Part shown: one piece after another, positions 1 through 54,327 of the stretch
Layout of the letters: each line of letters begins with the position of its first letter
How positions within the stretch are numbered: the stretch's first letter is position 1
NCBI GenBank assembly: GCA_020073265.1
Contig: JAIQFN010000039.1
Span: 1 to 54,327, forward strand
DNA: 54,327 nt
Source of the DNA: Terriglobia bacterium
GTDB taxonomy: Bacteria; Acidobacteriota; Terriglobia; Bryobacterales; Bryobacteraceae
Direction: 5' to 3'
The notes under the pieces: generated by a model
Databases searched by the model: none
What the model saw: only the letters and a program-made list of their open reading frames with translations
Told to the model about the DNA's origin: nothing
Made by a program: the position numbers and the translations under genes

Positions 1-1026
1 ATTGTTTTTGTCGTTCAGCTGCCGGTCGATGCGCGCGAAGGCCAGCCACCCGCGATAGTGGCCGATGAACGTGCCGGGCGCAACCGGAGCGATGATCGGC
101 GAGGCGCGGTCCTGGCGGCTGTATTCTCCGGCGAAGTAGTAATGCGTTTTGTCGCCGATCGGCCCGCCGAAATCGAGCGCGGATTGGCCCAGCGTGTCGG
201 TGGTGATGTCGTTGCCGCTGGCGGCATTGGTCTGGCTGAATCCGGAAAGCGCGGCTTCGGCGGCGTGCGGACGCCACAACTCCATCACGCTGCCGTGAAA
301 CTCGTTGCCGCCGCTCTTGGTGACGATGTTCACGGCGCTTCCGGTGCTGCCGCCGTATTCGGCCGAGAACGCATTTTCGAGCACCGTCATTTCGGCGATC
401 GACGTTTGCGGAAGATTGCTGAAAATAGTCTGCCGGCCCCAGCTATCGTTGCCGTTCGAGCCATCCACTTCGAACCATGCCTGACGCCGTCCCGCGCCGT
501 TGGTGGTGAACAGATTTTCGTTCATGAACGCATCGCCCTGGCTGATCGCCGGACGATTGGCGGCGTTGAGCAGCGGAAGATATGTGATCCGGCGATTGAG
601 CAGCGGCATCTGGTCGATGGTGCGCTCGTCCAGGTGATCGCCAAGCTGCGGAGAATCGGTGCGAATTTCGCCGGGGACTCCGGTGACCGTGACCTGCGTG
701 GCTGCTCCGGCAACGTTTAATTCCAGCGTGAAATTCGCCGAGGTTCCGCCGGTCAGCGTAATATTGTCGAGGCGCGCTTCCGCGAATCCGGACTTGTTCG
801 CGGTGATCTGATATCCGGGCGCGGCAGGCACGGCTCCGATGACAAAGCGTCCGAACGCGTCGGTCTAGGCGGATCGTTCAATTCCGCTGGCAGCGTTCTT
901 CACCACGATGTGAACGTCGGGAACGGCGGCGCGGCTTTGATCGGTGACGCGGCCGCTGACGGTGGCAACGTCGGGGGTTTGTGCAAGCACAAGACTGGCG
1001 AAAGAAATAAGTAGGAATCGATGCAT
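1..1026 (-). pseudogene. TonB-dependent receptor with Cna-B-like N-terminus, interrupted by an in-frame amber codon; 3' end outside window
   Basis: Read on the minus strand from ATG 1026, the frame gives a signal peptide (MHRFLLISFASLVLAQ), a carboxypeptidase-regulatory fold (VATVSGRVTDQSRAAVPDV) and a TonB-receptor plug (NAFSAEYGGSTGSAVNIVTK, then SGGNEFHGSV and a DFGGPIGDKTHYYF-like segment). Codon 54 is TAG (complement of 865-867), falling where the family usually has a residue in a 'S-A-x-T-D-x-x-G-x-F' strand turn. The frame is otherwise open for about 290 more codons to the window edge. A full-length relative lies at 6470-9844. The role would be outer-membrane uptake of large substrates. 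The TAG could be a real nonsense mutation, a sequencing error, or a suppressed codon; CAG to TAG is the simplest change. Confidence 0.8.
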
Positions 1027-1389
1027 TGAACCGGTAACCAGCGAGATAGTTCAGCGTACAATGCAGGCCGCAGTACTACCAGAGGTCGTATTTAACGCGG
1101 AACGTCGAGCCGATTGCGGGGCAGACTTGCAGCCGGCGCAAGCGGGTGGACTACAAGTCCACCGCAGGGTGCAAGCCTGCCCCACGGGAGCTGTCGAAAT
1201 CGATGGGACGCCCCACTCGCTGCCCACGGCCAGCGTACGGCAATCCTGCGCGCTCCTCGCCCGGCCAATCTTGCATGTCAAGTCGCGCGCGGAGGTCAAG
1301 GAAGCCCGCTTCTGGGTCTTGACGCGCAAGATCGCTGCGCCATTTTCTGGAGCGACGTTTGCACAACTTCTTTCGGTGTGGAGGATTCC
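1027..1389. other. Intergenic region between divergent genes
   Basis: This 363 bp gap separates the interrupted receptor (minus) from the cytochrome gene (plus). It holds a long imperfect palindrome at 1118-1183, listed separately. An open frame extends upstream of the cytochrome start, but its translation has no signal peptide and no recognisable domain, so I do not treat it as coding. A GGAG-type ribosome site lies just before ATG 1390. Confidence 0.6.
1118..1183. repeat. 66 bp palindromic intergenic element
   Basis: The outer arms GGGGCAGACTTGCAGCC and GGGTGCAAGCCTGCCCC pair over 15 of 17 positions. An inner perfect arm pair GTGGACT/AGTCCAC encloses a 3-base loop. It resembles a small mobile palindrome or a strong RNA hairpin. 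There is no T-run, so a classical terminator is unlikely. The string 'ctgcaagcc' recurs in the hairpin region near 42231, a hint of a wider family. Confidence 0.6.
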
Positions 1390-2664
1390 ATGCGTCTGTT
1401 CATTGCCGTTTTGAGTCTGCTTCCGGCCGCGATCGCGGCCGATCCCCAGGTGACGTTCTCTAAAGACGTGCTGCCTGTTCTGCAGAAAAATTGCCAGGGC
1501 TGCCATCGTCCGGGCGAAGCCGGCCCGATGACTTTTCTGGACTATCAAAGCACGCGTCCGTGGGCGAAGGCGATCAAGGATGTCGCGATCTCGCGCAAGA
1601 TGCCGCCATGGCTCGCGGATCCGCACGTTGGAAAATTTTCGAACGACCGCAGCCTTTCCGAGGCCGACGTGAAGACGCTGGTCGACTGGGTCGACACGGG
1701 CTCGCGCGAAGGGATTCGCCAGGACGCGCCGCAGCCGATCGATTTCGTCGAGGGCTGGACCATCGGCAAACCCGACAAGATTTTCGAGATGCCGCGGTCG
1801 TTCTCGGTTCCGGCATCGGGGACGATCGAGTATCAATACGTCGTCCTTCCGACCGGCTACACCGAAGACAAGTGGGTGCGGATGGCGGAAGTGCGTCCGG
1901 GCGACCGCAGCGTGGTACATCACGTGATCGCGTTCATCCGGCCGAAGGGATCCAAGTGGCTGGCGGAGGCTCAGCCGGGCGTGCCGTTTGTGCCGGAGGT
2001 GCGCAAAGGCGCGGCCGATGCGCAGAGCGAAGGATCGATGCTCGGGGCCGAGATGCTGGTCGGCTATGCGCCGGGGATGCCCGCGCAGGTGTTTCCTGAA
2101 AACTCGGCCAAGCTGCTGCCGGCGGGCGCCGATATCGTCTTCCAGTTGCACTACACGACGAACGGCCAGCTGGCGATCGACAAAACGAAAATCGGGCTGA
2201 CGTTCGCGAGCGAACGGCCGGCGTTCCGCGACATCACGCTTACGGCGGCGAACAACCGCTTCCGCATCCCGCCGGGAGATCCGGCGCATGAAGTGAAAGC
2301 GCAGCTCACGCTGCCGATCGACGCGCAACTTGTCAGCCTGATGCCGCACATGCATCTTCGCGGGAAGGATTTTCTGTACAAGGTGGTCTACCCGGACGGA
2401 CAGACCGAGATGCTGCTGAATGTTCCCCGCTACGATTTCGCATGGCAGCTGGTGTATGCGCTGGAGACGCCGATCGCTCTGCCCAAAGGGTCGCGCATCG
2501 AGTGCACCGCGCATTTCGACAATTCGCCGAACAACAAATTCAATCCGGATCCGAAGACTGAAGTGCGCTGGGGCGATCAGAGCTGGGAGGAAATGATGAT
2601 CGGTTTCTTCGACATCATCGTTCCGTCGAATGTGAGCCTGGTGCGTCGGACGACGGGGGAATAA
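1390..2664 (+). CDS. Exported c-type cytochrome fused to a PHM/DBH-like type II copper domain
   Basis: The 424-residue protein begins with a signal peptide (cleavage near AIAA-DP), followed by one heme-c motif CQGCH (35-39) with a likely axial Met at KMPPW (70-71). The remainder resembles copper type II ascorbate-dependent monooxygenases. I see a His pair (177-178 in VVHHV), a third His (254 in QLHYT), an HxH pair (320 and 322 in MPHMH) and Met 402/403 (EMMIGF), which matches the six-ligand pattern of peptidylglycine monooxygenase. Function would be periplasmic oxidation with the heme as built-in electron donor; this is inference. Start ATG 1390 follows GGAG. The 3' end overlaps the convergent neighbour by 50 bp. 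Confidence 0.75.
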
Positions 2665-5374
2665 GGACGGATATGTCCGCCCGCACGATGCCTTCGCCCG
2701 GCACGTGTTTCAACTTAAACCCGAGCTGTTTGCAGACCCGCAGCATGTTGGAATTTTCCGGAAGAATGTCGCCGGTGACGCGCTCCATTTTTTCCGCCCT
2801 GGCGACGTCGAGCAATCGTTGCATCAGTTCCGTGCCGATGCCCTGCCCCTGACAGGCGTCGCTGATCAGGATGGCGAACTCGGCTTCATTGCCGTGGCGG
2901 GCGCGCATCAGGCGGCCGACGGCGATGATCTCGGGCTCGACGTCCGAGGGCCGCTCGACGACCAGCGCGATTTCGCGGTCGTAATCGATGAAACACGTCC
3001 TGCGCAGACGATCGTGCGAGACGCGGCAATCGAGCGTCATCATGTGGAAATAACGCAGATAGACGCTGCGGTCGGAGAGCGTCGAGTGAAATTTCACGAT
3101 CATCGGCTCATCTTCCGGACGCACCGGCCGGATCACGACCTGCGTGCCGTCCTCGAGCTGCCACGGCGAAACGTATTGCACGGGATAAGGACGAATCGCG
3201 AGCTTGGCGATGTCCTCTTCGCGGCTGTGAAGCACGATACGCGCGTCGAGAGCGAGCAGGCCGTCGGGTGAAGCGAGCAGCGGGTTGATATCGATCTCGC
3301 GGATCCAGGGTTGCTCCGCGACCAGGTAGCTGAAGCGCACCAGCAGGCGCTCGATGGCGTCCACGTCAATCGACTTACGGCCGCGCACGCCGCGCAGAGC
3401 GGTGACAATGCGGGTGCGTTCCATCAGGCGCCGGGCCAGCGTGGTGTTCAAGGGGGGCAATGCAAGCGCGCGGTCTTTGAAGACCTCGACCAGCTGGCCG
3501 CCGCTGCCGAACAGGAGAATGGGACCGAACTGCTGGTCGATGCTCGAGCCGAGAATCAGTTCGTAGCCGTCGCGCTTGACCATCGGCTGCACGGTGACGC
3601 CGAGAAAATCCGCCGTCGGGACCGCGGCTTTGATTTTTCGATACGCTTCGCGCACGGCGGATGCATCGGCGAGGTTCAATTGCACGCCGCCGACGTCGGT
3701 CTTGTGCGTGATCGTTTCGGAATGCAGCTTCACGACCGCCGGATAGCCGATGCGTGTGGCGCAGGCGGCGGCTTCGTCTTCAGTGGTTGCGAGTTGTGTT
3801 TCGACGGTCGGGATGCCGTAGGCGGCGAGGACTTGTTTCGATTCGAATTCGGTAAGCAGGCCGCGATGCGCGTGCCGGACATTTTCAAGAATCGTTGCGA
3901 CGCGGTCACGGCCCGCCGGGTCGATTTCGAGGCCGACCGCGGCCGGAGTTTCATACAGCGCCCGGAGATTGTCGCTGTAACGCCACATGGCCTGGAAGAC
4001 GCGCGCGGCGGAATCGGGGAACGCATAGGTCGGGATACCCGCGCGGTTCAGAATGCTTTCTCCGGCGGCGACGCTCGCGCCGCCCATCCAGCTTGCCAGC
4101 ACCGGTTTGCCCTCGAGCTTCGCGTAGCGCTTCAGCTCTTCGGCAATCACGGTGGGATCCGTGACGCGCTGCGGCGCCAGGATGACGAGCATGCCGTCGG
4201 TATTGGGGTCCTTCGAGGCTAATTCGATGGCGCGCGAATACTGCTGGGGACCGGCGTCGCCCAGAATGTCGACCGGATTGCGATGGCTCCAGTTGGGGCT
4301 GAGCACGCGGCTCATCTGCTCCACCGTATCGTCGGTGAGTTCGGCGAGTTGCCCGCCTTCGGCCAGCAGCGCGTCGGTGGCCAGGACGCCCGGACCGCCT
4401 GCGTTACTCACGATGGTCAGGCGCGGACCCGTGGGTCGCGGCTGTTTCGCCAGGGCTTCGGAAAGATAAAACAGCTCCGAAATATTGTTGACGCGCAGCA
4501 CGCCGCAGCGGCGGAAGGCCGCGTCGAGCACGTCGTCGCTGCCGGTGAGCGCTCCGGTATGCGACGCGGCTGCTTTCGCGGCGGCTTCCGATCGTCCCGC
4601 TTTGATCACGATGATCGGCTTGCTGAGCGCTACTTCGCGCGCGGCGGAGAGGAACGACCGCGCGTCGCCGACCGATTCCATATAGACCACAATGCTCTGC
4701 GTGGCGGGATCGTCGCCCAGGTACTGAATGAGATCGCCCCAGCCGACGTCGAGCATCGATCCGACGGAGACGAACGCACTGAAGCCGACCATTTCGCGGA
4801 GGCTCCAGTCGAGCACCGCCGTACACAGCGCGCCGCTCTGGCTGATGAATCCGACGTTTCCCGGCCGCGCGAGGGCGTTTGCGAACGTGGCGTTCAGACC
4901 GTTCAGAGGATTCATCACGCCCAGGCAGTTCGGGCCGATGATGCGGATCCCGCTGGCGGCAGCTTCGTCGAGCACCCGCTGTTCGAGCGCGGCGCCGGCG
5001 GGTCCGGTTTCCTTAAACCCGGCGGAGATGACGATCGCGCCGGAGACTCCCGCGCGTCCGCATTCACCGATGATCCCGGGCACCGTATGCGCCGGCGTGA
5101 CGACGACCGCCAGATCGATGGGCGCCGGAACTTCACCGATGGTGGGGTAGCACTTCAGGCCCAACGCGGTGGTCCGGTTCGGGTTGACTGGAAAAATCGC
5201 GCCGTCGAAGGGGGACCGGGCGAGGTTCCACAAAAGAGCGCCGCCGACACTGGACGGAGCGTCGGTCGCTCCGATGACGGCAACGTTACGAGGTCGAAAA
5301 AACACTTCGAGCGACAGGGGTCGCGGACGCGGAGGAGGAACAGCGCTACCAGGGGTGATGGCAGTCATCGCCAT
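2615..5374 (-). CDS. Acyl-CoA synthetase (ADP-forming) fused to a C-terminal GNAT acetyltransferase
   Basis: The 919-residue protein has the order CoA-binding Rossmann domain ([15 protein letters not shown], about 31-45), succinyl-CoA synthetase-like domains, an ATP-grasp domain (about 500-720) and a GNAT domain (about 750-910) with the acetyl-CoA loop GQGIGTEL. This is the architecture of the Pat/YfiQ protein acetyltransferases and of bifunctional acetate-CoA ligases. A histidine is kept at SHTGAL (272), the position of the phospho-His of active ADP-forming synthetases, so ligase activity remains possible. It may make or sense acetyl-CoA and acetylate proteins such as acyl-CoA synthetases. 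It diverges from the DUF58 gene across 134 bp and overlaps the cytochrome gene 3' end by 50 bp. Confidence 0.85.
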
Positions 5375-5508
5375 TCAAGATGCAATCGATACGCCAAGTT
5401 TTGGCCAATCGGCAGGGTACGATTGGGGCCAATCTGCGGAAAACGGCGCAGATTCCATGGGTCGAATGACGCAGGTGACGCATCCCGCCACGCTGTTAGT
5501 CTGAAATT

Positions 5509-6606
5509 GTGAACGACTGGTGGCAGAGGCTCCGGCACAGGTGGTCCGCCGGACTGCACCAGCAGGTGACGCGCGCCGGGCTCGGCTATACGGCGACTCT
5601 GCTGGTGGTGGCGCTGGCGGCGTTTCTTTCCGCGAATAATCTGCTGTTCCTGATTCTGGCGGCGATGTTTTCGACACTGCTGATTTCAGGATTCATCAGC
5701 CGCCTGGGGCTCGCCGGGCTGGAACTGGATCTGCTTCTGCCGGAGCACATTTCGGCGCGGCGCACGGTGCGCGTGGGGATCCGCCTGAAGAATCTCAAGT
5801 CCTGGATTCCTTCGTTCAGCGTGCATCTTGCCGGACGGGGCGAAGGCGGCGCGGAAACGATCCTGTATTTTCCGGTGGTGCCCGGCGGGAGCGTCCTTGA
5901 AGAGTCGGTGGATCTTTATTTCGCGCGCCGGGGAGCGCAGCGGGACCGCGCATTTCAACTTTCGACGCGTTTTCCGTTCGGATTCGCGGAGCGGCGCGAG
6001 ATGGTGACGGCGCGGCACGACGTGGTGGTGTATCCGTGCCTGGATCCGCAGCCGGGATTCGAGGCGCTGCTGGCGTCGGTGGCAGGGGAGATGGAAGCGG
6101 CGCAGCGCGGCCGGGGGCACGATTTTTACCGCATCCGTCCGTACGAGGTTTTAGAGAGCGCGCGGCACGTCGACTGGAAGGCGACGGCGCACACCGGCGA
6201 CCTGCAGGTCCGCGAATTCGCTCGCGAGCAGGATCATCGCGTGCTGATTTATTTCGATCTGGATGTCGCGCCGGAATCGGAGGCGTGGTTTGAAAAAGCC
6301 GTGGACTGCTCCGCGTTTCTGGCGTTCCGCCTGGCCGAGCACGGCGCGCAGCTTCGCTTCCAAACACAGGAATTCGATGTAACTTTGCCGGAGGAAGGCG
6401 ACATCTATACTATCCTTAAGTACCTTGCTTTGGTAAATCCACGAAGAGGGAGGCCCCCTGCGGCTCCAGATGATGCTCAAAGCTTCCACATTGTGTTTAG
6501 CGCGGACCCCGAACGCATGGTTGCGCTCGGCTGGGGAATGGGCGAAAGCCGCGGCGCGCGTCTGCTCGGCCCGGATCCGCTCGGCAAAGACGCTTTCTCG
6601 AAATAG
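5509..6606 (+). CDS. DUF58 domain membrane protein
   Basis: The 365-residue protein starts with GTG 5509. Two closely spaced hydrophobic segments (about 27-65) are followed by a soluble domain with the DUF58 signature RPYEVLESARHVDWKATA and a following REFAREQDHRVLIYFDLD strand, the von Willebrand-A-like region. DUF58 proteins usually sit with MoxR ATPases and VWA proteins; none is present here. The last 137 bp overlap the open frame of the downstream TonB receptor, so either the two genes truly overlap or the receptor starts later from a non-ATG codon. The cellular role of the family is unclear. Confidence 0.8.
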   Translation: MNDWWQRLRHRWSAGLHQQVTRAGLGYTATLLVVALAAFLSANNLLFLILAAMFSTLLISGFISRLGLAGLELDLLLPEHISARRTVRVGIRLKNLKSWIPSFSVHLAGRGEGGAETILYFPVVPGGSVLEESVDLYFARRGAQRDRAFQLSTRFPFGFAERREMVTARHDVVVYPCLDPQPGFEALLASVAGEMEAAQRGRGHDFYRIRPYEVLESARHVDWKATAHTGDLQVREFAREQDHRVLIYFDLDVAPESEAWFEKAVDCSAFLAFRLAEHGAQLRFQTQEFDVTLPEEGDIYTILKYLALVNPRRGRPPAAPDDAQSFHIVFSADPERMVALGWGMGESRGARLLGPDPLGKDAFSK

Positions 6607-9600
6607 CTTCGGCATCCTTCTGTTCGCGGCCGTCGTTTTCGCGCAGGTCGGTGCAACGATTTCAGGAAGAATTGAAGACGCCAGCGGCGGCGGCATTGGT
6701 GCCGCGAAAGTCACCATCCGCAGCGTCGAAAACGGCGCGACGCGCGTCGTCACGACGGACGAATCGGGCAATTATCGCGCGCCTTTGCTCGGCGTCGGAC
6801 GCTATGAAATGAGGGTCGAAAAGACCGGCTTCAAGTCGGCGCTCCGCGAGGGCATCAATCTCGAGGTGGGCCAGGAAGCCGTGGTCAATCTGCATCTCGA
6901 AGTCGGCGAGTTCGTGCAGCAGGTGACCATCGTCGAGGAGACTCCCGTGGTCAACACGACCACGTCTCCGGTTTCCGGCTATGTCGGGGAGCGCGAAGTG
7001 AAGGATCTTCCGCTCAACGGCCGCAGCTTCGACAATCTGATCACGCTGAACCCCGGCGCGATCAACTACAGCGCGATGAAGAGCCAGAACACAATCACCA
7101 GCAACGGCAATACGTTTTCCGTCGCCGGACGCAGGACGTCGGAGAATCTGTTCCTGCTGAACGGCGTCGAATACACGGGGTCGAGCCAGCTTGCGATCAC
7201 TCCCGGAGGCGTCAGCGGGGAACTGCTGGGCATCGACGCCGTGCGCGAGTTCAACGTCCTCACCGACACCTACGGCGCCGAATACGGGAAGCGCTCCGGC
7301 GCGCAGGTCAGCGTCGTCACCCAATCGGGATCCAACGCCATCCACGGCACGCTGTTCGAATTCGTGCGCAACAGCGCCCTCGATTCGCCCGGCTTCTTCG
7401 ACAAAGGCGTGGTGCCGCCCTTCACCCGCAACCAGTTCGGCGGCGCGCTCGGCGGGCCGATCAAGAAGGATCGCGTCTTCCTGTTCGGCAATTACGAAGG
7501 CTTCCGCCAGGACCTCGCGGTTTCCAGCGTCAGTGTCGTGCCCGACGCAAATGCCCGCAACGGCCTGCTGCCCAACGGCAACCCGGTCGCCAATCTCAAC
7601 AAGGCCATGCTGCCATACATGTCCTTCTGGCCCCAACCCAACGGCGACGCTCTGCCAGCCGTAGCAGGCCAACCCGGCGCAGCGCTGTCCTTCAACAATC
7701 CCGACCAGAACATCCGTGAGGATTTCGGCACCCTGCGGAGCGACTTCAACCTCGACTCGCGCGACTCGCTCTCGGTTGCCTACACCATCGACAACGGCGA
7801 CAGTTTGATCCCGCTGGCCGATCCGGTGTTCGGCTCCGCCACGCGCTTGCAGAGCCAGGTTGCCAACATCGACGAAACGCATGTCTTCTCGCCGCACATG
7901 CTCAACACCTTCCGCGCCGGCTTCTCCCGCGCCGCGTTCAATCTGGACGCCGCTAGTTTGGCGCCCGTCTCACCCGGTCTCTCCTTCGTCAGCGGCGCTG
8001 CGGCCGGAGGCATCGTGGTCGGAGGCGGCGTCACCACCACCGGCACCGGCACCATCACTTCCTCCGGACCCAACAACGCCGCCGGCTCCTGGAATCGCAG
8101 AAATCTGTTCACCACCATGGACAATTTCAGCATCAACCGCGGGCGCCACCAGTTCAGCTTCGGCGCCTGGTTCCAACGCGTCCAGGACAATGAAGACACC
8201 GCATCCCGCCAGACCGGACAAGCCACTTTCGCCAGCCTCACCACGTTCCTGCAAGGAACCGTCAGCAGCTTTCAGGTGGTGCCCAGCCACACCGAGTTGG
8301 GTTTTCGAAGCTTGTTCGGCGCCTGGTACGCCGAGGACACCATTAAGCTTCTGCCTAACCTCACGCTCCAGGCCGGACTCCGCCATGAGTTCACCACCGG
8401 CTGGAACGAAATCGCCGGGCGCGCTTCCAACTACATCCCTGATACGACCGGCGTGCTGCTCACCAACCCGCGCGTCGGCAGTTCTGTGTATACGCAAAAC
8501 AACGCCAAGTGGCTGCTCAGCCCGCGCGTCGGACTGGCCTGGGATCCTTTCGGAAACGGACGCACGGCCGTCCGCGCCGGATTCGGCACTTACTATTCCT
8601 TGATCGACGCCCTCAGCTTTCTGCTCAACGCGCTCCCGCCCTACAACGGATCGCAGACTTTTTCGGGCCCCTTGTTCTCTTTCACGCCCATTCAGCCCAA
8701 CGTCGCGCCGCCGCCGACCTGCGGACCCGGAGTTGTGGGCGCGTGCGCCACCTACGCGCCTCAGGGCGTGCAGGCCGATGCAAAAACGCAGGCCGTCCAG
8801 GAATGGAATTTCACCGTCGAGCAGCAGCTCGAGCGCAACACCGCCGTGCGCCTCACTTACGTCGGATCGTTCGGCTATCACGGCCTGCTCAGCGTCGATC
8901 CCAACACCATCTCGGCGCAGATTTGCGCCAACGCCTCGGGCTGCCAGGCCGGCGGCGTCACCGCGGGCGGCACTCCGGTCGCAGCGTCGAGCCAGAGCCA
9001 CGTCGCACAAGGCGCGCAGTACATCCCCGTCGGCACGCGCCCCAATCCCTACCTCGGCGCCGGCTTCTTCTGGTACACCGAAGGCAACAACAGCTACAAC
9101 GCGCTGCAAGTTGACGTCACACATCGCTTGAGCCAGGGCCTCGAGTTTCGCGGCAACTACACCTGGTCGAAGAATCTGGACATGAACTCGGGCCTCACCG
9201 GAGCGCAGGCCAACAACCAGGCGCAGATGGTTCTCGACCACAACGATCCGCGACGCGACTGGGGACCCTCCGCGCTCAACGTCCGCCACCAGGTCAGCCT
9301 CTCGGCGCACTACGAACTCCCGTTCGGACACGGCAAGCGCTGGCTCAGCAGCGCCAGCGGCCTCCAGGAAAAAATCCTGGGCGGCTGGCAGGTCAACCAA
9401 ATCACGACCCTGCTCAGCGGTTTCCCCTTCACGCCCGTGGCCGGTTCCAATCGCTCCGGCGACGGCGACACCAGAAATCCCGATCGGCCGAATCTGAACC
9501 CCTCGTTTTCCGGCCCGGTAGTGCTGGGCCAGCAGCTCAAGTGGTTCGATCCCACCGCGTTTGTCCAGCCCGCCTTCGGCACCTACGGCAATCTCGGCCG

Positions 9601-9844
9601 GGGCGTTTACAGCGGACCAGGCTTGGCCAACGTCGATTTCTCTTTCTTCAAGAACACCTCGATCACCGAACGCACCAGCCTGCAATTCCGGACTGAATTC
9701 TTCAACTTGTTTAACCGGACGAACCTGGGCACTCCCAACCCGACCGTATTCTCGAGCGGCCAGATCAACCCCTCGGCCGGCGTGATCACGACGCTAACGA
9801 CGTTCCCGCGCCAGATCCAGTTCGGCATGAAGCTGATCTTCTGA
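6470..9844 (+). CDS. TonB-dependent receptor with N-terminal carboxypeptidase-regulatory domain
   Basis: The 1124-residue outer-membrane receptor has an export signal ending FGILLFAAVVFAQ (about 48-60), a Cna-B-like fold (GATISGRIEDASGGGIGAAK), a plug (GAEYGKRSGAQVSVVTQSGS, then GGALGGPIKKDRVFLFGNYE) and a large beta-barrel ending in FPRQIQFGMKLIF, with the terminal aromatic expected of barrel proteins. This is the very large acidobacterial receptor family thought to take up oligosaccharides or other big ligands. Start is uncertain: ATG 6470 and 6473 give an unusually long basic stretch before the hydrophobic core, and TTG codons further in (for example 6491) are alternatives. The frame overlaps the upstream DUF58 gene by 137 bp. 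Confidence 0.85.
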   Translation: MMLKASTLCLARTPNAWLRSAGEWAKAAARVCSARIRSAKTLSRNSFGILLFAAVVFAQVGATISGRIEDASGGGIGAAKVTIRSVENGATRVVTTDESGNYRAPLLGVGRYEMRVEKTGFKSALREGINLEVGQEAVVNLHLEVGEFVQQVTIVEETPVVNTTTSPVSGYVGEREVKDLPLNGRSFDNLITLNPGAINYSAMKSQNTITSNGNTFSVAGRRTSENLFLLNGVEYTGSSQLAITPGGVSGELLGIDAVREFNVLTDTYGAEYGKRSGAQVSVVTQSGSNAIHGTLFEFVRNSALDSPGFFDKGVVPPFTRNQFGGALGGPIKKDRVFLFGNYEGFRQDLAVSSVSVVPDANARNGLLPNGNPVANLNKAMLPYMSFWPQPNGDALPAVAGQPGAALSFNNPDQNIREDFGTLRSDFNLDSRDSLSVAYTIDNGDSLIPLADPVFGSATRLQSQVANIDETHVFSPHMLNTFRAGFSRAAFNLDAASLAPVSPGLSFVSGAAAGGIVVGGGVTTTGTGTITSSGPNNAAGSWNRRNLFTTMDNFSINRGRHQFSFGAWFQRVQDNEDTASRQTGQATFASLTTFLQGTVSSFQVVPSHTELGFRSLFGAWYAEDTIKLLPNLTLQAGLRHEFTTGWNEIAGRASNYIPDTTGVLLTNPRVGSSVYTQNNAKWLLSPRVGLAWDPFGNGRTAVRAGFGTYYSLIDALSFLLNALPPYNGSQTFSGPLFSFTPIQPNVAPPPTCGPGVVGACATYAPQGVQADAKTQAVQEWNFTVEQQLERNTAVRLTYVGSFGYHGLLSVDPNTISAQICANASGCQAGGVTAGGTPVAASSQSHVAQGAQYIPVGTRPNPYLGAGFFWYTEGNNSYNALQVDVTHRLSQGLEFRGNYTWSKNLDMNSGLTGAQANNQAQMVLDHNDPRRDWGPSALNVRHQVSLSAHYELPFGHGKRWLSSASGLQEKILGGWQVNQITTLLSGFPFTPVAGSNRSGDGDTRNPDRPNLNPSFSGPVVLGQQLKWFDPTAFVQPAFGTYGNLGRGVYSGPGLANVDFSFFKNTSITERTSLQFRTEFFNLFNRTNLGTPNPTVFSSGQINPSAGVITTLTTFPRQIQFGMKLIF

Positions 9845-10148
9845 CCGACGTTTGAGACCGAGACAAATCGAAGAACGAAGGTGCCAAGCCCCGACAGAGG
9901 ATATGGGCACGCATCATACCAGCGACCTTCTTCCCGGTGGGCGAAAATGGATGGGTCGCATGGCTGCTTGCGGGGCCAACTCTTCGCGCCGTCTGCTATT
10001 CCCTAGGAGCGATCACGGGTGCAAAGCGAAGAATGCACTCTTGACGGACCGATGTGGCGCACGCTTTAGCGTGCCGCGTCCCCACTCATGGGGACGCCTG
10101 CCTTCGAAGTGACCGCGGTATCCTAGCAAGCCGCCCAGCGCCGGCTGG
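9845..10148. other. Intergenic region between convergent genes, with one double-hairpin repeat
   Basis: These 304 bp separate the TonB receptor from the convergent Ntn hydrolase. The only structure I can support is the repeat at 10054-10097. A short open frame crosses the region, but it runs through the repeat and shows no protein-like pattern. A terminator role for the repeat is possible, without a T-run. Confidence 0.55.
10054..10097. repeat. Double-hairpin repeat, copy A
   Basis: Begins GTGGCGCACGC and holds two adjacent hairpins: GCACGC/GCGTGC around a 4-base loop, then GCGTCCCCA/TGGGGACGC around CTCA. Related copies lie at 14238-14283 and 49128-49173; bases in the second stem differ between copies but keep pairing. 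Confidence 0.75.
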
Positions 10149-11570
10149 CTACCGCTCGCTTCGAAACGTGGTCCACGGATGCGCATCCAGATCCCGCAGC
10201 ACCGCCTTCTCCCACGCGAATTCGGGATGCTTCCTCAGATGCTCCTCCGCCTTGAAATCCAACCCGCAGGAATGCCCCATCGCGGCCGTGAACCCCATGC
10301 TCGCTATCAACCCCGAATCCGCCGCCTTGTTCTGCACCGCGCCCGCCGGCCCGTATTCGCTCTGCCAGGGCTTGGACCCGCGTGGCGACAGATCGATGTG
10401 CCCGCACAACGTCCGCTCACTCGGCGCAGTCTCCCGCGAGAAAGTATCGAAGTGGTCCGCCAGGAAACGCTGCGCCGCCGCCACGTCGATCTTGCCCTTG
10501 TTCTCCGCCATCAGTTGCTCCCAGCGGATATGCCGCGCATTCGCGCTGATGCTCACGTCCTTGGCCGGAAACTCCACCGCTTCATCCCGGATCAACTCCG
10601 GATTGGCTGGAAAATTCGATCCCACGAAGTACCCGTCCTTGGTCCGATCCAGTGTGACGTGCTTTAACCCCAGCTCCAGGTTCGCGATTTCGTTGTTCCT
10701 GCTGTCCGCCACCAGCCAGGTGTTCGCGTAGCCGCCGTTGTTGCCGTCCTTCATGATGCGCGCGTAGTCGTCGATCGAAGCCGCATACTGCATGGCCTTG
10801 CGCGCGCGCACGAACTCCGGAATCCCCTTCGGATCGAAGCCCGAGAAATATCCGATGGTGGTCTCGGTGATCGCGATCCCCGCGCTGTTGACGCCAAAAT
10901 CGTCGCCGCTGTGAATCAGCCCCGGCATGCCGTCCATCAAAATGCGATGCCCCTGCGCCGGCGCGATATCAAAAATGATGTTCCAGCGCGAGCCTTCCTT
11001 GTACTCAGTCCAGTTGTTGTGCGCGATCACGATCTTGCCGTCTGCGGTGTAACTCCCGGTGGCGGCGAACGCGCTGCAGTGCTCCGGAACCGGACGCCGC
11101 ATGCCGGCCAGGTTGTGCTGCTTGTCGTACCAGTTCGTGTAGTAAGGCGATAGCTCCAGCCACGCGTTCTGCGCCACCACGTCCCACAGGTCCAGCGGCA
11201 CGTTGCGGTCCTTCAAGCCCTCGGCGATGCCCTTCAGCTCCTCGCGATACTGGGATTCGATACGCGGCCACAGCACTTTCTCGGCGGCGTTGCGGAAAAA
11301 TTTGTAGTCTTTCTTGGAATCGTGCGCCAGACCAAGCGCCACCACCTTCTGCACATCCGCGATTTCCGGCGCCAGCAGGTAGCCGTGTTGATACCCCAGC
11401 TCGGCCGGCCCTCCCTCCAGGTGCACGAAGACCCAGCCGTTCTGCTCCGGTTTTCGAAACGCCTTCTTCAGCCGCGCATCGCCCTGCGACTCGCGAGCCG
11501 GCGCCGCCGCGCACGGCCCAACCGCAGCCAAAAGCAACCCGAACTCTCGCCTGGTCATGTTTTCGAGCAT
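10149..11570 (-). CDS. C45-type autoproteolytic acyltransferase/hydrolase (Ntn hydrolase)
   Basis: About 473 residues. The N-terminus MTRREFGLLLAAVGPCAAAP looks like a twin-arginine or Sec export signal, so the enzyme probably acts outside the cytoplasm. A GYQHGYLLAPEI segment precedes the likely nucleophile Cys in EHCSAFAATGSYTADGK, followed by VIAHNNW. This is the pattern of the acyl-CoA:6-aminopenicillanate acyltransferase (C45) and phospholipase B-like families, which self-cleave before the Cys and hydrolyse amides. Start options are ATG 11570 (weak GGGAA upstream), 11558 (directly at the RR signal) and 11630. It diverges from the ADOP permease. Substrate unknown. Confidence 0.7.
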   Translation of the reverse strand: MLENMTRREFGLLLAAVGPCAAAPARESQGDARLKKAFRKPEQNGWVFVHLEGGPAELGYQHGYLLAPEIADVQKVVALGLAHDSKKDYKFFRNAAEKVLWPRIESQYREELKGIAEGLKDRNVPLDLWDVVAQNAWLELSPYYTNWYDKQHNLAGMRRPVPEHCSAFAATGSYTADGKIVIAHNNWTEYKEGSRWNIIFDIAPAQGHRILMDGMPGLIHSGDDFGVNSAGIAITETTIGYFSGFDPKGIPEFVRARKAMQYAASIDDYARIMKDGNNGGYANTWLVADSRNNEIANLELGLKHVTLDRTKDGYFVGSNFPANPELIRDEAVEFPAKDVSISANARHIRWEQLMAENKGKIDVAAAQRFLADHFDTFSRETAPSERTLCGHIDLSPRGSKPWQSEYGPAGAVQNKAADSGLIASMGFTAAMGHSCGLDFKAEEHLRKHPEFAWEKAVLRDLDAHPWTTFRSER

Positions 11571-11704
11571 ACCAATTTCCCGCCGTGGCCACCCCTCCGG
11601 CCTCACATCCAGCCCTGTAACCTTCGCCACCCAACCAAGTAATGAAGAATGTTGCCAACCCGAATCGAGGCGCCAAGTCTAAGTCCTAGGAGAGGCCCTG
11701 AAGA

Positions 11705-14233
11705 ATGAACCACGACCTACGCTTCGCCCTGCGCACCCTGCGAAAATCCCCGGTCTTCGCCGCCGTCGCCGTTCTTTCGCTCGCCCTCGGCATCGGCGCG
11801 AACACCGCCATCTTCAGTCTGCTCGATCAGATCCTGCTCCGACTGCTGCCCGTCAAGGATCCGCAACAACTGGTCCTGCTCACCATGCGCGGCTTTCACT
11901 ACGGCGGCAATTGGGGCGGCAACGCGATCTCCTACCCGATGTATAAGGATTTCAGCGAGCACAACGCCGTGTTCAGCGGCATGTTCTGCCGCTTCCCCAC
12001 CCGCGTCAGCCTGAGCTTCGATGGACACACCGAGAGGATCGCGGGCGAGTTGGTCTCTGGCACTTACTTCCCGGTCCTGGGCGTTGGCGCCGCTCTCGGC
12101 CGCACCTTCACTCCCGATGACGACCGCATTCCCGGCGGCCACCCGCTCATGGTGCTGAGCTACGCCTTTTGGAAAACGCGCTTCGCGGGCGATCCCGGGA
12201 TCGTCGGCAAGTCAGTCCTGATGGATGGCCACAAATTCACCATCATCGGAGTCGCTCAGCCGGGTTTCGATGGCGTCGAGCTAGGCAACGTCACCGAGGT
12301 GTTCATGCCGGTCATGATGCGCGCCGAGGCGGTCCCGAATTCCCCCGACCTGGATTTCAACAATCGCCGCCAGCGCTGGGTGAACGCCTTCGGACGGCTG
12401 AAACCCGGCGTCACTGCCCAGCAGGCCAAAGCCTCGCTGCAGCCTTTCTTTCACAGCATGCTGGAAATGGAAGTGAAACAGGCGGCCTTCAACAACGCCT
12501 CCGCCGAAGTTCGCGAGCGATTTCTCAAGAACATCATCGAAACGCTGCCCGGCTCGCAAGGCCGCTCCTACCTGCGCCGCCAGCTCACGACGCCGCTGTG
12601 GGTCCTGATGGCGCTGACAGGCGGCGTGCTCCTGATTGCCTGCGCCAATGTCGCGAGCCTGCTGATCGCGCGCGCCGCATCGCGACAGCGCGAGATCGCC
12701 ATCCGCCTCGCCATGGGTGCCGGACGCCTGCGCGTCATGCGGCAGCTTCTGGTTGAGAGCCTGCTGCTTTCCGGCGCCGGCGCGGCCTTGGGCCTGGTGC
12801 TGGCCGTGTGGACCGATCGCGTGGTGCTGGCTTTTCTTCCGCCCGATACCTCGCTCAAGCTCTCCACCACGCCCGACCTGCGCATCTTGCTGTTCACCAG
12901 CGCCGTCGCGCTCCTCACCGGCGTTCTGTTCGGCTTGGTCCCGGCGCTGCAATGCACCCGGACCGATGTCGCCCCTACGCTCAAGGACACGGTCGGCGGC
13001 ATCGTCGGCGGCGGAGCCAGCGTACGTTTCCGCAAGGCGCTGGTGACCGCGCAGGTGACGCTCTCGCTGGTGCTGCTGGTCGGCGCCGGTCTGTTCATCC
13101 GCAGCCTCCGAAATCTGCGCGAACTCGGACCCGGGTTCGACACCGGAAACCTGGTGGCCTTCAACATCAATCCCACCTTGAACGGCTACGACGCCGCGCG
13201 CGCCAAGGTGTTTTACCAGCAGCTCAGCGATTCCATCCAATCCGTCCCCGGTGTGCGCTCGGTCGGCCTCGCTTCCCTGCGCATCCTCGAAGACAACGAG
13301 TGGGCCAACTGGGTCACCATAGAAGGCTATCATCCCAAAGCCACCGAGACGCCCGATCCCCACATGAACGCTATCAGCCCCGGATACTTCGCGGCACTGG
13401 GCGTTCCTGTTCTTGCGGGCCGCGATTTCACCACCAAGGACACGCAGGTGGTCAAGCACGGTTACCGGCCGGATGGCACCGTTCCCACCGTCGTCATCGT
13501 CAACGAGAGGTTCGCCAAGCGGTTCTTCAGCTCCGCCAACAAGGCGCTCGGCCGACGCGTCGGCTTCGGCATCGATCCAAACACCAAGACCGACATGGAA
13601 ATCATCGGCGTCATCAAGGACATCAAGTACACTAACCTGCGCGACGAGATTCCCATCCAGATGTTCACACCTTATCTCGCGGGCAACTTCGTCGGAGGGA
13701 TGACGGTGTATGTGCGGACCAGTATGGACTCGAACCAGTTCTTCTCCGCCGTCCGCACCAAGGTCCAAAGCATGGACGCTAACCTGCCGCTGTGGGGCAT
13801 GCGCACGCTGGAGAAACAAGTTTCGAATTCGCTGATCATCGAGCGGATGACCGCCATGCTATCGACGGTGTTCGGTTTCCTGGCCACGCTGCTCGCGGTC
13901 ATAGGCTTGTACGGCGTGATGGCTTTCACGGTCGCGCGTCGCACCCGCGAAATCGGAATTCGGATGGCGCTGGGAGCCTTCCAGAAGCACGTGATCTGGA
14001 TGGTCATGAGCGAAGTGTTGATCCTGATCGCGATCGGCATCGTGGCCGGCCTGGCAGGCACGTTCGCCCTGACACGTTTCGTCCAGACTCAACTCTTCGG
14101 CATCACTCCCCAAGATCCCCAGACGCTGGCGCTGGCCGCGATCGGCTTAGCAGCGGTGGCCTGCGCCGCCGGCTACATCCCGGCTTTAAAGGCCAGCCGG
14201 ATCGACGCCATGAAAGCGTTGCGCTATGAGTGA
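11705..14233 (+). CDS. ADOP-family FtsX/MacB-like ABC permease
   Basis: The 842-residue protein opens with the family signature DLRFALRTLRKSPVFAAVAV, then ALGIGANTAIFSLLD. It has two repeats of a periplasmic MacB-PCD-like domain plus an FtsX domain. Membrane segments lie near 20-40, 300-400, 450 and 700-830, and each FtsX half carries an R-x-R-E-I-x-I-R-x-A-x-G motif (SRQREIAIRLAMGAG and TRTREIGIRMALGA-like). This duplicated orphan permease family is characteristic of Acidobacteria and usually has no adjacent ATPase, as here. The role is probably mechanotransmission or lipoprotein/peptide handling; not testable from sequence. AGGAGAGG precedes the ATG. Confidence 0.88.
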   Translation: MNHDLRFALRTLRKSPVFAAVAVLSLALGIGANTAIFSLLDQILLRLLPVKDPQQLVLLTMRGFHYGGNWGGNAISYPMYKDFSEHNAVFSGMFCRFPTRVSLSFDGHTERIAGELVSGTYFPVLGVGAALGRTFTPDDDRIPGGHPLMVLSYAFWKTRFAGDPGIVGKSVLMDGHKFTIIGVAQPGFDGVELGNVTEVFMPVMMRAEAVPNSPDLDFNNRRQRWVNAFGRLKPGVTAQQAKASLQPFFHSMLEMEVKQAAFNNASAEVRERFLKNIIETLPGSQGRSYLRRQLTTPLWVLMALTGGVLLIACANVASLLIARAASRQREIAIRLAMGAGRLRVMRQLLVESLLLSGAGAALGLVLAVWTDRVVLAFLPPDTSLKLSTTPDLRILLFTSAVALLTGVLFGLVPALQCTRTDVAPTLKDTVGGIVGGGASVRFRKALVTAQVTLSLVLLVGAGLFIRSLRNLRELGPGFDTGNLVAFNINPTLNGYDAARAKVFYQQLSDSIQSVPGVRSVGLASLRILEDNEWANWVTIEGYHPKATETPDPHMNAISPGYFAALGVPVLAGRDFTTKDTQVVKHGYRPDGTVPTVVIVNERFAKRFFSSANKALGRRVGFGIDPNTKTDMEIIGVIKDIKYTNLRDEIPIQMFTPYLAGNFVGGMTVYVRTSMDSNQFFSAVRTKVQSMDANLPLWGMRTLEKQVSNSLIIERMTAMLSTVFGFLATLLAVIGLYGVMAFTVARRTREIGIRMALGAFQKHVIWMVMSEVLILIAIGIVAGLAGTFALTRFVQTQLFGITPQDPQTLALAAIGLAAVACAAGYIPALKASRIDAMKALRYE

Positions 14234-14237
14234 CCAC

Positions 14238-14283
14238 GTGGCGCACGCACTCGTGCGTGCCGCGTTCACACTCGTGTGAACGC
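14238..14283. repeat. Double-hairpin repeat, copy B
   Basis: Starts 5 bp after the ADOP stop codon and runs into the last codons of the convergent MFS gene (ends 14266). Hairpin 1 is GCACGCAC/GTGCGTGC with a 2-base loop; hairpin 2 is GCGTTCACAC/GTGTGAACGC with a 2-base loop, ten perfect pairs. The overlap means this copy encodes the C-terminus of the MFS protein. Confidence 0.75.
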
Positions 14284-15525
14284 CGGCTTGAGCCGCAGCA
14301 CAGCGATCAATCCGCAAGCCGCGGCCGCCGACAACCACGCCCCCGGCATCGCGCGATTCCCAGTGACATGAATTAGGTAAGTGCAAATCGCGGGCGTAAA
14401 CCCGCCGAAAATCGCAGTCGCGAGCGTGAAGGCCAGCGAGAACGCCGCGGTTCTCACATCGATGGGCATGATCTCGGTCATGAACACCACCATCGCGCCG
14501 CTGTATCCGCCGAACATCAGCGAGAACCACAGCTCTACGACTAGCAATCTCGAGAACGAAGGCGCGCCGACCAGCCAGTACAACGCCGGATACGCGGTGA
14601 GCAGCGTGAGGATCGTGCAAGCCAAGAGCAACGGCCGACGCCCCACTCGGTCCGACAGGGCCCCCATTACCGGAACCCAAAAGAAGTTGGACAAACCCAC
14701 GCACAACGTGACCGCGAGACTGGCGGTGCTGGTCAGATGCAGCACCGAACTTCCGAAGGTTGGCGTGTAGGCGGTGATCATGTAGAAGCACACCGTCACC
14801 ATGGTCGCCATCAGCATCCCCAGCAGCACCAGGCGCCAGTCCTTCGCCAGCATTCGAATCGCGGCGGACATGGTGGGGTGATGTTTGCGCGCGCGAAACG
14901 CCTCGGTTTCTTCGAGCGAGCGCCGCATTCGCAGAACCACGGGAATGATTACGCAGCCGACCAGCAAGGGAATCCGCCAACCCCAGCGCGTCATGTTGGC
15001 GGAGGAAACGCTGGCCGTCAGGATCAATCCCAGCAGTGCCGCGAACACCACCGCGAGTTGCTGCGTGGCCGATTGCCAGCTCACGAAGAATCCCTTGCGA
15101 TCCGGCGTCGCAATTTCCGCCAGGTACACCGAGACGCCACCCAGCTCGACGCCCGCCGAGAGGCCTTGCAGCAGGCGTCCCAACAGGACCAGCAGCGGCG
15201 CGAGCAACCCGATGGCTGCATATCCGGGCGTGCAAGCGATCGATACCGTTCCGATCGCCATCAGGGCCAGAGTCAAAAGCAAGCCCGAGCGCCGGCCATG
15301 CTGATCGATGTAGGCGCCCAGCACGATCGCCCCCAACGGTCGCATAAGAAAGCCGGCCCCGAAGGTGGTCAGCGAAAGCATCAGCGAAGCATATTGATTG
15401 CCGCTCGGAAAGAAAGTCTGCCCGATTGCCGCGGCATAGTAGCCGAAGACCTGAAAGTCGTAGGCTTCGAGAAAATTGCCCGCCGACACGCGCAGCACCG
15501 GCCAGAGCTTGGATTCAGTTCGCAC
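14266..15525 (-). CDS. tcuC: MFS carrier, TcuC/CitA-like tricarboxylate-proton symporter
   Basis: With GTG 15525 as start (GGAG 8 bases upstream) the protein has 419 residues, beginning VRTESKLWPVLRVSAGNFLE and then AYDFQVFGYY, as in citrate/tricarballylate symporters of the metabolite:H+ family. Twelve membrane segments are likely. The loop GAYIDQHGRR after TM2 and SDRVGRRPLLL between the halves are MFS signatures. The start overlaps the end of the TcuB gene by 11 bp, so the two are cotranscribed. The C-terminal codons are formed by repeat copy B. It should import a tricarboxylate for TcuA/TcuB; the exact substrate is inference from gene order. Confidence 0.8.
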   Translation of the reverse strand: MRTESKLWPVLRVSAGNFLEAYDFQVFGYYAAAIGQTFFPSGNQYASLMLSLTTFGAGFLMRPLGAIVLGAYIDQHGRRSGLLLTLALMAIGTVSIACTPGYAAIGLLAPLLVLLGRLLQGLSAGVELGGVSVYLAEIATPDRKGFFVSWQSATQQLAVVFAALLGLILTASVSSANMTRWGWRIPLLVGCVIIPVVLRMRRSLEETEAFRARKHHPTMSAAIRMLAKDWRLVLLGMLMATMVTVCFYMITAYTPTFGSSVLHLTSTASLAVTLCVGLSNFFWVPVMGALSDRVGRRPLLLACTILTLLTAYPALYWLVGAPSFSRLLVVELWFSLMFGGYSGAMVVFMTEIMPIDVRTAAFSLAFTLATAIFGGFTPAICTYLIHVTGNRAMPGAWLSAAAACGLIAVLRLKPAFTRV

Positions 15526-16501
15526 CAGGCCGCTCCAGGGCGTATCGCAATAGGGCAGCCAGCCGATAGATCCCGTGCACGAACTTCCCGTAAGGCAGCG
15601 ACACGAACAATGCCAGGACAACCGCCAGATGGACGGCCAGCAGCAAAGGCATCGCCCGAGTCTCGCGCAGCGCCAGGAGCAGCAATCCGGTCGCGCCGGT
15701 GAAGAATAGCAAGGTCAGGAAGGCGCGGTCCATTCGGTCGTGTCCGGGATCGCGCGTCGCGGCGTCTTGCCGCTGCTTGAGCCAGAACAACCCGGCCGGC
15801 CCGGCGATCAGGCCGATGCCTCCGAGCGTTCCGAGAACAACCGGGAGGCTGAGGTAACCGTACGGCGCGCGCCATCTGAACGCGTAGTGATAAAACGCGG
15901 CCACCGTCGTGGAAGCGAAACACAACAGGAATCCGTAAGACGTGAGGTGATGAAACCACGAGCGGGGCGTGCCGCTGAGATACCTGAGCGTGAGTGCATT
16001 GCTCAACGCGCGTTGCAGAGCGGCCACTGTGACCGGAAGACTTACCTCCGATTCGCGCCAGAAACGCAGCAGTCCAGCGATCAGCGCCGTGAGAACGAAG
16101 ACACCAACCGTGCCGAAGATCGCAACCATTATGCCGTGCGGAATCGCGGCGTAGAAGTTGGCCGGCGCAACGTTGGTCCTCGCACCGAATATCCCAACCG
16201 CCAAACCGGCGATCAGAACCGGGACCGTCAGCCAGTTCCCCATAGGCCTCGGCCACGCATACTGCCGATAAGACCGGACGCGTATCTCGGCCAGCGTCTT
16301 CGGAACGTTCACCGCGAACTCGTGGGGCGGAGCGTATTGGCAGGCGTAATAGCACTCGCCGCAGTTGTGGCACAGATTCGCGAGGTAGTTCAGATCCGCG
16401 GCCGCGAAGTTCGTCCGCCGCTCGATCGCCGGAAACACCGCGCAGAAACCTTCGCAGTATCGGCAGGCATTACAAATCGTCAGGATGCGCGCGCCTTCCA
16501 C
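15515..16501 (-). CDS. tcuB: TcuB-like Fe-S membrane protein, electron acceptor for TcuA
   Basis: The 328-residue protein starts at GTG 16501, preceded by GGGAGG, inside the last codons of the TcuA gene. It opens with CNACRYCEGFC and then CHNCGECYYAC, two CxxCxxCxxxC Fe-S motifs, followed by about six membrane segments that contain likely heme-ligand histidines (HHLTSYGFLL and a later FYHYAF). In Salmonella the TcuB protein reoxidises the FADH2 of tricarballylate dehydrogenase and passes electrons to the quinone pool. An upstream extension of the open frame is out-of-frame TcuA sequence and was excluded. Confidence 0.82.
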   Translation of the reverse strand: MEGARILTICNACRYCEGFCAVFPAIERRTNFAAADLNYLANLCHNCGECYYACQYAPPHEFAVNVPKTLAEIRVRSYRQYAWPRPMGNWLTVPVLIAGLAVGIFGARTNVAPANFYAAIPHGIMVAIFGTVGVFVLTALIAGLLRFWRESEVSLPVTVAALQRALSNALTLRYLSGTPRSWFHHLTSYGFLLCFASTTVAAFYHYAFRWRAPYGYLSLPVVLGTLGGIGLIAGPAGLFWLKQRQDAATRDPGHDRMDRAFLTLLFFTGATGLLLLALRETRAMPLLLAVHLAVVLALFVSLPYGKFVHGIYRLAALLRYALERPGAN

Positions 16502-17844
16502 GCCGCCTCCCTTCCCGCGATGCGCCCGAACACCGTGCCGATCGCCATTCCGATTCCGGCCAGGTAACCTTTTCCCAAAATGTTGCCGGCCATGATTTCG
16601 CCCGCCGCCAGGATGTTGCGCGCGGGCCGGCCGTCGCTCATGAGCACCTGCGCGTTCGGATTCACCTTCACGCCCAGATAGGTGAACGTGATGCCAGGGC
16701 GCAGCGGATACCCGAAGAATGGCGGGGTGTCGAGCGCTTGCGCCCAGTGCGTCTTCTCGGGCGCGAGACCGCGGGTCCGGCAATTGTCCAGCACCGAATG
16801 ATCGAAGGTACCCGGCTGGACCGCGCCGTTGAAGCTCTGGACGGTCGCTTCGAGCGCATCGCCGGCCAGGCCGAGTTTCCCGGCCAGTTCTCGAATCGTG
16901 CTGCCTTCGACCGGCGCAAACACCGAAGGCATGAATCTGCCGAGCGCCTTCGAATCGATGATGGAGTAAGCAATCTGGCCGGGTTGCTGCGCCACCAGGC
17001 GGCCCCATATCGCGTATCGTTTGGGCCAGAGATCCTCGCCTTCGTCATAGAAGCGCTCCGAGTTCCGGTTCACTACGATGCCGAGCGGAATGCAATCCAG
17101 TCGCGTCACGACTCCGCCGTCGAACTTGGGCGCGCGCGCGTCGATGGCCACTGCGTGGCACTGCGCAGGATCGCCGACCGGCTGAGCGCCGCTGGCGAGC
17201 AGGAGCTTCAGAACCTTGCCTTTGTTGAACGGAGTGCCTCGGATCAGAAAGTTCTCGGCCGCCTCGCCCCACACTTCTTTAAGCCACTCCAGATTCGCTT
17301 CAAACCCGCCGGCCGCGGCCACTAGCGCTTTCGCGCGCATCTCGACTGCCTCGCCGTTCAGCAATACGCGCGCGCTCTGGAATTCTCCGCCGGTGCATTT
17401 GAGATCCACTACCTCGGCGTTGTAGAAAATGCGAACACCACGGCGCTCCGCGGCGGCGTAGTAAGCATTCATAAGCGCTTTTCCGCCTCCCAGAAAGAAC
17501 TGGTTGGTGCGGCCGAGGTGCAACGTCCCGCTGAGCGACGGCTGGAAGCGCACGCCGTGGCCGCGCATCCACTCGCTTGACGATTGCGATTCGCGTATCA
17601 CGATGCGCGCGAGTTCTTGGTTGGTTTCGCCACCAGTTACTCGGCACAAGTCGTCGAAGTACTCGCGTTCCGGATAGGCCTCCGACCGACAGCGCAGATT
17701 GCGAGTATGCCTGCTGTTGCCTCCGCGAAACTCCTTGGGCGCACTCTCGAGAACGGCCACGGTCGCGCCGAGTTCCGACGCGCTCAACGCGGCGCACAAA
17801 GCGGCATTGCCGCCGCCGGCCACGAGCACATCGAAAGAGTTCAA
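16480..17844 (-). CDS. tcuA: FAD-dependent tricarballylate dehydrogenase, TcuA-like
   Basis: The 454-residue protein starts at TTG 17844, overlapping the stop of the acyl-CoA dehydrogenase gene by 4 bp. The N-terminus FDVLVAGGGNAALCAALSA is the dinucleotide-binding loop, GGNSRHTRN follows in the FAD-binding region, and the C-terminal part carries AAGEIMAGNILGKGYLAG, the flavin end motif of the fumarate reductase/KsdD superfamily. Salmonella TcuA oxidises tricarballylate to cis-aconitate. Together with the downstream TcuB and TcuC genes the order is tcuA-tcuB-tcuC, which strongly supports the assignment. Related 4-carbon or 6-carbon acids are possible alternative substrates. Confidence 0.85.
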   Translation of the reverse strand: MNSFDVLVAGGGNAALCAALSASELGATVAVLESAPKEFRGGNSRHTRNLRCRSEAYPEREYFDDLCRVTGGETNQELARIVIRESQSSSEWMRGHGVRFQPSLSGTLHLGRTNQFFLGGGKALMNAYYAAAERRGVRIFYNAEVVDLKCTGGEFQSARVLLNGEAVEMRAKALVAAAGGFEANLEWLKEVWGEAAENFLIRGTPFNKGKVLKLLLASGAQPVGDPAQCHAVAIDARAPKFDGGVVTRLDCIPLGIVVNRNSERFYDEGEDLWPKRYAIWGRLVAQQPGQIAYSIIDSKALGRFMPSVFAPVEGSTIRELAGKLGLAGDALEATVQSFNGAVQPGTFDHSVLDNCRTRGLAPEKTHWAQALDTPPFFGYPLRPGITFTYLGVKVNPNAQVLMSDGRPARNILAAGEIMAGNILGKGYLAGIGMAIGTVFGRIAGREAAWKARAS

Positions 17845-19007
17845 TGAAACGACCCGCCGATCACGTTGCGCGCGATCACCAGCCGCTGGATTTCGCTGGC
17901 GCCTTCGCCGATGCGCCGGATGCGCAGCTCGCGATACCAGCGCTCGAGCGGCAGGTCTTTGCTGACGCCGCTGCCGCCGTGGATCTGGATGGCGCGATCC
18001 ACCACGCGCCCGGCCGCTTCGCTCGCCACCAGCTTGGCCATGGCAGCTTCAGTCGCGAACGGCGCGCCGCTCTGCGCTTTGAAGGCCGCCTCCAGCACCA
18101 GGAATCGCGCGGTGCGGACGTCGATCTCGTTGTCCACGATCATCCACTGAATCGCCTGGCGAGTGGCCAATAGATCGCCGAACGTCTTCCGGACCTTCAC
18201 GTAATCGATACACATCTGCTGCGCCTTGATGGCCGGCCCGAGGCACGCCGCAGCGTACGGAATCCGCGCGCGGCTGACGCGGTCCGACGCGATGGAGAAT
18301 CCCTTGTTCACCTCGCCCAGCACGTTCTTGTGCGGAACGCGCAGATTCTCGAACTGCAACTCGGTGGCGTAGTGCGCCGAGCGCAGCGTGTGCACCACTC
18401 GGCGCACGTAGAAACCGGGGGCGTCGGTATCGACGATAAAGCAGGTGATACCGCCACGCCCCTGAGTGGGATCGGTACGCGCGAACACCAGTCCGTAGTC
18501 GGCCTCGTCGGCGCCGCTGATGAATATTTTGCCGCCGTTGATGACCCAATCGTCGCCGTCGCGCACCGCGGTGGTACGGATGGCGCGCGCCGGATCGCTG
18601 CCGCCGGAAGGCTCGGTGAGCGCGAAAAACGCGGTCTTTTCGCCGCGCAACGTCGGATGGAGATAACGCTGCTTTTGATCCTCGGTGGCTTCGTAGAGCT
18701 GCGCCAGGCCGGTGCCGCCGAACACGCCATAGCAAGGCGCGTACAGGCCGGCGCGATGCTGCGACAACTCCATCGCCAGGAGCACCTCGGTAACCAGATC
18801 GATGGCCGGCCCGCCGTACTCTTCCGGGATGCCCAGCCCGTACAGGCCCATCGCTTTGACCTGCGCGGCCAGGCGCGCGTGATCTTCGGGGTCGAGCGAA
18901 TCCGCGTCGGGATCGAGTTTCGTTTCGAGCGGTACGATTTGTTCCTGGACAAACCGGCGCGCGGTCTGCACCAGCAGGCGCTGCTCGTCGCTGAGTTCGA
19001 AATCCAT
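17841..19007 (-). CDS. Acyl-CoA dehydrogenase
   Basis: The 388-residue protein starts MDFELSDEQRLLVQTARRFV, as usual for the family. It holds the FAD/acyl-CoA segment FFALTEPSGGSDPARAIRTT, the middle beta-domain WVINGGKIFISGADEADYG and the C-terminal helix QIHGGSGVSKDLPLERWYRE. The position of the usual catalytic Glu in the C-terminal domain cannot be fixed by eye. It oxidises an acyl-CoA to the enoyl-CoA with electrons going to ETF. It lies directly upstream of the TcuA gene with a 4 bp overlap, so one transcript likely joins free-acid and CoA-thioester oxidation. Upstream frame extension to 19061 was rejected in favour of ATG 19007. Confidence 0.88.
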   Translation of the reverse strand: MDFELSDEQRLLVQTARRFVQEQIVPLETKLDPDADSLDPEDHARLAAQVKAMGLYGLGIPEEYGGPAIDLVTEVLLAMELSQHRAGLYAPCYGVFGGTGLAQLYEATEDQKQRYLHPTLRGEKTAFFALTEPSGGSDPARAIRTTAVRDGDDWVINGGKIFISGADEADYGLVFARTDPTQGRGGITCFIVDTDAPGFYVRRVVHTLRSAHYATELQFENLRVPHKNVLGEVNKGFSIASDRVSRARIPYAAACLGPAIKAQQMCIDYVKVRKTFGDLLATRQAIQWMIVDNEIDVRTARFLVLEAAFKAQSGAPFATEAAMAKLVASEAAGRVVDRAIQIHGGSGVSKDLPLERWYRELRIRRIGEGASEIQRLVIARNVIGGSFH

Positions 19008-19020
19008 AGAGTGATCCAAG

Positions 19021-19353
19021 CTATTCCGGACGTAGGCGGCCCAGGCGCGGCGCGGAGTCACGATTGTCGCGCGGCAGTTCTCCCAGGTCCGCTTGGTGGA
19101 CCATCAGCAGTTCCTTGTAGCGCGTCATGTACTGGGTGTTGACCTCGCAGCGGAAACGATGGCCGGTGCCGAGCCTGCCAAGCTCGCGCTCGAGCTCGCC
19201 GCGCAGACCGAACAGCGATTTACCGCCCGCGTAGCCGATGAAGACAGTGTGCTCGGACGAATCTTGAACTTCGTACACGCCCATATGCGCGCCCAGCCCA
19301 GCGATATTCTCTCGCGACAGCGACGCCCATGGTTTACTCATACGCACGGTCAC
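19021..19353 (-). CDS. Small conserved protein, GIY-YIG/DUF7508-like N-terminal pattern
   Basis: 110 residues. GTG 19353 lies 8 bases after a perfect AGGAGG, so I prefer it over ATG 19338. The segment GVYEVQDSSEHTVFIGYAGG, then KSLFGLRGEL, resembles the beginning of GIY-YIG-like folds (GVYxxxD...V.YIGYA), but catalytic residues cannot be confirmed. It ends 13 bp before the acyl-CoA dehydrogenase start and is probably the first gene of the acd-tcuABC transcript. Function unknown; the family name is a weak guess. Confidence 0.6.
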   Translation of the reverse strand: MTVRMSKPWASLSRENIAGLGAHMGVYEVQDSSEHTVFIGYAGGKSLFGLRGELERELGRLGTGHRFRCEVNTQYMTRYKELLMVHQADLGELPRDNRDSAPRLGRLRPE

Positions 19354-19433
19354 TGCTTCGGCCTCCTGTCGAAAGACCTTATCGTATCATCGGGGACGAG
19401 CAATGAAATGCTAGCCTGAAAGTCCAAGCTCTC

Positions 19434-20195
19434 GTGCGTTTATCCGACCACTGTTTCGCTGTGACTGGCCTCGGCTACGCTCCTCCGTGGAGCGTGAATG
19501 CCGGTTTTGTCGCCGGCCGCGAGACGACGCTCATCGTGGACACCGGCGCCAACGCCCTGGCAGCAGCGACACTGCACGGATACGCGTCCGCGGCGTCTGG
19601 TGGAAATCGCCTGGCCGTCATCGACACCGAGCGGCATTTCGATCACATCGGCGGCAACGGCTACTTCCGTGACCGCGGGATCGACGTGTACGGACACGCA
19701 AACATCCGGCGGACGGCGGAGGAGTTTCGCGCGGAGATCGACGACTTCAACGATCAGATACGGAATCCGTTCCGGCGGGCGCGCGGCGAAGCGCAGGTCT
19801 TCTATCACCAGACGCGGCTCGAGAATCCGAATCGCCCGATCAGCGAAAACACCAGCATGGATCTGGGAAACTGCGAGATTGAAATTCTGCTGACGCCCGG
19901 CCACACTCCCACGAACTTGTCGGTGTGGGTGCCGCGCGACGGCGTGCTGTTCTCCGGCGATTGCCTGGTGAACCTGTACTTGCCCAACCTCGACAGCGGC
20001 ACAGCGATCGACTGGCAGCAGTGGCTCCAGTCTCTGGATCGCATTGCAGACCTAGCGCCGGCGGTGGTCATGCCCGGGCACGGTCCGGTCGCGCGGGGCG
20101 ACGAGGTCAATCGCCTGATCGCTTCGGTGCGGGACGTTCTGCGTCAAGCCATCGCGGACGGACGTTCGCCCACATCGCGCGCCGCGACGGCCTGA
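19434..20195 (+). CDS. MBL-fold metallo-hydrolase
   Basis: The 253-residue protein starts at GTG 19434. Metal-ligand motifs of the metallo-beta-lactamase fold are visible: TERHFDHIGGN (the HxHxDH motif with Glu in place of the first His), LTPGHTPTNLSVW, LFSGDCLVN and VVMPGHGP. These enzymes hydrolyse thioesters, lactones or similar bonds, and in a CoA-acid island a thioesterase-like role is plausible. The Glu substitution could change metal content. It diverges from the minus-strand acyl-CoA dehydrogenase cluster, and its 3' end overlaps the convergent DinB gene by 52 bp. Confidence 0.8.
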   Translation: MRLSDHCFAVTGLGYAPPWSVNAGFVAGRETTLIVDTGANALAAATLHGYASAASGGNRLAVIDTERHFDHIGGNGYFRDRGIDVYGHANIRRTAEEFRAEIDDFNDQIRNPFRRARGEAQVFYHQTRLENPNRPISENTSMDLGNCEIEILLTPGHTPTNLSVWVPRDGVLFSGDCLVNLYLPNLDSGTAIDWQQWLQSLDRIADLAPAVVMPGHGPVARGDEVNRLIASVRDVLRQAIADGRSPTSRAATA

Positions 20196-20719
20196 TCGGC
20201 CTGCCACAAGTGGCGCCGCTCGTGGACCGCGATCAGAACGAAGGCCGAATACAGGTTGTAGCGCACGTTCTTGGCGAACGGTGAGGCGATTTGATATTGG
20301 TCGAGCGCCAGGCCGCCGGCAAGGCGGAGTTGTTCGAGCAGCTTGTCCTGGAGTCCCGCGAAGTCGGGTATCACTCGCGCTGGGTCCGGCAAGTTGACCG
20401 GCTGGAATGGCGCCGACGTCGGCATGCGAAAGTGCACGGGCGGCTCCAGGAGCCAAGCCAGAAAGCGGGCCTTTCGCTCCATGCGGTAGGGACTGGACGA
20501 GAATTGTTTTCTCTCGCGCAGCTCGCGAATGCCGGGTTCGATGAGGGGAAGGTACGCGCGGGCCGTCAGGTTGAGATATTCGATGCACTCGGCCGGCGAC
20601 CAGCGTTTCGGTCCAGGCCGCTTGACGAGATCGGCCCCTGAAAGGCGCTGGCCGATTTCGTGCGCGTGCGCGGTGGCTTCCTGGAGCTCGCGCGCAATAG
20701 TGTCCAGTTGATCCGTCAT
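20144..20719 (-). CDS. DinB-family protein
   Basis: 191 residues from ATG 20719 (MTDQLDTIARELQEATAHAH). The four-helix DinB/YfiT-type pattern shows as GPKRWSPAECIEYLNLTARAYLP near the N-terminus and HERRHLWQADQAV near the C-terminus, which supply the usual three metal-binding His positions (the first is not certain). DinB-superfamily members include thiol-S-transferases and maleylpyruvate isomerases. It overlaps the upstream FAD monooxygenase stop by 4 bp, so it belongs to that minus-strand transcript. Confidence 0.7.
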   Translation of the reverse strand: MTDQLDTIARELQEATAHAHEIGQRLSGADLVKRPGPKRWSPAECIEYLNLTARAYLPLIEPGIRELRERKQFSSSPYRMERKARFLAWLLEPPVHFRMPTSAPFQPVNLPDPARVIPDFAGLQDKLLEQLRLAGGLALDQYQIASPFAKNVRYNLYSAFVLIAVHERRHLWQADQAVAARDVGERPSAMA

Positions 20720-21855
20720 TGAAGATGCTCCTGGTAGCCGACTACGGATTCCAGTTGGCGCAGCGTAGTGCTTGCGGCAACGCACCCGAGAACGAAATCA
20801 CGCAGGCGGCGGGCCAGCGGGTTTTCGAGTTGCCCGAGCACGCCAACCTGTCGGGATCGAAGGACGATGGGCGTTGTGCGGGCGACGCGCTGCTGTTCGT
20901 AAAAGCGCAGGGCGGCTTCCACGGGAGAACGGCTCGACAGCACGCGTGCAAGGACCAGCGCGTCTTCGATGCCTTGGCAGCCGCCCTGGCCGAGATTCGG
21001 CGTCATGGGATGGGCGGCATCTCCAAGCAGCGTGACGCGGCCCGCCCCCCAGCTCGCGAGCGGATCGCGATCCACGATGTCATTGCGCAGGATGGCCGGT
21101 TCATCGGATGCTTTGAGTAACGCCGGAATCGGATCGTGCCATGAGCCGAACAATTCCAGGAGGTTCTGTTTCGCCTGGCCGGGCCGGTCGCTTTGGCCTG
21201 GCGGAGTATTCTGGGTGGCGAACCAGTAGACCAGACCGCCGGACATCGGCACGATCCCGAATCGCCGGCCGCGGCCCCAACTCTCGCCGGTCAGCATGCG
21301 CGTGGTGTCGAACTTAGTGACGCAGCGCCACGCGGTGTAGCCGGCGTAGCGGATCCGTTCACGTGGATGAAACTGAGATCGGACGATGGATCGAATGCCG
21401 TCCGCGGCGGCCAGTACGTCCGCACGCGCTGCGGTGCCGTTGGCGAACCGCGCCACGACAGCGTCGTCTTTTTGCTCAAACCCCGTGCATTCATGATCCA
21501 GGTGAATGGCGTCCTGAACCGAAGCGCTGAGCAAAGCCATGAGCTCCGCGCGATGCAGCACAATCATGGCTGCGCCCAGACGCGAGACGATCTCTTCGAG
21601 CGGGCTTTCGATGATCACCGTACCGTCGGAGCGCCGCAGAGCCGTCCGTGCGTAGGAGACCGAACGATCGCGAATGGCCGAGCCCAGGCCGAGCTGGTCC
21701 AGCGCGCGGATCGCGTTGGCCCACAGAGAAATTCCCGCGCCGACCTCGCGAAGCTCACGGACCTTCTCATAGATCTCGACGTCGATTCCCGCCTTGCGCA
21801 GCGCGATGGCCGTGGTCAGGCCGGCGATCCCGGCTCCAATGACGATGACTTTCAT
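20716..21855 (-). CDS. FAD-dependent monooxygenase (UbiH/PHBH-like)
   Basis: 379 residues from ATG 21855. The N-terminus MKVIVIGAGIAGLTTAIALR is the FAD-binding loop; the second FAD motif is VTLLGDAAHPMTPNLGQGGC, then QGIEDA, as in class A flavoprotein hydroxylases; LAAADGIRSIVR is the DG motif. Such enzymes hydroxylate aromatic or related ring compounds with NAD(P)H and oxygen. It lies 5 bp downstream of the CoA-transferase stop and overlaps the DinB gene by 4 bp. The open frame continues upstream to 22047 in the wrong reading of the CoA-transferase gene, which I excluded. Confidence 0.85.
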   Translation of the reverse strand: MKVIVIGAGIAGLTTAIALRKAGIDVEIYEKVRELREVGAGISLWANAIRALDQLGLGSAIRDRSVSYARTALRRSDGTVIIESPLEEIVSRLGAAMIVLHRAELMALLSASVQDAIHLDHECTGFEQKDDAVVARFANGTAARADVLAAADGIRSIVRSQFHPRERIRYAGYTAWRCVTKFDTTRMLTGESWGRGRRFGIVPMSGGLVYWFATQNTPPGQSDRPGQAKQNLLELFGSWHDPIPALLKASDEPAILRNDIVDRDPLASWGAGRVTLLGDAAHPMTPNLGQGGCQGIEDALVLARVLSSRSPVEAALRFYEQQRVARTTPIVLRSRQVGVLGQLENPLARRLRDFVLGCVAASTTLRQLESVVGYQEHLQ

Positions 21856-21860
21856 GCGGC

Positions 21861-23069
21861 CTAGATGACGCCGTCCTCGCGGAGCTTGTCGATCTCTTCG
21901 CCGGAGAGGCCGAGCCAGGAGCCATAGATTTCCACGTTGTGCTGACCCGCGCGCGGGCTGGGAGTGGTTTCGATCGAGCCGGCTTCGTGAAACCGCAAGG
22001 GACTCCCTGGCACAACAATGCGGCCGAGATCGGGATGGTCGATCCATTCGAGCATCCCGCGCTGGTGCAGGTGCGGATCGTGCATCACTTCGAAAAGATT
22101 GCGAACCGGAGCTGAGGGCACGCGATGGCGTTTAGTGATGGCGAAGATGTCGTGCTTGGAGAGCGTCTGCGTCCAACTCTCTACCACTTCGTCGGTCGCG
22201 GCCAGGTTCTCCACGCGCGCGGCGTTCCCGACGAAGCGCGGATCGGTCTTCAAGTCCTCACGTCCCATCGCGGTCAGAAGATTGGTCCAGTGGCTCTCGA
22301 GCACGCATAGGATGGCGACGTGACCGTCCTTGGCGCGATAGACGTTGTAAGGCGCGATTGCGAGGCCGCCGTGGCGGTTGCCGGTGCGGGGCGGGACCTC
22401 GCCCTGGTTGTTGTAGAGAAATCCCAGGTTGGAGGCCAGCGCCGGGTACACCGCGTCCTGCATCGCGATCTCGACCAGCCTGCCGCGGCCGGTCTGCGTG
22501 CGCTCGTACAGCGCGGTCACGACGCCGGCGTAGAGATGGATGCCGCCCAGAAAATCCGCTACCGCTGCACCAGCCTTGACCGGCGGACTCTCGGGAAAAC
22601 CGGTGACGCTCATGATCCCGGTGGCGGCTTGAACGGTGAGGTCCATCGCCAGGTTGTCGCGATCGGGCCCGGAGAGACCGAAGCCGGAACCGGAGGCGTA
22701 GATGAGCCGCGGATTCACTTCGCGCAGCACACTCCAACCGACGCCGAGGCGGTCCATCACGCCGGGCGCGAAATTTTCCAGCAGCACGTCGGCGCGCTTC
22801 ACCATCTCGATCAGCAGTTCGCGGCCGCGCTCCGACTTGAGGTTCAGCGTGACGGCGCGCTTGTTGGAATTCAGCATGGCGAAGGGCAGCGATGCGCCGC
22901 GTCCCACGCCGATGCGGAGGCGCAACGGTTCGCCGCCGAGCGGTTCCACCTTGATGACGTTGGCTCCCGCCTTGGCCATCAGCAAGGTCGCGTACGGGCC
23001 TTGATAGACTTGTCCCAGATCGATGACTGTGATGCCTGCCAGCGGCAAGCTGGAAGCTTCGACGCCCAT
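21861..23069 (-). CDS. Family III CoA-transferase (CaiB/BaiF/Frc type)
   Basis: 402 residues from ATG 23069 (MGVEASSLPLAGITVIDLGQ). Family markers are the N-terminal GITVIDLGQVYQGPYATLLMA, KRAVTLNLKSERGRE, VLLENFAPGVMDRLG and the likely catalytic Asp in LAMDLTVQAATGIMSVTG. These enzymes transfer CoA between carboxylic acids; a good candidate for activating an acid brought in by the island's carriers. Its start lies inside the beginning of the opposite-strand thiolase-like gene (23023), a 47 bp head-to-head overlap. The upstream frame to 23309 runs through that gene and was not used. Confidence 0.85.
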   Translation of the reverse strand: MGVEASSLPLAGITVIDLGQVYQGPYATLLMAKAGANVIKVEPLGGEPLRLRIGVGRGASLPFAMLNSNKRAVTLNLKSERGRELLIEMVKRADVLLENFAPGVMDRLGVGWSVLREVNPRLIYASGSGFGLSGPDRDNLAMDLTVQAATGIMSVTGFPESPPVKAGAAVADFLGGIHLYAGVVTALYERTQTGRGRLVEIAMQDAVYPALASNLGFLYNNQGEVPPRTGNRHGGLAIAPYNVYRAKDGHVAILCVLESHWTNLLTAMGREDLKTDPRFVGNAARVENLAATDEVVESWTQTLSKHDIFAITKRHRVPSAPVRNLFEVMHDPHLHQRGMLEWIDHPDLGRIVVPGSPLRFHEAGSIETTPSPRAGQHNVEIYGSWLGLSGEEIDKLREDGVI

Positions 23070-24579
23070 TCTGGTCGGCTGCGGCGACGTGACCGATCTT
23101 ACCACTCCCATCGAGGCGGGTCGATCGCCGTTAGAGCTGACAGCGCAGGCTGCGCGATTGGCGCTGGCCGACGCCGAGGCGCCGGGATTGGTGGACGCGA
23201 TCGATACCGTCGCCACCTTACGGCTGTTTTCGGATACCTCGCATCGTTTTGCCACCCGGTTGGGAACCTCCAGGAATCCACCCAAGAGCGTCGCGGACCG
23301 GCTGGGCATCCAAGCGGCCCGCTACATCTACACCTGGAATGGCGGGAACATGCCGCAGTTTCTGGTGAACACGTTCGCCGAAGCGATTGCGGCGGGGGAG
23401 ATCGGAGCGGCGCTGATCGCTGGCGGCGAAGCACTGTGCACGCAGCACGGCGTTGAGCGAGCCGGGCTCGCGATCTCGTGGCACGAAGATCCGGGCGGCG
23501 AGCCGGAGCTGATCGGAGACCCGCGGCGCGGTTGGAGCGATTACGAAGATCGCCACCAGATGCGAGCCGCGATCGTGATGTACCCGCTCATCGAGAACGC
23601 GATCCGTGACGCGCGCTGCAGTTCTGTTCCCGAACACATGCAGTCGATGGGCCGGTTATTCGCGCGATTCTCCGCTGTGGCGGCGCGAAATCCGCTGGCG
23701 GTCCGGCGCGAAGGCTACGCGGCCGAGCGGCTCGCGACGCTTGACAACGACAACCGCTGGATCGGATTCCCCTATCCGCGCCTCATGAACTCCAGCGCGT
23801 TCGTCGATCAGGCGGCAGCTTTGATCATGACGTCGGTGGGACTGGCGCGGAAGCTCGGCATTCCGGAATCGAAGTGGGTCTACCTGCACGGCTGCGCCGA
23901 CGCGCACGACCACTGGTACATCTCGGAGCGGGTCCGTCTCGATTCGTCGGCTACTATTCGATGCGCCTCGCGCCAGGCTCTGGATATGAGCGGGCGCGCG
24001 CTGGCCGGCATCCGCTTCTTCGATCTGTATAGTTGCTTTCCATCCGCGGTCGAGATCGGCTGCCGGGAGATCGGACTCGCGGAGGACGACCCGCGCGGAC
24101 TCACCGTCACCGGAGGCTTGCCCTATTTCGGCGGACCGGGAAACAACTACGTCACGCACTCGATCTCCGAAATGATGCGGCAGTTGCGTGCGCACCCGGA
24201 CAGTTTCGGAATGGTGACGGCCAACGGGAATTACGTCACCAAGCATTCGTTCGGAATCTATTCGACTACGCCGTTCGAGGGTCGATGGCGCAGGGAGGCG
24301 CCCGGCGTTCTGCAATCGGAACTGGATGCGTCGCCGAAGGCGCCGCTAGTGGAGATCGCTTCAGGCCGCGCGACCATCGAGACCTACACGATTATGCATG
24401 GCAAGACCGGCCCGGAATTCAGCGTGATAATCGGAAGGCTGAAGGAGACCGGCCAGCGTTTCATCGCCAACACCTCGCCGGAGCCAGCCGTACTGCACGA
24501 TCTCGAGGATCGCGAGAGTCTGGGCCGGGCCGGCACTGTATCGCACATGGACGGCCGCAACATCTTCGTCCCGGATTGA
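23023..24579 (+). CDS. Thiolase-like (acetyl-CoA acetyltransferase family) protein without the usual Cys nucleophile
   Basis: 518 residues from ATG 23023; ATG 23032 is possible because the conserved part begins at STPILVGCGDVTDLT. The fold is thiolase-like, with ARYIYTWNGGNMPQFLVNTF at the nucleophile elbow and GGLPYFGGPGNNYVTHSISE in the C-terminal half, followed by an OB-like tail. At the elbow, where classical thiolases have Cys-Gly-Ser-Gly, this protein reads Gly-Gly-Asn-Met, so ordinary thiolysis is doubtful. It heads a plus-strand set with the next CoA-transferase and crotonase. Confidence 0.78.
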   Translation: MTVMPASGKLEASTPILVGCGDVTDLTTPIEAGRSPLELTAQAARLALADAEAPGLVDAIDTVATLRLFSDTSHRFATRLGTSRNPPKSVADRLGIQAARYIYTWNGGNMPQFLVNTFAEAIAAGEIGAALIAGGEALCTQHGVERAGLAISWHEDPGGEPELIGDPRRGWSDYEDRHQMRAAIVMYPLIENAIRDARCSSVPEHMQSMGRLFARFSAVAARNPLAVRREGYAAERLATLDNDNRWIGFPYPRLMNSSAFVDQAAALIMTSVGLARKLGIPESKWVYLHGCADAHDHWYISERVRLDSSATIRCASRQALDMSGRALAGIRFFDLYSCFPSAVEIGCREIGLAEDDPRGLTVTGGLPYFGGPGNNYVTHSISEMMRQLRAHPDSFGMVTANGNYVTKHSFGIYSTTPFEGRWRREAPGVLQSELDASPKAPLVEIASGRATIETYTIMHGKTGPEFSVIIGRLKETGQRFIANTSPEPAVLHDLEDRESLGRAGTVSHMDGRNIFVPD

Positions 24580-24592
24580 GAACGCGGGTCCT

Positions 24593-24598
24593 TATAAT
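24593..24598 (+). promoter_or_regulatory. Candidate -10 element TATAAT
   Basis: A perfect TATAAT ends 9 bp before the ATG at 24608. Transcription would start about 2-4 bp before the ATG, giving an almost leaderless mRNA. No good -35 hexamer stands at the usual distance (TTGAGA at 24576 is only 11 bp away). Confidence 0.5.
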
Positions 24599-24607
24599 AG
24601 GACTTCT

Positions 24608-25783
24608 ATGCAAGCCGCACTGCCGTTGTCCGGCATCACGCTGTTGGACCTGACCCATGCGCGGGCCGGCCCGACCTGCGTGCGGCATTTCGCGGACTGG
24701 GGCGCCGACGTGATCCGGATCGAACCGCCCGACATCGGCGAGGACGCGCTCGGCAAACGTGACGGCCCGGATTTTCAAAATCTTCATCGCAACAAGCGCA
24801 TGATGCGGCTGAACCTGAAATCGCCCGAGGGTCACGCCGCGTTCCTGCGCCTGGTGCAGCGCGCCGATGTGGTAGTGGAGAACATGCGCGCGGCGGTGAA
24901 ACATCGGCTGAAGATCGCTTGGGAGGACGTGCACGCGGTGAATCCACGTGTGGTGTACGGCAGTATCAGCGGATTCGGGCAGGACGGGCCCTATGCGGAA
25001 CGCGCGGGCGTCGATCAGATCGCGCAGGGCATGGGTGGCCTGATGTCCATCACGGGACTGCCCGGCCAGGGACCGCTGCGCGTTGGAATTCCGGTGGCGG
25101 ACTTGAGTGCCGGTACGTTGCTGGCGTTGGGAATCATGATGGCGCTGTTCGAGCGCGAGCGGACCGGCGTGGGCCGATGGGTACACACCAGTCTGCTGGA
25201 ATCGCAGGTGTTCATGCTGGATTTTCAGGCGGCGCGCTGGCTGATGCAGCACGAGGTGCCGCGGCAGGCCGGCAACGATCATCCGACTGGAATCCCCACC
25301 GGTGTATTTCCCACGAGCGACGGATACATCAACATCGCCGCCAGTTCCAATCGCTTGTGGGAACGGATGTGCGACACCGTCGGGAGGCCGGAATGGAAGG
25401 CTCGTGAGGAATGGAAGACGCAGAACGGGCGCAGTGCGGAACGCAAGCAGATCAATGCGGCCATCGGCGAGATCACACAGCACCAGCCGGCCGCGCACTG
25501 GATCGAGCTGTTCGAAGACGCGGGCGTTCCGTGCGGACCCATTTATTCGATCGATCAGGTCTTCGCGGATCCCCAGGTGCGGCACCTCGGCCTGGCTGCG
25601 CCGATGACGCATCCGCGCTTAGGTGAAACCGAAGTAGTGAATTCGCCGATCAACTTGAGCGGCGTTGCGAAGGGCGTGCGGACGCCGACACCGGAAGCCG
25701 GCGAGCATACCTCGGAAGTCCTGCGGTGGGCCGGGCTCACCGATCAGGAGATTGACGACATGCGGTCGAAAGGCGTGATCTGA
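24608..25783 (+). CDS. Family III CoA-transferase, second copy
   Basis: 391 residues, ATG 24608. It shows LSGITLLDLTHARAGPTCVR, RMMRLNLKSPEGHAAFLRLV, VVVENMRAAVKHRLK and the likely catalytic Asp in AGVDQIAQGMGGLMSITG. It is related to the minus-strand copy at 21861 but clearly different in sequence, so the pair probably handles different acids or steps. Its stop overlaps the crotonase start by 1 bp (TGATG), indicating translational coupling. Confidence 0.87.
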   Translation: MQAALPLSGITLLDLTHARAGPTCVRHFADWGADVIRIEPPDIGEDALGKRDGPDFQNLHRNKRMMRLNLKSPEGHAAFLRLVQRADVVVENMRAAVKHRLKIAWEDVHAVNPRVVYGSISGFGQDGPYAERAGVDQIAQGMGGLMSITGLPGQGPLRVGIPVADLSAGTLLALGIMMALFERERTGVGRWVHTSLLESQVFMLDFQAARWLMQHEVPRQAGNDHPTGIPTGVFPTSDGYINIAASSNRLWERMCDTVGRPEWKAREEWKTQNGRSAERKQINAAIGEITQHQPAAHWIELFEDAGVPCGPIYSIDQVFADPQVRHLGLAAPMTHPRLGETEVVNSPINLSGVAKGVRTPTPEAGEHTSEVLRWAGLTDQEIDDMRSKGVI

Positions 25784-26592
25784 TGGCGGCGGCGCTGGAG
25801 AAGCTGGCGGACGGAAAGATTCTGGCTAACGTCGAAGACGGCATCGGCCTGGTCACCTTCAACCAGCCCGAGAAGCGCAACGCCATGTCGGTGGACATGT
25901 GGGCGGGACTCGAGCAGGTGTTCGGCGCTTGGGAGCATGACGATTCAGTGCGCGTGGTGGTGCTGGCTGGCGCGGGCGACAAGGCCTTCGTCTCCGGCGC
26001 CGACATCAGCGAGTTCGAGAAGCGCCGGGCCAACGTGGACGCGGGGCGCGAGTACGAGCACGCCACCAGCGGTGGAAGAGCTAAGCTGGCGGCGTTCCCC
26101 AAGCCGGTGATCGCGCGCATCCGCGGGTATTGCCTGGGAGGCGGCCTGGCGATCGCGATGCAAGCCGACCTGAGGATCGCGACCGAAGATTCGCAATTCG
26201 GCATTCCTGCGGCGCGTCTGGGCGTGGCCTACGGGTTTCAGTCGGTGCGGAGGTTGATCGCGCTGATTGGTCCGGCGCACGCGAGCATGCTGCTGTTCTC
26301 AGGGTCGCGCATCGGCTCGGAGGAAGCAGCACGGATCGGACTGGTGAACCAGGTGGTGGCGAACGAGGAGCTGGAGGAGGTGGTGGACGTTCTGGCGCGG
26401 AACATCGCCGAGAACGCGCCGCTGTCGGTGCGCGCGAGCAAGCTGACCATCGAACAGGCGCTGCGCGATCCCGCCGATCGAGACATGCACGCCCTCGAGC
26501 AGGCCAGCATCGCATGTTTCAACAGCGAGGATTATCGCGAGGGTCGGACGGCGTTTCTGGAGAAACGTCCGCCGAAATTTCGGGGGCGGTGA
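25783..26592 (+). CDS. Crotonase-superfamily (enoyl-CoA hydratase-like) protein lacking both catalytic Glu
   Basis: 269 residues. Crotonase-fold markers are FNQPEKRNAMSVDMW, FVSGADISEF (oxyanion loop) and GYCLGGGLAIAMQADLRIA. In canonical hydratases the two catalytic glutamates fall in GGGxELA and PExxLG; here these read GGGLAIA and PAARLG, so both are Ala. A normal syn-hydration is therefore unlikely, and a hydrolase, isomerase, decarboxylase-like or structural role is possible. It is coupled to the CoA-transferase by a 1 bp overlap. Confidence 0.85.
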   Translation: MAAALEKLADGKILANVEDGIGLVTFNQPEKRNAMSVDMWAGLEQVFGAWEHDDSVRVVVLAGAGDKAFVSGADISEFEKRRANVDAGREYEHATSGGRAKLAAFPKPVIARIRGYCLGGGLAIAMQADLRIATEDSQFGIPAARLGVAYGFQSVRRLIALIGPAHASMLLFSGSRIGSEEAARIGLVNQVVANEELEEVVDVLARNIAENAPLSVRASKLTIEQALRDPADRDMHALEQASIACFNSEDYREGRTAFLEKRPPKFRGR

Positions 26593-26633
26593 GGTAGTAT
26601 CGGGCTGGCGCATAGCGTGGGAGAATGTGGTCA

Positions 26634-26852
26634 ATGGCAAGCCTGAAACAACGCATTGACCGGCATGACCGCGAGATTGCGGCCATTCGGAAGCTCATCC
26701 ATGTCGGGATGAAGATGAGCGTCACAAATGAGAAGCAGATTCGCGAGCTCGCCGTCCAGCAGCGCCAGACCTCTCGGGAATTGCAGGCCTTCATTCGCAG
26801 CCTGCAGCGCGGAGGCGATGGCCACAGCCGCCGAGGACCGAGCATTCAATAA
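26634..26852 (+). CDS. Small coiled-coil-like protein
   Basis: 72 residues from ATG 26634 (MASLKQRIDRHDREIAAIRK); ATG 26625 is the alternative. The pattern of RxDRHDREIAAIRKL, then GMKM and a Gln/Arg-rich helical tail, is one I associate with short acidobacterial proteins of unknown function. It should form a helical hairpin or coiled coil. It follows the crotonase by 41 bp and may be read through from it. Confidence 0.5.
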   Translation: MASLKQRIDRHDREIAAIRKLIHVGMKMSVTNEKQIRELAVQQRQTSRELQAFIRSLQRGGDGHSRRGPSIQ

Positions 26853-26872
26853 ATCGCAGCGCGCCGCATTGA

Positions 26873-26878
26873 TATAAT
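26873..26878 (+). promoter_or_regulatory. Candidate -10 element TATAAT in front of the kinase remnant
   Basis: A perfect TATAAT ends 18 bp before ATG 26897. It appears to be the surviving promoter of the deleted gene that follows. No clear -35 box is visible. Confidence 0.45.
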
Positions 26879-26896
26879 TCTCCACACCCGGCGCCC

Positions 26897-27183
26897 ATGA
26901 GACCGCAACTGATCGCTCACTATCGCATCTCGTAGCGGGATGGAAATGAGATCTACTACATCGCACCGACCTGCGGCTGATGGCTGCGGCGGTGAGCGTG
27001 AAGGGCCGTGTTGAATGTGGCAGCAGTGAGCCACTCTTCGCTGTTGCGGTTGTTGGCGGCGGCTATCTCTACGATGTCTCGGCAGACGCGCAGCCTTTTC
27101 TGGTTCGCACCGCGCCGACCGCGAGCGACGCTCAGCCGCTTACCGTGGTTCAGGCTGGACTGCGGCGCTTGAAGAAACGCTAG
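26897..27183 (+). pseudogene. Internally deleted remnant of a Ser/Thr kinase/WD40-like propeller gene
   Basis: ATG 26897 opens MRPQLIAHYRIS, which matches the first residues of acidobacterial Ser/Thr kinases (x-Q-x-I-x-H-Y-R-I...). A TAG follows at 26933, where RDGNEIYYIAP continues in the same frame; the family normally has Trp-Arg-Asp-Gly here in the C-terminal propeller. A frame change near 26970 then leads to LMAAAVSVKG, later YDVSADAQPFLVRTAPTASD and AQPLTVVQAGLRRLKK, the usual C-terminal end of these proteins. So the first dozen codons are joined to the last 80 or so, and the remainder is gone. The assignment is by family pattern, not by search. Confidence 0.6.
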
Positions 27184-27196
27184 CGCGCCGTGGTTG

Positions 27197-27538
27197 TCAC
27201 CAACTGACAGTGCTGATGCTGTCCACCTTCAGCCGGCCGTCGTCGATCTTGCCGCTGAGTTTTACTTTGTGGCCCAGGTGCGGCAGCACTTTGTCGAGCG
27301 ACTCCGCGTCGATATGGACCACTTTGTTGTCTTCGGTCAGGAACACGGCTTCCGACCCGTCTTTGACGCACATCTTCGCGCAGGATTCGAAAACTTTGGG
27401 ATGTATCCAGCCGGAGGCGGTCGAGGACTTGGCGTGCTCGGCGGCGCACTTGGTGTCTGAAATGTAGCCGGTCATGTCTGCGGCGAACGTTACACCAGCG
27501 AGTGCGGAAATAACTGCAACTGCGATCAAGATCTTCAC
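27197..27538 (-). CDS. Small exported protein, possibly DUF5818 family
   Basis: 113 residues from GTG 27538, with GGGAGG upstream. Signal peptide VKILIAVAVISALAGVTFAA is followed by MTGYISDTKCAAEHAK, then SCAKMCVKDGSEAVFLTEDN and a C-terminal beta region (LPHLGHKVKLSGKIDDGRLK). Three Cys (one in TKC, two in CAKMC) suggest a disulfide or metal site. Similar small secreted proteins with a C...CxxxC pattern are common in acidobacteria. Function unknown; longer upstream frame to 27646 rejected. Confidence 0.65.
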   Translation of the reverse strand: MKILIAVAVISALAGVTFAADMTGYISDTKCAAEHAKSSTASGWIHPKVFESCAKMCVKDGSEAVFLTEDNKVVHIDAESLDKVLPHLGHKVKLSGKIDDGRLKVDSISTVSW

Positions 27539-27644
27539 GCGAAGAGCCTCCCAGAGAGAATGGTCAAACGATTCGACGATAGCGCACGGCGACGCCGCGT
27601 CGCAACGTCCCCTCGCCGGCTGATCTAGTACGCTAGTACAAACC

Positions 27645-28421
27645 ATGTCGAAGCTGCTCTACGAGGTTCGGGACAGAGTCGCGCGCATCACCATCAATCG
27701 GCCGGAGGCGATGAACGCGATGGACGCGGATGTGTACGCCGAGCTGTCCAAGGCCTGGATAGACGTGCGCGATAACCCGGACGTTTGGGTCGCCATCATC
27801 ACCGGTGCTGGCGAGAAGGCGTTCACGGCGGGCGCGGATTTGAAATCGCTCATTCCTCAGAAGCACGGTAAGGCGGATTTCTGGCTCACGCAGAAGAACA
27901 TGATCCTCAATCGCGGTTTGGAGGTGTGGAAGCCGGTGATCGCGGCTGTCAACGGCTACTGCCTGGCGGGCGGCATGACGCTGCTGTTCGCCACCGACAT
28001 CCGCATCGCCGCCGAGCACGCCGTCTTTGAAATCTCGGAAGTGAAGCGTGGCATTCTCGCGGGAAATGGCGGAACGCAGCGCGCGCTGCGGCAGCTTCCC
28101 TACGCGATCGCCATGGAGATGCTGCTGCTCGGCCGGCGGCTGGCTGCTCACGAAGCGCTTTCCTACGGACTGGTCAACAAAGTCGTGCCGCTCGGCGATC
28201 TCATGCCCACCGCGGAAGAGTACGCGCGGAGGCTTTGCGAGAATGGCCCTTTAGCCTTGCGCGCCTCCAAGGAACTGGCCATCCGGAGTCAGAGTCTGCC
28301 GCTCGAACAGGGACTGCGACTCGAAGAATCGTTTCAAGAGTTCCTGCGCGGCACCGAGGATGCCAAGGAAGGCCCGCGCGCCTTCGCTGAAAAGCGCAAG
28401 CCGGTTTTCAAGGCCGAGTAG
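27645..28421 (+). CDS. Enoyl-CoA hydratase/crotonase family protein
   Basis: 258 residues, ATG 27645. It has INRPEAMNAMDADVYAELSK, FTAGADLKSL (oxyanion loop), GYCLAGGMTLLFATDIRIA and FEISEVKRGILAGNGGTQRA. The second catalytic Glu of canonical hydratases (SEVKRG position) is kept, while the first (GGMTLLF position) is Thr. Hydration or a related reaction on a CoA ester is plausible. The stop is directly followed by the ATG of the CitE-like lyase with no spacing, so the two are coupled. Confidence 0.87.
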   Translation: MSKLLYEVRDRVARITINRPEAMNAMDADVYAELSKAWIDVRDNPDVWVAIITGAGEKAFTAGADLKSLIPQKHGKADFWLTQKNMILNRGLEVWKPVIAAVNGYCLAGGMTLLFATDIRIAAEHAVFEISEVKRGILAGNGGTQRALRQLPYAIAMEMLLLGRRLAAHEALSYGLVNKVVPLGDLMPTAEEYARRLCENGPLALRASKELAIRSQSLPLEQGLRLEESFQEFLRGTEDAKEGPRAFAEKRKPVFKAE

Positions 28422-29321
28422 ATGGACAAGACCGTTCGACCACATCGTTCCAGCCTGTTTGTTCCCGGCCATCGCACGGCGTGGATCGAGAAGGCCGCCG
28501 GGTACGGCTCCGATTTCCTGATCCTCGATTTGGAGGACTCGGTTCCGGATCAGGAGAAAGCCGGCGCGCGCGCCATCACCAAGGCCGGCATCAAGACTCT
28601 CAAAGCGAACGGGCAAGCAGTGGGCGTGCGCGTAAACGGTTTCGCCACCGGATTGACGCGCGATGATCTGGAAGGCGTCGTGTGTCCTGAACTCGACAGC
28701 GTCACGCTGCCGAAAGTCGAGACCGTGGCCGACCTGCAGGAGCTGGACGCGCTGCTGACGAATCTCGAAAAGCGCGCTGGGATCGCGGCGGGGTCCATCG
28801 AGACTCCGCTCGGCTGCGAGACCGCCAAGGCGATGCGCAACATTTACGAGATCGCGACGTCGTGTCCGCGCGTGAAGCGAGTGACGCTAGCGGCCGGACC
28901 GGGTGGCGACGCGGCGCGGGCCATCGGCTACGTCTGGTCGAAAGAAGGCACCGAGACGTTGTACCTTCGCTCCAAGACCGTGCTGGATTGCCGCGCGGCG
29001 GGCGTCCAGCATCCGACCATCAGCTCCTGGTGGAACATCAAGGACCTGGAAGGCCTGGAGCGCGACGCACGCTGGAATCGCCAGGTCGGATTCCGCGGCA
29101 TGACGGTGATGCACCCTTCGCACGTGCCGATCGTGAACCAGGTGTTCACTCCGGCGGCGGAGGAGATCGCGTTTTATAGAGGATTGATCCAGGCGATGGA
29201 AGAAGCCAAGGTAAAAGGAATCGCGGCCGTGGTCTACCAAGGCGACATGGTGGACGAAGCGATGCTGAAGACCGCGCGTGAGATGCTCGAGTTCGCCCGC
29301 TCGATCGGGCTGGAGAGCTGA
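28422..29321 (+). CDS. CitE-like (HpcH/HpaI family) CoA-ester lyase
   Basis: 299 residues. Typical segments are SSLFVPGHRTAWIEKA, FLILDLEDSVPDQEKAGAR (Mg-site region), the IETPLG motif with a metal-binding Glu, GPGGDAARAIG with the second acidic ligand, and FRGMTVMHPSHVPIVNQVF. CitE, malyl-CoA and citramalyl-CoA lyases use this fold to split a 3-hydroxyacyl-CoA into acetyl-CoA (or similar) and a keto acid. Here it would act after a hydratase, consistent with the directly preceding crotonase. The exact CoA-ester is unknown. The stop overlaps the next start by 1 bp. Confidence 0.87.
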   Translation: MDKTVRPHRSSLFVPGHRTAWIEKAAGYGSDFLILDLEDSVPDQEKAGARAITKAGIKTLKANGQAVGVRVNGFATGLTRDDLEGVVCPELDSVTLPKVETVADLQELDALLTNLEKRAGIAAGSIETPLGCETAKAMRNIYEIATSCPRVKRVTLAAGPGGDAARAIGYVWSKEGTETLYLRSKTVLDCRAAGVQHPTISSWWNIKDLEGLERDARWNRQVGFRGMTVMHPSHVPIVNQVFTPAAEEIAFYRGLIQAMEEAKVKGIAAVVYQGDMVDEAMLKTAREMLEFARSIGLES

Positions 29322-30628
29322 TGTCTGAAGCCGCCGCGGTCGCCCGCCAAGCGATTCCGACCAGGCTGAGCCGTCACCAAATCACGGGCTTCTGGGCGGC
29401 GTGGCTCGGCAACACGCTGGATGGCACCGACATTTCGATCGCGGGCATCGCCCTGGCGCCGGCGCTGCTCACGCTGTTGCCTCTTTCCGGAATGGCGTGC
29501 GACGCCGGCACGGTCGGATATCTCGCTTCGGTAATGCTGGCCTTGTACCTGATCGGCTGGAGCCTGTCGTTCTTGGCCGGACCGCTGGTGGATCGTTTCG
29601 GGCGCACCAAGATGCTGGCGGTGTGCTGCGCTACCTACGCGATCTTCACCGCAGTGGGCGGCCTGTCGCAGAACATCTGGCAACTCGGCGCCACGCGCTT
29701 CCTGGCGGGTCTGGCGTTGGGCGGAGAATGGGCCGCGGCGAGCACCTACGTCGCCGAAATCTGGCCGGAGGATCGCCGCAAGATGGGCGCGGGCTACCTG
29801 CACACCGGCATCTATTTCGGTTCGCTGCTGGCCGGCGTCATCAGCTACTTCGTGAGTCCGAGGTTCGGTTGGCGAGGATTGTTTCTCTGCGGACTCGCGC
29901 CGGTGATCATGGCCGTGCTCACGCTCGCCGGAGTTCGCGAACCAGAGCGATGGGAAGGCAAGGTCCGGGAAGCGTCAGTTCGCCGGACCAACCCGATGTT
30001 CGCAATCTTCGGCGCGCAATATCTGCGCACCACGCTGGTGATGGCGGCACTGATGACGGTCGCATCCACCGGGTTGTGGGGCGGCTCGCAGTACTTTGCC
30101 ACCGCCGTCACGCTCATGGCGCGCGAGCAAGGACTCACGCCCGCCAGAGGCAGCGAGCTGGCGGCTTATATTTCGGTGATCGTCTCGGCGGGAACGATTA
30201 TCGGCTGCGTGCTCGCGCCCGTGCTGGCCGAGCGCGTAGGACGCAAGCGTGCTCTGGCAACGTATTTCGCCGTGATGATGGTCATGATCGTCGTGACCTG
30301 GGGCTGGATCTTCTACCGGCCGCCGTCTGAGGGACTGCGCCTGTTCTTCGGCGCCGCCTTCGTCATCGGACTGGCGCAAGGCTATTTCGCGCTGTTCACT
30401 CTCTGGTTGCCGGAACTGTACGGGACCATTGTCAGGGGCACGGGCTTCGCGTTCTGCACCACGTCCTGCCGGTTCATCGGAGCCGGCGTGAATTTCGCGG
30501 TGGGTGCCGCGGCCAAGTCGATGGGGACGCTGGGCACACCGCTGGCCTGCATCGCGGTAGTGTTTGCAATCGGGCTCTTGATTATCCCGCTCGCGCGAGA
30601 GACGCACGGCCAGCCGTTGCCGGATTAG
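29321..30628 (+). CDS. MFS transporter, aromatic/organic acid:proton symporter type
   Basis: 435 residues with twelve predicted membrane segments. The N-terminal LGNTLDGTDISIAGIALAPA carries the D-x-x-D-like acidic motif of the aromatic acid symporters. GPLVDRFGRTKMLAV is the TM2-3 signature and LAERVGRKRALATYF its mirror. ALGGEWAAASTYVAEIWPED matches the family loop after TM4. As the last gene of crotonase-lyase-MFS, it likely imports the substrate of that set. The 3' end overlaps the convergent CtaA gene by 47 bp. Confidence 0.85.
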   Translation: MSEAAAVARQAIPTRLSRHQITGFWAAWLGNTLDGTDISIAGIALAPALLTLLPLSGMACDAGTVGYLASVMLALYLIGWSLSFLAGPLVDRFGRTKMLAVCCATYAIFTAVGGLSQNIWQLGATRFLAGLALGGEWAAASTYVAEIWPEDRRKMGAGYLHTGIYFGSLLAGVISYFVSPRFGWRGLFLCGLAPVIMAVLTLAGVREPERWEGKVREASVRRTNPMFAIFGAQYLRTTLVMAALMTVASTGLWGGSQYFATAVTLMAREQGLTPARGSELAAYISVIVSAGTIIGCVLAPVLAERVGRKRALATYFAVMMVMIVVTWGWIFYRPPSEGLRLFFGAAFVIGLAQGYFALFTLWLPELYGTIVRGTGFAFCTTSCRFIGAGVNFAVGAAAKSMGTLGTPLACIAVVFAIGLLIIPLARETHGQPLPD

Positions 30629-31550
30629 CTGCTTCGACGCTCAGCAGGACCAGGGAAATCCACACCAGGTCCGCTATCAGCAGGTGCACCATCTGCATCC
30701 AGATCGGAGCCAGCAGCACCAGGTTGATTGCGCCTGCTCCGAGCTGCGTCAAGGTGAGAATCAGGACCACGAGCGCGATGCGGTCCACCGGCGGGCGAGG
30801 TTTCGAGCGCAGCATCCACACCGCCAGCGACAGGAAGAACGCGGCGCCGAGAATCGCCAGCGCCGGATGGAAGATGCGCAGCCGCAGCAGGAAGTGACCG
30901 GCGCCGGAAAGATCCTGGCGCAAGCCTTCGCTCAACGACGTTGCCGGAAACAACGTGTCGCCTAGGGCCGCAATCGCTCCGCTGACGCTGACCAGCAGGG
31001 CAAGTGGCAAGCTCGCCAGCAACAGCGGCGAAAAACGGCGCGGCGATCGCTCGGGCTCGCGAGAAAACCACGCCGTGAGGGCCAGTGCCGCCAGCAGGAA
31101 TAGCGTGTTCACCAGGTGCAGCGACAGATAAACCGCCCGGCCCACGGAAGCGTTCGACTCCACATATTGAAACAGCACCAACCCGGCGCCCAGCCCGATT
31201 TCCACCACCAGGAACGCAACCGAAGCCAGGGCCGCCTTGCGCGCGCGGTGACTGCGAGGGAAACGGAAAAAGGCCCACAACAACAGGGCGGCGATCGCAA
31301 CACCGGCCACGCCGGTCGACGCCCGATGGCCGAATTCGATGATGGTTTGTACGCGCGGCGATTGCGGAAGGACCTCGCCGTTGCAGAGCGGCCAATTGTT
31401 GCCACACCCGGCGCCCGAGCCGCTGGCCCGGACATAAGCGCCCCATAACACGACCAGCAGATTCCAGGCCAGCACTCCCCAGGCGTAGCGTGTGAAACGG
31501 GAGCTACCGACAGCGGCCGGCGATGCTACAGCGACGCTCACTGCACTCAA
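30582..31550 (-). CDS. ctaA: Heme A synthase (COX15/CtaA)
   Basis: 322 residues with eight membrane segments in two halves. Conserved histidines are visible in IEFGHRASTG, SLHLVNTLFL, RIFHPALAI and MVHLLIADLVW. The Cys pair in GCGNNWPLCNGEV between TM1 and TM2 is of the CtaA type. The enzyme hydroxylates heme O to heme A for cytochrome oxidase. No ctaB or oxidase genes lie nearby, so the gene is solitary here. The start is preceded by only a short divergent gap to the RidA-domain gene. Confidence 0.88.
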   Translation of the reverse strand: MSAVSVAVASPAAVGSSRFTRYAWGVLAWNLLVVLWGAYVRASGSGAGCGNNWPLCNGEVLPQSPRVQTIIEFGHRASTGVAGVAIAALLLWAFFRFPRSHRARKAALASVAFLVVEIGLGAGLVLFQYVESNASVGRAVYLSLHLVNTLFLLAALALTAWFSREPERSPRRFSPLLLASLPLALLVSVSGAIAALGDTLFPATSLSEGLRQDLSGAGHFLLRLRIFHPALAILGAAFFLSLAVWMLRSKPRPPVDRIALVVLILTLTQLGAGAINLVLLAPIWMQMVHLLIADLVWISLVLLSVEAANPATAGRASLARAG

Positions 31551-31596
31551 TGTAGCAAGCTTCGAAGCTTTGATAAAATCGTTTCTTTAGCAACAA

Positions 31597-32757
31597 ATGT
31601 ATTTCTTCCGCACCTTCCTGATCCTCGTCATCCTGATCGCGCTTGGCGGCAGTCTTTTCGCCCAGAAGAAAAAGAAGCCCGGCTCGGACGACGAAGGCTA
31701 CATCCCGCAGGTCCTTCCCGAAAACAAGCAGAAGAAAGACAAGCCGCAGGAAACGCAGACGCTGCCTCTGCCCCGGGAGTTACCGAATGCGGTAACCGCC
31801 GACACGGACCGGCTGACGTTTGGCGTGTCGCCGCTCTCGGCGAAAGGCCTGCTGTCGCAACAGACCCGCGAAGCGCTGAAGGCGGTGTTGCGGTCGAGCC
31901 ACGGGACCATCGTGAAGCTGCGCGCCTTCGTGGCCGGCTCCGGCGATTTGCGGCGCGTCGGTGAGCTGACCGCCGACGCATTCAGCGACAAGCATCAGCC
32001 CCTGCCCGCTCTCAGCGTGGTACAGGTGGGCGGGCTTCCGATGGCGGGCGCACAGATCGTGATCGAGACCACCGAGGTCGACAGGAAAACGGTGAATCCG
32101 AGCGGCGTTGCTTTTCTTTCGGGACAATCGGCGCCGAACGTCGCGCAGTCCCTGGAACAGTTGAAGACGGCGTTGCGGGGCGCCAGCCTGGAGCCGGCCG
32201 ACGTGCTCCGTGTGACTTGTTTCGTCAGCTCGCTCGACGAACAGCGGAACACGCGCGAACTGATGGCCGCCAGTTTCCCAGCCGCGGCGCTCAACTACGC
32301 GCAGATGCGTCGCGAGCCGGTGAGCCCGGCCGTCGAATGCGAGGCGGTGGCGCGACTGCGGTCCCCGGTTGCGCAAGGCACCAGTTTCCTGAACCCGCCC
32401 AATCTCGCCAAGTCCGCCAGCTATTCCCAAATGGCCCTGGTGACCGGAGGCAAGCTGGTGATCACCGGCACCCAACTGGCTTTCGGCGCCCAGGAGCACG
32501 ATCTCAAGCTGGCCTTCGACCGGCTGGGCAAGGCGTTGAATTCGGCCAACGCCAGTTTCACCCACGTCGTCATGTCGCACGTGTATCTGACCTCCAGCGC
32601 CCTGACAGACCGGGTGCGAACCGTGCGAGCCGGCTACTACACCGGCAGCAATCCGCCGGCCAGCACTATGCTGCCCTTCGAAGGACTGCCTTCGCTGGAT
32701 ACTCAGATGGGCGTGGACGTAATAGCGACGCCGGATTCCTCAAGCGCGCGGCGCTGA
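31597..32757 (+). CDS. Exported protein with three tandem RidA/YjgF-like domains
   Basis: 386 residues, ATG 31597. Signal peptide about 1-22 (FLILVILIALGGSLFAQ), then a Lys/Pro-rich linker and three RidA-like units at about 68-160, 168-255 and 275-378. Landmarks: PALSVVQVGGLPMAGAQIVI in the first, LRVTCFVSSLDEQRNTRE in the second and FTHVVMSHVYLTS, then PASTMLPFEGLP, in the third. RidA is a homotrimer with its active sites at subunit interfaces; a three-domain chain could mimic the trimer. The Arg that most RidA enzymes use (PxR position) reads Leu in the first unit, Ala or Asn in the second and Ser in the third. Coupled to the next gene by a TGATG overlap. Confidence 0.75.
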   Translation: MYFFRTFLILVILIALGGSLFAQKKKKPGSDDEGYIPQVLPENKQKKDKPQETQTLPLPRELPNAVTADTDRLTFGVSPLSAKGLLSQQTREALKAVLRSSHGTIVKLRAFVAGSGDLRRVGELTADAFSDKHQPLPALSVVQVGGLPMAGAQIVIETTEVDRKTVNPSGVAFLSGQSAPNVAQSLEQLKTALRGASLEPADVLRVTCFVSSLDEQRNTRELMAASFPAAALNYAQMRREPVSPAVECEAVARLRSPVAQGTSFLNPPNLAKSASYSQMALVTGGKLVITGTQLAFGAQEHDLKLAFDRLGKALNSANASFTHVVMSHVYLTSSALTDRVRTVRAGYYTGSNPPASTMLPFEGLPSLDTQMGVDVIATPDSSSARR

Positions 32758-33377
32758 TGGCTGGCTCGATGCGGCGCGCGGCGTTGGGATGCCGCACGCA
32801 CTCCGGATGGGCCGCGCTAGTGGCGATCGCAGGACCGCCCGGCTCGCCGGAAGTGATCGACCGGCGGCGAATCGAGATTGCGGACCCTGGGATTCGAGGC
32901 TCCAAGCAGCCTTATCACGCCGCCGAGCCGCTGGATTTCAAAGCCGCCGAAGCGTTCCTCAAGCGTTGCGCCACGAGCAGCGCGGACCTTGCACAGCGGG
33001 CCCTGCGCGAAGCGATGGAGGATCTCCACGGCATCGGTTACCAGCTTGCATCGTGCGGCCTAACGCTCGCATCCGGCCGCACCCTGCCTGAGCTGAGCGC
33101 CGTGCTCAAGTCGCACGCGCTGATCCACACCGCCGAGGGGGAGTTTTACCGCAATGCCCTGGCCGAGGCTGGCGAGCGATGCGGTCTTCCGGTGGTGGGA
33201 GTGAAGGAACGCGACATCTATGATCGCGGCGCGGCACATCTTCACATCGCGGCCAACGAACTGGAACGCCGCATCGCGGATCTGGGGAAACCGGTCGGAC
33301 CGCCGTGGTCCCAGGATCAGAAGTACGCCGCGCTGGCCGCCTGGCTGGCTCTGGCCAACTATCCGAGCGAGCGATAG
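32757..33377 (+). CDS. Conserved hypothetical protein
   Basis: 206 residues from ATG 32757, overlapping the RidA-domain gene stop by 1 bp. It begins MAGSMRRAALGCRTHSGWAA and has VAIAGPPGSPEVIDRRRIEI, AEPLDFKAAEAFLKRC and GVKERDIYDRGAAHLHIAAN. No family is recognised. The AIAGPPGSPxVIDRRRI pattern and helix-rich remainder suggest a soluble cytoplasmic protein. Its 3' end overlaps the flavin reductase gene by 19 bp. Confidence 0.6.
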   Translation: MAGSMRRAALGCRTHSGWAALVAIAGPPGSPEVIDRRRIEIADPGIRGSKQPYHAAEPLDFKAAEAFLKRCATSSADLAQRALREAMEDLHGIGYQLASCGLTLASGRTLPELSAVLKSHALIHTAEGEFYRNALAEAGERCGLPVVGVKERDIYDRGAAHLHIAANELERRIADLGKPVGPPWSQDQKYAALAAWLALANYPSER

Positions 33378-33850
33378 CCGCGATTGAAATACACCAGCGG
33401 CCTCGCAGCGCGGCATTCGGCGCGCTCCACCTCACCGACAAAGATGGCGTGATCGCCCGCTTCGATGATGGACGCCGCGCGGCATTCCAGCGTGGCCAGG
33501 CAACCGGCCAGCAGCGGCGCACCGCTTTCGCCGCTGGTCCATTCCACGCCTTCGAAGCGACCCTCCGGTTTCACAGCGAACGCAACCGAGAGGTCGCGCT
33601 GGGTTTCGCTCAAAACATTAACGGCGAAGTGCGTGGACAGCCGGAAGTGCGAAATAAACGGACAACCCAGATCGATGCAGATCAGCACCAGCGGCGGGGC
33701 GACGGAAACCGAAGTGAAGGAACTGACGGTCAGTCCATGCGGCGTTCCATCGCGAGCGCAAACGGTGGCGACCGCAACGCCGGTAGCGAACTGAGCGCAG
33801 GCTTGGCGAAACGTTTCCGGATCCAGGTGGCGGCTGTGGCGGGGAGTCAT
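33359..33850 (-). CDS. Flavin reductase family protein (FMN-binding split barrel)
   Basis: 163 residues, ATG 33850. It shows FRQACAQFATGVAVATVCAR, then HGLTVSSFTSVSVAPPLVLI, as in HpaC/NADH:flavin reductases, with FAVNVLSETQRDLS and the C-terminal DHAIFVGEVERAE typical of the family. It likely supplies reduced FMN to a two-component monooxygenase; no such partner sits beside it. Start position is well supported by the HLDPETFRQ opening. Confidence 0.85.
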   Translation of the reverse strand: MTPRHSRHLDPETFRQACAQFATGVAVATVCARDGTPHGLTVSSFTSVSVAPPLVLICIDLGCPFISHFRLSTHFAVNVLSETQRDLSVAFAVKPEGRFEGVEWTSGESGAPLLAGCLATLECRAASIIEAGDHAIFVGEVERAECRAARPLVYFNRGYRSLG

Positions 33851-33866
33851 GCCGGGAAAGGTTCGC

Positions 33867-33896
33867 TTGACAAGAGTCTAACCCTAATCCTATCAT
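33867..33896 (+). promoter_or_regulatory. Sigma-70-type promoter for the HU gene
   Basis: TTGACA at 33867-33872 and TATCAT at 33891-33896, 18 bp apart, pointing to the HU-like gene with a leader of about 80 bases. It is the best promoter match in the window. Confidence 0.65.
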
Positions 33897-33983
33897 GGAG
33901 TTTGCTCCGGTTATCGGGTGCTCGGAGACTGGCCCGGAGATTCCGCTTCAATTCAGTGCTGTTTTCGTCTGGAGGGCGACGCC

Positions 33984-34253
33984 GTGATCAAGCTCGATAT
34001 TATTAACGAAGTCGTAAACAAAACTGGGATTACCAAGACCAAGGCTGAGATGGCCGTGGAAACGGTGTTCGAGAGTATGAAGCGGGCGCTCTCGCATGGC
34101 GAGCGCATCGAGTTGCGCGGCTTCGGCATCTTCAACGTTCGGCCGCGCAAGACAGGCATCGGGCGCAATCCGCGCACCGGCGCCGAAGTGGCCATTCCTC
34201 CCGGCAAGGCAGTACGCTTCAAGCCCGGTAAGGAGCTGCAGTCGCTGCAGTAG
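33984..34253 (+). CDS. HU/IHF-family DNA-binding protein
   Basis: 89 residues from GTG 33984, preceded by GGAGG at about 8 bases. It begins VIKLDIINEVVNKTGITKTK, has the beta-arm signature GFGIFNVRPRKTGIGRNPRT, then GAEVAIPPGKAVRFKPGKEL. This is a bacterial nucleoid protein that bends DNA. The upstream frame from 33918 is not in keeping with family length, so the GTG is preferred. It is followed closely by the site-2 protease gene. Confidence 0.88.
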   Translation: MIKLDIINEVVNKTGITKTKAEMAVETVFESMKRALSHGERIELRGFGIFNVRPRKTGIGRNPRTGAEVAIPPGKAVRFKPGKELQSLQ

Positions 34254-34264
34254 CGTAAGTTGTC

Positions 34265-35200
34265 GTGGTTCCCCGCGCAGAGAGCGTCGGTCTGAGGGCT
34301 GCGCTCAGCTTTCCCCAAAGTGAAATCTCGGCTTCGCGTTGGGCACTGCATTGGCTTCTGCTGGGCCTGACGCTGCTGACCACCACCACGGTGGGAGTGG
34401 TGTTCGCGCAATGCTTCGAGAACAACCGGCCGATCGATCTGGATCAGTACTTCAAGGTGTTTTCCGCATTGCAAGCGCACCCGTGGCTGCTGGCCGACGG
34501 GCTGGCCTTCTCGCTCACGCTGATGACCATCCTGCTGGCGCACGAGCTGGGTCACTACTTCGCGTGCCGCTACTACGGAATCGACGCCAGCCTGCCGTAC
34601 TTCCTGCCCGCGCCGACGCCCATCGGCACGCTGGGCGCGTTCATCCGGATCCGTTCGCCCATCTATACGCGGCGCGCGCTGTTCGATGTCGGAATCGCCG
34701 GACCGCTGGCGGGCTTCGTGGCGCTGGTTCCGGCGCTGGCAATCGGCATCGCGCTTTCGAAGGTGGTTCCCGGAATCGCCGAGCGCGGCGACCTGATCTT
34801 CGGCGTGCCCCGGATTCTGCGAGTTTTTGAATGGGTGCTTTTTCCGGGCGTGCCGGCTTCGGACATCTACCTGCACCCCATGGCGCGAGGCGCCTGGGTG
34901 GGCATTCTGGCAACCGCGCTCAACCTGATCCCCATCGGGCAACTGGACGGCGGACACATTCTCTACTCGTTCGCCGGACGAAGGCACAAGCTGTTATCGC
35001 GGCTGTTTGTGGTGGTGCTGCTGCTGCTGGGATTGTTCTACTCGCCAACCTGGCTGGTCTGGGCCGTGATCCTGTTCCTGTTCGCGCTTCGGCATCCGAG
35101 CATCTTCGACGTCACGCCGCTCGACCGCAACCGCGTGCTGCTGGGGATCGCCGCGCTGGCGATTTTTCTGCTGACTTTCACGCTGGTACCGATCCGGTAG
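34265..35200 (+). CDS. Site-2 protease family (M50) membrane metalloprotease
   Basis: 311 residues from GTG 34265. Zinc motif LAHELGHYFACRYYG (HExxH) in a membrane segment and NLIPIGQLDGGH (the D-G second motif) are both complete. There are about seven membrane segments; the block APTPIGTLGAFIRIRSPI resembles the plant/bacterial EGY-like S2P subfamily. It would cleave membrane-bound substrates such as anti-sigma factors. It follows HU by 11 bp. Confidence 0.87.
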   Translation: MVPRAESVGLRAALSFPQSEISASRWALHWLLLGLTLLTTTTVGVVFAQCFENNRPIDLDQYFKVFSALQAHPWLLADGLAFSLTLMTILLAHELGHYFACRYYGIDASLPYFLPAPTPIGTLGAFIRIRSPIYTRRALFDVGIAGPLAGFVALVPALAIGIALSKVVPGIAERGDLIFGVPRILRVFEWVLFPGVPASDIYLHPMARGAWVGILATALNLIPIGQLDGGHILYSFAGRRHKLLSRLFVVVLLLLGLFYSPTWLVWAVILFLFALRHPSIFDVTPLDRNRVLLGIAALAIFLLTFTLVPIR

Positions 35201-35227
35201 TCGGCGAGCGGCGCACCGGTTACGACC

Positions 35228-36355
35228 CTACGACGTCTCCCAACTGATCGCGTATACGATGATGCCGCGCTCCCGATTATCGGACGGTTCCGGCGGCAGT
35301 GCGTAACTGAGCGCGTAGTCGAGCTGGACGGCGCCTGGCGCGGTTTCGGATGGCGTGAGTTCGAAAACGTGGGTATGCCGGCCGGATTCCGAGTAGCTGC
35401 AGGCGCTCAACTCCCGGCCCGCCACCGACACGGACATTGTAATGGCGGAGCTTCTTTCGAGCAGCGCATCGGGGAGGAAGAGCCGCGTGGTCACGCGCGC
35501 GGTCCGGCCGGCCGCGAGCTCGCGGATGCGGACGGAAAATTCCCTTTGAGTCCAGCGCCAGCCTTGGCCCTCGTCGTCATGCCATCCGCGAACCAGCTCC
35601 AGGTTGGCCAGCGAGTAGCGGCTGCGCAGGAAACAGAACGCCCGTAGGTCGCGAGCCGGGTCGGCCGGCCCGGTGTTGCGGTCGCCGACTGACGCGAATC
35701 GCAGCACTTCCCAATTGCATCGCTTCAGGAGCCGCCTCAAACCGGCTTCGGAGAAAATCCAGTAGTTGCTGTCGTCGTTGTTGAGCTCGTCGTCGTCCAG
35801 AAGATAGGCCACCGGCTGGTCCTTCAGGCTCAACTTGCCAAGACGATCCGCGATGCGCGTGCTCAGAACGCAGTAGTCGCTCTGCTTGGACAACTGTTCG
35901 AGCGCATAGAGCGGATTTTTCAGGTGATAGAGTACCCCGAGGCAAAAAACCAGCCGATAATGATCGAGCGGCAATACGAACTGCCGGTCGAGATCGAAGT
36001 CGTCGATCCTGATCTTCGACCCGAGCGCGGCGCCGAGGGCCCGGACGCCCCGCATGTGGTTCTGATTGGAGGTGGAGAAATCCAAGGCCTGGGTCTCGCA
36101 TCCGAGAGACTCCAGGAAGAAGGCGAACTCGCCGTCGCCGCAACCGAGATCCAGCGTGACGCCTTGCCGCGCCAGGTCGAACAAAGTGGCGAAATCTTCG
36201 CCAAAAAGATTTCCGAGGTGCAGGAGGGTGCTGAGCGAGTCGTAGGGATACCATTCCCAGCCAGGGTGCGGGATGGCCGCCTTCAGGGCCGTCACTTTTG
36301 CTCTGAAATCCTTGGCCCTCGAGAGTAGCTCGGAGACGATGGGCGTGGATGTCAC
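35228..36355 (-). CDS. SAM-dependent methyltransferase
   Basis: 375 residues from GTG 36355 (VTSTPIVSELLSRAKDF); GTG 36373 is possible. Motif I is VTLDLGCGDGEFAFFLESLG, with ETQALDFSTSNQNHMRGVRA for the following strand, and VFCLGVLYHLKNPLYALEQL resembles CmoB/tRNA U34-type methyltransferases. The C-terminal third has no recognised fold. The substrate is unknown. It diverges from the membrane glycosyltransferase gene. Confidence 0.75.
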   Translation of the reverse strand: MTSTPIVSELLSRAKDFRAKVTALKAAIPHPGWEWYPYDSLSTLLHLGNLFGEDFATLFDLARQGVTLDLGCGDGEFAFFLESLGCETQALDFSTSNQNHMRGVRALGAALGSKIRIDDFDLDRQFVLPLDHYRLVFCLGVLYHLKNPLYALEQLSKQSDYCVLSTRIADRLGKLSLKDQPVAYLLDDDELNNDDSNYWIFSEAGLRRLLKRCNWEVLRFASVGDRNTGPADPARDLRAFCFLRSRYSLANLELVRGWHDDEGQGWRWTQREFSVRIRELAAGRTARVTTRLFLPDALLERSSAITMSVSVAGRELSACSYSESGRHTHVFELTPSETAPGAVQLDYALSYALPPEPSDNRERGIIVYAISWETS

Positions 36356-36430
36356 GGGAGCTGCGCCAAGCACTACTTCAATATGGCATGGCGCGCTGCC
36401 GTGCCGACGGGGACCAAGTATGCTTGTGAG

Positions 36431-38077
36431 GTGAAGCGCGCGCTCCCACTGGTGATCTTGCTGGCTGCACAGGCCTCGGCCCTGCTGTGGGAGGCATGGC
36501 GACTGGGCGTGACCGCGGATGAGCCCTCCCATCTCACGGCGTCCTACATGTACTGGCTGGGGCGGGACGTCCTGTATCCCAGCGACACGCCCCCGCTGAT
36601 GAGGATGCTGGTGGGGTGGGTGCCGCGCGCGTTGGGCGCGCCTTCGCCGCTGGACGATCTGCAGTGGAGCAGCAGGAATTCCTACGATCTCGCGCCTCGG
36701 GTTTTGTATTCCCAAGGTGCGGCGAAGGCGCGCCGCCTGATGTTTCTGGCGAGGCTGCCGTTCATCCTGTTCCCGCTGCTGATCACGCTGGTAGTGTGGG
36801 CCTGGGGCCGGGCGTTGTTCGGCGACGGGATCGCACTGGCGCTGGCCGCCTGCACCGCCCTCGAGCCGACGCTGCTCGGTCACGGCGCGCTCATCAAATC
36901 CGACGTCATGGCAACGTGGGGATGTCTGTTGTTCACCTGGACGGCCTGGCGATATTGGTGCACGCCCGGCCGCCTCCGCCTGGCGATCATGACAGGGGCG
37001 CTGGTGCTGGCGGTGTTGACGAAGTTCACCCTGCTGGCGCTGATCCCGGTAGCGTTGCTGGTGGTTCTATGGCGAGGTCCGCGACTGGCTGGCCCCATCC
37101 TGCTGGCGGCCGCAATCTACATCGGGATTCTAGCTGCGTATCAGTTGCGGACCGGGCCGCTCGATACCAGCTACTGGGAACCTCCACTCGATAGCTTCGT
37201 GGGGCGCGGGGAACTGCGGTTGGTGCGGATTCTCAGCCATGTACCGTGGCCGACACAGTTCGTGCGCGGGCTCCGGTTCATCGGAGCGGCCAGCCGCAAC
37301 CAGTCGTTTTCCGCCTATCTGTTCGGCCAACGGATTCAGGGCAGCGCGCCAATGTATTTCCCAGCCGCGCTCGCGCTGAAGTTTCCCGTCCCATTGCAGA
37401 TACTCGCGCTGGCGGGCATCGCTGCGATGGTCAGCCAGGCGTTTCGCAGACGAACCACATCCGCCAGCGTGTTCATCTGCGGCGTGGCGCTGCTGCTGTT
37501 TGGTCTGGCCGTACGCTCGCACCTGCACATCGGATTCCGGCATATCCTGCCGATCCTGCCGCTGCTGATTCTGATCGGCGGGTTTGCGCTCCACCAGTGG
37601 GGCCGCGGCCGTCTCGGGCGGCTTGCCGCGGCGGGCCTTTTACTGTGGCTGGCGGTCTCCTCTCTTCGTATCTATCCGCAAGGCATCTCGTATTTCAACG
37701 AGTGGGCCGGCGGACCGGGCAACGGCTGGAAATACCTGGCCGATAGCAATCTGGACTGGGGACAGAACCTGCCGGAGCTGGCCGGCTACGTCGCCGAACA
37801 CAAGCTGGCGAGTGTGAAGCTCTACTATTTTGGAGCGGACATGCCGGAATATCGCATGCGGGCCGGCACTTTCACGGAGGAAGTGGGTCCCTGGAATCCC
37901 ACCCTCACCACTGCGAGACGTTTACAACCGACGCCCGGCGTGTATGCCGTGAGCGTCAACCTGGTGCTGGGTTTCGTGCTGCCGCCGGGCTATCAGGATT
38001 ACTTCGCCTACTTCCGGGAGCGCCAGCCGGTTGGACGCGCCGGCTATTCCATCTTCATTTACCGGGTGCCGGGCTAG
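36431..38077 (+). CDS. Multi-spanning membrane glycosyltransferase, GT39/ArnT-like
   Basis: 548 residues from GTG 36431; ATG 36383 is an alternative. About 11 membrane segments. The first loop holds VTADEPSHLTASYMYW, with the acidic pair expected of lipid-linked GT-C enzymes. YLADSNLDWGQNLPELAGYV and YYFGADMPEYRM are shared with the convergent neighbour at 38055, which is a paralogue. It likely transfers a sugar from a polyprenyl-phosphate donor at the outer face of the inner membrane. Acceptor unknown. The 3' end overlaps the neighbour by 23 bp. Confidence 0.75.
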   Translation: MKRALPLVILLAAQASALLWEAWRLGVTADEPSHLTASYMYWLGRDVLYPSDTPPLMRMLVGWVPRALGAPSPLDDLQWSSRNSYDLAPRVLYSQGAAKARRLMFLARLPFILFPLLITLVVWAWGRALFGDGIALALAACTALEPTLLGHGALIKSDVMATWGCLLFTWTAWRYWCTPGRLRLAIMTGALVLAVLTKFTLLALIPVALLVVLWRGPRLAGPILLAAAIYIGILAAYQLRTGPLDTSYWEPPLDSFVGRGELRLVRILSHVPWPTQFVRGLRFIGAASRNQSFSAYLFGQRIQGSAPMYFPAALALKFPVPLQILALAGIAAMVSQAFRRRTTSASVFICGVALLLFGLAVRSHLHIGFRHILPILPLLILIGGFALHQWGRGRLGRLAAAGLLLWLAVSSLRIYPQGISYFNEWAGGPGNGWKYLADSNLDWGQNLPELAGYVAEHKLASVKLYYFGADMPEYRMRAGTFTEEVGPWNPTLTTARRLQPTPGVYAVSVNLVLGFVLPPGYQDYFAYFRERQPVGRAGYSIFIYRVPG

Positions 38078-39776
38078 CGGCCTGCCCGTTCTTGCGAAAG
38101 TCGTAAACATAAATCGAATAGCCGATCTTGGCGATAGGGCGGTGGTCGCGAACCCACGACCAAGCGTCGTTCACATAGATCCCCATGAGCGGCGTGACGC
38201 TCACGGCCGCGACACAGTTCGGCGTCGCACCGGCTTGCAGTTCCCTGGTGGTCGGAAGCGAGGCGTTGGTCATTCCGTAGTATTCGGGAAATGCCGTGCC
38301 GAAATAACACAGGCAGGATCGAGGGTTCCCCTGCCGATTCAAGTAGCTTTTGAGCCGTAGCAGGTCCTGACCCCAGTCGATGTTGGAATCCACCAGGTAG
38401 CGCGGGCCGGCGCCCGGTCCGCCGGAAGGCAAGTTGAAGAATGCGACATAGGAAGGATAAATCAGGGTGGACTCGATCGCGACAAGCGCGACTGCCACCG
38501 CAAGAACGGCGCGCGAGCGATGCCGCCACAGGATCGCGGAGACCAGGACGAAGAGAAACGGAAAAACTGGCAGCAGGTGGCGAACGCCGAGATCGATGCG
38601 CGCACTACTGGCGGCCGCGAAATACACCGCCACTGGGATGGCCAGCACGAACCAGGCGAATTGTATTTCGCGCCAGCGCGTCTTCAGCAGACGGCGCGCG
38701 ACTATCCAGGTGGCCGCCGCGAGACCAATCAACAGGCCGGTGGGACTCTTGACCAGCATGACCACGGGAAAGTAATACCACCACCCGGTCTCCGAGCGGC
38801 GACCCAGCAGGTAAGCCTCGCGACCTCTGGTGTTGTGCCAGGCGATCAAGCTGAGGCCCTCGAAGAACCTGCTGCGGCCCAACGCGAGATGGTTTGTGAT
38901 CCAGCGCAACGCGAATCCGGTGGGCGATTCGATGCGAATGGCGGCGCGCGCGGGCGGCAGCGAGTGGTTCATCAGCCGGATTCCAGGCACGAATGATCGC
39001 GCTTCGGGCGCGTAGGTGGCGACGATCACTGCATACGCCAGCAGGCCAACCGTCAGGAACGACCGCAACGCGTGCCTGACAACCGCCTTCGGCCGCCGCT
39101 GCCAGCAACGCGCCAGGTACAGCAAGAAGAAGACCGGCAGCAGGATCAGCGCCGAGAATTTTGAGCTGATCGCCAGGCCCAGGCTAACACCCGCGAGAAT
39201 GAGCCACGGCGTCCGGCCTTCGATCAGGTATTCGCCCCACGACACGCAGGCCAGGAAGTAGAACAAGGCCACCAGCAGATCGGAGGTGACGTAACGGCCG
39301 TGCGCGATGAGATTGGGGTCGAAGGCGAAGAGCGCAAGCGCAAACAGGGCCACTGGTGCGCCGAATCGGCGGCGGGTCCAAAGCGCGAGGCAAAGACCGA
39401 ACAGGACCGTCATCACGATGGTCACCAGCCGGCCCGCGAACAGAAGCGTGCCGGCATCGATGGTGTTGTGAAACAGAAATTGGTTCGCGAACTCGACCTC
39501 TTTGAGCGCCTTCCAGGATGGGTCGTCCAGCGGCAGCTTTGGATGCATCCAGAGCAGCGGCAAGGCGTTAAGGAGTTTGCCGAAGGGAGGGTGCTCAGGA
39601 TTCAGCCGGAGATCGCCCGTTTTCCAGTAACTATAGCCCGCGGCGAGGTGGGTGCCTTCGTCCCAAGTGGGCGCATCCTGCCGGACGGAAAGGATTTGCG
39701 CCGTGCCCATCCAGGCAAGCAGCGCGATGACCAGGAACCAGTATGGGCTGAAACGTATGACACCAGCATAAGACAC
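38055..39776 (-). CDS. Multi-spanning membrane glycosyltransferase, GT39/ArnT-like (paralogue)
   Basis: 573 residues, ATG 39776. The acidic motif DAPTWDEGTHLAAGYSYWKT lies after TM1, and PEHPPFGKLLNALPLL follows it. YLVDSNIDWGQDLLRLKSYL and CYFGTAFPEYYGM match the convergent gene at 36431. About 10-12 membrane segments. It probably acts on lipid-linked sugars. It lies downstream of the microprotein candidate and the alpha/beta hydrolase on the same strand. Confidence 0.77.
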   Translation of the reverse strand: MSYAGVIRFSPYWFLVIALLAWMGTAQILSVRQDAPTWDEGTHLAAGYSYWKTGDLRLNPEHPPFGKLLNALPLLWMHPKLPLDDPSWKALKEVEFANQFLFHNTIDAGTLLFAGRLVTIVMTVLFGLCLALWTRRRFGAPVALFALALFAFDPNLIAHGRYVTSDLLVALFYFLACVSWGEYLIEGRTPWLILAGVSLGLAISSKFSALILLPVFFLLYLARCWQRRPKAVVRHALRSFLTVGLLAYAVIVATYAPEARSFVPGIRLMNHSLPPARAAIRIESPTGFALRWITNHLALGRSRFFEGLSLIAWHNTRGREAYLLGRRSETGWWYYFPVVMLVKSPTGLLIGLAAATWIVARRLLKTRWREIQFAWFVLAIPVAVYFAAASSARIDLGVRHLLPVFPFLFVLVSAILWRHRSRAVLAVAVALVAIESTLIYPSYVAFFNLPSGGPGAGPRYLVDSNIDWGQDLLRLKSYLNRQGNPRSCLCYFGTAFPEYYGMTNASLPTTRELQAGATPNCVAAVSVTPLMGIYVNDAWSWVRDHRPIAKIGYSIYVYDFRKNGQAASPAPGK

Positions 39777-39848
39777 GCTGCTGGAGTTTGCAGAGATTAC
39801 GGAATGATCGGCTCAACGCCGAACCACCGACCGACTTGTGTCAATCTG

Positions 39849-39959
39849 TCACACCTGAGTGTCAAAGTGCTTCTCCGCATCGGGTTTCGGCGAAGAAGAC
39901 AGCATCGACAAAAACAGGCCCAAGATCAACAATCCGCTAACGATCGCGCCCACTAGCAT
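39849..39959 (-). CDS. Possible 36-residue single-span membrane microprotein
   Basis: Reads MLVGAIVSGLLILGLFLSML followed by SSSPKPDAEKHFDTQV and stop. One hydrophobic helix of about 20 residues is followed by a polar tail. AAGGTG lies about 9-12 bases before the ATG. It sits between the hydrolase and glycosyltransferase genes on the same strand. The clear membrane-helix-plus-tail design makes it a fair candidate, but no homologue is known to me. Confidence 0.4.
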   Translation of the reverse strand: MLVGAIVSGLLILGLFLSMLSSSPKPDAEKHFDTQV

Positions 39960-40028
39960 TGCAAGACACCCACCTTCTGTTCCGTTAGAGTGCAACTCGG
40001 GTACCAAGGTTGCAAGAAATGTGCTTTG

Positions 40029-41045
40029 CTAAGCTTTTCGGATCAGTTCAAACATTTCTTGAATGCTGTGAACAATTAATTCCGGCTCGTCCAGGTGAAT
40101 CCAGTGGCCGGAGTTGGAGGCTACGACGTGCCGGCCGTGGAGCGCGTGACGCGCGAGTTCTTCGCGCTGGGCCAGTTGGGCTGGCGTGGAATGTCCGGCG
40201 GATAGAACGATCACCGGAATCGTACTGGGCGGCGCGAGCGCAGCCGCCTCGGCGGAGCTGGCCGGCAGGGATTCCAGATAGTCCGCCATGCCTTGGAAAC
40301 TTTCGGGCTGGCACCAGTGCGCCTGGACCATCGGCCAGACCTCACGCGGCATTTTGCGGACTTCGCCGACCAGGCGGGAGATGACGGATTCGCCCGAGCC
40401 GCTGGACACCCGAGCGATCGCCTTCGCGATGCGGCGGCCGCCGTTCGACAGCAGCCCCAGCGAAAACCGGACCAGGCCGATGCGAGCCAGCAGCGCGCCA
40501 CGCCGTGAAAGCTTCACACCGCGGCCGAGCATTCGCGATTGCGCCGGGGCGAGATCCAGCCACTCGGAGGGCGCCAGCGGATCGATCAGGACTAAGCCCG
40601 CCACCTGGTCCGGATGCGTGGCGCCATACGCGCGGATCAGCAGACCGCCAAAGGAGTGGCCGACCAGGACGTAAGGCGGCGGAATCTTCGCTGCGGCGAG
40701 CAAGGCATGCAGGTCGTCAACGATCGCCGATGCGACACGTGGCGCAGGCGCCGGATCGCTCCAGCCGAGCGACGCGCGGTCGTACGCGCAGGCGCGCGTG
40801 AATCCAGCCACCTGGGTCCGCACGTGGGTCCAATTGAGGCAGGAAGCGGAGATTCCGGATTCAAAAATCACGCTGGGACCGCCCTGCCCGCTGTCGATCA
40901 GGTGCAGCCGGCGTCCGCCGATGTCCAGCATCCTGCCGGGCGGCGGAAAACGGCGCCGGTCCAGCGCGGCTCCAATTGCCTGGTACGCCATTCCGCAGAG
41001 AATCAGAAGGGCGAACAGGCCGGCGATGAGCAGCAGGGTTTTCAA
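40029..41045 (-). CDS. Alpha/beta hydrolase, membrane-anchored
   Basis: 338 residues. The N-terminal helix LLLIAGLFALLILCGMAYQA should anchor it in the membrane. The nucleophile elbow is LVGHSFGGLLIRAYG, an acid residue is probably near VLIDPLAPSEW or later, and the catalytic His is in SNSGHWIHLDEPELI. FESGISASCLNWTHVRTQV, then ACAYDRASLGWSD, forms the oxyanion region. Substrate unknown. It is probably cotranscribed with the downstream microprotein and glycosyltransferase. Confidence 0.83.
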   Translation of the reverse strand: MKTLLLIAGLFALLILCGMAYQAIGAALDRRRFPPPGRMLDIGGRRLHLIDSGQGGPSVIFESGISASCLNWTHVRTQVAGFTRACAYDRASLGWSDPAPAPRVASAIVDDLHALLAAAKIPPPYVLVGHSFGGLLIRAYGATHPDQVAGLVLIDPLAPSEWLDLAPAQSRMLGRGVKLSRRGALLARIGLVRFSLGLLSNGGRRIAKAIARVSSGSGESVISRLVGEVRKMPREVWPMVQAHWCQPESFQGMADYLESLPASSAEAAALAPPSTIPVIVLSAGHSTPAQLAQREELARHALHGRHVVASNSGHWIHLDEPELIVHSIQEMFELIRKA

Positions 41046-41126
41046 GCGCGGGAGAAACGATTCTACCGCGGATCGCGGCGGGTCGCGGTCCAGTCCCGCG
41101 GCCCGCCCATAGTGTCAGGTTGGTGG

Positions 41127-41582
41127 TTACTCGCCGGTGGGGCGCGAAGCGGGCCGCCCGCGCGGATGCATGGCTTGCTGGAGCGATCCCCACTTCTGTT
41201 GCTGATCAGGCGTCAGAGTCTTGTAGATCTTGGCGAACGCCGAACTGCGGATGGCGGTGAGCTGGCCGGTCGCATTTCCCACGGTGGCCGAAAGCTGCTG
41301 GATTTGATCCGCGTCTCCAGCCTGCACCGCGGCCTCGAGCGACTGGCGGGTCGACATCAGTTGCTGGCGCACGGGCTGAGCCGACTTACGGGCGTCCTGG
41401 AAGATCGACTTCACCTGAGTTTGTTGAGCGTCGGTCAAGTTCAAGACGGCCGACATCACGCGCAGGGGGCGCCCTTCGCGTTGGCCGGCGCGCGCGGCAA
41501 GCCTCTGTTGCGCGAAGAGGCCTGCCGCCCCCAAGGCCGCCAGCGCGGAAAAAGCTACGAATTTGTTGGTTCTGAGTTGCAT
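41127..41582 (-). CDS. Spy/CpxP-like periplasmic protein
   Basis: 151 residues, ATG 41582 with AGGAG upstream. Signal peptide through AAGLFAQQ. Two LTxxQ-type motifs (LNLTDAQQTQVKSIF and TLTPDQQQKWGSL) frame a helical middle, as in Spy/CpxP. Such proteins act as periplasmic chaperones or stress sensors. It diverges from the zinc-ribbon membrane protein. A short low-complexity Arg/Pro tail ends it. Confidence 0.78.
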   Translation of the reverse strand: MQLRTNKFVAFSALAALGAAGLFAQQRLAARAGQREGRPLRVMSAVLNLTDAQQTQVKSIFQDARKSAQPVRQQLMSTRQSLEAAVQAGDADQIQQLSATVGNATGQLTAIRSSAFAKIYKTLTPDQQQKWGSLQQAMHPRGRPASRPTGE

Positions 41583-41715
41583 GTTTTACTACTCCTGTCT
41601 ATCAAGACGAGTCCTGGCCGCGGAGGTTTATCTAGACTGGTAAAGTCCGGTAACGGCGTGTAAACCACTTGCGCAGCCATCCGAACTCGGATAGAGTGGC
41701 AACGGAGGAGCGAAC

Positions 41716-42213
41716 ATGGCGTTCTGTCAAAATTGCGGCTCACCTGTGGACGGCCGCTTCTGCCAAAAGTGCGGCGCGGCGGTTGGCGGGGGTGCGCCGA
41801 ATCCGGCGCCGGGACCAACGCCTGGAAGTGCGCCTGGGGCTTATCCTCCCGCGGCCAACGTGGGGATCAGCGACAACGTCGCCGGGGCGCTGTGCTATCT
41901 GGTTGGCTTCATCACCGGCATTCTGTTTCTAGTACTGGCGCCTTACAATCAGAACCGCAACGTCAGATTCCACGCCTTCCAATCCATCTTTCTCAACGTC
42001 GCCTGGTTTGTCTGCTGGATCGTGCTGACCATCGTGGGGATTGCGTTGCACGTGATCCCGGTCCTGGGCACGATGCTCATGATCCTGCTCAATTTCGCTC
42101 TGGGGATCGGCTCGCTGATCGTGTGGATCTACATGATGATCAAGACCTACAACGGCGAGCGAATCGTGCTGCCGGTGATCGGGTCGCTGGCCGAGCAGCA
42201 AGCTGGGAACTAA
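41716..42213 (+). CDS. Zinc-ribbon plus DUF4870/Tic20-like membrane protein
   Basis: 165 residues with GGAGG before the ATG. The N-terminal MAFCQNCGSPVDGRFCQKCG is a two-CxxC zinc ribbon, then a Gly/Pro linker. The membrane domain has VAGALCYLVGFITGILFLVL, then NRNVRFHAFQSIFLNVAWFV, matching the DUF4870/Tic20-like family with about four spans. Function unknown, possibly membrane-associated assembly or scaffolding. A hairpin follows its stop codon. Confidence 0.8.
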   Translation: MAFCQNCGSPVDGRFCQKCGAAVGGGAPNPAPGPTPGSAPGAYPPAANVGISDNVAGALCYLVGFITGILFLVLAPYNQNRNVRFHAFQSIFLNVAWFVCWIVLTIVGIALHVIPVLGTMLMILLNFALGIGSLIVWIYMMIKTYNGERIVLPVIGSLAEQQAGN

Positions 42214-42252
42214 GGCCGCCTAAAGGCGGCTGCAAGCCACGATCGGCTGCCG
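42214..42252. repeat. Hairpin region between convergent genes
   Basis: GCCGCCT/AGGCGGC with a 2-base loop follows the stop at 42213, then an imperfect GCAAGCC/CGGCTGC stem. It could serve as a bidirectional terminator, but no T-run follows. The segment resembles small palindromes often seen in acidobacterial intergenic DNA. Confidence 0.5.
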
Positions 42253-42254
42253 CA

Positions 42255-43121
42255 CTAGCGCAAGCCTTTTTCCTTGAGGTAGGCGATCAAGGCGGCCGGA
42301 TCGTCGGTTATGATGGCGTCCACGCCGGCGTCGATCAAACGCTGCCAGTCCTGCGGCGTGTCCGCCGTCCACGGCACCACTTCGAGTTTGGCCGCGTGCG
42401 ACGCCTGCACCTGCTCGGGCGTGACCAGCCTGAATTCGGGCGAAATGATGCCGGCTTGGGCTTCGCGGGCGATCTCGGGGAACGGGCGCGCCTTGCCTTC
42501 CCACAGCGCAGCCAGCCTGATCTCGGGCGCCAGGCGCTTCATCGCTACCAAAGTGCGGAAGTCGAACGACTGAACGATCACGCGCAGCTCCAGCTTGTGC
42601 TTGCGGATCTCCGCCAGCATCATTCGCGAAAACTCCTCCGGCGGCGGGGTCAACTCGGGATGATCGGGAAAGCTTTTGGTTTCGATGTTGAACTGGAAGC
42701 TGCCGCGAGTGGAGAGGCTGAGCACTTCATCCAGCGTCGGGATGCGAGTGCCGGGCACCGGTGTCTGCTTGGGGAAGTGCGTATTCTTCAAAGCTCCGCA
42801 ATCGTAGTCGCGCAGCTCGGCCAGCGTCAGCTCGTGAATCGCGATGCCCGGGTGCGGCCCGGTGCAGATCTGCGGGTTGATGTGCGGATCGTGCGAAATC
42901 ACCAGCACGTTGTCCTTGGTGACGGCGACGTCCATTTCCAGCACGTCCACCCCGGCCCGGATGGCGTAGCTGAAGGCGGGGATGGTGTTCTCCGGATACA
43001 TGGCGCGGGCGCCTCGGTGTCCGTGGACCAGGATGCGGGATGCGGCGTCGAGAGACATAGGAGCAAAAAACAAACCGAAAGAAGCCAGCAAGCAGAGGGT
43101 TCGTTTAGCGATCGGGAGCAT
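42255..43121 (-). CDS. Glycerophosphodiester phosphodiesterase (exported)
   Basis: 288 residues, ATG 43121. Signal peptide through SLDAA. Catalytic motif HGHRGARAMYPENTIPAFSY, acidic pair in VLEMDVAVTKDN and VISHDPHIN carry the His, Glu and Asp residues of the GDPD TIM barrel, and FNIETKS matches the barrel's later acidic strand. It splits glycerophosphodiesters to glycerol-3-phosphate and an alcohol, in the periplasm. It starts 2 bp after the stop of the Cys-rich gene. Confidence 0.88.
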   Translation of the reverse strand: MLPIAKRTLCLLASFGLFFAPMSLDAASRILVHGHRGARAMYPENTIPAFSYAIRAGVDVLEMDVAVTKDNVLVISHDPHINPQICTGPHPGIAIHELTLAELRDYDCGALKNTHFPKQTPVPGTRIPTLDEVLSLSTRGSFQFNIETKSFPDHPELTPPPEEFSRMMLAEIRKHKLELRVIVQSFDFRTLVAMKRLAPEIRLAALWEGKARPFPEIAREAQAGIISPEFRLVTPEQVQASHAAKLEVVPWTADTPQDWQRLIDAGVDAIITDDPAALIAYLKEKGLR

Positions 43122-43123
43122 GG

Positions 43124-43405
43124 CTACAAGACCTCGTCCGTGGGGAAGACGGAATTCGTTTCAGGAGCTGGTTCAGCAGGAGCGGCGGATACGGAAGGCT
43201 CAGTAACCTCAGGCTGCCCGGCGTGAACCTCCTCGGCGTGAACCTCCCCGGCCGACAGTGGAACTTCGCACTCGCAGCAATCGCTGCAGCGCTTGCATCG
43301 TTCGCAGCGGTGATTGCCGCACGCGTCCTTGGTGCAAAAAACGCAAATCTCCGCGGACGGTTCGCCGCAGATGCTACAGCGGAAGATAGCCGCTTCGACG
43401 GTCAT
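43124..43405 (-). CDS. Small Cys-rich (zinc-ribbon-like) protein
   Basis: 93 residues from ATG 43405, overlapping the upstream gene stop by 4 bp. CSICGEPSAEICVFC, then CGNHRCERCKRCSDCCECEV, holds eleven Cys and one His in about 40 residues, a likely two-zinc knuckle. The second half is acidic and low complexity. Unknown function; the operon with a secreted protein and a GPDase suggests an envelope-related or regulatory role. The longer frame to 43945 is not in use here. Confidence 0.6.
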   Translation of the reverse strand: MTVEAAIFRCSICGEPSAEICVFCTKDACGNHRCERCKRCSDCCECEVPLSAGEVHAEEVHAGQPEVTEPSVSAAPAEPAPETNSVFPTDEVL

Positions 43406-43965
43406 GGGCGGGAGGTCTTTCTCTGCGGCGCGGGCTGATTGAGCAGCAGCCCACGGCAGCGCTGCGCCTCGCGGTCGGCCACTTTGAATTCCTGTTCTTT
43501 TTGCGCGGCCAGGTCCGTCAGGTACTGGCTCAGACGGTCGCGATTGTTGCTGTTTTCCGCCACCACGGACTGCGCCAAGTCGGCCAGCGCCGGATTCTGA
43601 TATTTGCGGATGCCTTCCACCAGCGATCCCAGCGTGGACTCCATGGCTTGCATGCGCAGGTAGGTGTCCAGCGCGAGGGTGAGCCGCTCCGGATCCTTCG
43701 ACAGCGCGGTGCTGGACGAAAGCAGGTAGCGCAGTTCGGCTTGCGCCGATTTCCACTGCGCGACATATGCGTCGGGCGCGCCTTTGGCGACCCAGGCCTC
43801 CGGCTTCACCTGGTCGATGATGGGCTTCAAGTGCTGCGCCAGAAGATCGAGACCTTCCAGCAGCTTTCTGACATCCCATTCCGACGAGACGCCGGCGGGC
43901 TGCGCGGTTTGAGCCGTGGCCATCGCCGCGAACAGGAGCAGACACATCCAGGGAGCGAACTTCAT
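43402..43965 (-). CDS. Exported helical protein of unknown function
   Basis: 187 residues from ATG 43965 (MKFAPWMCLLLFAAMATAQ, a signal peptide). The mature part is helical with WDVRKLLEGLDLLAQHLKPI, AQWKSAQAELRYLLSSSTAL and a final RDRLSQYLTDLAAQKEQEF coiled segment. No family recognised. It heads the three-gene set with the Cys-rich protein and GPDase; the ATG at 44004 was rejected because the signal begins later. Confidence 0.65.
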   Translation of the reverse strand: MKFAPWMCLLLFAAMATAQTAQPAGVSSEWDVRKLLEGLDLLAQHLKPIIDQVKPEAWVAKGAPDAYVAQWKSAQAELRYLLSSSTALSKDPERLTLALDTYLRMQAMESTLGSLVEGIRKYQNPALADLAQSVVAENSNNRDRLSQYLTDLAAQKEQEFKVADREAQRCRGLLLNQPAPQRKTSRP

Positions 43966-44048
43966 GGTAATTTTCCCTACTGGACTAGTGTGGCACACTC
44001 GCACGGCTTAACTGAGTTGAGCGCTGCGGGAAAACTACTGCGCGCGAA

Positions 44049-44822
44049 CTAATGAACCGGAGGCGGCGGACCGGATGGCGGTGGCGGCGGACCACTGGGC
44101 GGTGGCGGTGGCGCGGTTTCGCCGGGAAGCGTCGGACCGCCCGGCGTTGCTCCACCGGCAGCTTGCCGTCCTTGAATGATGGCGACACGCGCTGCGTCAG
44201 CCAGGCCATGCAGAATGCGCTGGGCCAATCCGCCTTTGTCGATGCGGCTTTGCGCCAGCGGCTCGTTCTTGCGGACCTCCAGCGTTTCACCTTCGTTCAC
44301 GGTTACAGTCCGGCCGGGCTTCAGTAAATGACTGACGTCCACCGCGCCTTCTTCCACCGAGACGATCGTGGTTTGATCGTCGTCGTCGACGCTGACGTCG
44401 AAAATCGTGCCGCGCACCGAGATGACCGCGGTCGGCGTCATGATCCGATTTGGGTTAGGTTGCCCACCCAATTTCTGAATGTGGATTTTCACCCGGCCGA
44501 CCAGCAGATCCAGCAGCTCGCGCAGATTGCCGGGGTTGTGGCGGAACACCACGTTCGAATTCGGATACACCTCAAAGAAGCTGCCGTCGGAAACCTGGAA
44601 TTTAGCGTAGCCGTCAGAGCCGGTGACAATGACCTGCTGGGTCTTGATCTTGTCGCCGATATTCAGGGCCCACGGCTCGGAGTCCCGCAGCACTGAAACC
44701 TGTCCTGTCAATGAGATGACCTGGGCAGCGGCTTCGCCGGAAAGCGAGAACTGCTGGGCGGAACACACTAAGGCAGTCGCCAGTAGCCCGCTTACCAACC
44801 CCGCTATGCCCCAAAGCCTCAT
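44049..44822 (-). CDS. FecR-like domain exported protein with poly-Pro tail
   Basis: 257 residues from ATG 44822. Signal peptide near VCSAQQF. The FecR-like region holds VLRDSEPWALNIGDKIKTQQ, VSDGSFFEVYPNSNVVF and TPTAVISVRGTIFDVSVDDD. The C-terminal tail is Pro/Gly/Ser-rich with a repeated PPPPPSG unit, probably extended and periplasmic or cell-wall spanning. Not the classical inner-membrane FecR, since no cytoplasmic sigma-binding domain is visible. It diverges from the propeller protein gene. Confidence 0.75.
   Translation of the reverse strand: MRLWGIAGLVSGLLATALVCSAQQFSLSGEAAAQVISLTGQVSVLRDSEPWALNIGDKIKTQQVIVTGSDGYAKFQVSDGSFFEVYPNSNVVFRHNPGNLRELLDLLVGRVKIHIQKLGGQPNPNRIMTPTAVISVRGTIFDVSVDDDDQTTIVSVEEGAVDVSHLLKPGRTVTVNEGETLEVRKNEPLAQSRIDKGGLAQRILHGLADAARVAIIQGRQAAGGATPGGPTLPGETAPPPPPSGPPPPPSGPPPPVH
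44061..44115 (-). repeat. Poly-proline coding tandem repeat
   Basis: GGCGGT/GGCGGC-rich plus-strand repeat that codes on the minus strand for two PPPPPSG-like units and a final PPPP in the FecR-like protein. Such tracts can vary in length between strains. Confidence 0.55.
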
Positions 44823-45017
44823 AAAGAAATATATCGGTATGGCCGATGCCAATCTACAGTACTATGCCCTGCCCTTTCAAGGACACTCCGATCTCAAGAT
44901 CTGTCAACAAGACAGTCTACCATCAAAAGTGCCTAGCAAAAAGATGTCCGTTCGGATTCTCTGTGGAAAACTGGCTTAGATTCAACCCCTTTGGCGGAGA
45001 AGAATGGCCAAACAGGT

Positions 45018-45023
45018 TACAAT
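45018..45023 (+). promoter_or_regulatory. Candidate -10 element TACAAT before the propeller gene
   Basis: TACAAT ends 11 bp before ATG 45035, so the leader would be about 5 bases. It lies in the most AT-rich intergenic stretch of the window (44823-45034). No convincing -35 is found. Confidence 0.45.
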
Positions 45024-45034
45024 AGACTCTTAGC

Positions 45035-46954
45035 ATGTGTCGGAGGGCTACAATCCGGGTTTTGGCAGTCGTAGGGGTACTAGCGGCAGCTTTTGCGGCT
45101 CGGGCGCAAAATCTCCTGTTGGACTGGCGGCATATCGGAAACTCGGCCATGGACCTGGGCTTGCCCTCGTTGACCACCGGGGCGGTGGATCGCGTCTGGT
45201 ACTCGGCCGACGGTTCGGTGCTGTATGCCCGAACCGAGAGCGGCCGAATCTTCCAGACTGTGGATTTTGAGCAATGGAAGCCACTGGCTGACCCCCGCGT
45301 AATGCCGCCCGCCGTGGTGAGTCCGGCGGTGGCGACTCTTCCGGAACCGGGCCTCAAGCTGGGCGTCCAAGCCTCTACTTCCGGGAGAATTTACGGTACC
45401 GGAAGTAACGTATACCGGTCCGACGACGGCGGCCTCACGTGGTCGAATCTGACCGGGTACAAGGGCCTGTCGATCCTGGGCGACGGGCTGGCTGACTCAG
45501 CCGCCTCGCCTCGGGACCCCGACGAAGTGGCGGTGGCGTCCGGCACCGGCGTCTGGCGGTCGATGGACGGCGGCCTGACCTGGACCGGTTTGAACGAATT
45601 TCTGCCCAATCTTCCGGCTGGCCATCTGGTGGCCGTTCCCGCCGGAACGCGCGGCGTGCGGTTATCGCTGGCGGGCGGCGCGTCTGAGATCGAATGGGCG
45701 CCTGGCGAGAAATCGGCTTGGGAACCGCTGGACGGATCCGATTTGCAACGCGACCGCGATCTGAAAGCGGCGCTGTCGCAGGTCCTGAAACACACGGTGA
45801 CCGCTTTAGCGACCGCGAAAGACTACATCTACGCGGGCGACTCGGAGGGACGGCTGCAGGTTTCCTCCGATGGCGGCGATTCCTGGGGAACGGCGTACAA
45901 AGCGGCGCGGGACTTGGGCGCGGTGCAGGCGATCTGGGTGGACCCGAATGATCCCAGGGTGGCGATCGCAGCGCTGGGCGCTCGCACCAACTCGGCGCCC
46001 AATCAAGCCAAGCCCACCTACGTGGTTCGCACCATGAACGGCGGGATCTTCTGGGACGACATGACCGACAATCTGCCGGAAACCGCCATCGCGCACGGCG
46101 TCGCGGCGGATCGAGCTTCGGGAGCCGTGTACGTCGCCACCGACGCAGGCGTCTTTTTCACGACGACGGATCTGGCGTCCGCCGGCCGGCCCAGTGCGTG
46201 GACCTACCTGGCGCGGAATCTTCCGCCTGGTCGAGCCACCGATGTGCGGCTGGACGCCGGCGCGAACCAGCTTTACGCGGCATTGGATGGATACGGGGTG
46301 TACGTGGCTATCGCACCGCACCGGCTGAGCGACGCGCGCGTGGTGAGCGCGGCCGACTACAGCACGCGGGCGGCGGCGCCGGGTGCGCTGTTCAGCGTCT
46401 TGGGCGCGCGGATCGAGTCGGCTCGCAGCGCTAACACGGTGGTTCCGGTATTGAACGCCTCCGACACGGCGTCGCAGATCCAGGTTCCGTTCGAGGCCAA
46501 GGGCAACACGGTGTCGCTGGCGCTGGATGCAGCCGCGGGACGGTTCACGGTGGGGCTTCCGCTGCAGGACGTTGCGCCCGCTATTTTCGTGGATCCGGAA
46601 GGCACTCCGCTCGTCATGGATGCCTCCAGCGGCGTGATGCTGGACGCGACTAAACCAGGGCATGCGAATGCCCGCATCCAGATCCTGGCCACCGGCCTGG
46701 GTCGAGTGACACCGGATTGGCCCACCGGCCTGGCGGCGCCGCTCTCGGATCCGCCGCGCGTGCTGGCTTCGGTGCGCGCCTTTGTCGATCACTCGCCGGT
46801 GGAAGTCACCCAGGCGTCGCTCGCGCCCGGATATATCGGCTTCTACCTGGTGGAGATCCAACTCCCGCGCATCAACAACGCGGGTCCCGTCGAGCTGTAT
46901 CTGGAAGCCCAGGGGCAGCAAAGCAACCGCGTGCGCCTGTACATCCAGCAGTAG
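45035..46954 (+). CDS. Exported BNR/YCF48-like beta-propeller with Solibacter-type C-terminal domain
   Basis: 639 residues, ATG 45035. Signal peptide through AAFAARAQ. Repeated Ser/Asp-box-like units (YRSDDGGLTWSNL, WRSMDGGLTWTGL, QVSSDGGDSWGT) show sialidase/VPS10-like blades from about 120 to 420. The C-terminal 210 residues begin VSAADYSTRAAAPGALFSVL and contain IQILATGLGRVTPDWPTG, then the PRVLASVRAFVDH region, matching the TIGR03437-type domain found in Solibacter proteins. Surface or secreted. Partner unknown. Confidence 0.8.
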   Translation: MCRRATIRVLAVVGVLAAAFAARAQNLLLDWRHIGNSAMDLGLPSLTTGAVDRVWYSADGSVLYARTESGRIFQTVDFEQWKPLADPRVMPPAVVSPAVATLPEPGLKLGVQASTSGRIYGTGSNVYRSDDGGLTWSNLTGYKGLSILGDGLADSAASPRDPDEVAVASGTGVWRSMDGGLTWTGLNEFLPNLPAGHLVAVPAGTRGVRLSLAGGASEIEWAPGEKSAWEPLDGSDLQRDRDLKAALSQVLKHTVTALATAKDYIYAGDSEGRLQVSSDGGDSWGTAYKAARDLGAVQAIWVDPNDPRVAIAALGARTNSAPNQAKPTYVVRTMNGGIFWDDMTDNLPETAIAHGVAADRASGAVYVATDAGVFFTTTDLASAGRPSAWTYLARNLPPGRATDVRLDAGANQLYAALDGYGVYVAIAPHRLSDARVVSAADYSTRAAAPGALFSVLGARIESARSANTVVPVLNASDTASQIQVPFEAKGNTVSLALDAAAGRFTVGLPLQDVAPAIFVDPEGTPLVMDASSGVMLDATKPGHANARIQILATGLGRVTPDWPTGLAAPLSDPPRVLASVRAFVDHSPVEVTQASLAPGYIGFYLVEIQLPRINNAGPVELYLEAQGQQSNRVRLYIQQ

Positions 46955-46994
46955 GAAGGCTCGCTTGCGCGCAACCCATGAGCGCTGAAAACTG

Positions 46995-48131
46995 ATGCTT
47001 CCGAACTCCTGGCGACGGCTCCTCAGTCTGATTCGAATCCTGCTGGGCATGAGCTGCCTGGCCACTCAGCTCATTTCCTCCAGCTTCATCTGGACCGACC
47101 GCGTGATCCTGTTCGCGGTGTATACCATCTATGCGTGCGTGGCGCTGTTCTGGCGCGGCCTGGAGGATTCCGGCTATCCCACGCTGGCTCTGATCCTGGA
47201 TTTCGTATTCTTCTTCCTTTCGGCCACCAGCGGCGAGGCCTACGGCTACTGGGTCAGCTCGGTTTTCTACGCCTACGTGCTGCTGGTGGCGGTGATGCTG
47301 CACAAGTGGTGGAAGGCGGTGGTGGTGGCGGTGGCCGCGATGGTGCTGCTATATATCGTGCCCACGCTGCACTCGGCCGAGATGCTGCGGCCGGCGCTGA
47401 TCGCGGCTGGAATCCTGGGCTGCGTGCTGGCCATCCAGCGCGAGTACCTGGAGGAACGGCTGTCCAATGCTTCGCGGCAGACCGTGCTGTATCGCTACGA
47501 CGCTGAGCGCGCGCGCGAGGCCGAACGGCAGCGAATCGCGGCCGATTTCCATGACGGCCCGCTGCAAAGTTTCATCAGCTTCCAGATGCGGCTGGAGATC
47601 ATCCGCAAGCTGCTCACGCGCGACCAGGCGTCCGCGACCGAAGAGCTGTTGCAGTTGCAGGAGCTGTGCAAGACGCAGGTGAACGAGCTGCGTACTTTCG
47701 TGCGCAGCATGCGCCCGGTGGATGTCGAAGGCAGCCTGACGGCCACGCTGCGGCGCGTGGTGGAGCAGTTCCAGAAAGACAGCGGCATCCCCACCACGTT
47801 CGTGTGCGCCGAGTTCCTGGAGCCGGCCGAGCCGGAGGTGTCGCTCGAACTGCTGCAGATCGTTCGCGAGGCGCTGTACAACGTGCAGAAGCATTCCTCC
47901 GCCAGCCGCGTGGCGGTGACCATCGCGAAATCCGACAACGCTCTCGAGATCGGAATCGAGGACAACGGCGGCGGCTTCCCGTTCAGCGGAAAATACACGC
48001 TGGATGAGCTGGAGCTGCTGCGGCTGGGTCCCATGAGCATCAAGCGGCGCGTGCGCACGCTGGGCGGCCAGATGACCATCGACTCCAAGCCGGGGCAAGG
48101 CGCGGGGCTGAAGATCCGGCTCGCGACGTGA
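46995..48131 (+). CDS. NarL-family sensor histidine kinase (orphan)
   Basis: 378 residues. About five membrane segments (1-145) are followed by a HisKA_3 domain with RQRIAADFHDGPLQSF (likely phospho-acceptor His186) and an HATPase with IVREALYNVQKHS (N box) and IEDNGGGFPFSG (G box). No response regulator lies beside it. It overlaps the next gene by 4 bp, so it may be tuned with the glycosidase-like protein. The N-terminal sensor is of the membrane-only type. Confidence 0.85.
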   Translation: MLPNSWRRLLSLIRILLGMSCLATQLISSSFIWTDRVILFAVYTIYACVALFWRGLEDSGYPTLALILDFVFFFLSATSGEAYGYWVSSVFYAYVLLVAVMLHKWWKAVVVAVAAMVLLYIVPTLHSAEMLRPALIAAGILGCVLAIQREYLEERLSNASRQTVLYRYDAERAREAERQRIAADFHDGPLQSFISFQMRLEIIRKLLTRDQASATEELLQLQELCKTQVNELRTFVRSMRPVDVEGSLTATLRRVVEQFQKDSGIPTTFVCAEFLEPAEPEVSLELLQIVREALYNVQKHSSASRVAVTIAKSDNALEIGIEDNGGGFPFSGKYTLDELELLRLGPMSIKRRVRTLGGQMTIDSKPGQGAGLKIRLAT

Positions 48132-49126
48132 GGCTCGCCGCCGCAACCATTCTCATCGCGTGTGTGGCCTTGTCCGCGTGCGGGCAATATCGGGATTTCA
48201 TGTTGCCCCAGCAGCCCGGCGGACCTTCGGTTTCGTGGCGCTGGGAGGCGCGGGCGGATCCGGTCCTGACGCGAGGCAGCGCCGGCGAATGGGATGCGGT
48301 GGACGTTCTGAATCCGTCGGTGATCCGGCAGGGCGACGCTTACTACAACCTGTATTCGGGCTACGACGGCAAGACCTGGTCGACCGGGCTGGCGGTCTCC
48401 GGCGACGGAATCACTTGGCACAAAGAAGGCAAGCTGATCTCGCCCGACCGCGCGACGTGGGAAGGCGATGCCATCGCGGCAAATGGTTCGGCGCTGGCCG
48501 ATGGGAGCGGAATCCTGTACTACTATCAGGCCGGCCAGCCAGTCCAGATCGGACTGGCGCGATCCGCGAATGGACATCAATGGCGCAAGCAGGGACCTCC
48601 GGTGCTTCAGACCGGGCCGCGCGGAAGCTGGGATGAACGCGGCGTCGGCGATCCTTACGTGATCCGCATTGGCCGCGGCTACTACATGTTCTATCTGGGC
48701 CAGGATCGCGCGCGGCGGCAGCGGCTGGGAGTCGCGGTGTCGGACGACGGCGTGGCGTGGTACAAGCTGCGGCGCAATCCGATCCTGGAACTGGGCGCGT
48801 ACGGCGCTTTTGATGAGAACGGGCTGGGCGAGCCGGCGGTGTGGGCGTCGCACGGATATTATTGGATGCTGTACACCGGACGCGATCGGAGCGAGCTGCG
48901 GCGGCTGGGACTGGCGAGGTCGCGCAACGGAGTGGATTGGGAGAAAATTCCGGGCGGGTTCGCGGGCCAGCAGGCGTGGGACTCGAAGGTGCTGTGCGAC
49001 GCCACCGTGATTGCCAACGGCGATCCGGTGCGGGTGTGGTTCGGCGGCGGGGACGTGGCGCGGCCGGACCAGAATATCCACGGCCAGATTGGCGCGGCGA
49101 CGCTCAGTCCCCAGCCTGCGAGATAA
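48128..49126 (+). CDS. Lipoprotein with five-bladed glycosidase-like propeller (GH43/GH32/GH130-like)
   Basis: 332 residues from GTG 48128, overlapping the kinase by 4 bp. The N-terminus has a lipobox (VALSAC at the signal end). Repeats such as YYNLYSGYDGKTWSTGLAVS, GITWHKEGKLISPD and YYMFYLGQDRARRQRLGVAV, then VDWEKIPGG, show the propeller pattern with AWYKLRRNPIL. Catalytic acidic residues cannot be fixed. Likely anchored on the periplasmic side and acting on a polysaccharide or binding one. Confidence 0.68.
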   Translation: MRLAAATILIACVALSACGQYRDFMLPQQPGGPSVSWRWEARADPVLTRGSAGEWDAVDVLNPSVIRQGDAYYNLYSGYDGKTWSTGLAVSGDGITWHKEGKLISPDRATWEGDAIAANGSALADGSGILYYYQAGQPVQIGLARSANGHQWRKQGPPVLQTGPRGSWDERGVGDPYVIRIGRGYYMFYLGQDRARRQRLGVAVSDDGVAWYKLRRNPILELGAYGAFDENGLGEPAVWASHGYYWMLYTGRDRSELRRLGLARSRNGVDWEKIPGGFAGQQAWDSKVLCDATVIANGDPVRVWFGGGDVARPDQNIHGQIGAATLSPQPAR

Positions 49127-49127
49127 T

Positions 49128-49173
49128 GTGGCGCACGCACTGGTGCGTGCCGCGTTCCCACTCCTGGGGACGC
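49128..49173. repeat. Double-hairpin repeat, copy C
   Basis: Lies between the lipoprotein stop (49126) and bshA (49183). Hairpins are GCACGCAC/GTGCGTGC around TG, and GCGTTCCCA/TGGGGACGC around CTCC with a G-U type pair. AAGGA immediately after the second hairpin is the ribosome site of bshA, so the repeat lies directly in its leader. Confidence 0.75.
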
Positions 49174-49182
49174 AAGGACCAC

Positions 49183-50286
49183 ATGAAAATCGGAATCACC
49201 TGCTATCCCACCTACGGCGGCAGCGGCATCGTCGCCACCGAACTCGGCCTGGAGCTGGCCAACCGCGGCCACGAGGTCCACTTCATTACTTACGCAAATC
49301 CGATCCGCCTGGACCCCGGCACGCCTCGCATCCAATACCACGAGGTGGAGGTCTCGACTTATCCGCTGTTCCAGTATCCACCGTATTGCCTGGCGCTGGC
49401 CTCGCGCATGGCCGAGGTCGCCGAAGACTACAACCTGGACCTGCTGCATGTGCACTACGCGATTCCGCATTCCATCGCGGCGCTGCTGGCGCAGCAGATG
49501 GTGGACGAACGCCGGCGCCTGCCGTTCATCACCACGCTGCACGGAACCGACATCACGCTGGTGGGTATGGATCGCTCGTATTTTCCGATTACGAAGTTTT
49601 CGATCGAGAAATCGAACGGGATTACCAGCATCAGCGACGACTTGCGGCGGCACACCTACGAGGTTTTCGGCGTGGCCAACGAGATCCGCGTCATCCACAA
49701 TTTCGTGAATGTCGATCTGTACAAACCGCTGGCCGAGCGTACTTCCACCGAGATGCGTCTGATGCACATCTCGAATTTCCGGCCGGTGAAGCGCGTACTG
49801 GATTGCGTCCGCATCCTGGCCGAAGTAGTGAAGCAGACGCCGGCGCATCTATATATGGTTGGCGACGGGCCGGATCGTCCGGAGGCGCATCGGCTGGCGC
49901 GCGAGCTGGGTGTCGAGAAGCACGTCACGTTCATGGGCAAGCAGGATCACGTGGAGCGCATTTTTCCGCAAATGCACGTGCTGCTGATGCCGAGCGAGAT
50001 GGAATCCTTCGGCTTGGCGGCGCTGGAGGCGATGGCGTGCGGAGTCCCACCGGTAGCGACGCGAGTGGGCGGCGTTCCCGAGTTGGTGACGCATGGCGTG
50101 GACGGCTTCCTGGAACCGGTGGGCGACATCGCGGCGCAGGCGGGACGCGTGGTGGAGCTGCTGACCAATCCACCGCTGCATCAGCGGATGGCCGAGGCTG
50201 CGCGGAAAACCGCGGTGGAACGATTCGCGAGCTCGAAGATTATTCCGCAGTACGAGGACTTTTACCGGCAGGTGCTGGACGCTTGA
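49183..50286 (+). CDS. bshA: BshA-like N-acetylglucosaminyl-malate synthase (bacillithiol pathway)
   Basis: 367 residues, ATG 49183 with AAGGA just upstream. It opens [20 protein letters not shown], then [17 protein letters not shown], and has [40 protein letters not shown] and the GT4 motif [20 protein letters not shown]. These match BshA strongly. It joins GlcNAc and L-malate, the first step of bacillithiol synthesis. No bshB or bshC lies nearby. The open frame upstream belongs to the lipoprotein region. Confidence 0.87.
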
Positions 50287-50289
50287 GGT

Positions 50290-50610
50290 TCAGCGCCGCT
50301 TCGCCTCGCGACGAATGCCCTCGGCGATCCACATCCGCAATTGCGTTTGATAGCCGACCGACTTTGCGGCCGCGATCTTCTTCGCCGCCTCGATCTGCTC
50401 CGGCACCAATCGGATCGATACGGGATGCTTCGCCCGTGTGTGCCGGTCGCGAATCGCCTTGGCCAAGGACGGCGACAGCTTAGCTGGTTGGCTCTCTGGC
50501 AATTGATCCCACACCTCGGCGACGGAATGGGTTTCGAGATACTCGGCTGCCTCTTTGTCAGAGCGGAATTTCGGAAGTGGGATCTTGGCTGGCGGTAGTT
50601 TCTTCTTCAT
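50290..50610 (-). CDS. BrnA/CopG-like antitoxin (ribbon-helix-helix)
   Basis: 106 residues. A basic N-terminus (MKKKLPPAKIPLPKFRSDKE) leads to EAAEYLETHSVAEVWDQL, and the C-terminus has HPVSIRLVPEQIEAAKKIAA, the RHH dimerisation and DNA-binding pattern of BrnA-type antitoxins. Located just after the toxin remnant in the usual brnT-brnA order, with 8 bp between them. It appears intact, so it may be an orphan regulator now. Confidence 0.72.
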   Translation of the reverse strand: MKKKLPPAKIPLPKFRSDKEAAEYLETHSVAEVWDQLPESQPAKLSPSLAKAIRDRHTRAKHPVSIRLVPEQIEAAKKIAAAKSVGYQTQLRMWIAEGIRREAKRR

Positions 50611-50618
50611 TGATGCAC

Positions 50619-50866
50619 CTATTTCCGGCGGAACAACCTCCGTTCGCTGTCGTCCATATCACGAGCCGTGATCACCCGGATTAGGTTCCCGGGCAAGCGA
50701 TGAAACACGACAATAGCTAATCGGCCGTCGAAAGTCTCGCCTAACGCGATGTACCGCTTCTGGCGGGCCCGCCGTACCTTGTGATCACCGGCGAAGACTT
50801 CCTCCACCTCTTCGCCGCGATATGCAAAACGTTGCCATCGTCCCAGTCGAATCCCGAGATCACCAC
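50619..50866 (-). pseudogene. BrnT-like toxin, frameshifted
   Basis: From GTG 50866 the frame gives VVISGFDWDDGNVLHIA and then leaves the family pattern near 50810-50820, where the neighbouring frame continues RGEEVEEVFAGDHKVRRARQ, later YIALGETFDGRLAIVVFH and IRVITARDMDDSERR to the stop. BrnT normally has K-H-G-V-S-F-x-E between these parts; here that segment is missing and the frame changes, consistent with a short deletion. The catalytic Lys/His region is therefore lost. Either a dead toxin or a sequencing artefact. Confidence 0.6.
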
Positions 50867-50968
50867 TGCCTTGATCGTAGCAGATTGTATATACGAATCG
50901 GCACGCTTGATCCCGCCTGGCGCGAGACAACATGAATGGCGGTCTCTCACACAGAGGCCACAACTCCG

Positions 50969-50992
50969 GGTCTGCCGCTGCATCGGCAGACC
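50969..50992. repeat. Perfect 9 bp inverted repeat
   Basis: GGTCTGCCG and CGGCAGACC around CTGCAT. No T-run follows on either strand, so not a standard terminator; possible operator or RNA hairpin. Confidence 0.55.
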
Positions 50993-51202
50993 ATGGCTTG
51001 ATCGATAAGGGCGACGCCGGGACAACGGCACGTCCACCAGGGGCCGGTCCTTCTCAGCCCGACCAGCCGTGACAGTGTTCAACCGCTAAACTCAATTCAT
51101 GTGTTGCCCCTCAGCGACTTACGATGCTAGTGGCTTCTCGGAACTTCCTTCGCTCCCCCGGTGTCTAACCCATCAAGAGAGCTCAGCCTCGCAGTTTGGG
51201 GC

Positions 51203-51208
51203 TACAAT
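51203..51208 (+). promoter_or_regulatory. Candidate -10 element TACAAT before the sigma factor
   Basis: Ends 14 bp before the GTG at 51223, giving a leader of about 8 bases. No clear -35. It is similar to the elements before the CoA-transferase and the propeller gene. Confidence 0.4.
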
Positions 51209-51222
51209 CTAGGTAGACAGCC

Positions 51223-51882
51223 GTGGCGGATACGACCGTTGGTCTACATCTGGATGCCTGCGTGTTCTCCTTTCCCGAGGAGGACGCACTCCTCACGGGG
51301 CTGCGTCACGGCGACGAACAAGCCTACGAGATTCTGATCCAGCGCTATCAGCAGCCGGTGTATAACCTGGTCTGCCGCCTGATGAACGATCCGTCCGATG
51401 CCGCCGACATCGTGCAGGAAGTGTTCCTGAAAGTCTTCCGCAGCATCCGGTCGTTCCGCCACGGCAGCAGTCTGAAGACCTGGATCTATCGCATCGCGGT
51501 GAATGAGGCGTACAATCATCGCCGCTGGTTTTCGCGCCACCAGCGCCAGGAGGTTTCTTTCGGACCCGACGACGGATCACAGACCTATGCGGACAGCCTG
51601 GCCGATCCCGGCCGCACGCCGTTCGATCAGGCGGCCGATTGCGAGACCCGCGCCCTGGTGGAACGGGCGCTCGAAAAGCTGAATCCGAAATTTCGAGCGG
51701 CGGTGGTGCTGCGGGATATCGAGGATCTGAGCTACGAGGAAATCGCCGCGGTGCTGGACATTTCGCTCGGGACGGTGAAGTCGCGCATCTTGCGGGGACG
51801 CGAGGCGCTACGAAAAATCTTGGAAGGCCGGTTGGAGCCGGAGACCAGCGTGTCGTGGTCTCCCCAGCCGTTGGTTGATTAG
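51223..51882 (+). CDS. ECF sigma factor (sigma-70 family)
   Basis: 219 residues from GTG 51223. Region 2 has LRHGDEQAYEILIQRYQQPV, then DAADIVQEVFLKVFRSIRSF, and the -10-recognition helix SSLKTWIYRIAVNEAYNHRR. Region 4 has KFRAAVVLRDIEDLSYEEIA, then VLDISLGTVKSRILRGREAL. This is the SigE/RpoE-like ECF layout. It is followed after 2 bp by the anti-sigma gene. Targets unknown. Confidence 0.9.
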   Translation: MADTTVGLHLDACVFSFPEEDALLTGLRHGDEQAYEILIQRYQQPVYNLVCRLMNDPSDAADIVQEVFLKVFRSIRSFRHGSSLKTWIYRIAVNEAYNHRRWFSRHQRQEVSFGPDDGSQTYADSLADPGRTPFDQAADCETRALVERALEKLNPKFRAAVVLRDIEDLSYEEIAAVLDISLGTVKSRILRGREALRKILEGRLEPETSVSWSPQPLVD

Positions 51883-51884
51883 TT

Positions 51885-52574
51885 ATGGAATGCTGGACGG
51901 TTAAACGCAGAATCTCGGCTTACTTGGATGATGCCCTGCCGGCTCGCGAACGCCAGGCCGTGCGTCAGCACTTGGGCGCGTGCCGCGCTTGCACTCGCGA
52001 GTCGAACGAACAACGGCGGGTTCGCGAGGCCGTGCGATCGCTGCCTCAGCGGACCGTCCCGGCCGACCTCAGCATGCGCCTGCGCGTGGCCGCCTCCAAG
52101 GTGCGCACCGAAGTAAGAGGACCCGGACGCTGGTCGCGATGGCGCGATCGCGTCGAGCTCTCGCTGTCTCATCTCATGCGGCCGCTGGCGCTGCCGGCCG
52201 CCGGCGGACTCTGCTCGGCCCTGTTCCTGTTCAGCGCGCTGGCGCCGGCCTTCACGCCCACCTTCGCCATGGTCCGCAATGCGTCGCCTTGGGACATCCC
52301 GACGTCGCTCACCACGCAGCCCATGGTGAAGTACGTCGCGCCCGTCGCTTTCGGCGGAGATGCCGTGGTGGATCTGCAACTGGACGACCACGGGCAGATG
52401 ATCGGCTACACTATCGTGAGCGCACCCAGCGAGAACACCGAGCAACTGCGGCGCAGCATCGAGAACAACCTGTTGTTCACCGAGTTCTGGCCTGCCACAG
52501 CCTTCGGCGTGCCGGTGGCCGGCACCATCCGGATTTCCTATCGCAGCCCGGCCGGCATCGACGTCAAGGGATAA
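51885..52574 (+). CDS. Membrane anti-sigma factor with zinc-finger and TonB-like C-terminal domain
   Basis: 229 residues. The N-terminus ISAYLDDALPARERQAVRQH, then LGACRACTRE, is the HxxxCxxC ZAS zinc motif that holds the sigma factor. One membrane segment, LALPAAGGLCSALFLFSALA, lies near 103-122. The outer part VAPVAFGGDAVVDLQLDDHG, later RSIENNLLFTEFWPATAFG, resembles a TonB C-terminal fold (VDLQLDDHGQM). It would release the sigma factor when a periplasmic signal arrives. The TonB-like part suggests the signal is contact with another envelope protein. Confidence 0.8.
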   Translation: MECWTVKRRISAYLDDALPARERQAVRQHLGACRACTRESNEQRRVREAVRSLPQRTVPADLSMRLRVAASKVRTEVRGPGRWSRWRDRVELSLSHLMRPLALPAAGGLCSALFLFSALAPAFTPTFAMVRNASPWDIPTSLTTQPMVKYVAPVAFGGDAVVDLQLDDHGQMIGYTIVSAPSENTEQLRRSIENNLLFTEFWPATAFGVPVAGTIRISYRSPAGIDVKG

Positions 52575-52580
52575 GCGGCC

Positions 52581-53849
52581 TTACTTCTCTACCGCGGCGT
52601 AAACCAGGTTCCGGATCACGCCCATATAGTGCGGGCGTTGTCTGGGCGACTGGATCATGAACAGCACGAACATGTCCTCCTTGGGATCCACCCAAAAGTT
52701 GGTGCCGCCCACGCCGTTCCAGGTGTATTCGCCCACCGAACCTTCGTCGGCGGGACCGCCGGCCGTGCGACGCACCGCAAAGCCCAGGCCGAATCCATAA
52801 CCCGGTCCCGGCAGATAGTATGGACCTGGAACGATGCCCTCGCTGAGATGATCCGAGGTCATGAACGCCACCGTCTTGGGGCTCAGGATGCGTTTGCCTT
52901 CCAGCGAACCGCCGTTGAGCAGCATTTGCAGGAAGCGCGCGTAGTCGGTCGCGGTGCTCACCATCCCGCCGCCACCGGATTCCCACTTCTCCGCCACGCG
53001 CGGATCGCCGAACACCGCGTCGATGCCGATGGTGCGGTCGTTCGGGAACGGCTCTGCGATCCGGGATTGCTTGGCCGTATCGGTGACGTAAAAGCTGGTG
53101 TCGTTCATCCCCAGCGGATCGAGCACGTGCTGCTTCTCGAACTCGTAAAGCGACTGGCCGGAGATCACTTCGACCAGCCGGCCCAGAATATCGGTGGAGT
53201 GGCTGTAGTCCCAGGTGGTGCCGGGCTGGTAGGAGAGCGGCAGCTTGGCGATGCGGTCGGCGAACTCGGCGTTGGTGTAGTCGCCCTTCATGACGCCGGA
53301 TGAAACGTACTCTTTCTTCACCAGCGTGTTTCCGAAGAAGCCATAAGTAATTCCGGAGGTATGGCGCATCAGGTCCTGAATGGTGATGGGGCGGCGGGCG
53401 GGTGTCAGCTCGAGCGCCGGCTTGCCGTTCGCGTCCGGCTTCTCGACGCCCACCTGCATGCGCGCGAATTGCGGCAGGTAGCGCGCGATGGGATCGTTCA
53501 GCAAAAACTTGCCCTGCTCGAAAAGCATCATCGCCGACACGGTGGTGATCGGCTTGCTCATCGAAAAAATGCGGAAGATCGCGTCGCGCGTCATGGGCGC
53601 CTTGGTTTCCGGATTCAGCACGCCGGCCGATTCGAAGTAGGCGATTTTGCCGTGCCGCGCGATCAAGAGCACGGCGCCGGGGACGACGCCTTTGCTGGTG
53701 TCCTCCCGCAAGGTCTGGGTGATGCGCTCGAGCCGCTCCGCCGACAGGCCCACCTGCGCGGGCGTGGCTTTGGGCAGGCTCTGGGCCGTGGTGGACTGCA
53801 CCACGAACAGGGTGAATACGGTGACCAGCAATGCGCTGACGATCTTCAT
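52581..53849 (-). CDS. Class C beta-lactamase-like serine hydrolase, exported
   Basis: 422 residues, ATG 53849. Signal peptide through TTAQS. The catalytic SxxK is [16 protein letters not shown], the Tyr motif is [18 protein letters not shown] (YxH instead of YxN) and the last motif region is [13 protein letters not shown] (G-G-T). Family members are esterases, DD-peptidases and related enzymes, often not beta-lactamases. It converges on the anti-sigma gene with a 6 bp gap. Confidence 0.85.
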
Positions 53850-54059
53850 GGATGCGTGTGCCTCCTGGGCTCCCACAATCGGGGAATCTCCGCGCTCGCC
53901 TGCCTGGAGCCGGATGAAACTTTGGGCGTCAAGAGGCATCGCGCGTTACTCGATTCTATCTCAGCTTGTGCACTGGCCGTTTCTGTCCCGGGCATATCGG
54001 CTCCGGCAGCGGACACCGTGCCTGAATTGATAGAATTGCGTGTCGAGCGGAACGGCAAT

Positions 54060-54116
54060 ATGAAAAAACTGCTAATTCTTGTGATGTTCGTCGTCGTACT
54101 AGTGGGTTGTCTCTAA
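54060..54116 (+). CDS. 18-codon ORF ending right after a lipobox cysteine
   Basis: Reads MKKLLILVMFVVVLVGCL and stops at 54116. The basic start, hydrophobic core and V-G-C lipobox form a full lipoprotein signal, but nothing follows. It may be a lipopeptide, a truncated lipoprotein gene, or a chance reading. GGAACGG lies about 6-12 bases before the ATG. Confidence 0.35.
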   Translation: MKKLLILVMFVVVLVGCL

Positions 54117-54137
54117 GTACTCTTTACTAGCCCAGGT

Positions 54138-54159
54138 AACGTCATATGATTATGACGTT
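54138..54159. repeat. Perfect 9 bp inverted repeat over the transposase start
   Basis: AACGTCATA and TATGACGTT around TGAT. The second arm covers a possible start codon at 54152 and the loop covers part of the one at 54146. It could be part of an element end, an operator or a translation-blocking hairpin. Confidence 0.6.
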
Positions 54160-54327
54160 GCGTTCTCGCATTACCTTGACTCCAACTCAACGGGGCGAAC
54201 TGCAAGCGCATTTGCGGCGTCGCAATCTTCCGGCCAGCGTGGCCGTCCGAATGAAGATCGTACTGATGCTGGACGAAGGCTCCAGCTACAACGACATCAA
54301 GGAGAAGCTGGACACCACGGCGCCGAC
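54146..54327 (+). mobile_element. IS630-like transposase, 5' part (runs off the window)
   Basis: ATG 54146 (or 54152) begins MIMTLRSRITLTPTQRGELQ, then RMKIVLMLDEGSSYNDIKEK, matching the helix-turn-helix start of IS630-family transposases (L-T-x-x-x-R-x-x-L... R-x-x-I-V-L-x-x-x-x-G-x-S). About 60 codons are present before the window ends. The inverted repeat at 54138 may belong to its end. The right part is not in view. Confidence 0.65.

Follow-up and report, generated by a model that had tools for sequence, protein, structure and literature searches.

Lyases of the CitE type act on short 3-carboxylated hydroxyacyl-CoA esters and cleave citryl-CoA; Ich is a MaoC-like hydratase, and tcuABC is a self-sufficient module. 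In the cai operon of Escherichia coli, genes for an acyl-CoA dehydrogenase-like protein, a family III CoA-transferase and a crotonase lie together, but there is no lyase. The itaconate/methylsuccinate cluster ict-ich-mcd-mmgE-ccl of Pseudomonas aeruginosa and Cupriavidus necator combines, in the accessible text of its description (PMC12290011), a CoA-transferase, an acyl-CoA dehydrogenase, a hydratase and a CitE-like lyase; the same text names a four-carbon dicarboxylate as common to MmgE/PrpD substrates. Among thiolase-fold proteins, the bile-acid aldolase Sal has the catalytic pair Tyr302/Cys304 in a YDCY motif, and its Gly89 contacts the hydroxyl, according to the available part of its report (PMC12329534).

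Here we describe a block of genes in a 54,327-nucleotide contig of a Terriglobia bacterium (JAIQFN010000039.1; this whole stretch is called the window). Our preferred reading, which we hold tentatively and place somewhat short of an even chance, is that this lineage gained the block as a composite catabolic island, in which a core set (cat1, acd, ech2, citE) would act on a short branched acid with two or three carboxyl groups, of the methylsuccinate/itaconate type, accompanied by tcuABC and by an acid module, tlp1-cat2-ech1.

Results

All gene families named in the initial annotation (two CoA-transferases, an acyl-CoA dehydrogenase, two crotonases, a lyase, a thiolase-like protein, a monooxygenase, a metallo-hydrolase and two carriers) were confirmed with Pfam and NCBIfam models in the block at 14266-30628 (Table 1); a DinB-like gene and a small ORF had not been listed there. 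Several gene starts, including that of cat1, were chosen by hand. The genes fall into about four directional groups, spread over the two strands, and acd, cat1, ech2 and citE do not form a single operon in the window, which speaks against the core reading. The proposed order of transfer, oxidation, hydration and cleavage thus stands as a list of functions but not as an order of genes.

Table 1. Features of the block, with positions in the window
Gene	Product	Position	Strand	Supporting match
tcuC	tricarballylate/proton symporter (MFS)	14266..15621	-	NF011656, 681.6 bits (cut-off 445)
tcuB	4Fe-4S protein of tricarballylate use	~15515..16540 (start approximate)	-	TIGR02484, 352 bits (cut-off 246.6)
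tcuA	FAD-dependent tricarballylate dehydrogenase	16480..17844	-	NF006130, 678.1 bits (cut-off 369)
acd	acyl-CoA dehydrogenase	17841..19007	-	Pfam; catalytic Glu in RIGEGASE kept
	MBL-fold hydrolase	19434..20195	+	PF00753
	DinB-like gene	20144-20785		
	FAD_binding_3 monooxygenase	20716..21864	-	PF01494; PRK06753, 302.7 bits (below cut-off 365)
cat1	family III CoA-transferase	21861..23069	-	PF02515; catalytic Asp kept
tlp1	thiolase-like protein type 1 with C-terminal barrel domain	23023..24579	+	PF18313, 51.9 bits (cut-off 26.1)
cat2	second family III CoA-transferase	24608..25783	+	PF02515; catalytic Asp kept
ech1	crotonase	25783..26592	+	PRK06127 subfamily, 359.2 bits (cut-off 291)
	small ORF	27197-27646		no Pfam match
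ech2	crotonase, predicted hydratase of the core	27645..28421	+	Thr112/Glu132 subfamily
citE	HpcH/HpaI (CitE-like) CoA-ester lyase	28422..29321	+	PF03328
	second MFS carrier	29321..30628	+	PF07690

Catalytic residues of the core enzymes are largely kept among the aligned sequences: in 23 of 23 for citE (which itself retains Arg70, Glu133, Asp163 and Asp278), in eight of eight for the CoA-transferases and in seven of nine for acd, the exceptions, CaiA and a Cupriavidus enzyme, both being outgroup references. Neither crotonase of the block has both of the catalytic Glu residues expected of a crotonase hydratase. In ech2 the first is replaced by Thr, and this Thr/Glu pair occurs in the window and in all 17 homologues (18/18); in ech1 both are absent (Ala/Ala), and ech1 is not a standard hydratase, judging from these residues. 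Control enzymes read Glu/Glu (PaaF, CaiD), Thr/Phe (PaaG) and Glu/Pro (ScpB). Since the isomerase PaaG shares Thr at the first site, ech2 need not be a hydratase. Its AlphaFold model (mean pLDDT 42) was set aside.

Against NCBIfam equivalog models of named reactions, all core enzymes scored below the cut-off. For citE the scores were 138.4 bits against the RipC_Ccl (citramalyl-CoA lyase) equivalog, with a cut-off of 375, and 188 bits against the citE model TIGR01588, with a cut-off of 443. The nearest solved structures are malyl-CoA lyases (127 bits); these and human CLYBL (104 bits) outscore the Pseudomonas acyl-CoA lyase 9nzb and the (S)-citramalyl-CoA lyase 8khl, which both give 68 bits, so that a malyl-CoA-type substrate is possible. 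The AlphaFold model of CitE (mean pLDDT 71.7) supports the fold only and not the substrate, because its best Foldseek match has a TM score of 0.60 and an rmsd of 9.7.

Homologues of the core genes recur together, in subsets, in Rokubacteria and Proteobacteria and, more distantly, on haloarchaeal plasmids. Across 14 close citE loci (72-82% identity), homologues of ech2 were present at 12 and of acd (47-49%) at six, and a family III CoA-transferase at ten; the ech2 homologue adjoins citE at 76-89% identity in 11 loci and at 59% in one more. Against the core reading, acd is missing from the other eight loci, and in eight of the ten with a CoA-transferase the gene is not cat1 but a distantly related paralogue (27-35%). 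Homologues of cat1 (50-63%) occur in bacteria and haloarchaea. Among 19 cat1 loci (51-63%; weaker matches are left out of these counts), seven had an ech2-type and seven a citE-type neighbour, and five an acd of at least 42%; eight, however, had no neighbour of either the ech2 or the citE type. Homologues of acd (42-49%) were found beside those of ech2, cat1 or citE elsewhere. Linkage of a CoA-transferase to citE exceeded chance in the first citE search (8 of 11 loci versus 1.3 expected, a rough estimate from first-look gene counts). In two later citE searches, five of seven positives and one of two were genomes already known from the first, and a plasmid search with citE returned 556 records, all below 60% identity. 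A 43-residue citE match (L013) and a CoA-transferase below 50% identity to cat1 (L046) were dropped before counting. As hints of the substrate, Pfam matches near homologues included MmgE/PrpD at two loci, an RraA-like protein at one and PrpF at one, and TTT or TAXI transporters were annotated near some; in place of these, and counting against the core reading, some cat1 loci carry branched-chain-type ABC transporters.

These data also bear on the explanation that tcuABC, acd, cat1 with the monooxygenase, tlp1-cat2-ech1 and ech2-citE-MFS are chance neighbours, serving different substrates with no common pathway, which we regard as possible but doubtful. In its favour, the whole block was found at no other locus in the searched genomes and fetched loci; homologues of tcuAB and tlp1 stand alone in the relatives fetched (for TLP1, two of two), cat2-ech1 homologues form a separate pair in four of the five plasmid loci fetched for cat2, and in the window both strands are used, with other genes in between. 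Against it, homologues of acd, cat1, ech2 and citE occur together in phyla that are not related, and again on plasmids of haloarchaea. The initial annotation had looked to conservation of the whole block for confirmation, which was not found, and to scattering in relatives for refutation, which is true of the block taken whole, though not of its core of four enzymes. What survives of its single 16 kb island is a catabolic island whose core is linked elsewhere; it is composite, and the reading of all 16 kb as one pathway is not supported.

In structure the block is a mosaic, and it lies as an insertion next to the conserved ctaA-ridA neighbourhood. The ctaA-ridA order is kept in three of five relatives fetched, no block gene was present in the four that have at least 10 kb on the block's side of ctaA, and citE was not found at E ≤ 1e-60 in 198 other genomes of the phylum and 60 relatives (G187 belongs to both sets). 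The second MFS carrier, co-directional with ech2-citE, overlaps ctaA at its 3' end. As candidates for an insertion site, tRNA genes and Rfam elements were looked for, with none in the window, and the longest repeat in 13000-32000 reflects a resemblance by chance between the two genes for crotonases.

The tcu arm named in the initial annotation is borne out. Scores exceed the cut-offs of the TcuA and TcuC models and of one TcuB model out of two, in likeness to Salmonella tcuABC; with the second TcuB model, NF011607, the protein, trimmed by start choice, gave 408.7 bits (cut-off 524). The true start of tcuC is probably near residue 35. The arm would import tricarballylate and oxidise it to cis-aconitate, as in the known system. 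Inspection of the window's ORF lists by eye revealed no tcuR-like regulator. Unlike the Salmonella arrangement, acd here precedes tcuA, which overlaps its stop, and is co-directional with tcuABC. This overlap, and the cleavage of citryl-CoA by CitE-type lyases, would suit a CoA-bound route beside TcuAB, from tricarballylyl-CoA through aconityl-CoA and citryl-CoA to acetyl-CoA and oxaloacetate. We consider such a route very improbable: in each of the six relatives (of 100) with a tcuA homologue (61-72% identity), the 10.5-20 kb fetched held no acd, beside tcuA or elsewhere, and no match to a CoA-transferase or crotonase; no tcu match was present at the citE and cat1 loci; TIGR01588 was missed; and a literature search for such a route found no relevant paper.

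Another possibility is an aromatic or alicyclic acid, attacked first by the FAD monooxygenase, with the CoA enzymes finishing side-chain or ring-cleavage products. The monooxygenase and cat1 have a stop-start overlap, LLM-type oxidoreductases or an amidohydrolase are annotated in some homologue clusters, and the second MFS carrier, for which no specific NCBIfam model scored above its cut-off, has an aromatic-acid carrier model as its best match (132 bits, cut-off 418). Yet no ring-cleavage dioxygenase was found with Pfam or NCBIfam among the block proteins scanned, and the short 3-carboxylated substrates of CitE-type lyases speak against it; we hold this possibility to be quite improbable.

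Discussion

The genes, their conserved residues, the linkage of homologues at other loci and the lineage-specific presence of the block were observed; the order of steps, each reaction and the substrate we infer. In the preferred pathway, cat1 would transfer CoA to the acid, acd would form the alpha,beta-unsaturated acyl-CoA, ech2 would add water to give a 3-hydroxy-3-carboxy-acyl-CoA, and citE would cleave this; the products would be acetyl-CoA and a 2-oxo acid, namely pyruvate in the case of a citramalyl-CoA intermediate. Of the two likenesses proposed initially, that to itaconate degradation is upheld, as itaconate/methylsuccinate pathway logic, by the accessible text of PMC12290011, and citramalate degradation fits less well because it needs no dehydrogenase; citramalate as the only substrate is unlikely by the same reasoning, as acd would be idle. 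The block differs from the cluster described in that text by having crotonases, with no MaoC domain and no MmgE/PrpD among the block proteins scanned with Pfam. It differs also in its lyase, which misses RipC_Ccl and scores low with 9nzb; Ict, Ich and Mcd were compared by function. The acd protein shares 30% identity with its counterpart in a plasmid-borne lyase-MaoC cluster of Cupriavidus, and identity to CaiA and CaiB is 24-30% for acd, cat1 and cat2.

The tlp1-cat2-ech1 genes may constitute a further acid module, with TLP1 probably a thiolase-fold retro-aldolase, as its motifs suggest. The protein matches MsTLP1 (PDB 4egv) at E 1.3e-96 and carries both marks of the TLP1 family, the PF18313 C-terminal domain and the YSCF motif (Tyr336/Cys338). 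Its thiolase Cys/His/Cys residues, intact in the AtoB and PaaJ controls, read Gly, Gly and Asn; together with the Glu losses in ech1 and ech2, this bears out the initial description of crotonase and thiolase as non-standard. YSCF, kept in tlp1 and in all 18 homologues examined, conforms to the Tyr-x-Cys/Tyr-x-His pattern of the Sal/Ltp2 aldolases; judging by the available part of PMC12329534, it has the same spacing as in Sal, and the Gly at the thiolase Cys position recalls Gly89. The differences, as far as the accessible texts on MsTLP1 and Sal go (PMC3406046, PMC12329534), are the fused C-terminal barrel domain and a family to which no activity is ascribed. A DUF35 partner was sought as an OB_ChsH2_C match, which was absent from tlp1 and the other block proteins scanned and present in three of three OB-fold genes scanned from related clusters. 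Two tlp1 relatives are fused to crotonases; a TLP1-crotonase fusion occurs in Novosphingobium sp. EMRT-2. Across 15 TLP1 loci, a crotonase was fused in one, directly adjoining in one and within about 4 kb in three more; two had only a weak acd match and eight no match to any core gene. Among the accessible papers, the literature search found none on an aldolase role of TLP1 or on this gene set.

A broader interpretation, which we think unlikely as a whole, is that the block holds two undescribed solutions to the cleavage of branched-acid beta-hydroxyacyl-CoA. One would be a third, convergent pathway of the itaconate/methylsuccinate type that uses a Thr/Glu crotonase for hydration and has spread among phyla as far as the haloarchaea; the other would be TLP1, a family whose function was unknown when it was described in 2012, acting as a thiolase-fold retro-aldolase that is self-contained and works with a hydratase. 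The tcu arm alone is ordinary. If the interpretation were true, there would be an extra route for small branched acids, recurring in microbes of soil, groundwater and salt lakes; the crotonase subfamily would gain a testable reaction, and the function of TLP1 would become directly testable.

Composition of the block

The block, a candidate acid-catabolic island, had been described in the initial annotation as a possible CoA-dependent island in which transfer, oxidation, hydration and cleavage follow in order. Every gene type named there was found by Pfam and NCBIfam, and the block is a real catabolic island, but a composite one. One part is its tricarballylate arm (tcuABC). Homologues of tcuA occur in 6 of 100 relatives; at these loci tcuB adjoins in all six and tcuC is present in one, and within the 10.5-20 kb fetched around tcuA no match to acd, a CoA-transferase or a crotonase was found in any of the six. 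TcuA and TcuC pass NCBIfam models, and TcuB, with the start that we chose, passes one of two. This arm is the known, ordinary tricarballylate system, which works without CoA steps.

About four directional groups make up the block; a gene of the MBL fold and one small ORF that has no Pfam match fall between them. The pairs acd/tcuA, cat1/monooxygenase, cat2/ech1, ech2/citE and citE/MFS overlap slightly or abut, and the G+C content is even (61-65%). We chose the start positions for tcuB, cat1, acd and the monooxygenase gene; with such starts the divergent cat1 and tlp1 genes appear to overlap by up to ~47 bases, so that their promoters would sit within coding sequence.

Features of the window and TLP1-crotonase fusions of other genomes
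Feature	Location	Strand	Content
Block	14266-30628		candidate acid-catabolic island
Group 1		minus	acd-tcuA-tcuB-tcuC
Group 2		minus	cat1-monooxygenase and DinB-like gene
Group 3		plus	tlp1-cat2-ech1
Group 4		plus	ech2-citE-MFS
acd	17841-19007	minus	acyl-CoA dehydrogenase, core
cat1	21861-23069	minus	family III CoA-transferase, core
ech2	27645-28421	plus	crotonase, core
citE	28422-29321	plus	CitE-like lyase, core
cat1/tlp1 overlap	23023-23069		divergent 5' ends
MFS/ctaA overlap	30582-30628		3' ends of second MFS gene and ctaA
Left of block	10149-11630		phospholipase B-like protein (PF04916)
Right of block	31597-32757		protein with three RidA (L-PSP) stretches and apparent signal peptide
Fusion, Novosphingobium sp. 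EMRT-2	L093:7004-9358		784 aa
Fusion, genome G1144	L130 = G1144:C2, ~1260500-1262850		786 aa

Recurrence of the four-enzyme core

The core is a recurrent set. Among 14 citE loci of at least 72% identity, from 13 genomes, 12 have an ech2 homologue, six an acd homologue (47-49%) and ten a family III CoA-transferase, which in eight of these ten is a distant one only (27-35%). A CoA-transferase lies near citE in 8 of 11 loci versus 1.3 expected (tail ~3e-6), the expectation being derived from rough, first-look counts of CoA-transferases per genome. Nineteen cat1 loci were compared, namely 13 plasmid records of at least 50% identity (among 30 listed of 1,218) and six other loci: ech2-type and citE-type genes are each present in seven and acd (at least 42%) in five, and eight have neither ech2-type nor citE-type. 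Homologues of cat1 and citE adjoin in Halorientalis litorea and Haladaptatus halobius, with those of ech2 and acd on the same plasmid within ~20 kb. Strain NT-25, Hydrogenophaga sp. BPS33 and genome G303 carry acd, ech2 and cat1 homologues together with a thiolase-like and an OB-fold gene, and no match to citE was found in those stretches.

G303 is a single betaproteobacterial bin, in which homologues of citE, cat1, acd, ech2 and tlp1 lie on different contigs (L010, L043-L045, L127). Haloarchaeal plasmids L062, L071, L063 and L087 bear large clusters in which different subsets of the cat1, citE, ech2 and acd homologues are joined by genes for UGSC, 3-keto-5-aminohexanoate cleavage, an LLM oxidoreductase, RraA and a TAXI transporter; perhaps these represent a broader pathway. 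An ech2-citE pair with MmgE/PrpD occurs in a 2.6 Mb bin (L009) whose label, Bordetella parapertussis, may be wrong.

Catalytic residues

Arg70, Glu133, Asp163 and Asp278 of CitE are conserved in 23 of 23 sequences aligned. The Asp at CaiB position 169 is retained in Cat1 and Cat2 (8/8), and the Glu of RIGEGASE in Acd is kept in 7 of 9, the exceptions being CaiA and a Cupriavidus enzyme. The catalytic roles of these residues are presumed, in part by aligning the proteins with entries for malyl-CoA lyase and CLYBL. In sequence comparison CitE scores 127 bits with malyl-CoA lyases and 104 with CLYBL, against 68 with the Pseudomonas lyases 9nzb and 8khl, so more than one oxo-acid product is possible.

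In Ech2, Thr replaces the first catalytic Glu and the second is kept, a pattern found in 17 of 17 homologues (16 bacterial loci and one haloarchaeon). Controls in the same alignment read Glu/Glu for PaaF and CaiD, Thr/Phe for the isomerase PaaG and Glu/Pro for the decarboxylase ScpB; since PaaG also has Thr, this residue alone does not mark a hydratase. Ech1 has Ala at both positions, as do three of four homologues (the fourth has Glu/Gly), which makes a standard hydratase unlikely, judging by sequence; a decarboxylase or hydrolase is conceivable. An ech1-type gene adjoins the cat2-type one in four of the five plasmid loci fetched for cat2, and no ech1 match was found at the Pseudoroseomonas locus. 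On plasmids L067-L070 a cat2-type CoA-transferase is paired with a crotonase without one or both catalytic Glu; the Roseivivax pair adjoins malonyl-CoA synthase and a TTT transporter.

The thiolase-like protein

The tlp1 product matches MsTLP1 (PDB 4egv; E 1.3e-96), described in 2012 as a thiolase-fold protein with a C-terminal beta-barrel domain, devoid of thiolase activity and of unassigned function (PMC3406046). Aligned with AtoB and PaaJ, it has Gly, Gly and Asn at the catalytic Cys/His/Cys positions; seven thiolase-like proteins from six related clusters (OB-fold neighbours Pfam-checked in three, taken from annotation in the others) likewise lack Cys/His/Cys. All seven have Y-D-x-F, x being Cys in four. 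YSCF is present in tlp1 and in all 18 homologues looked at, and its Tyr-x-Cys spacing is identical to that of YDCY in the bile-acid aldolase Sal, reported to hold the catalytic pair Tyr302/Cys304 (PMC12329534).

Two distant bacteria encode a TLP1-crotonase fusion whose crotonase part has both catalytic Glu; the two proteins are 44% identical. The Novosphingobium fusion aligns with tlp1 over the full length of the latter (38%), and Pfam does not pick out its PF18313 domain; a family III CoA-transferase lies 3' of it, and an acyl-CoA ligase-like gene (identified by eye) 3' of the G1144 fusion. By analogy with the Shy-Sal complex, such a fusion would suit a hydratase that is followed by an aldolase. 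Core genes were not found near TLP1 in 8 of 15 loci of one set, nor in two of two relatives.

Origin of the block

The source genome comprises 6.4 Mb in 131 contigs, the window being contig 5; judging by its genes it probably belongs to the Acidobacteriota. At E<=1e-60 citE has no match in 198 further genomes from this phylum or in 60 relatives (one genome is shared by the two sets), and matches of 72-82% identity come from bins named Rokubacteria, Deltaproteobacteria, Betaproteobacteria and Proteobacteria. There, too, citE is patchy: 7 of 95 genomes at E<=1e-80 in the phylum of G301 (five already known) and 2 of 300 at E<=1e-90 in the order of G300 (one already known). On the right flank, two same-genus genomes among five relatives fetched retain the order ctaA-RidA-flavin reductase-HU-M50 protease (its final three members identified by eye), and a third retains ctaA-RidA alone; in the remaining two only ctaA, of these genes, matched. 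Block genes are absent on the block's side of ctaA in four of the five, each with at least 10 kb there; the fifth has <1 kb. Because citE is missing from relatives and has matches in other phyla, and the ctaA flank is kept without block genes, the block was probably inserted in this lineage, in one event or several. The MFS/ctaA overlap looks like the right edge. The protein with three RidA stretches adjoins ctaA in all three same-genus genomes fetched.

Pathway and substrate

The initial annotation had likened the block to itaconate or citramalate degradation. The function list of the core is that reported for the Pseudomonas/Cupriavidus itaconate and methylsuccinate cluster (PMC12290011); unlike that cluster, the block proteins scanned include no MaoC hydratase or MmgE/PrpD, and they miss the RipC/Ccl, CitE and succinyl-CoA:mesaconate CoA-transferase models by wide margins. 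The itaconate pathway is described there in two forms that arose convergently, and the core would, by analogy, be a third.

Near homologues in relatives lie MmgE/PrpD, PrpF, RraA and TTT and TAXI transporters, which, with the substrates of PrpF and RraA proteins presumed, point to short branched di- or tricarboxylates as the substrate; branched-chain-type ABC transporters occur at other homologue loci. The predicted reaction sequence of the core is plausible. Our best explanation, a composite island whose core would degrade a second acid, most likely a short branched one, is held tentatively; our confidence, already somewhat short of even, was lowered slightly further because of the Thr in PaaG and the likeness of CitE to malyl-CoA lyases. 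TLP1 and ech2 are the parts of the block worth testing.
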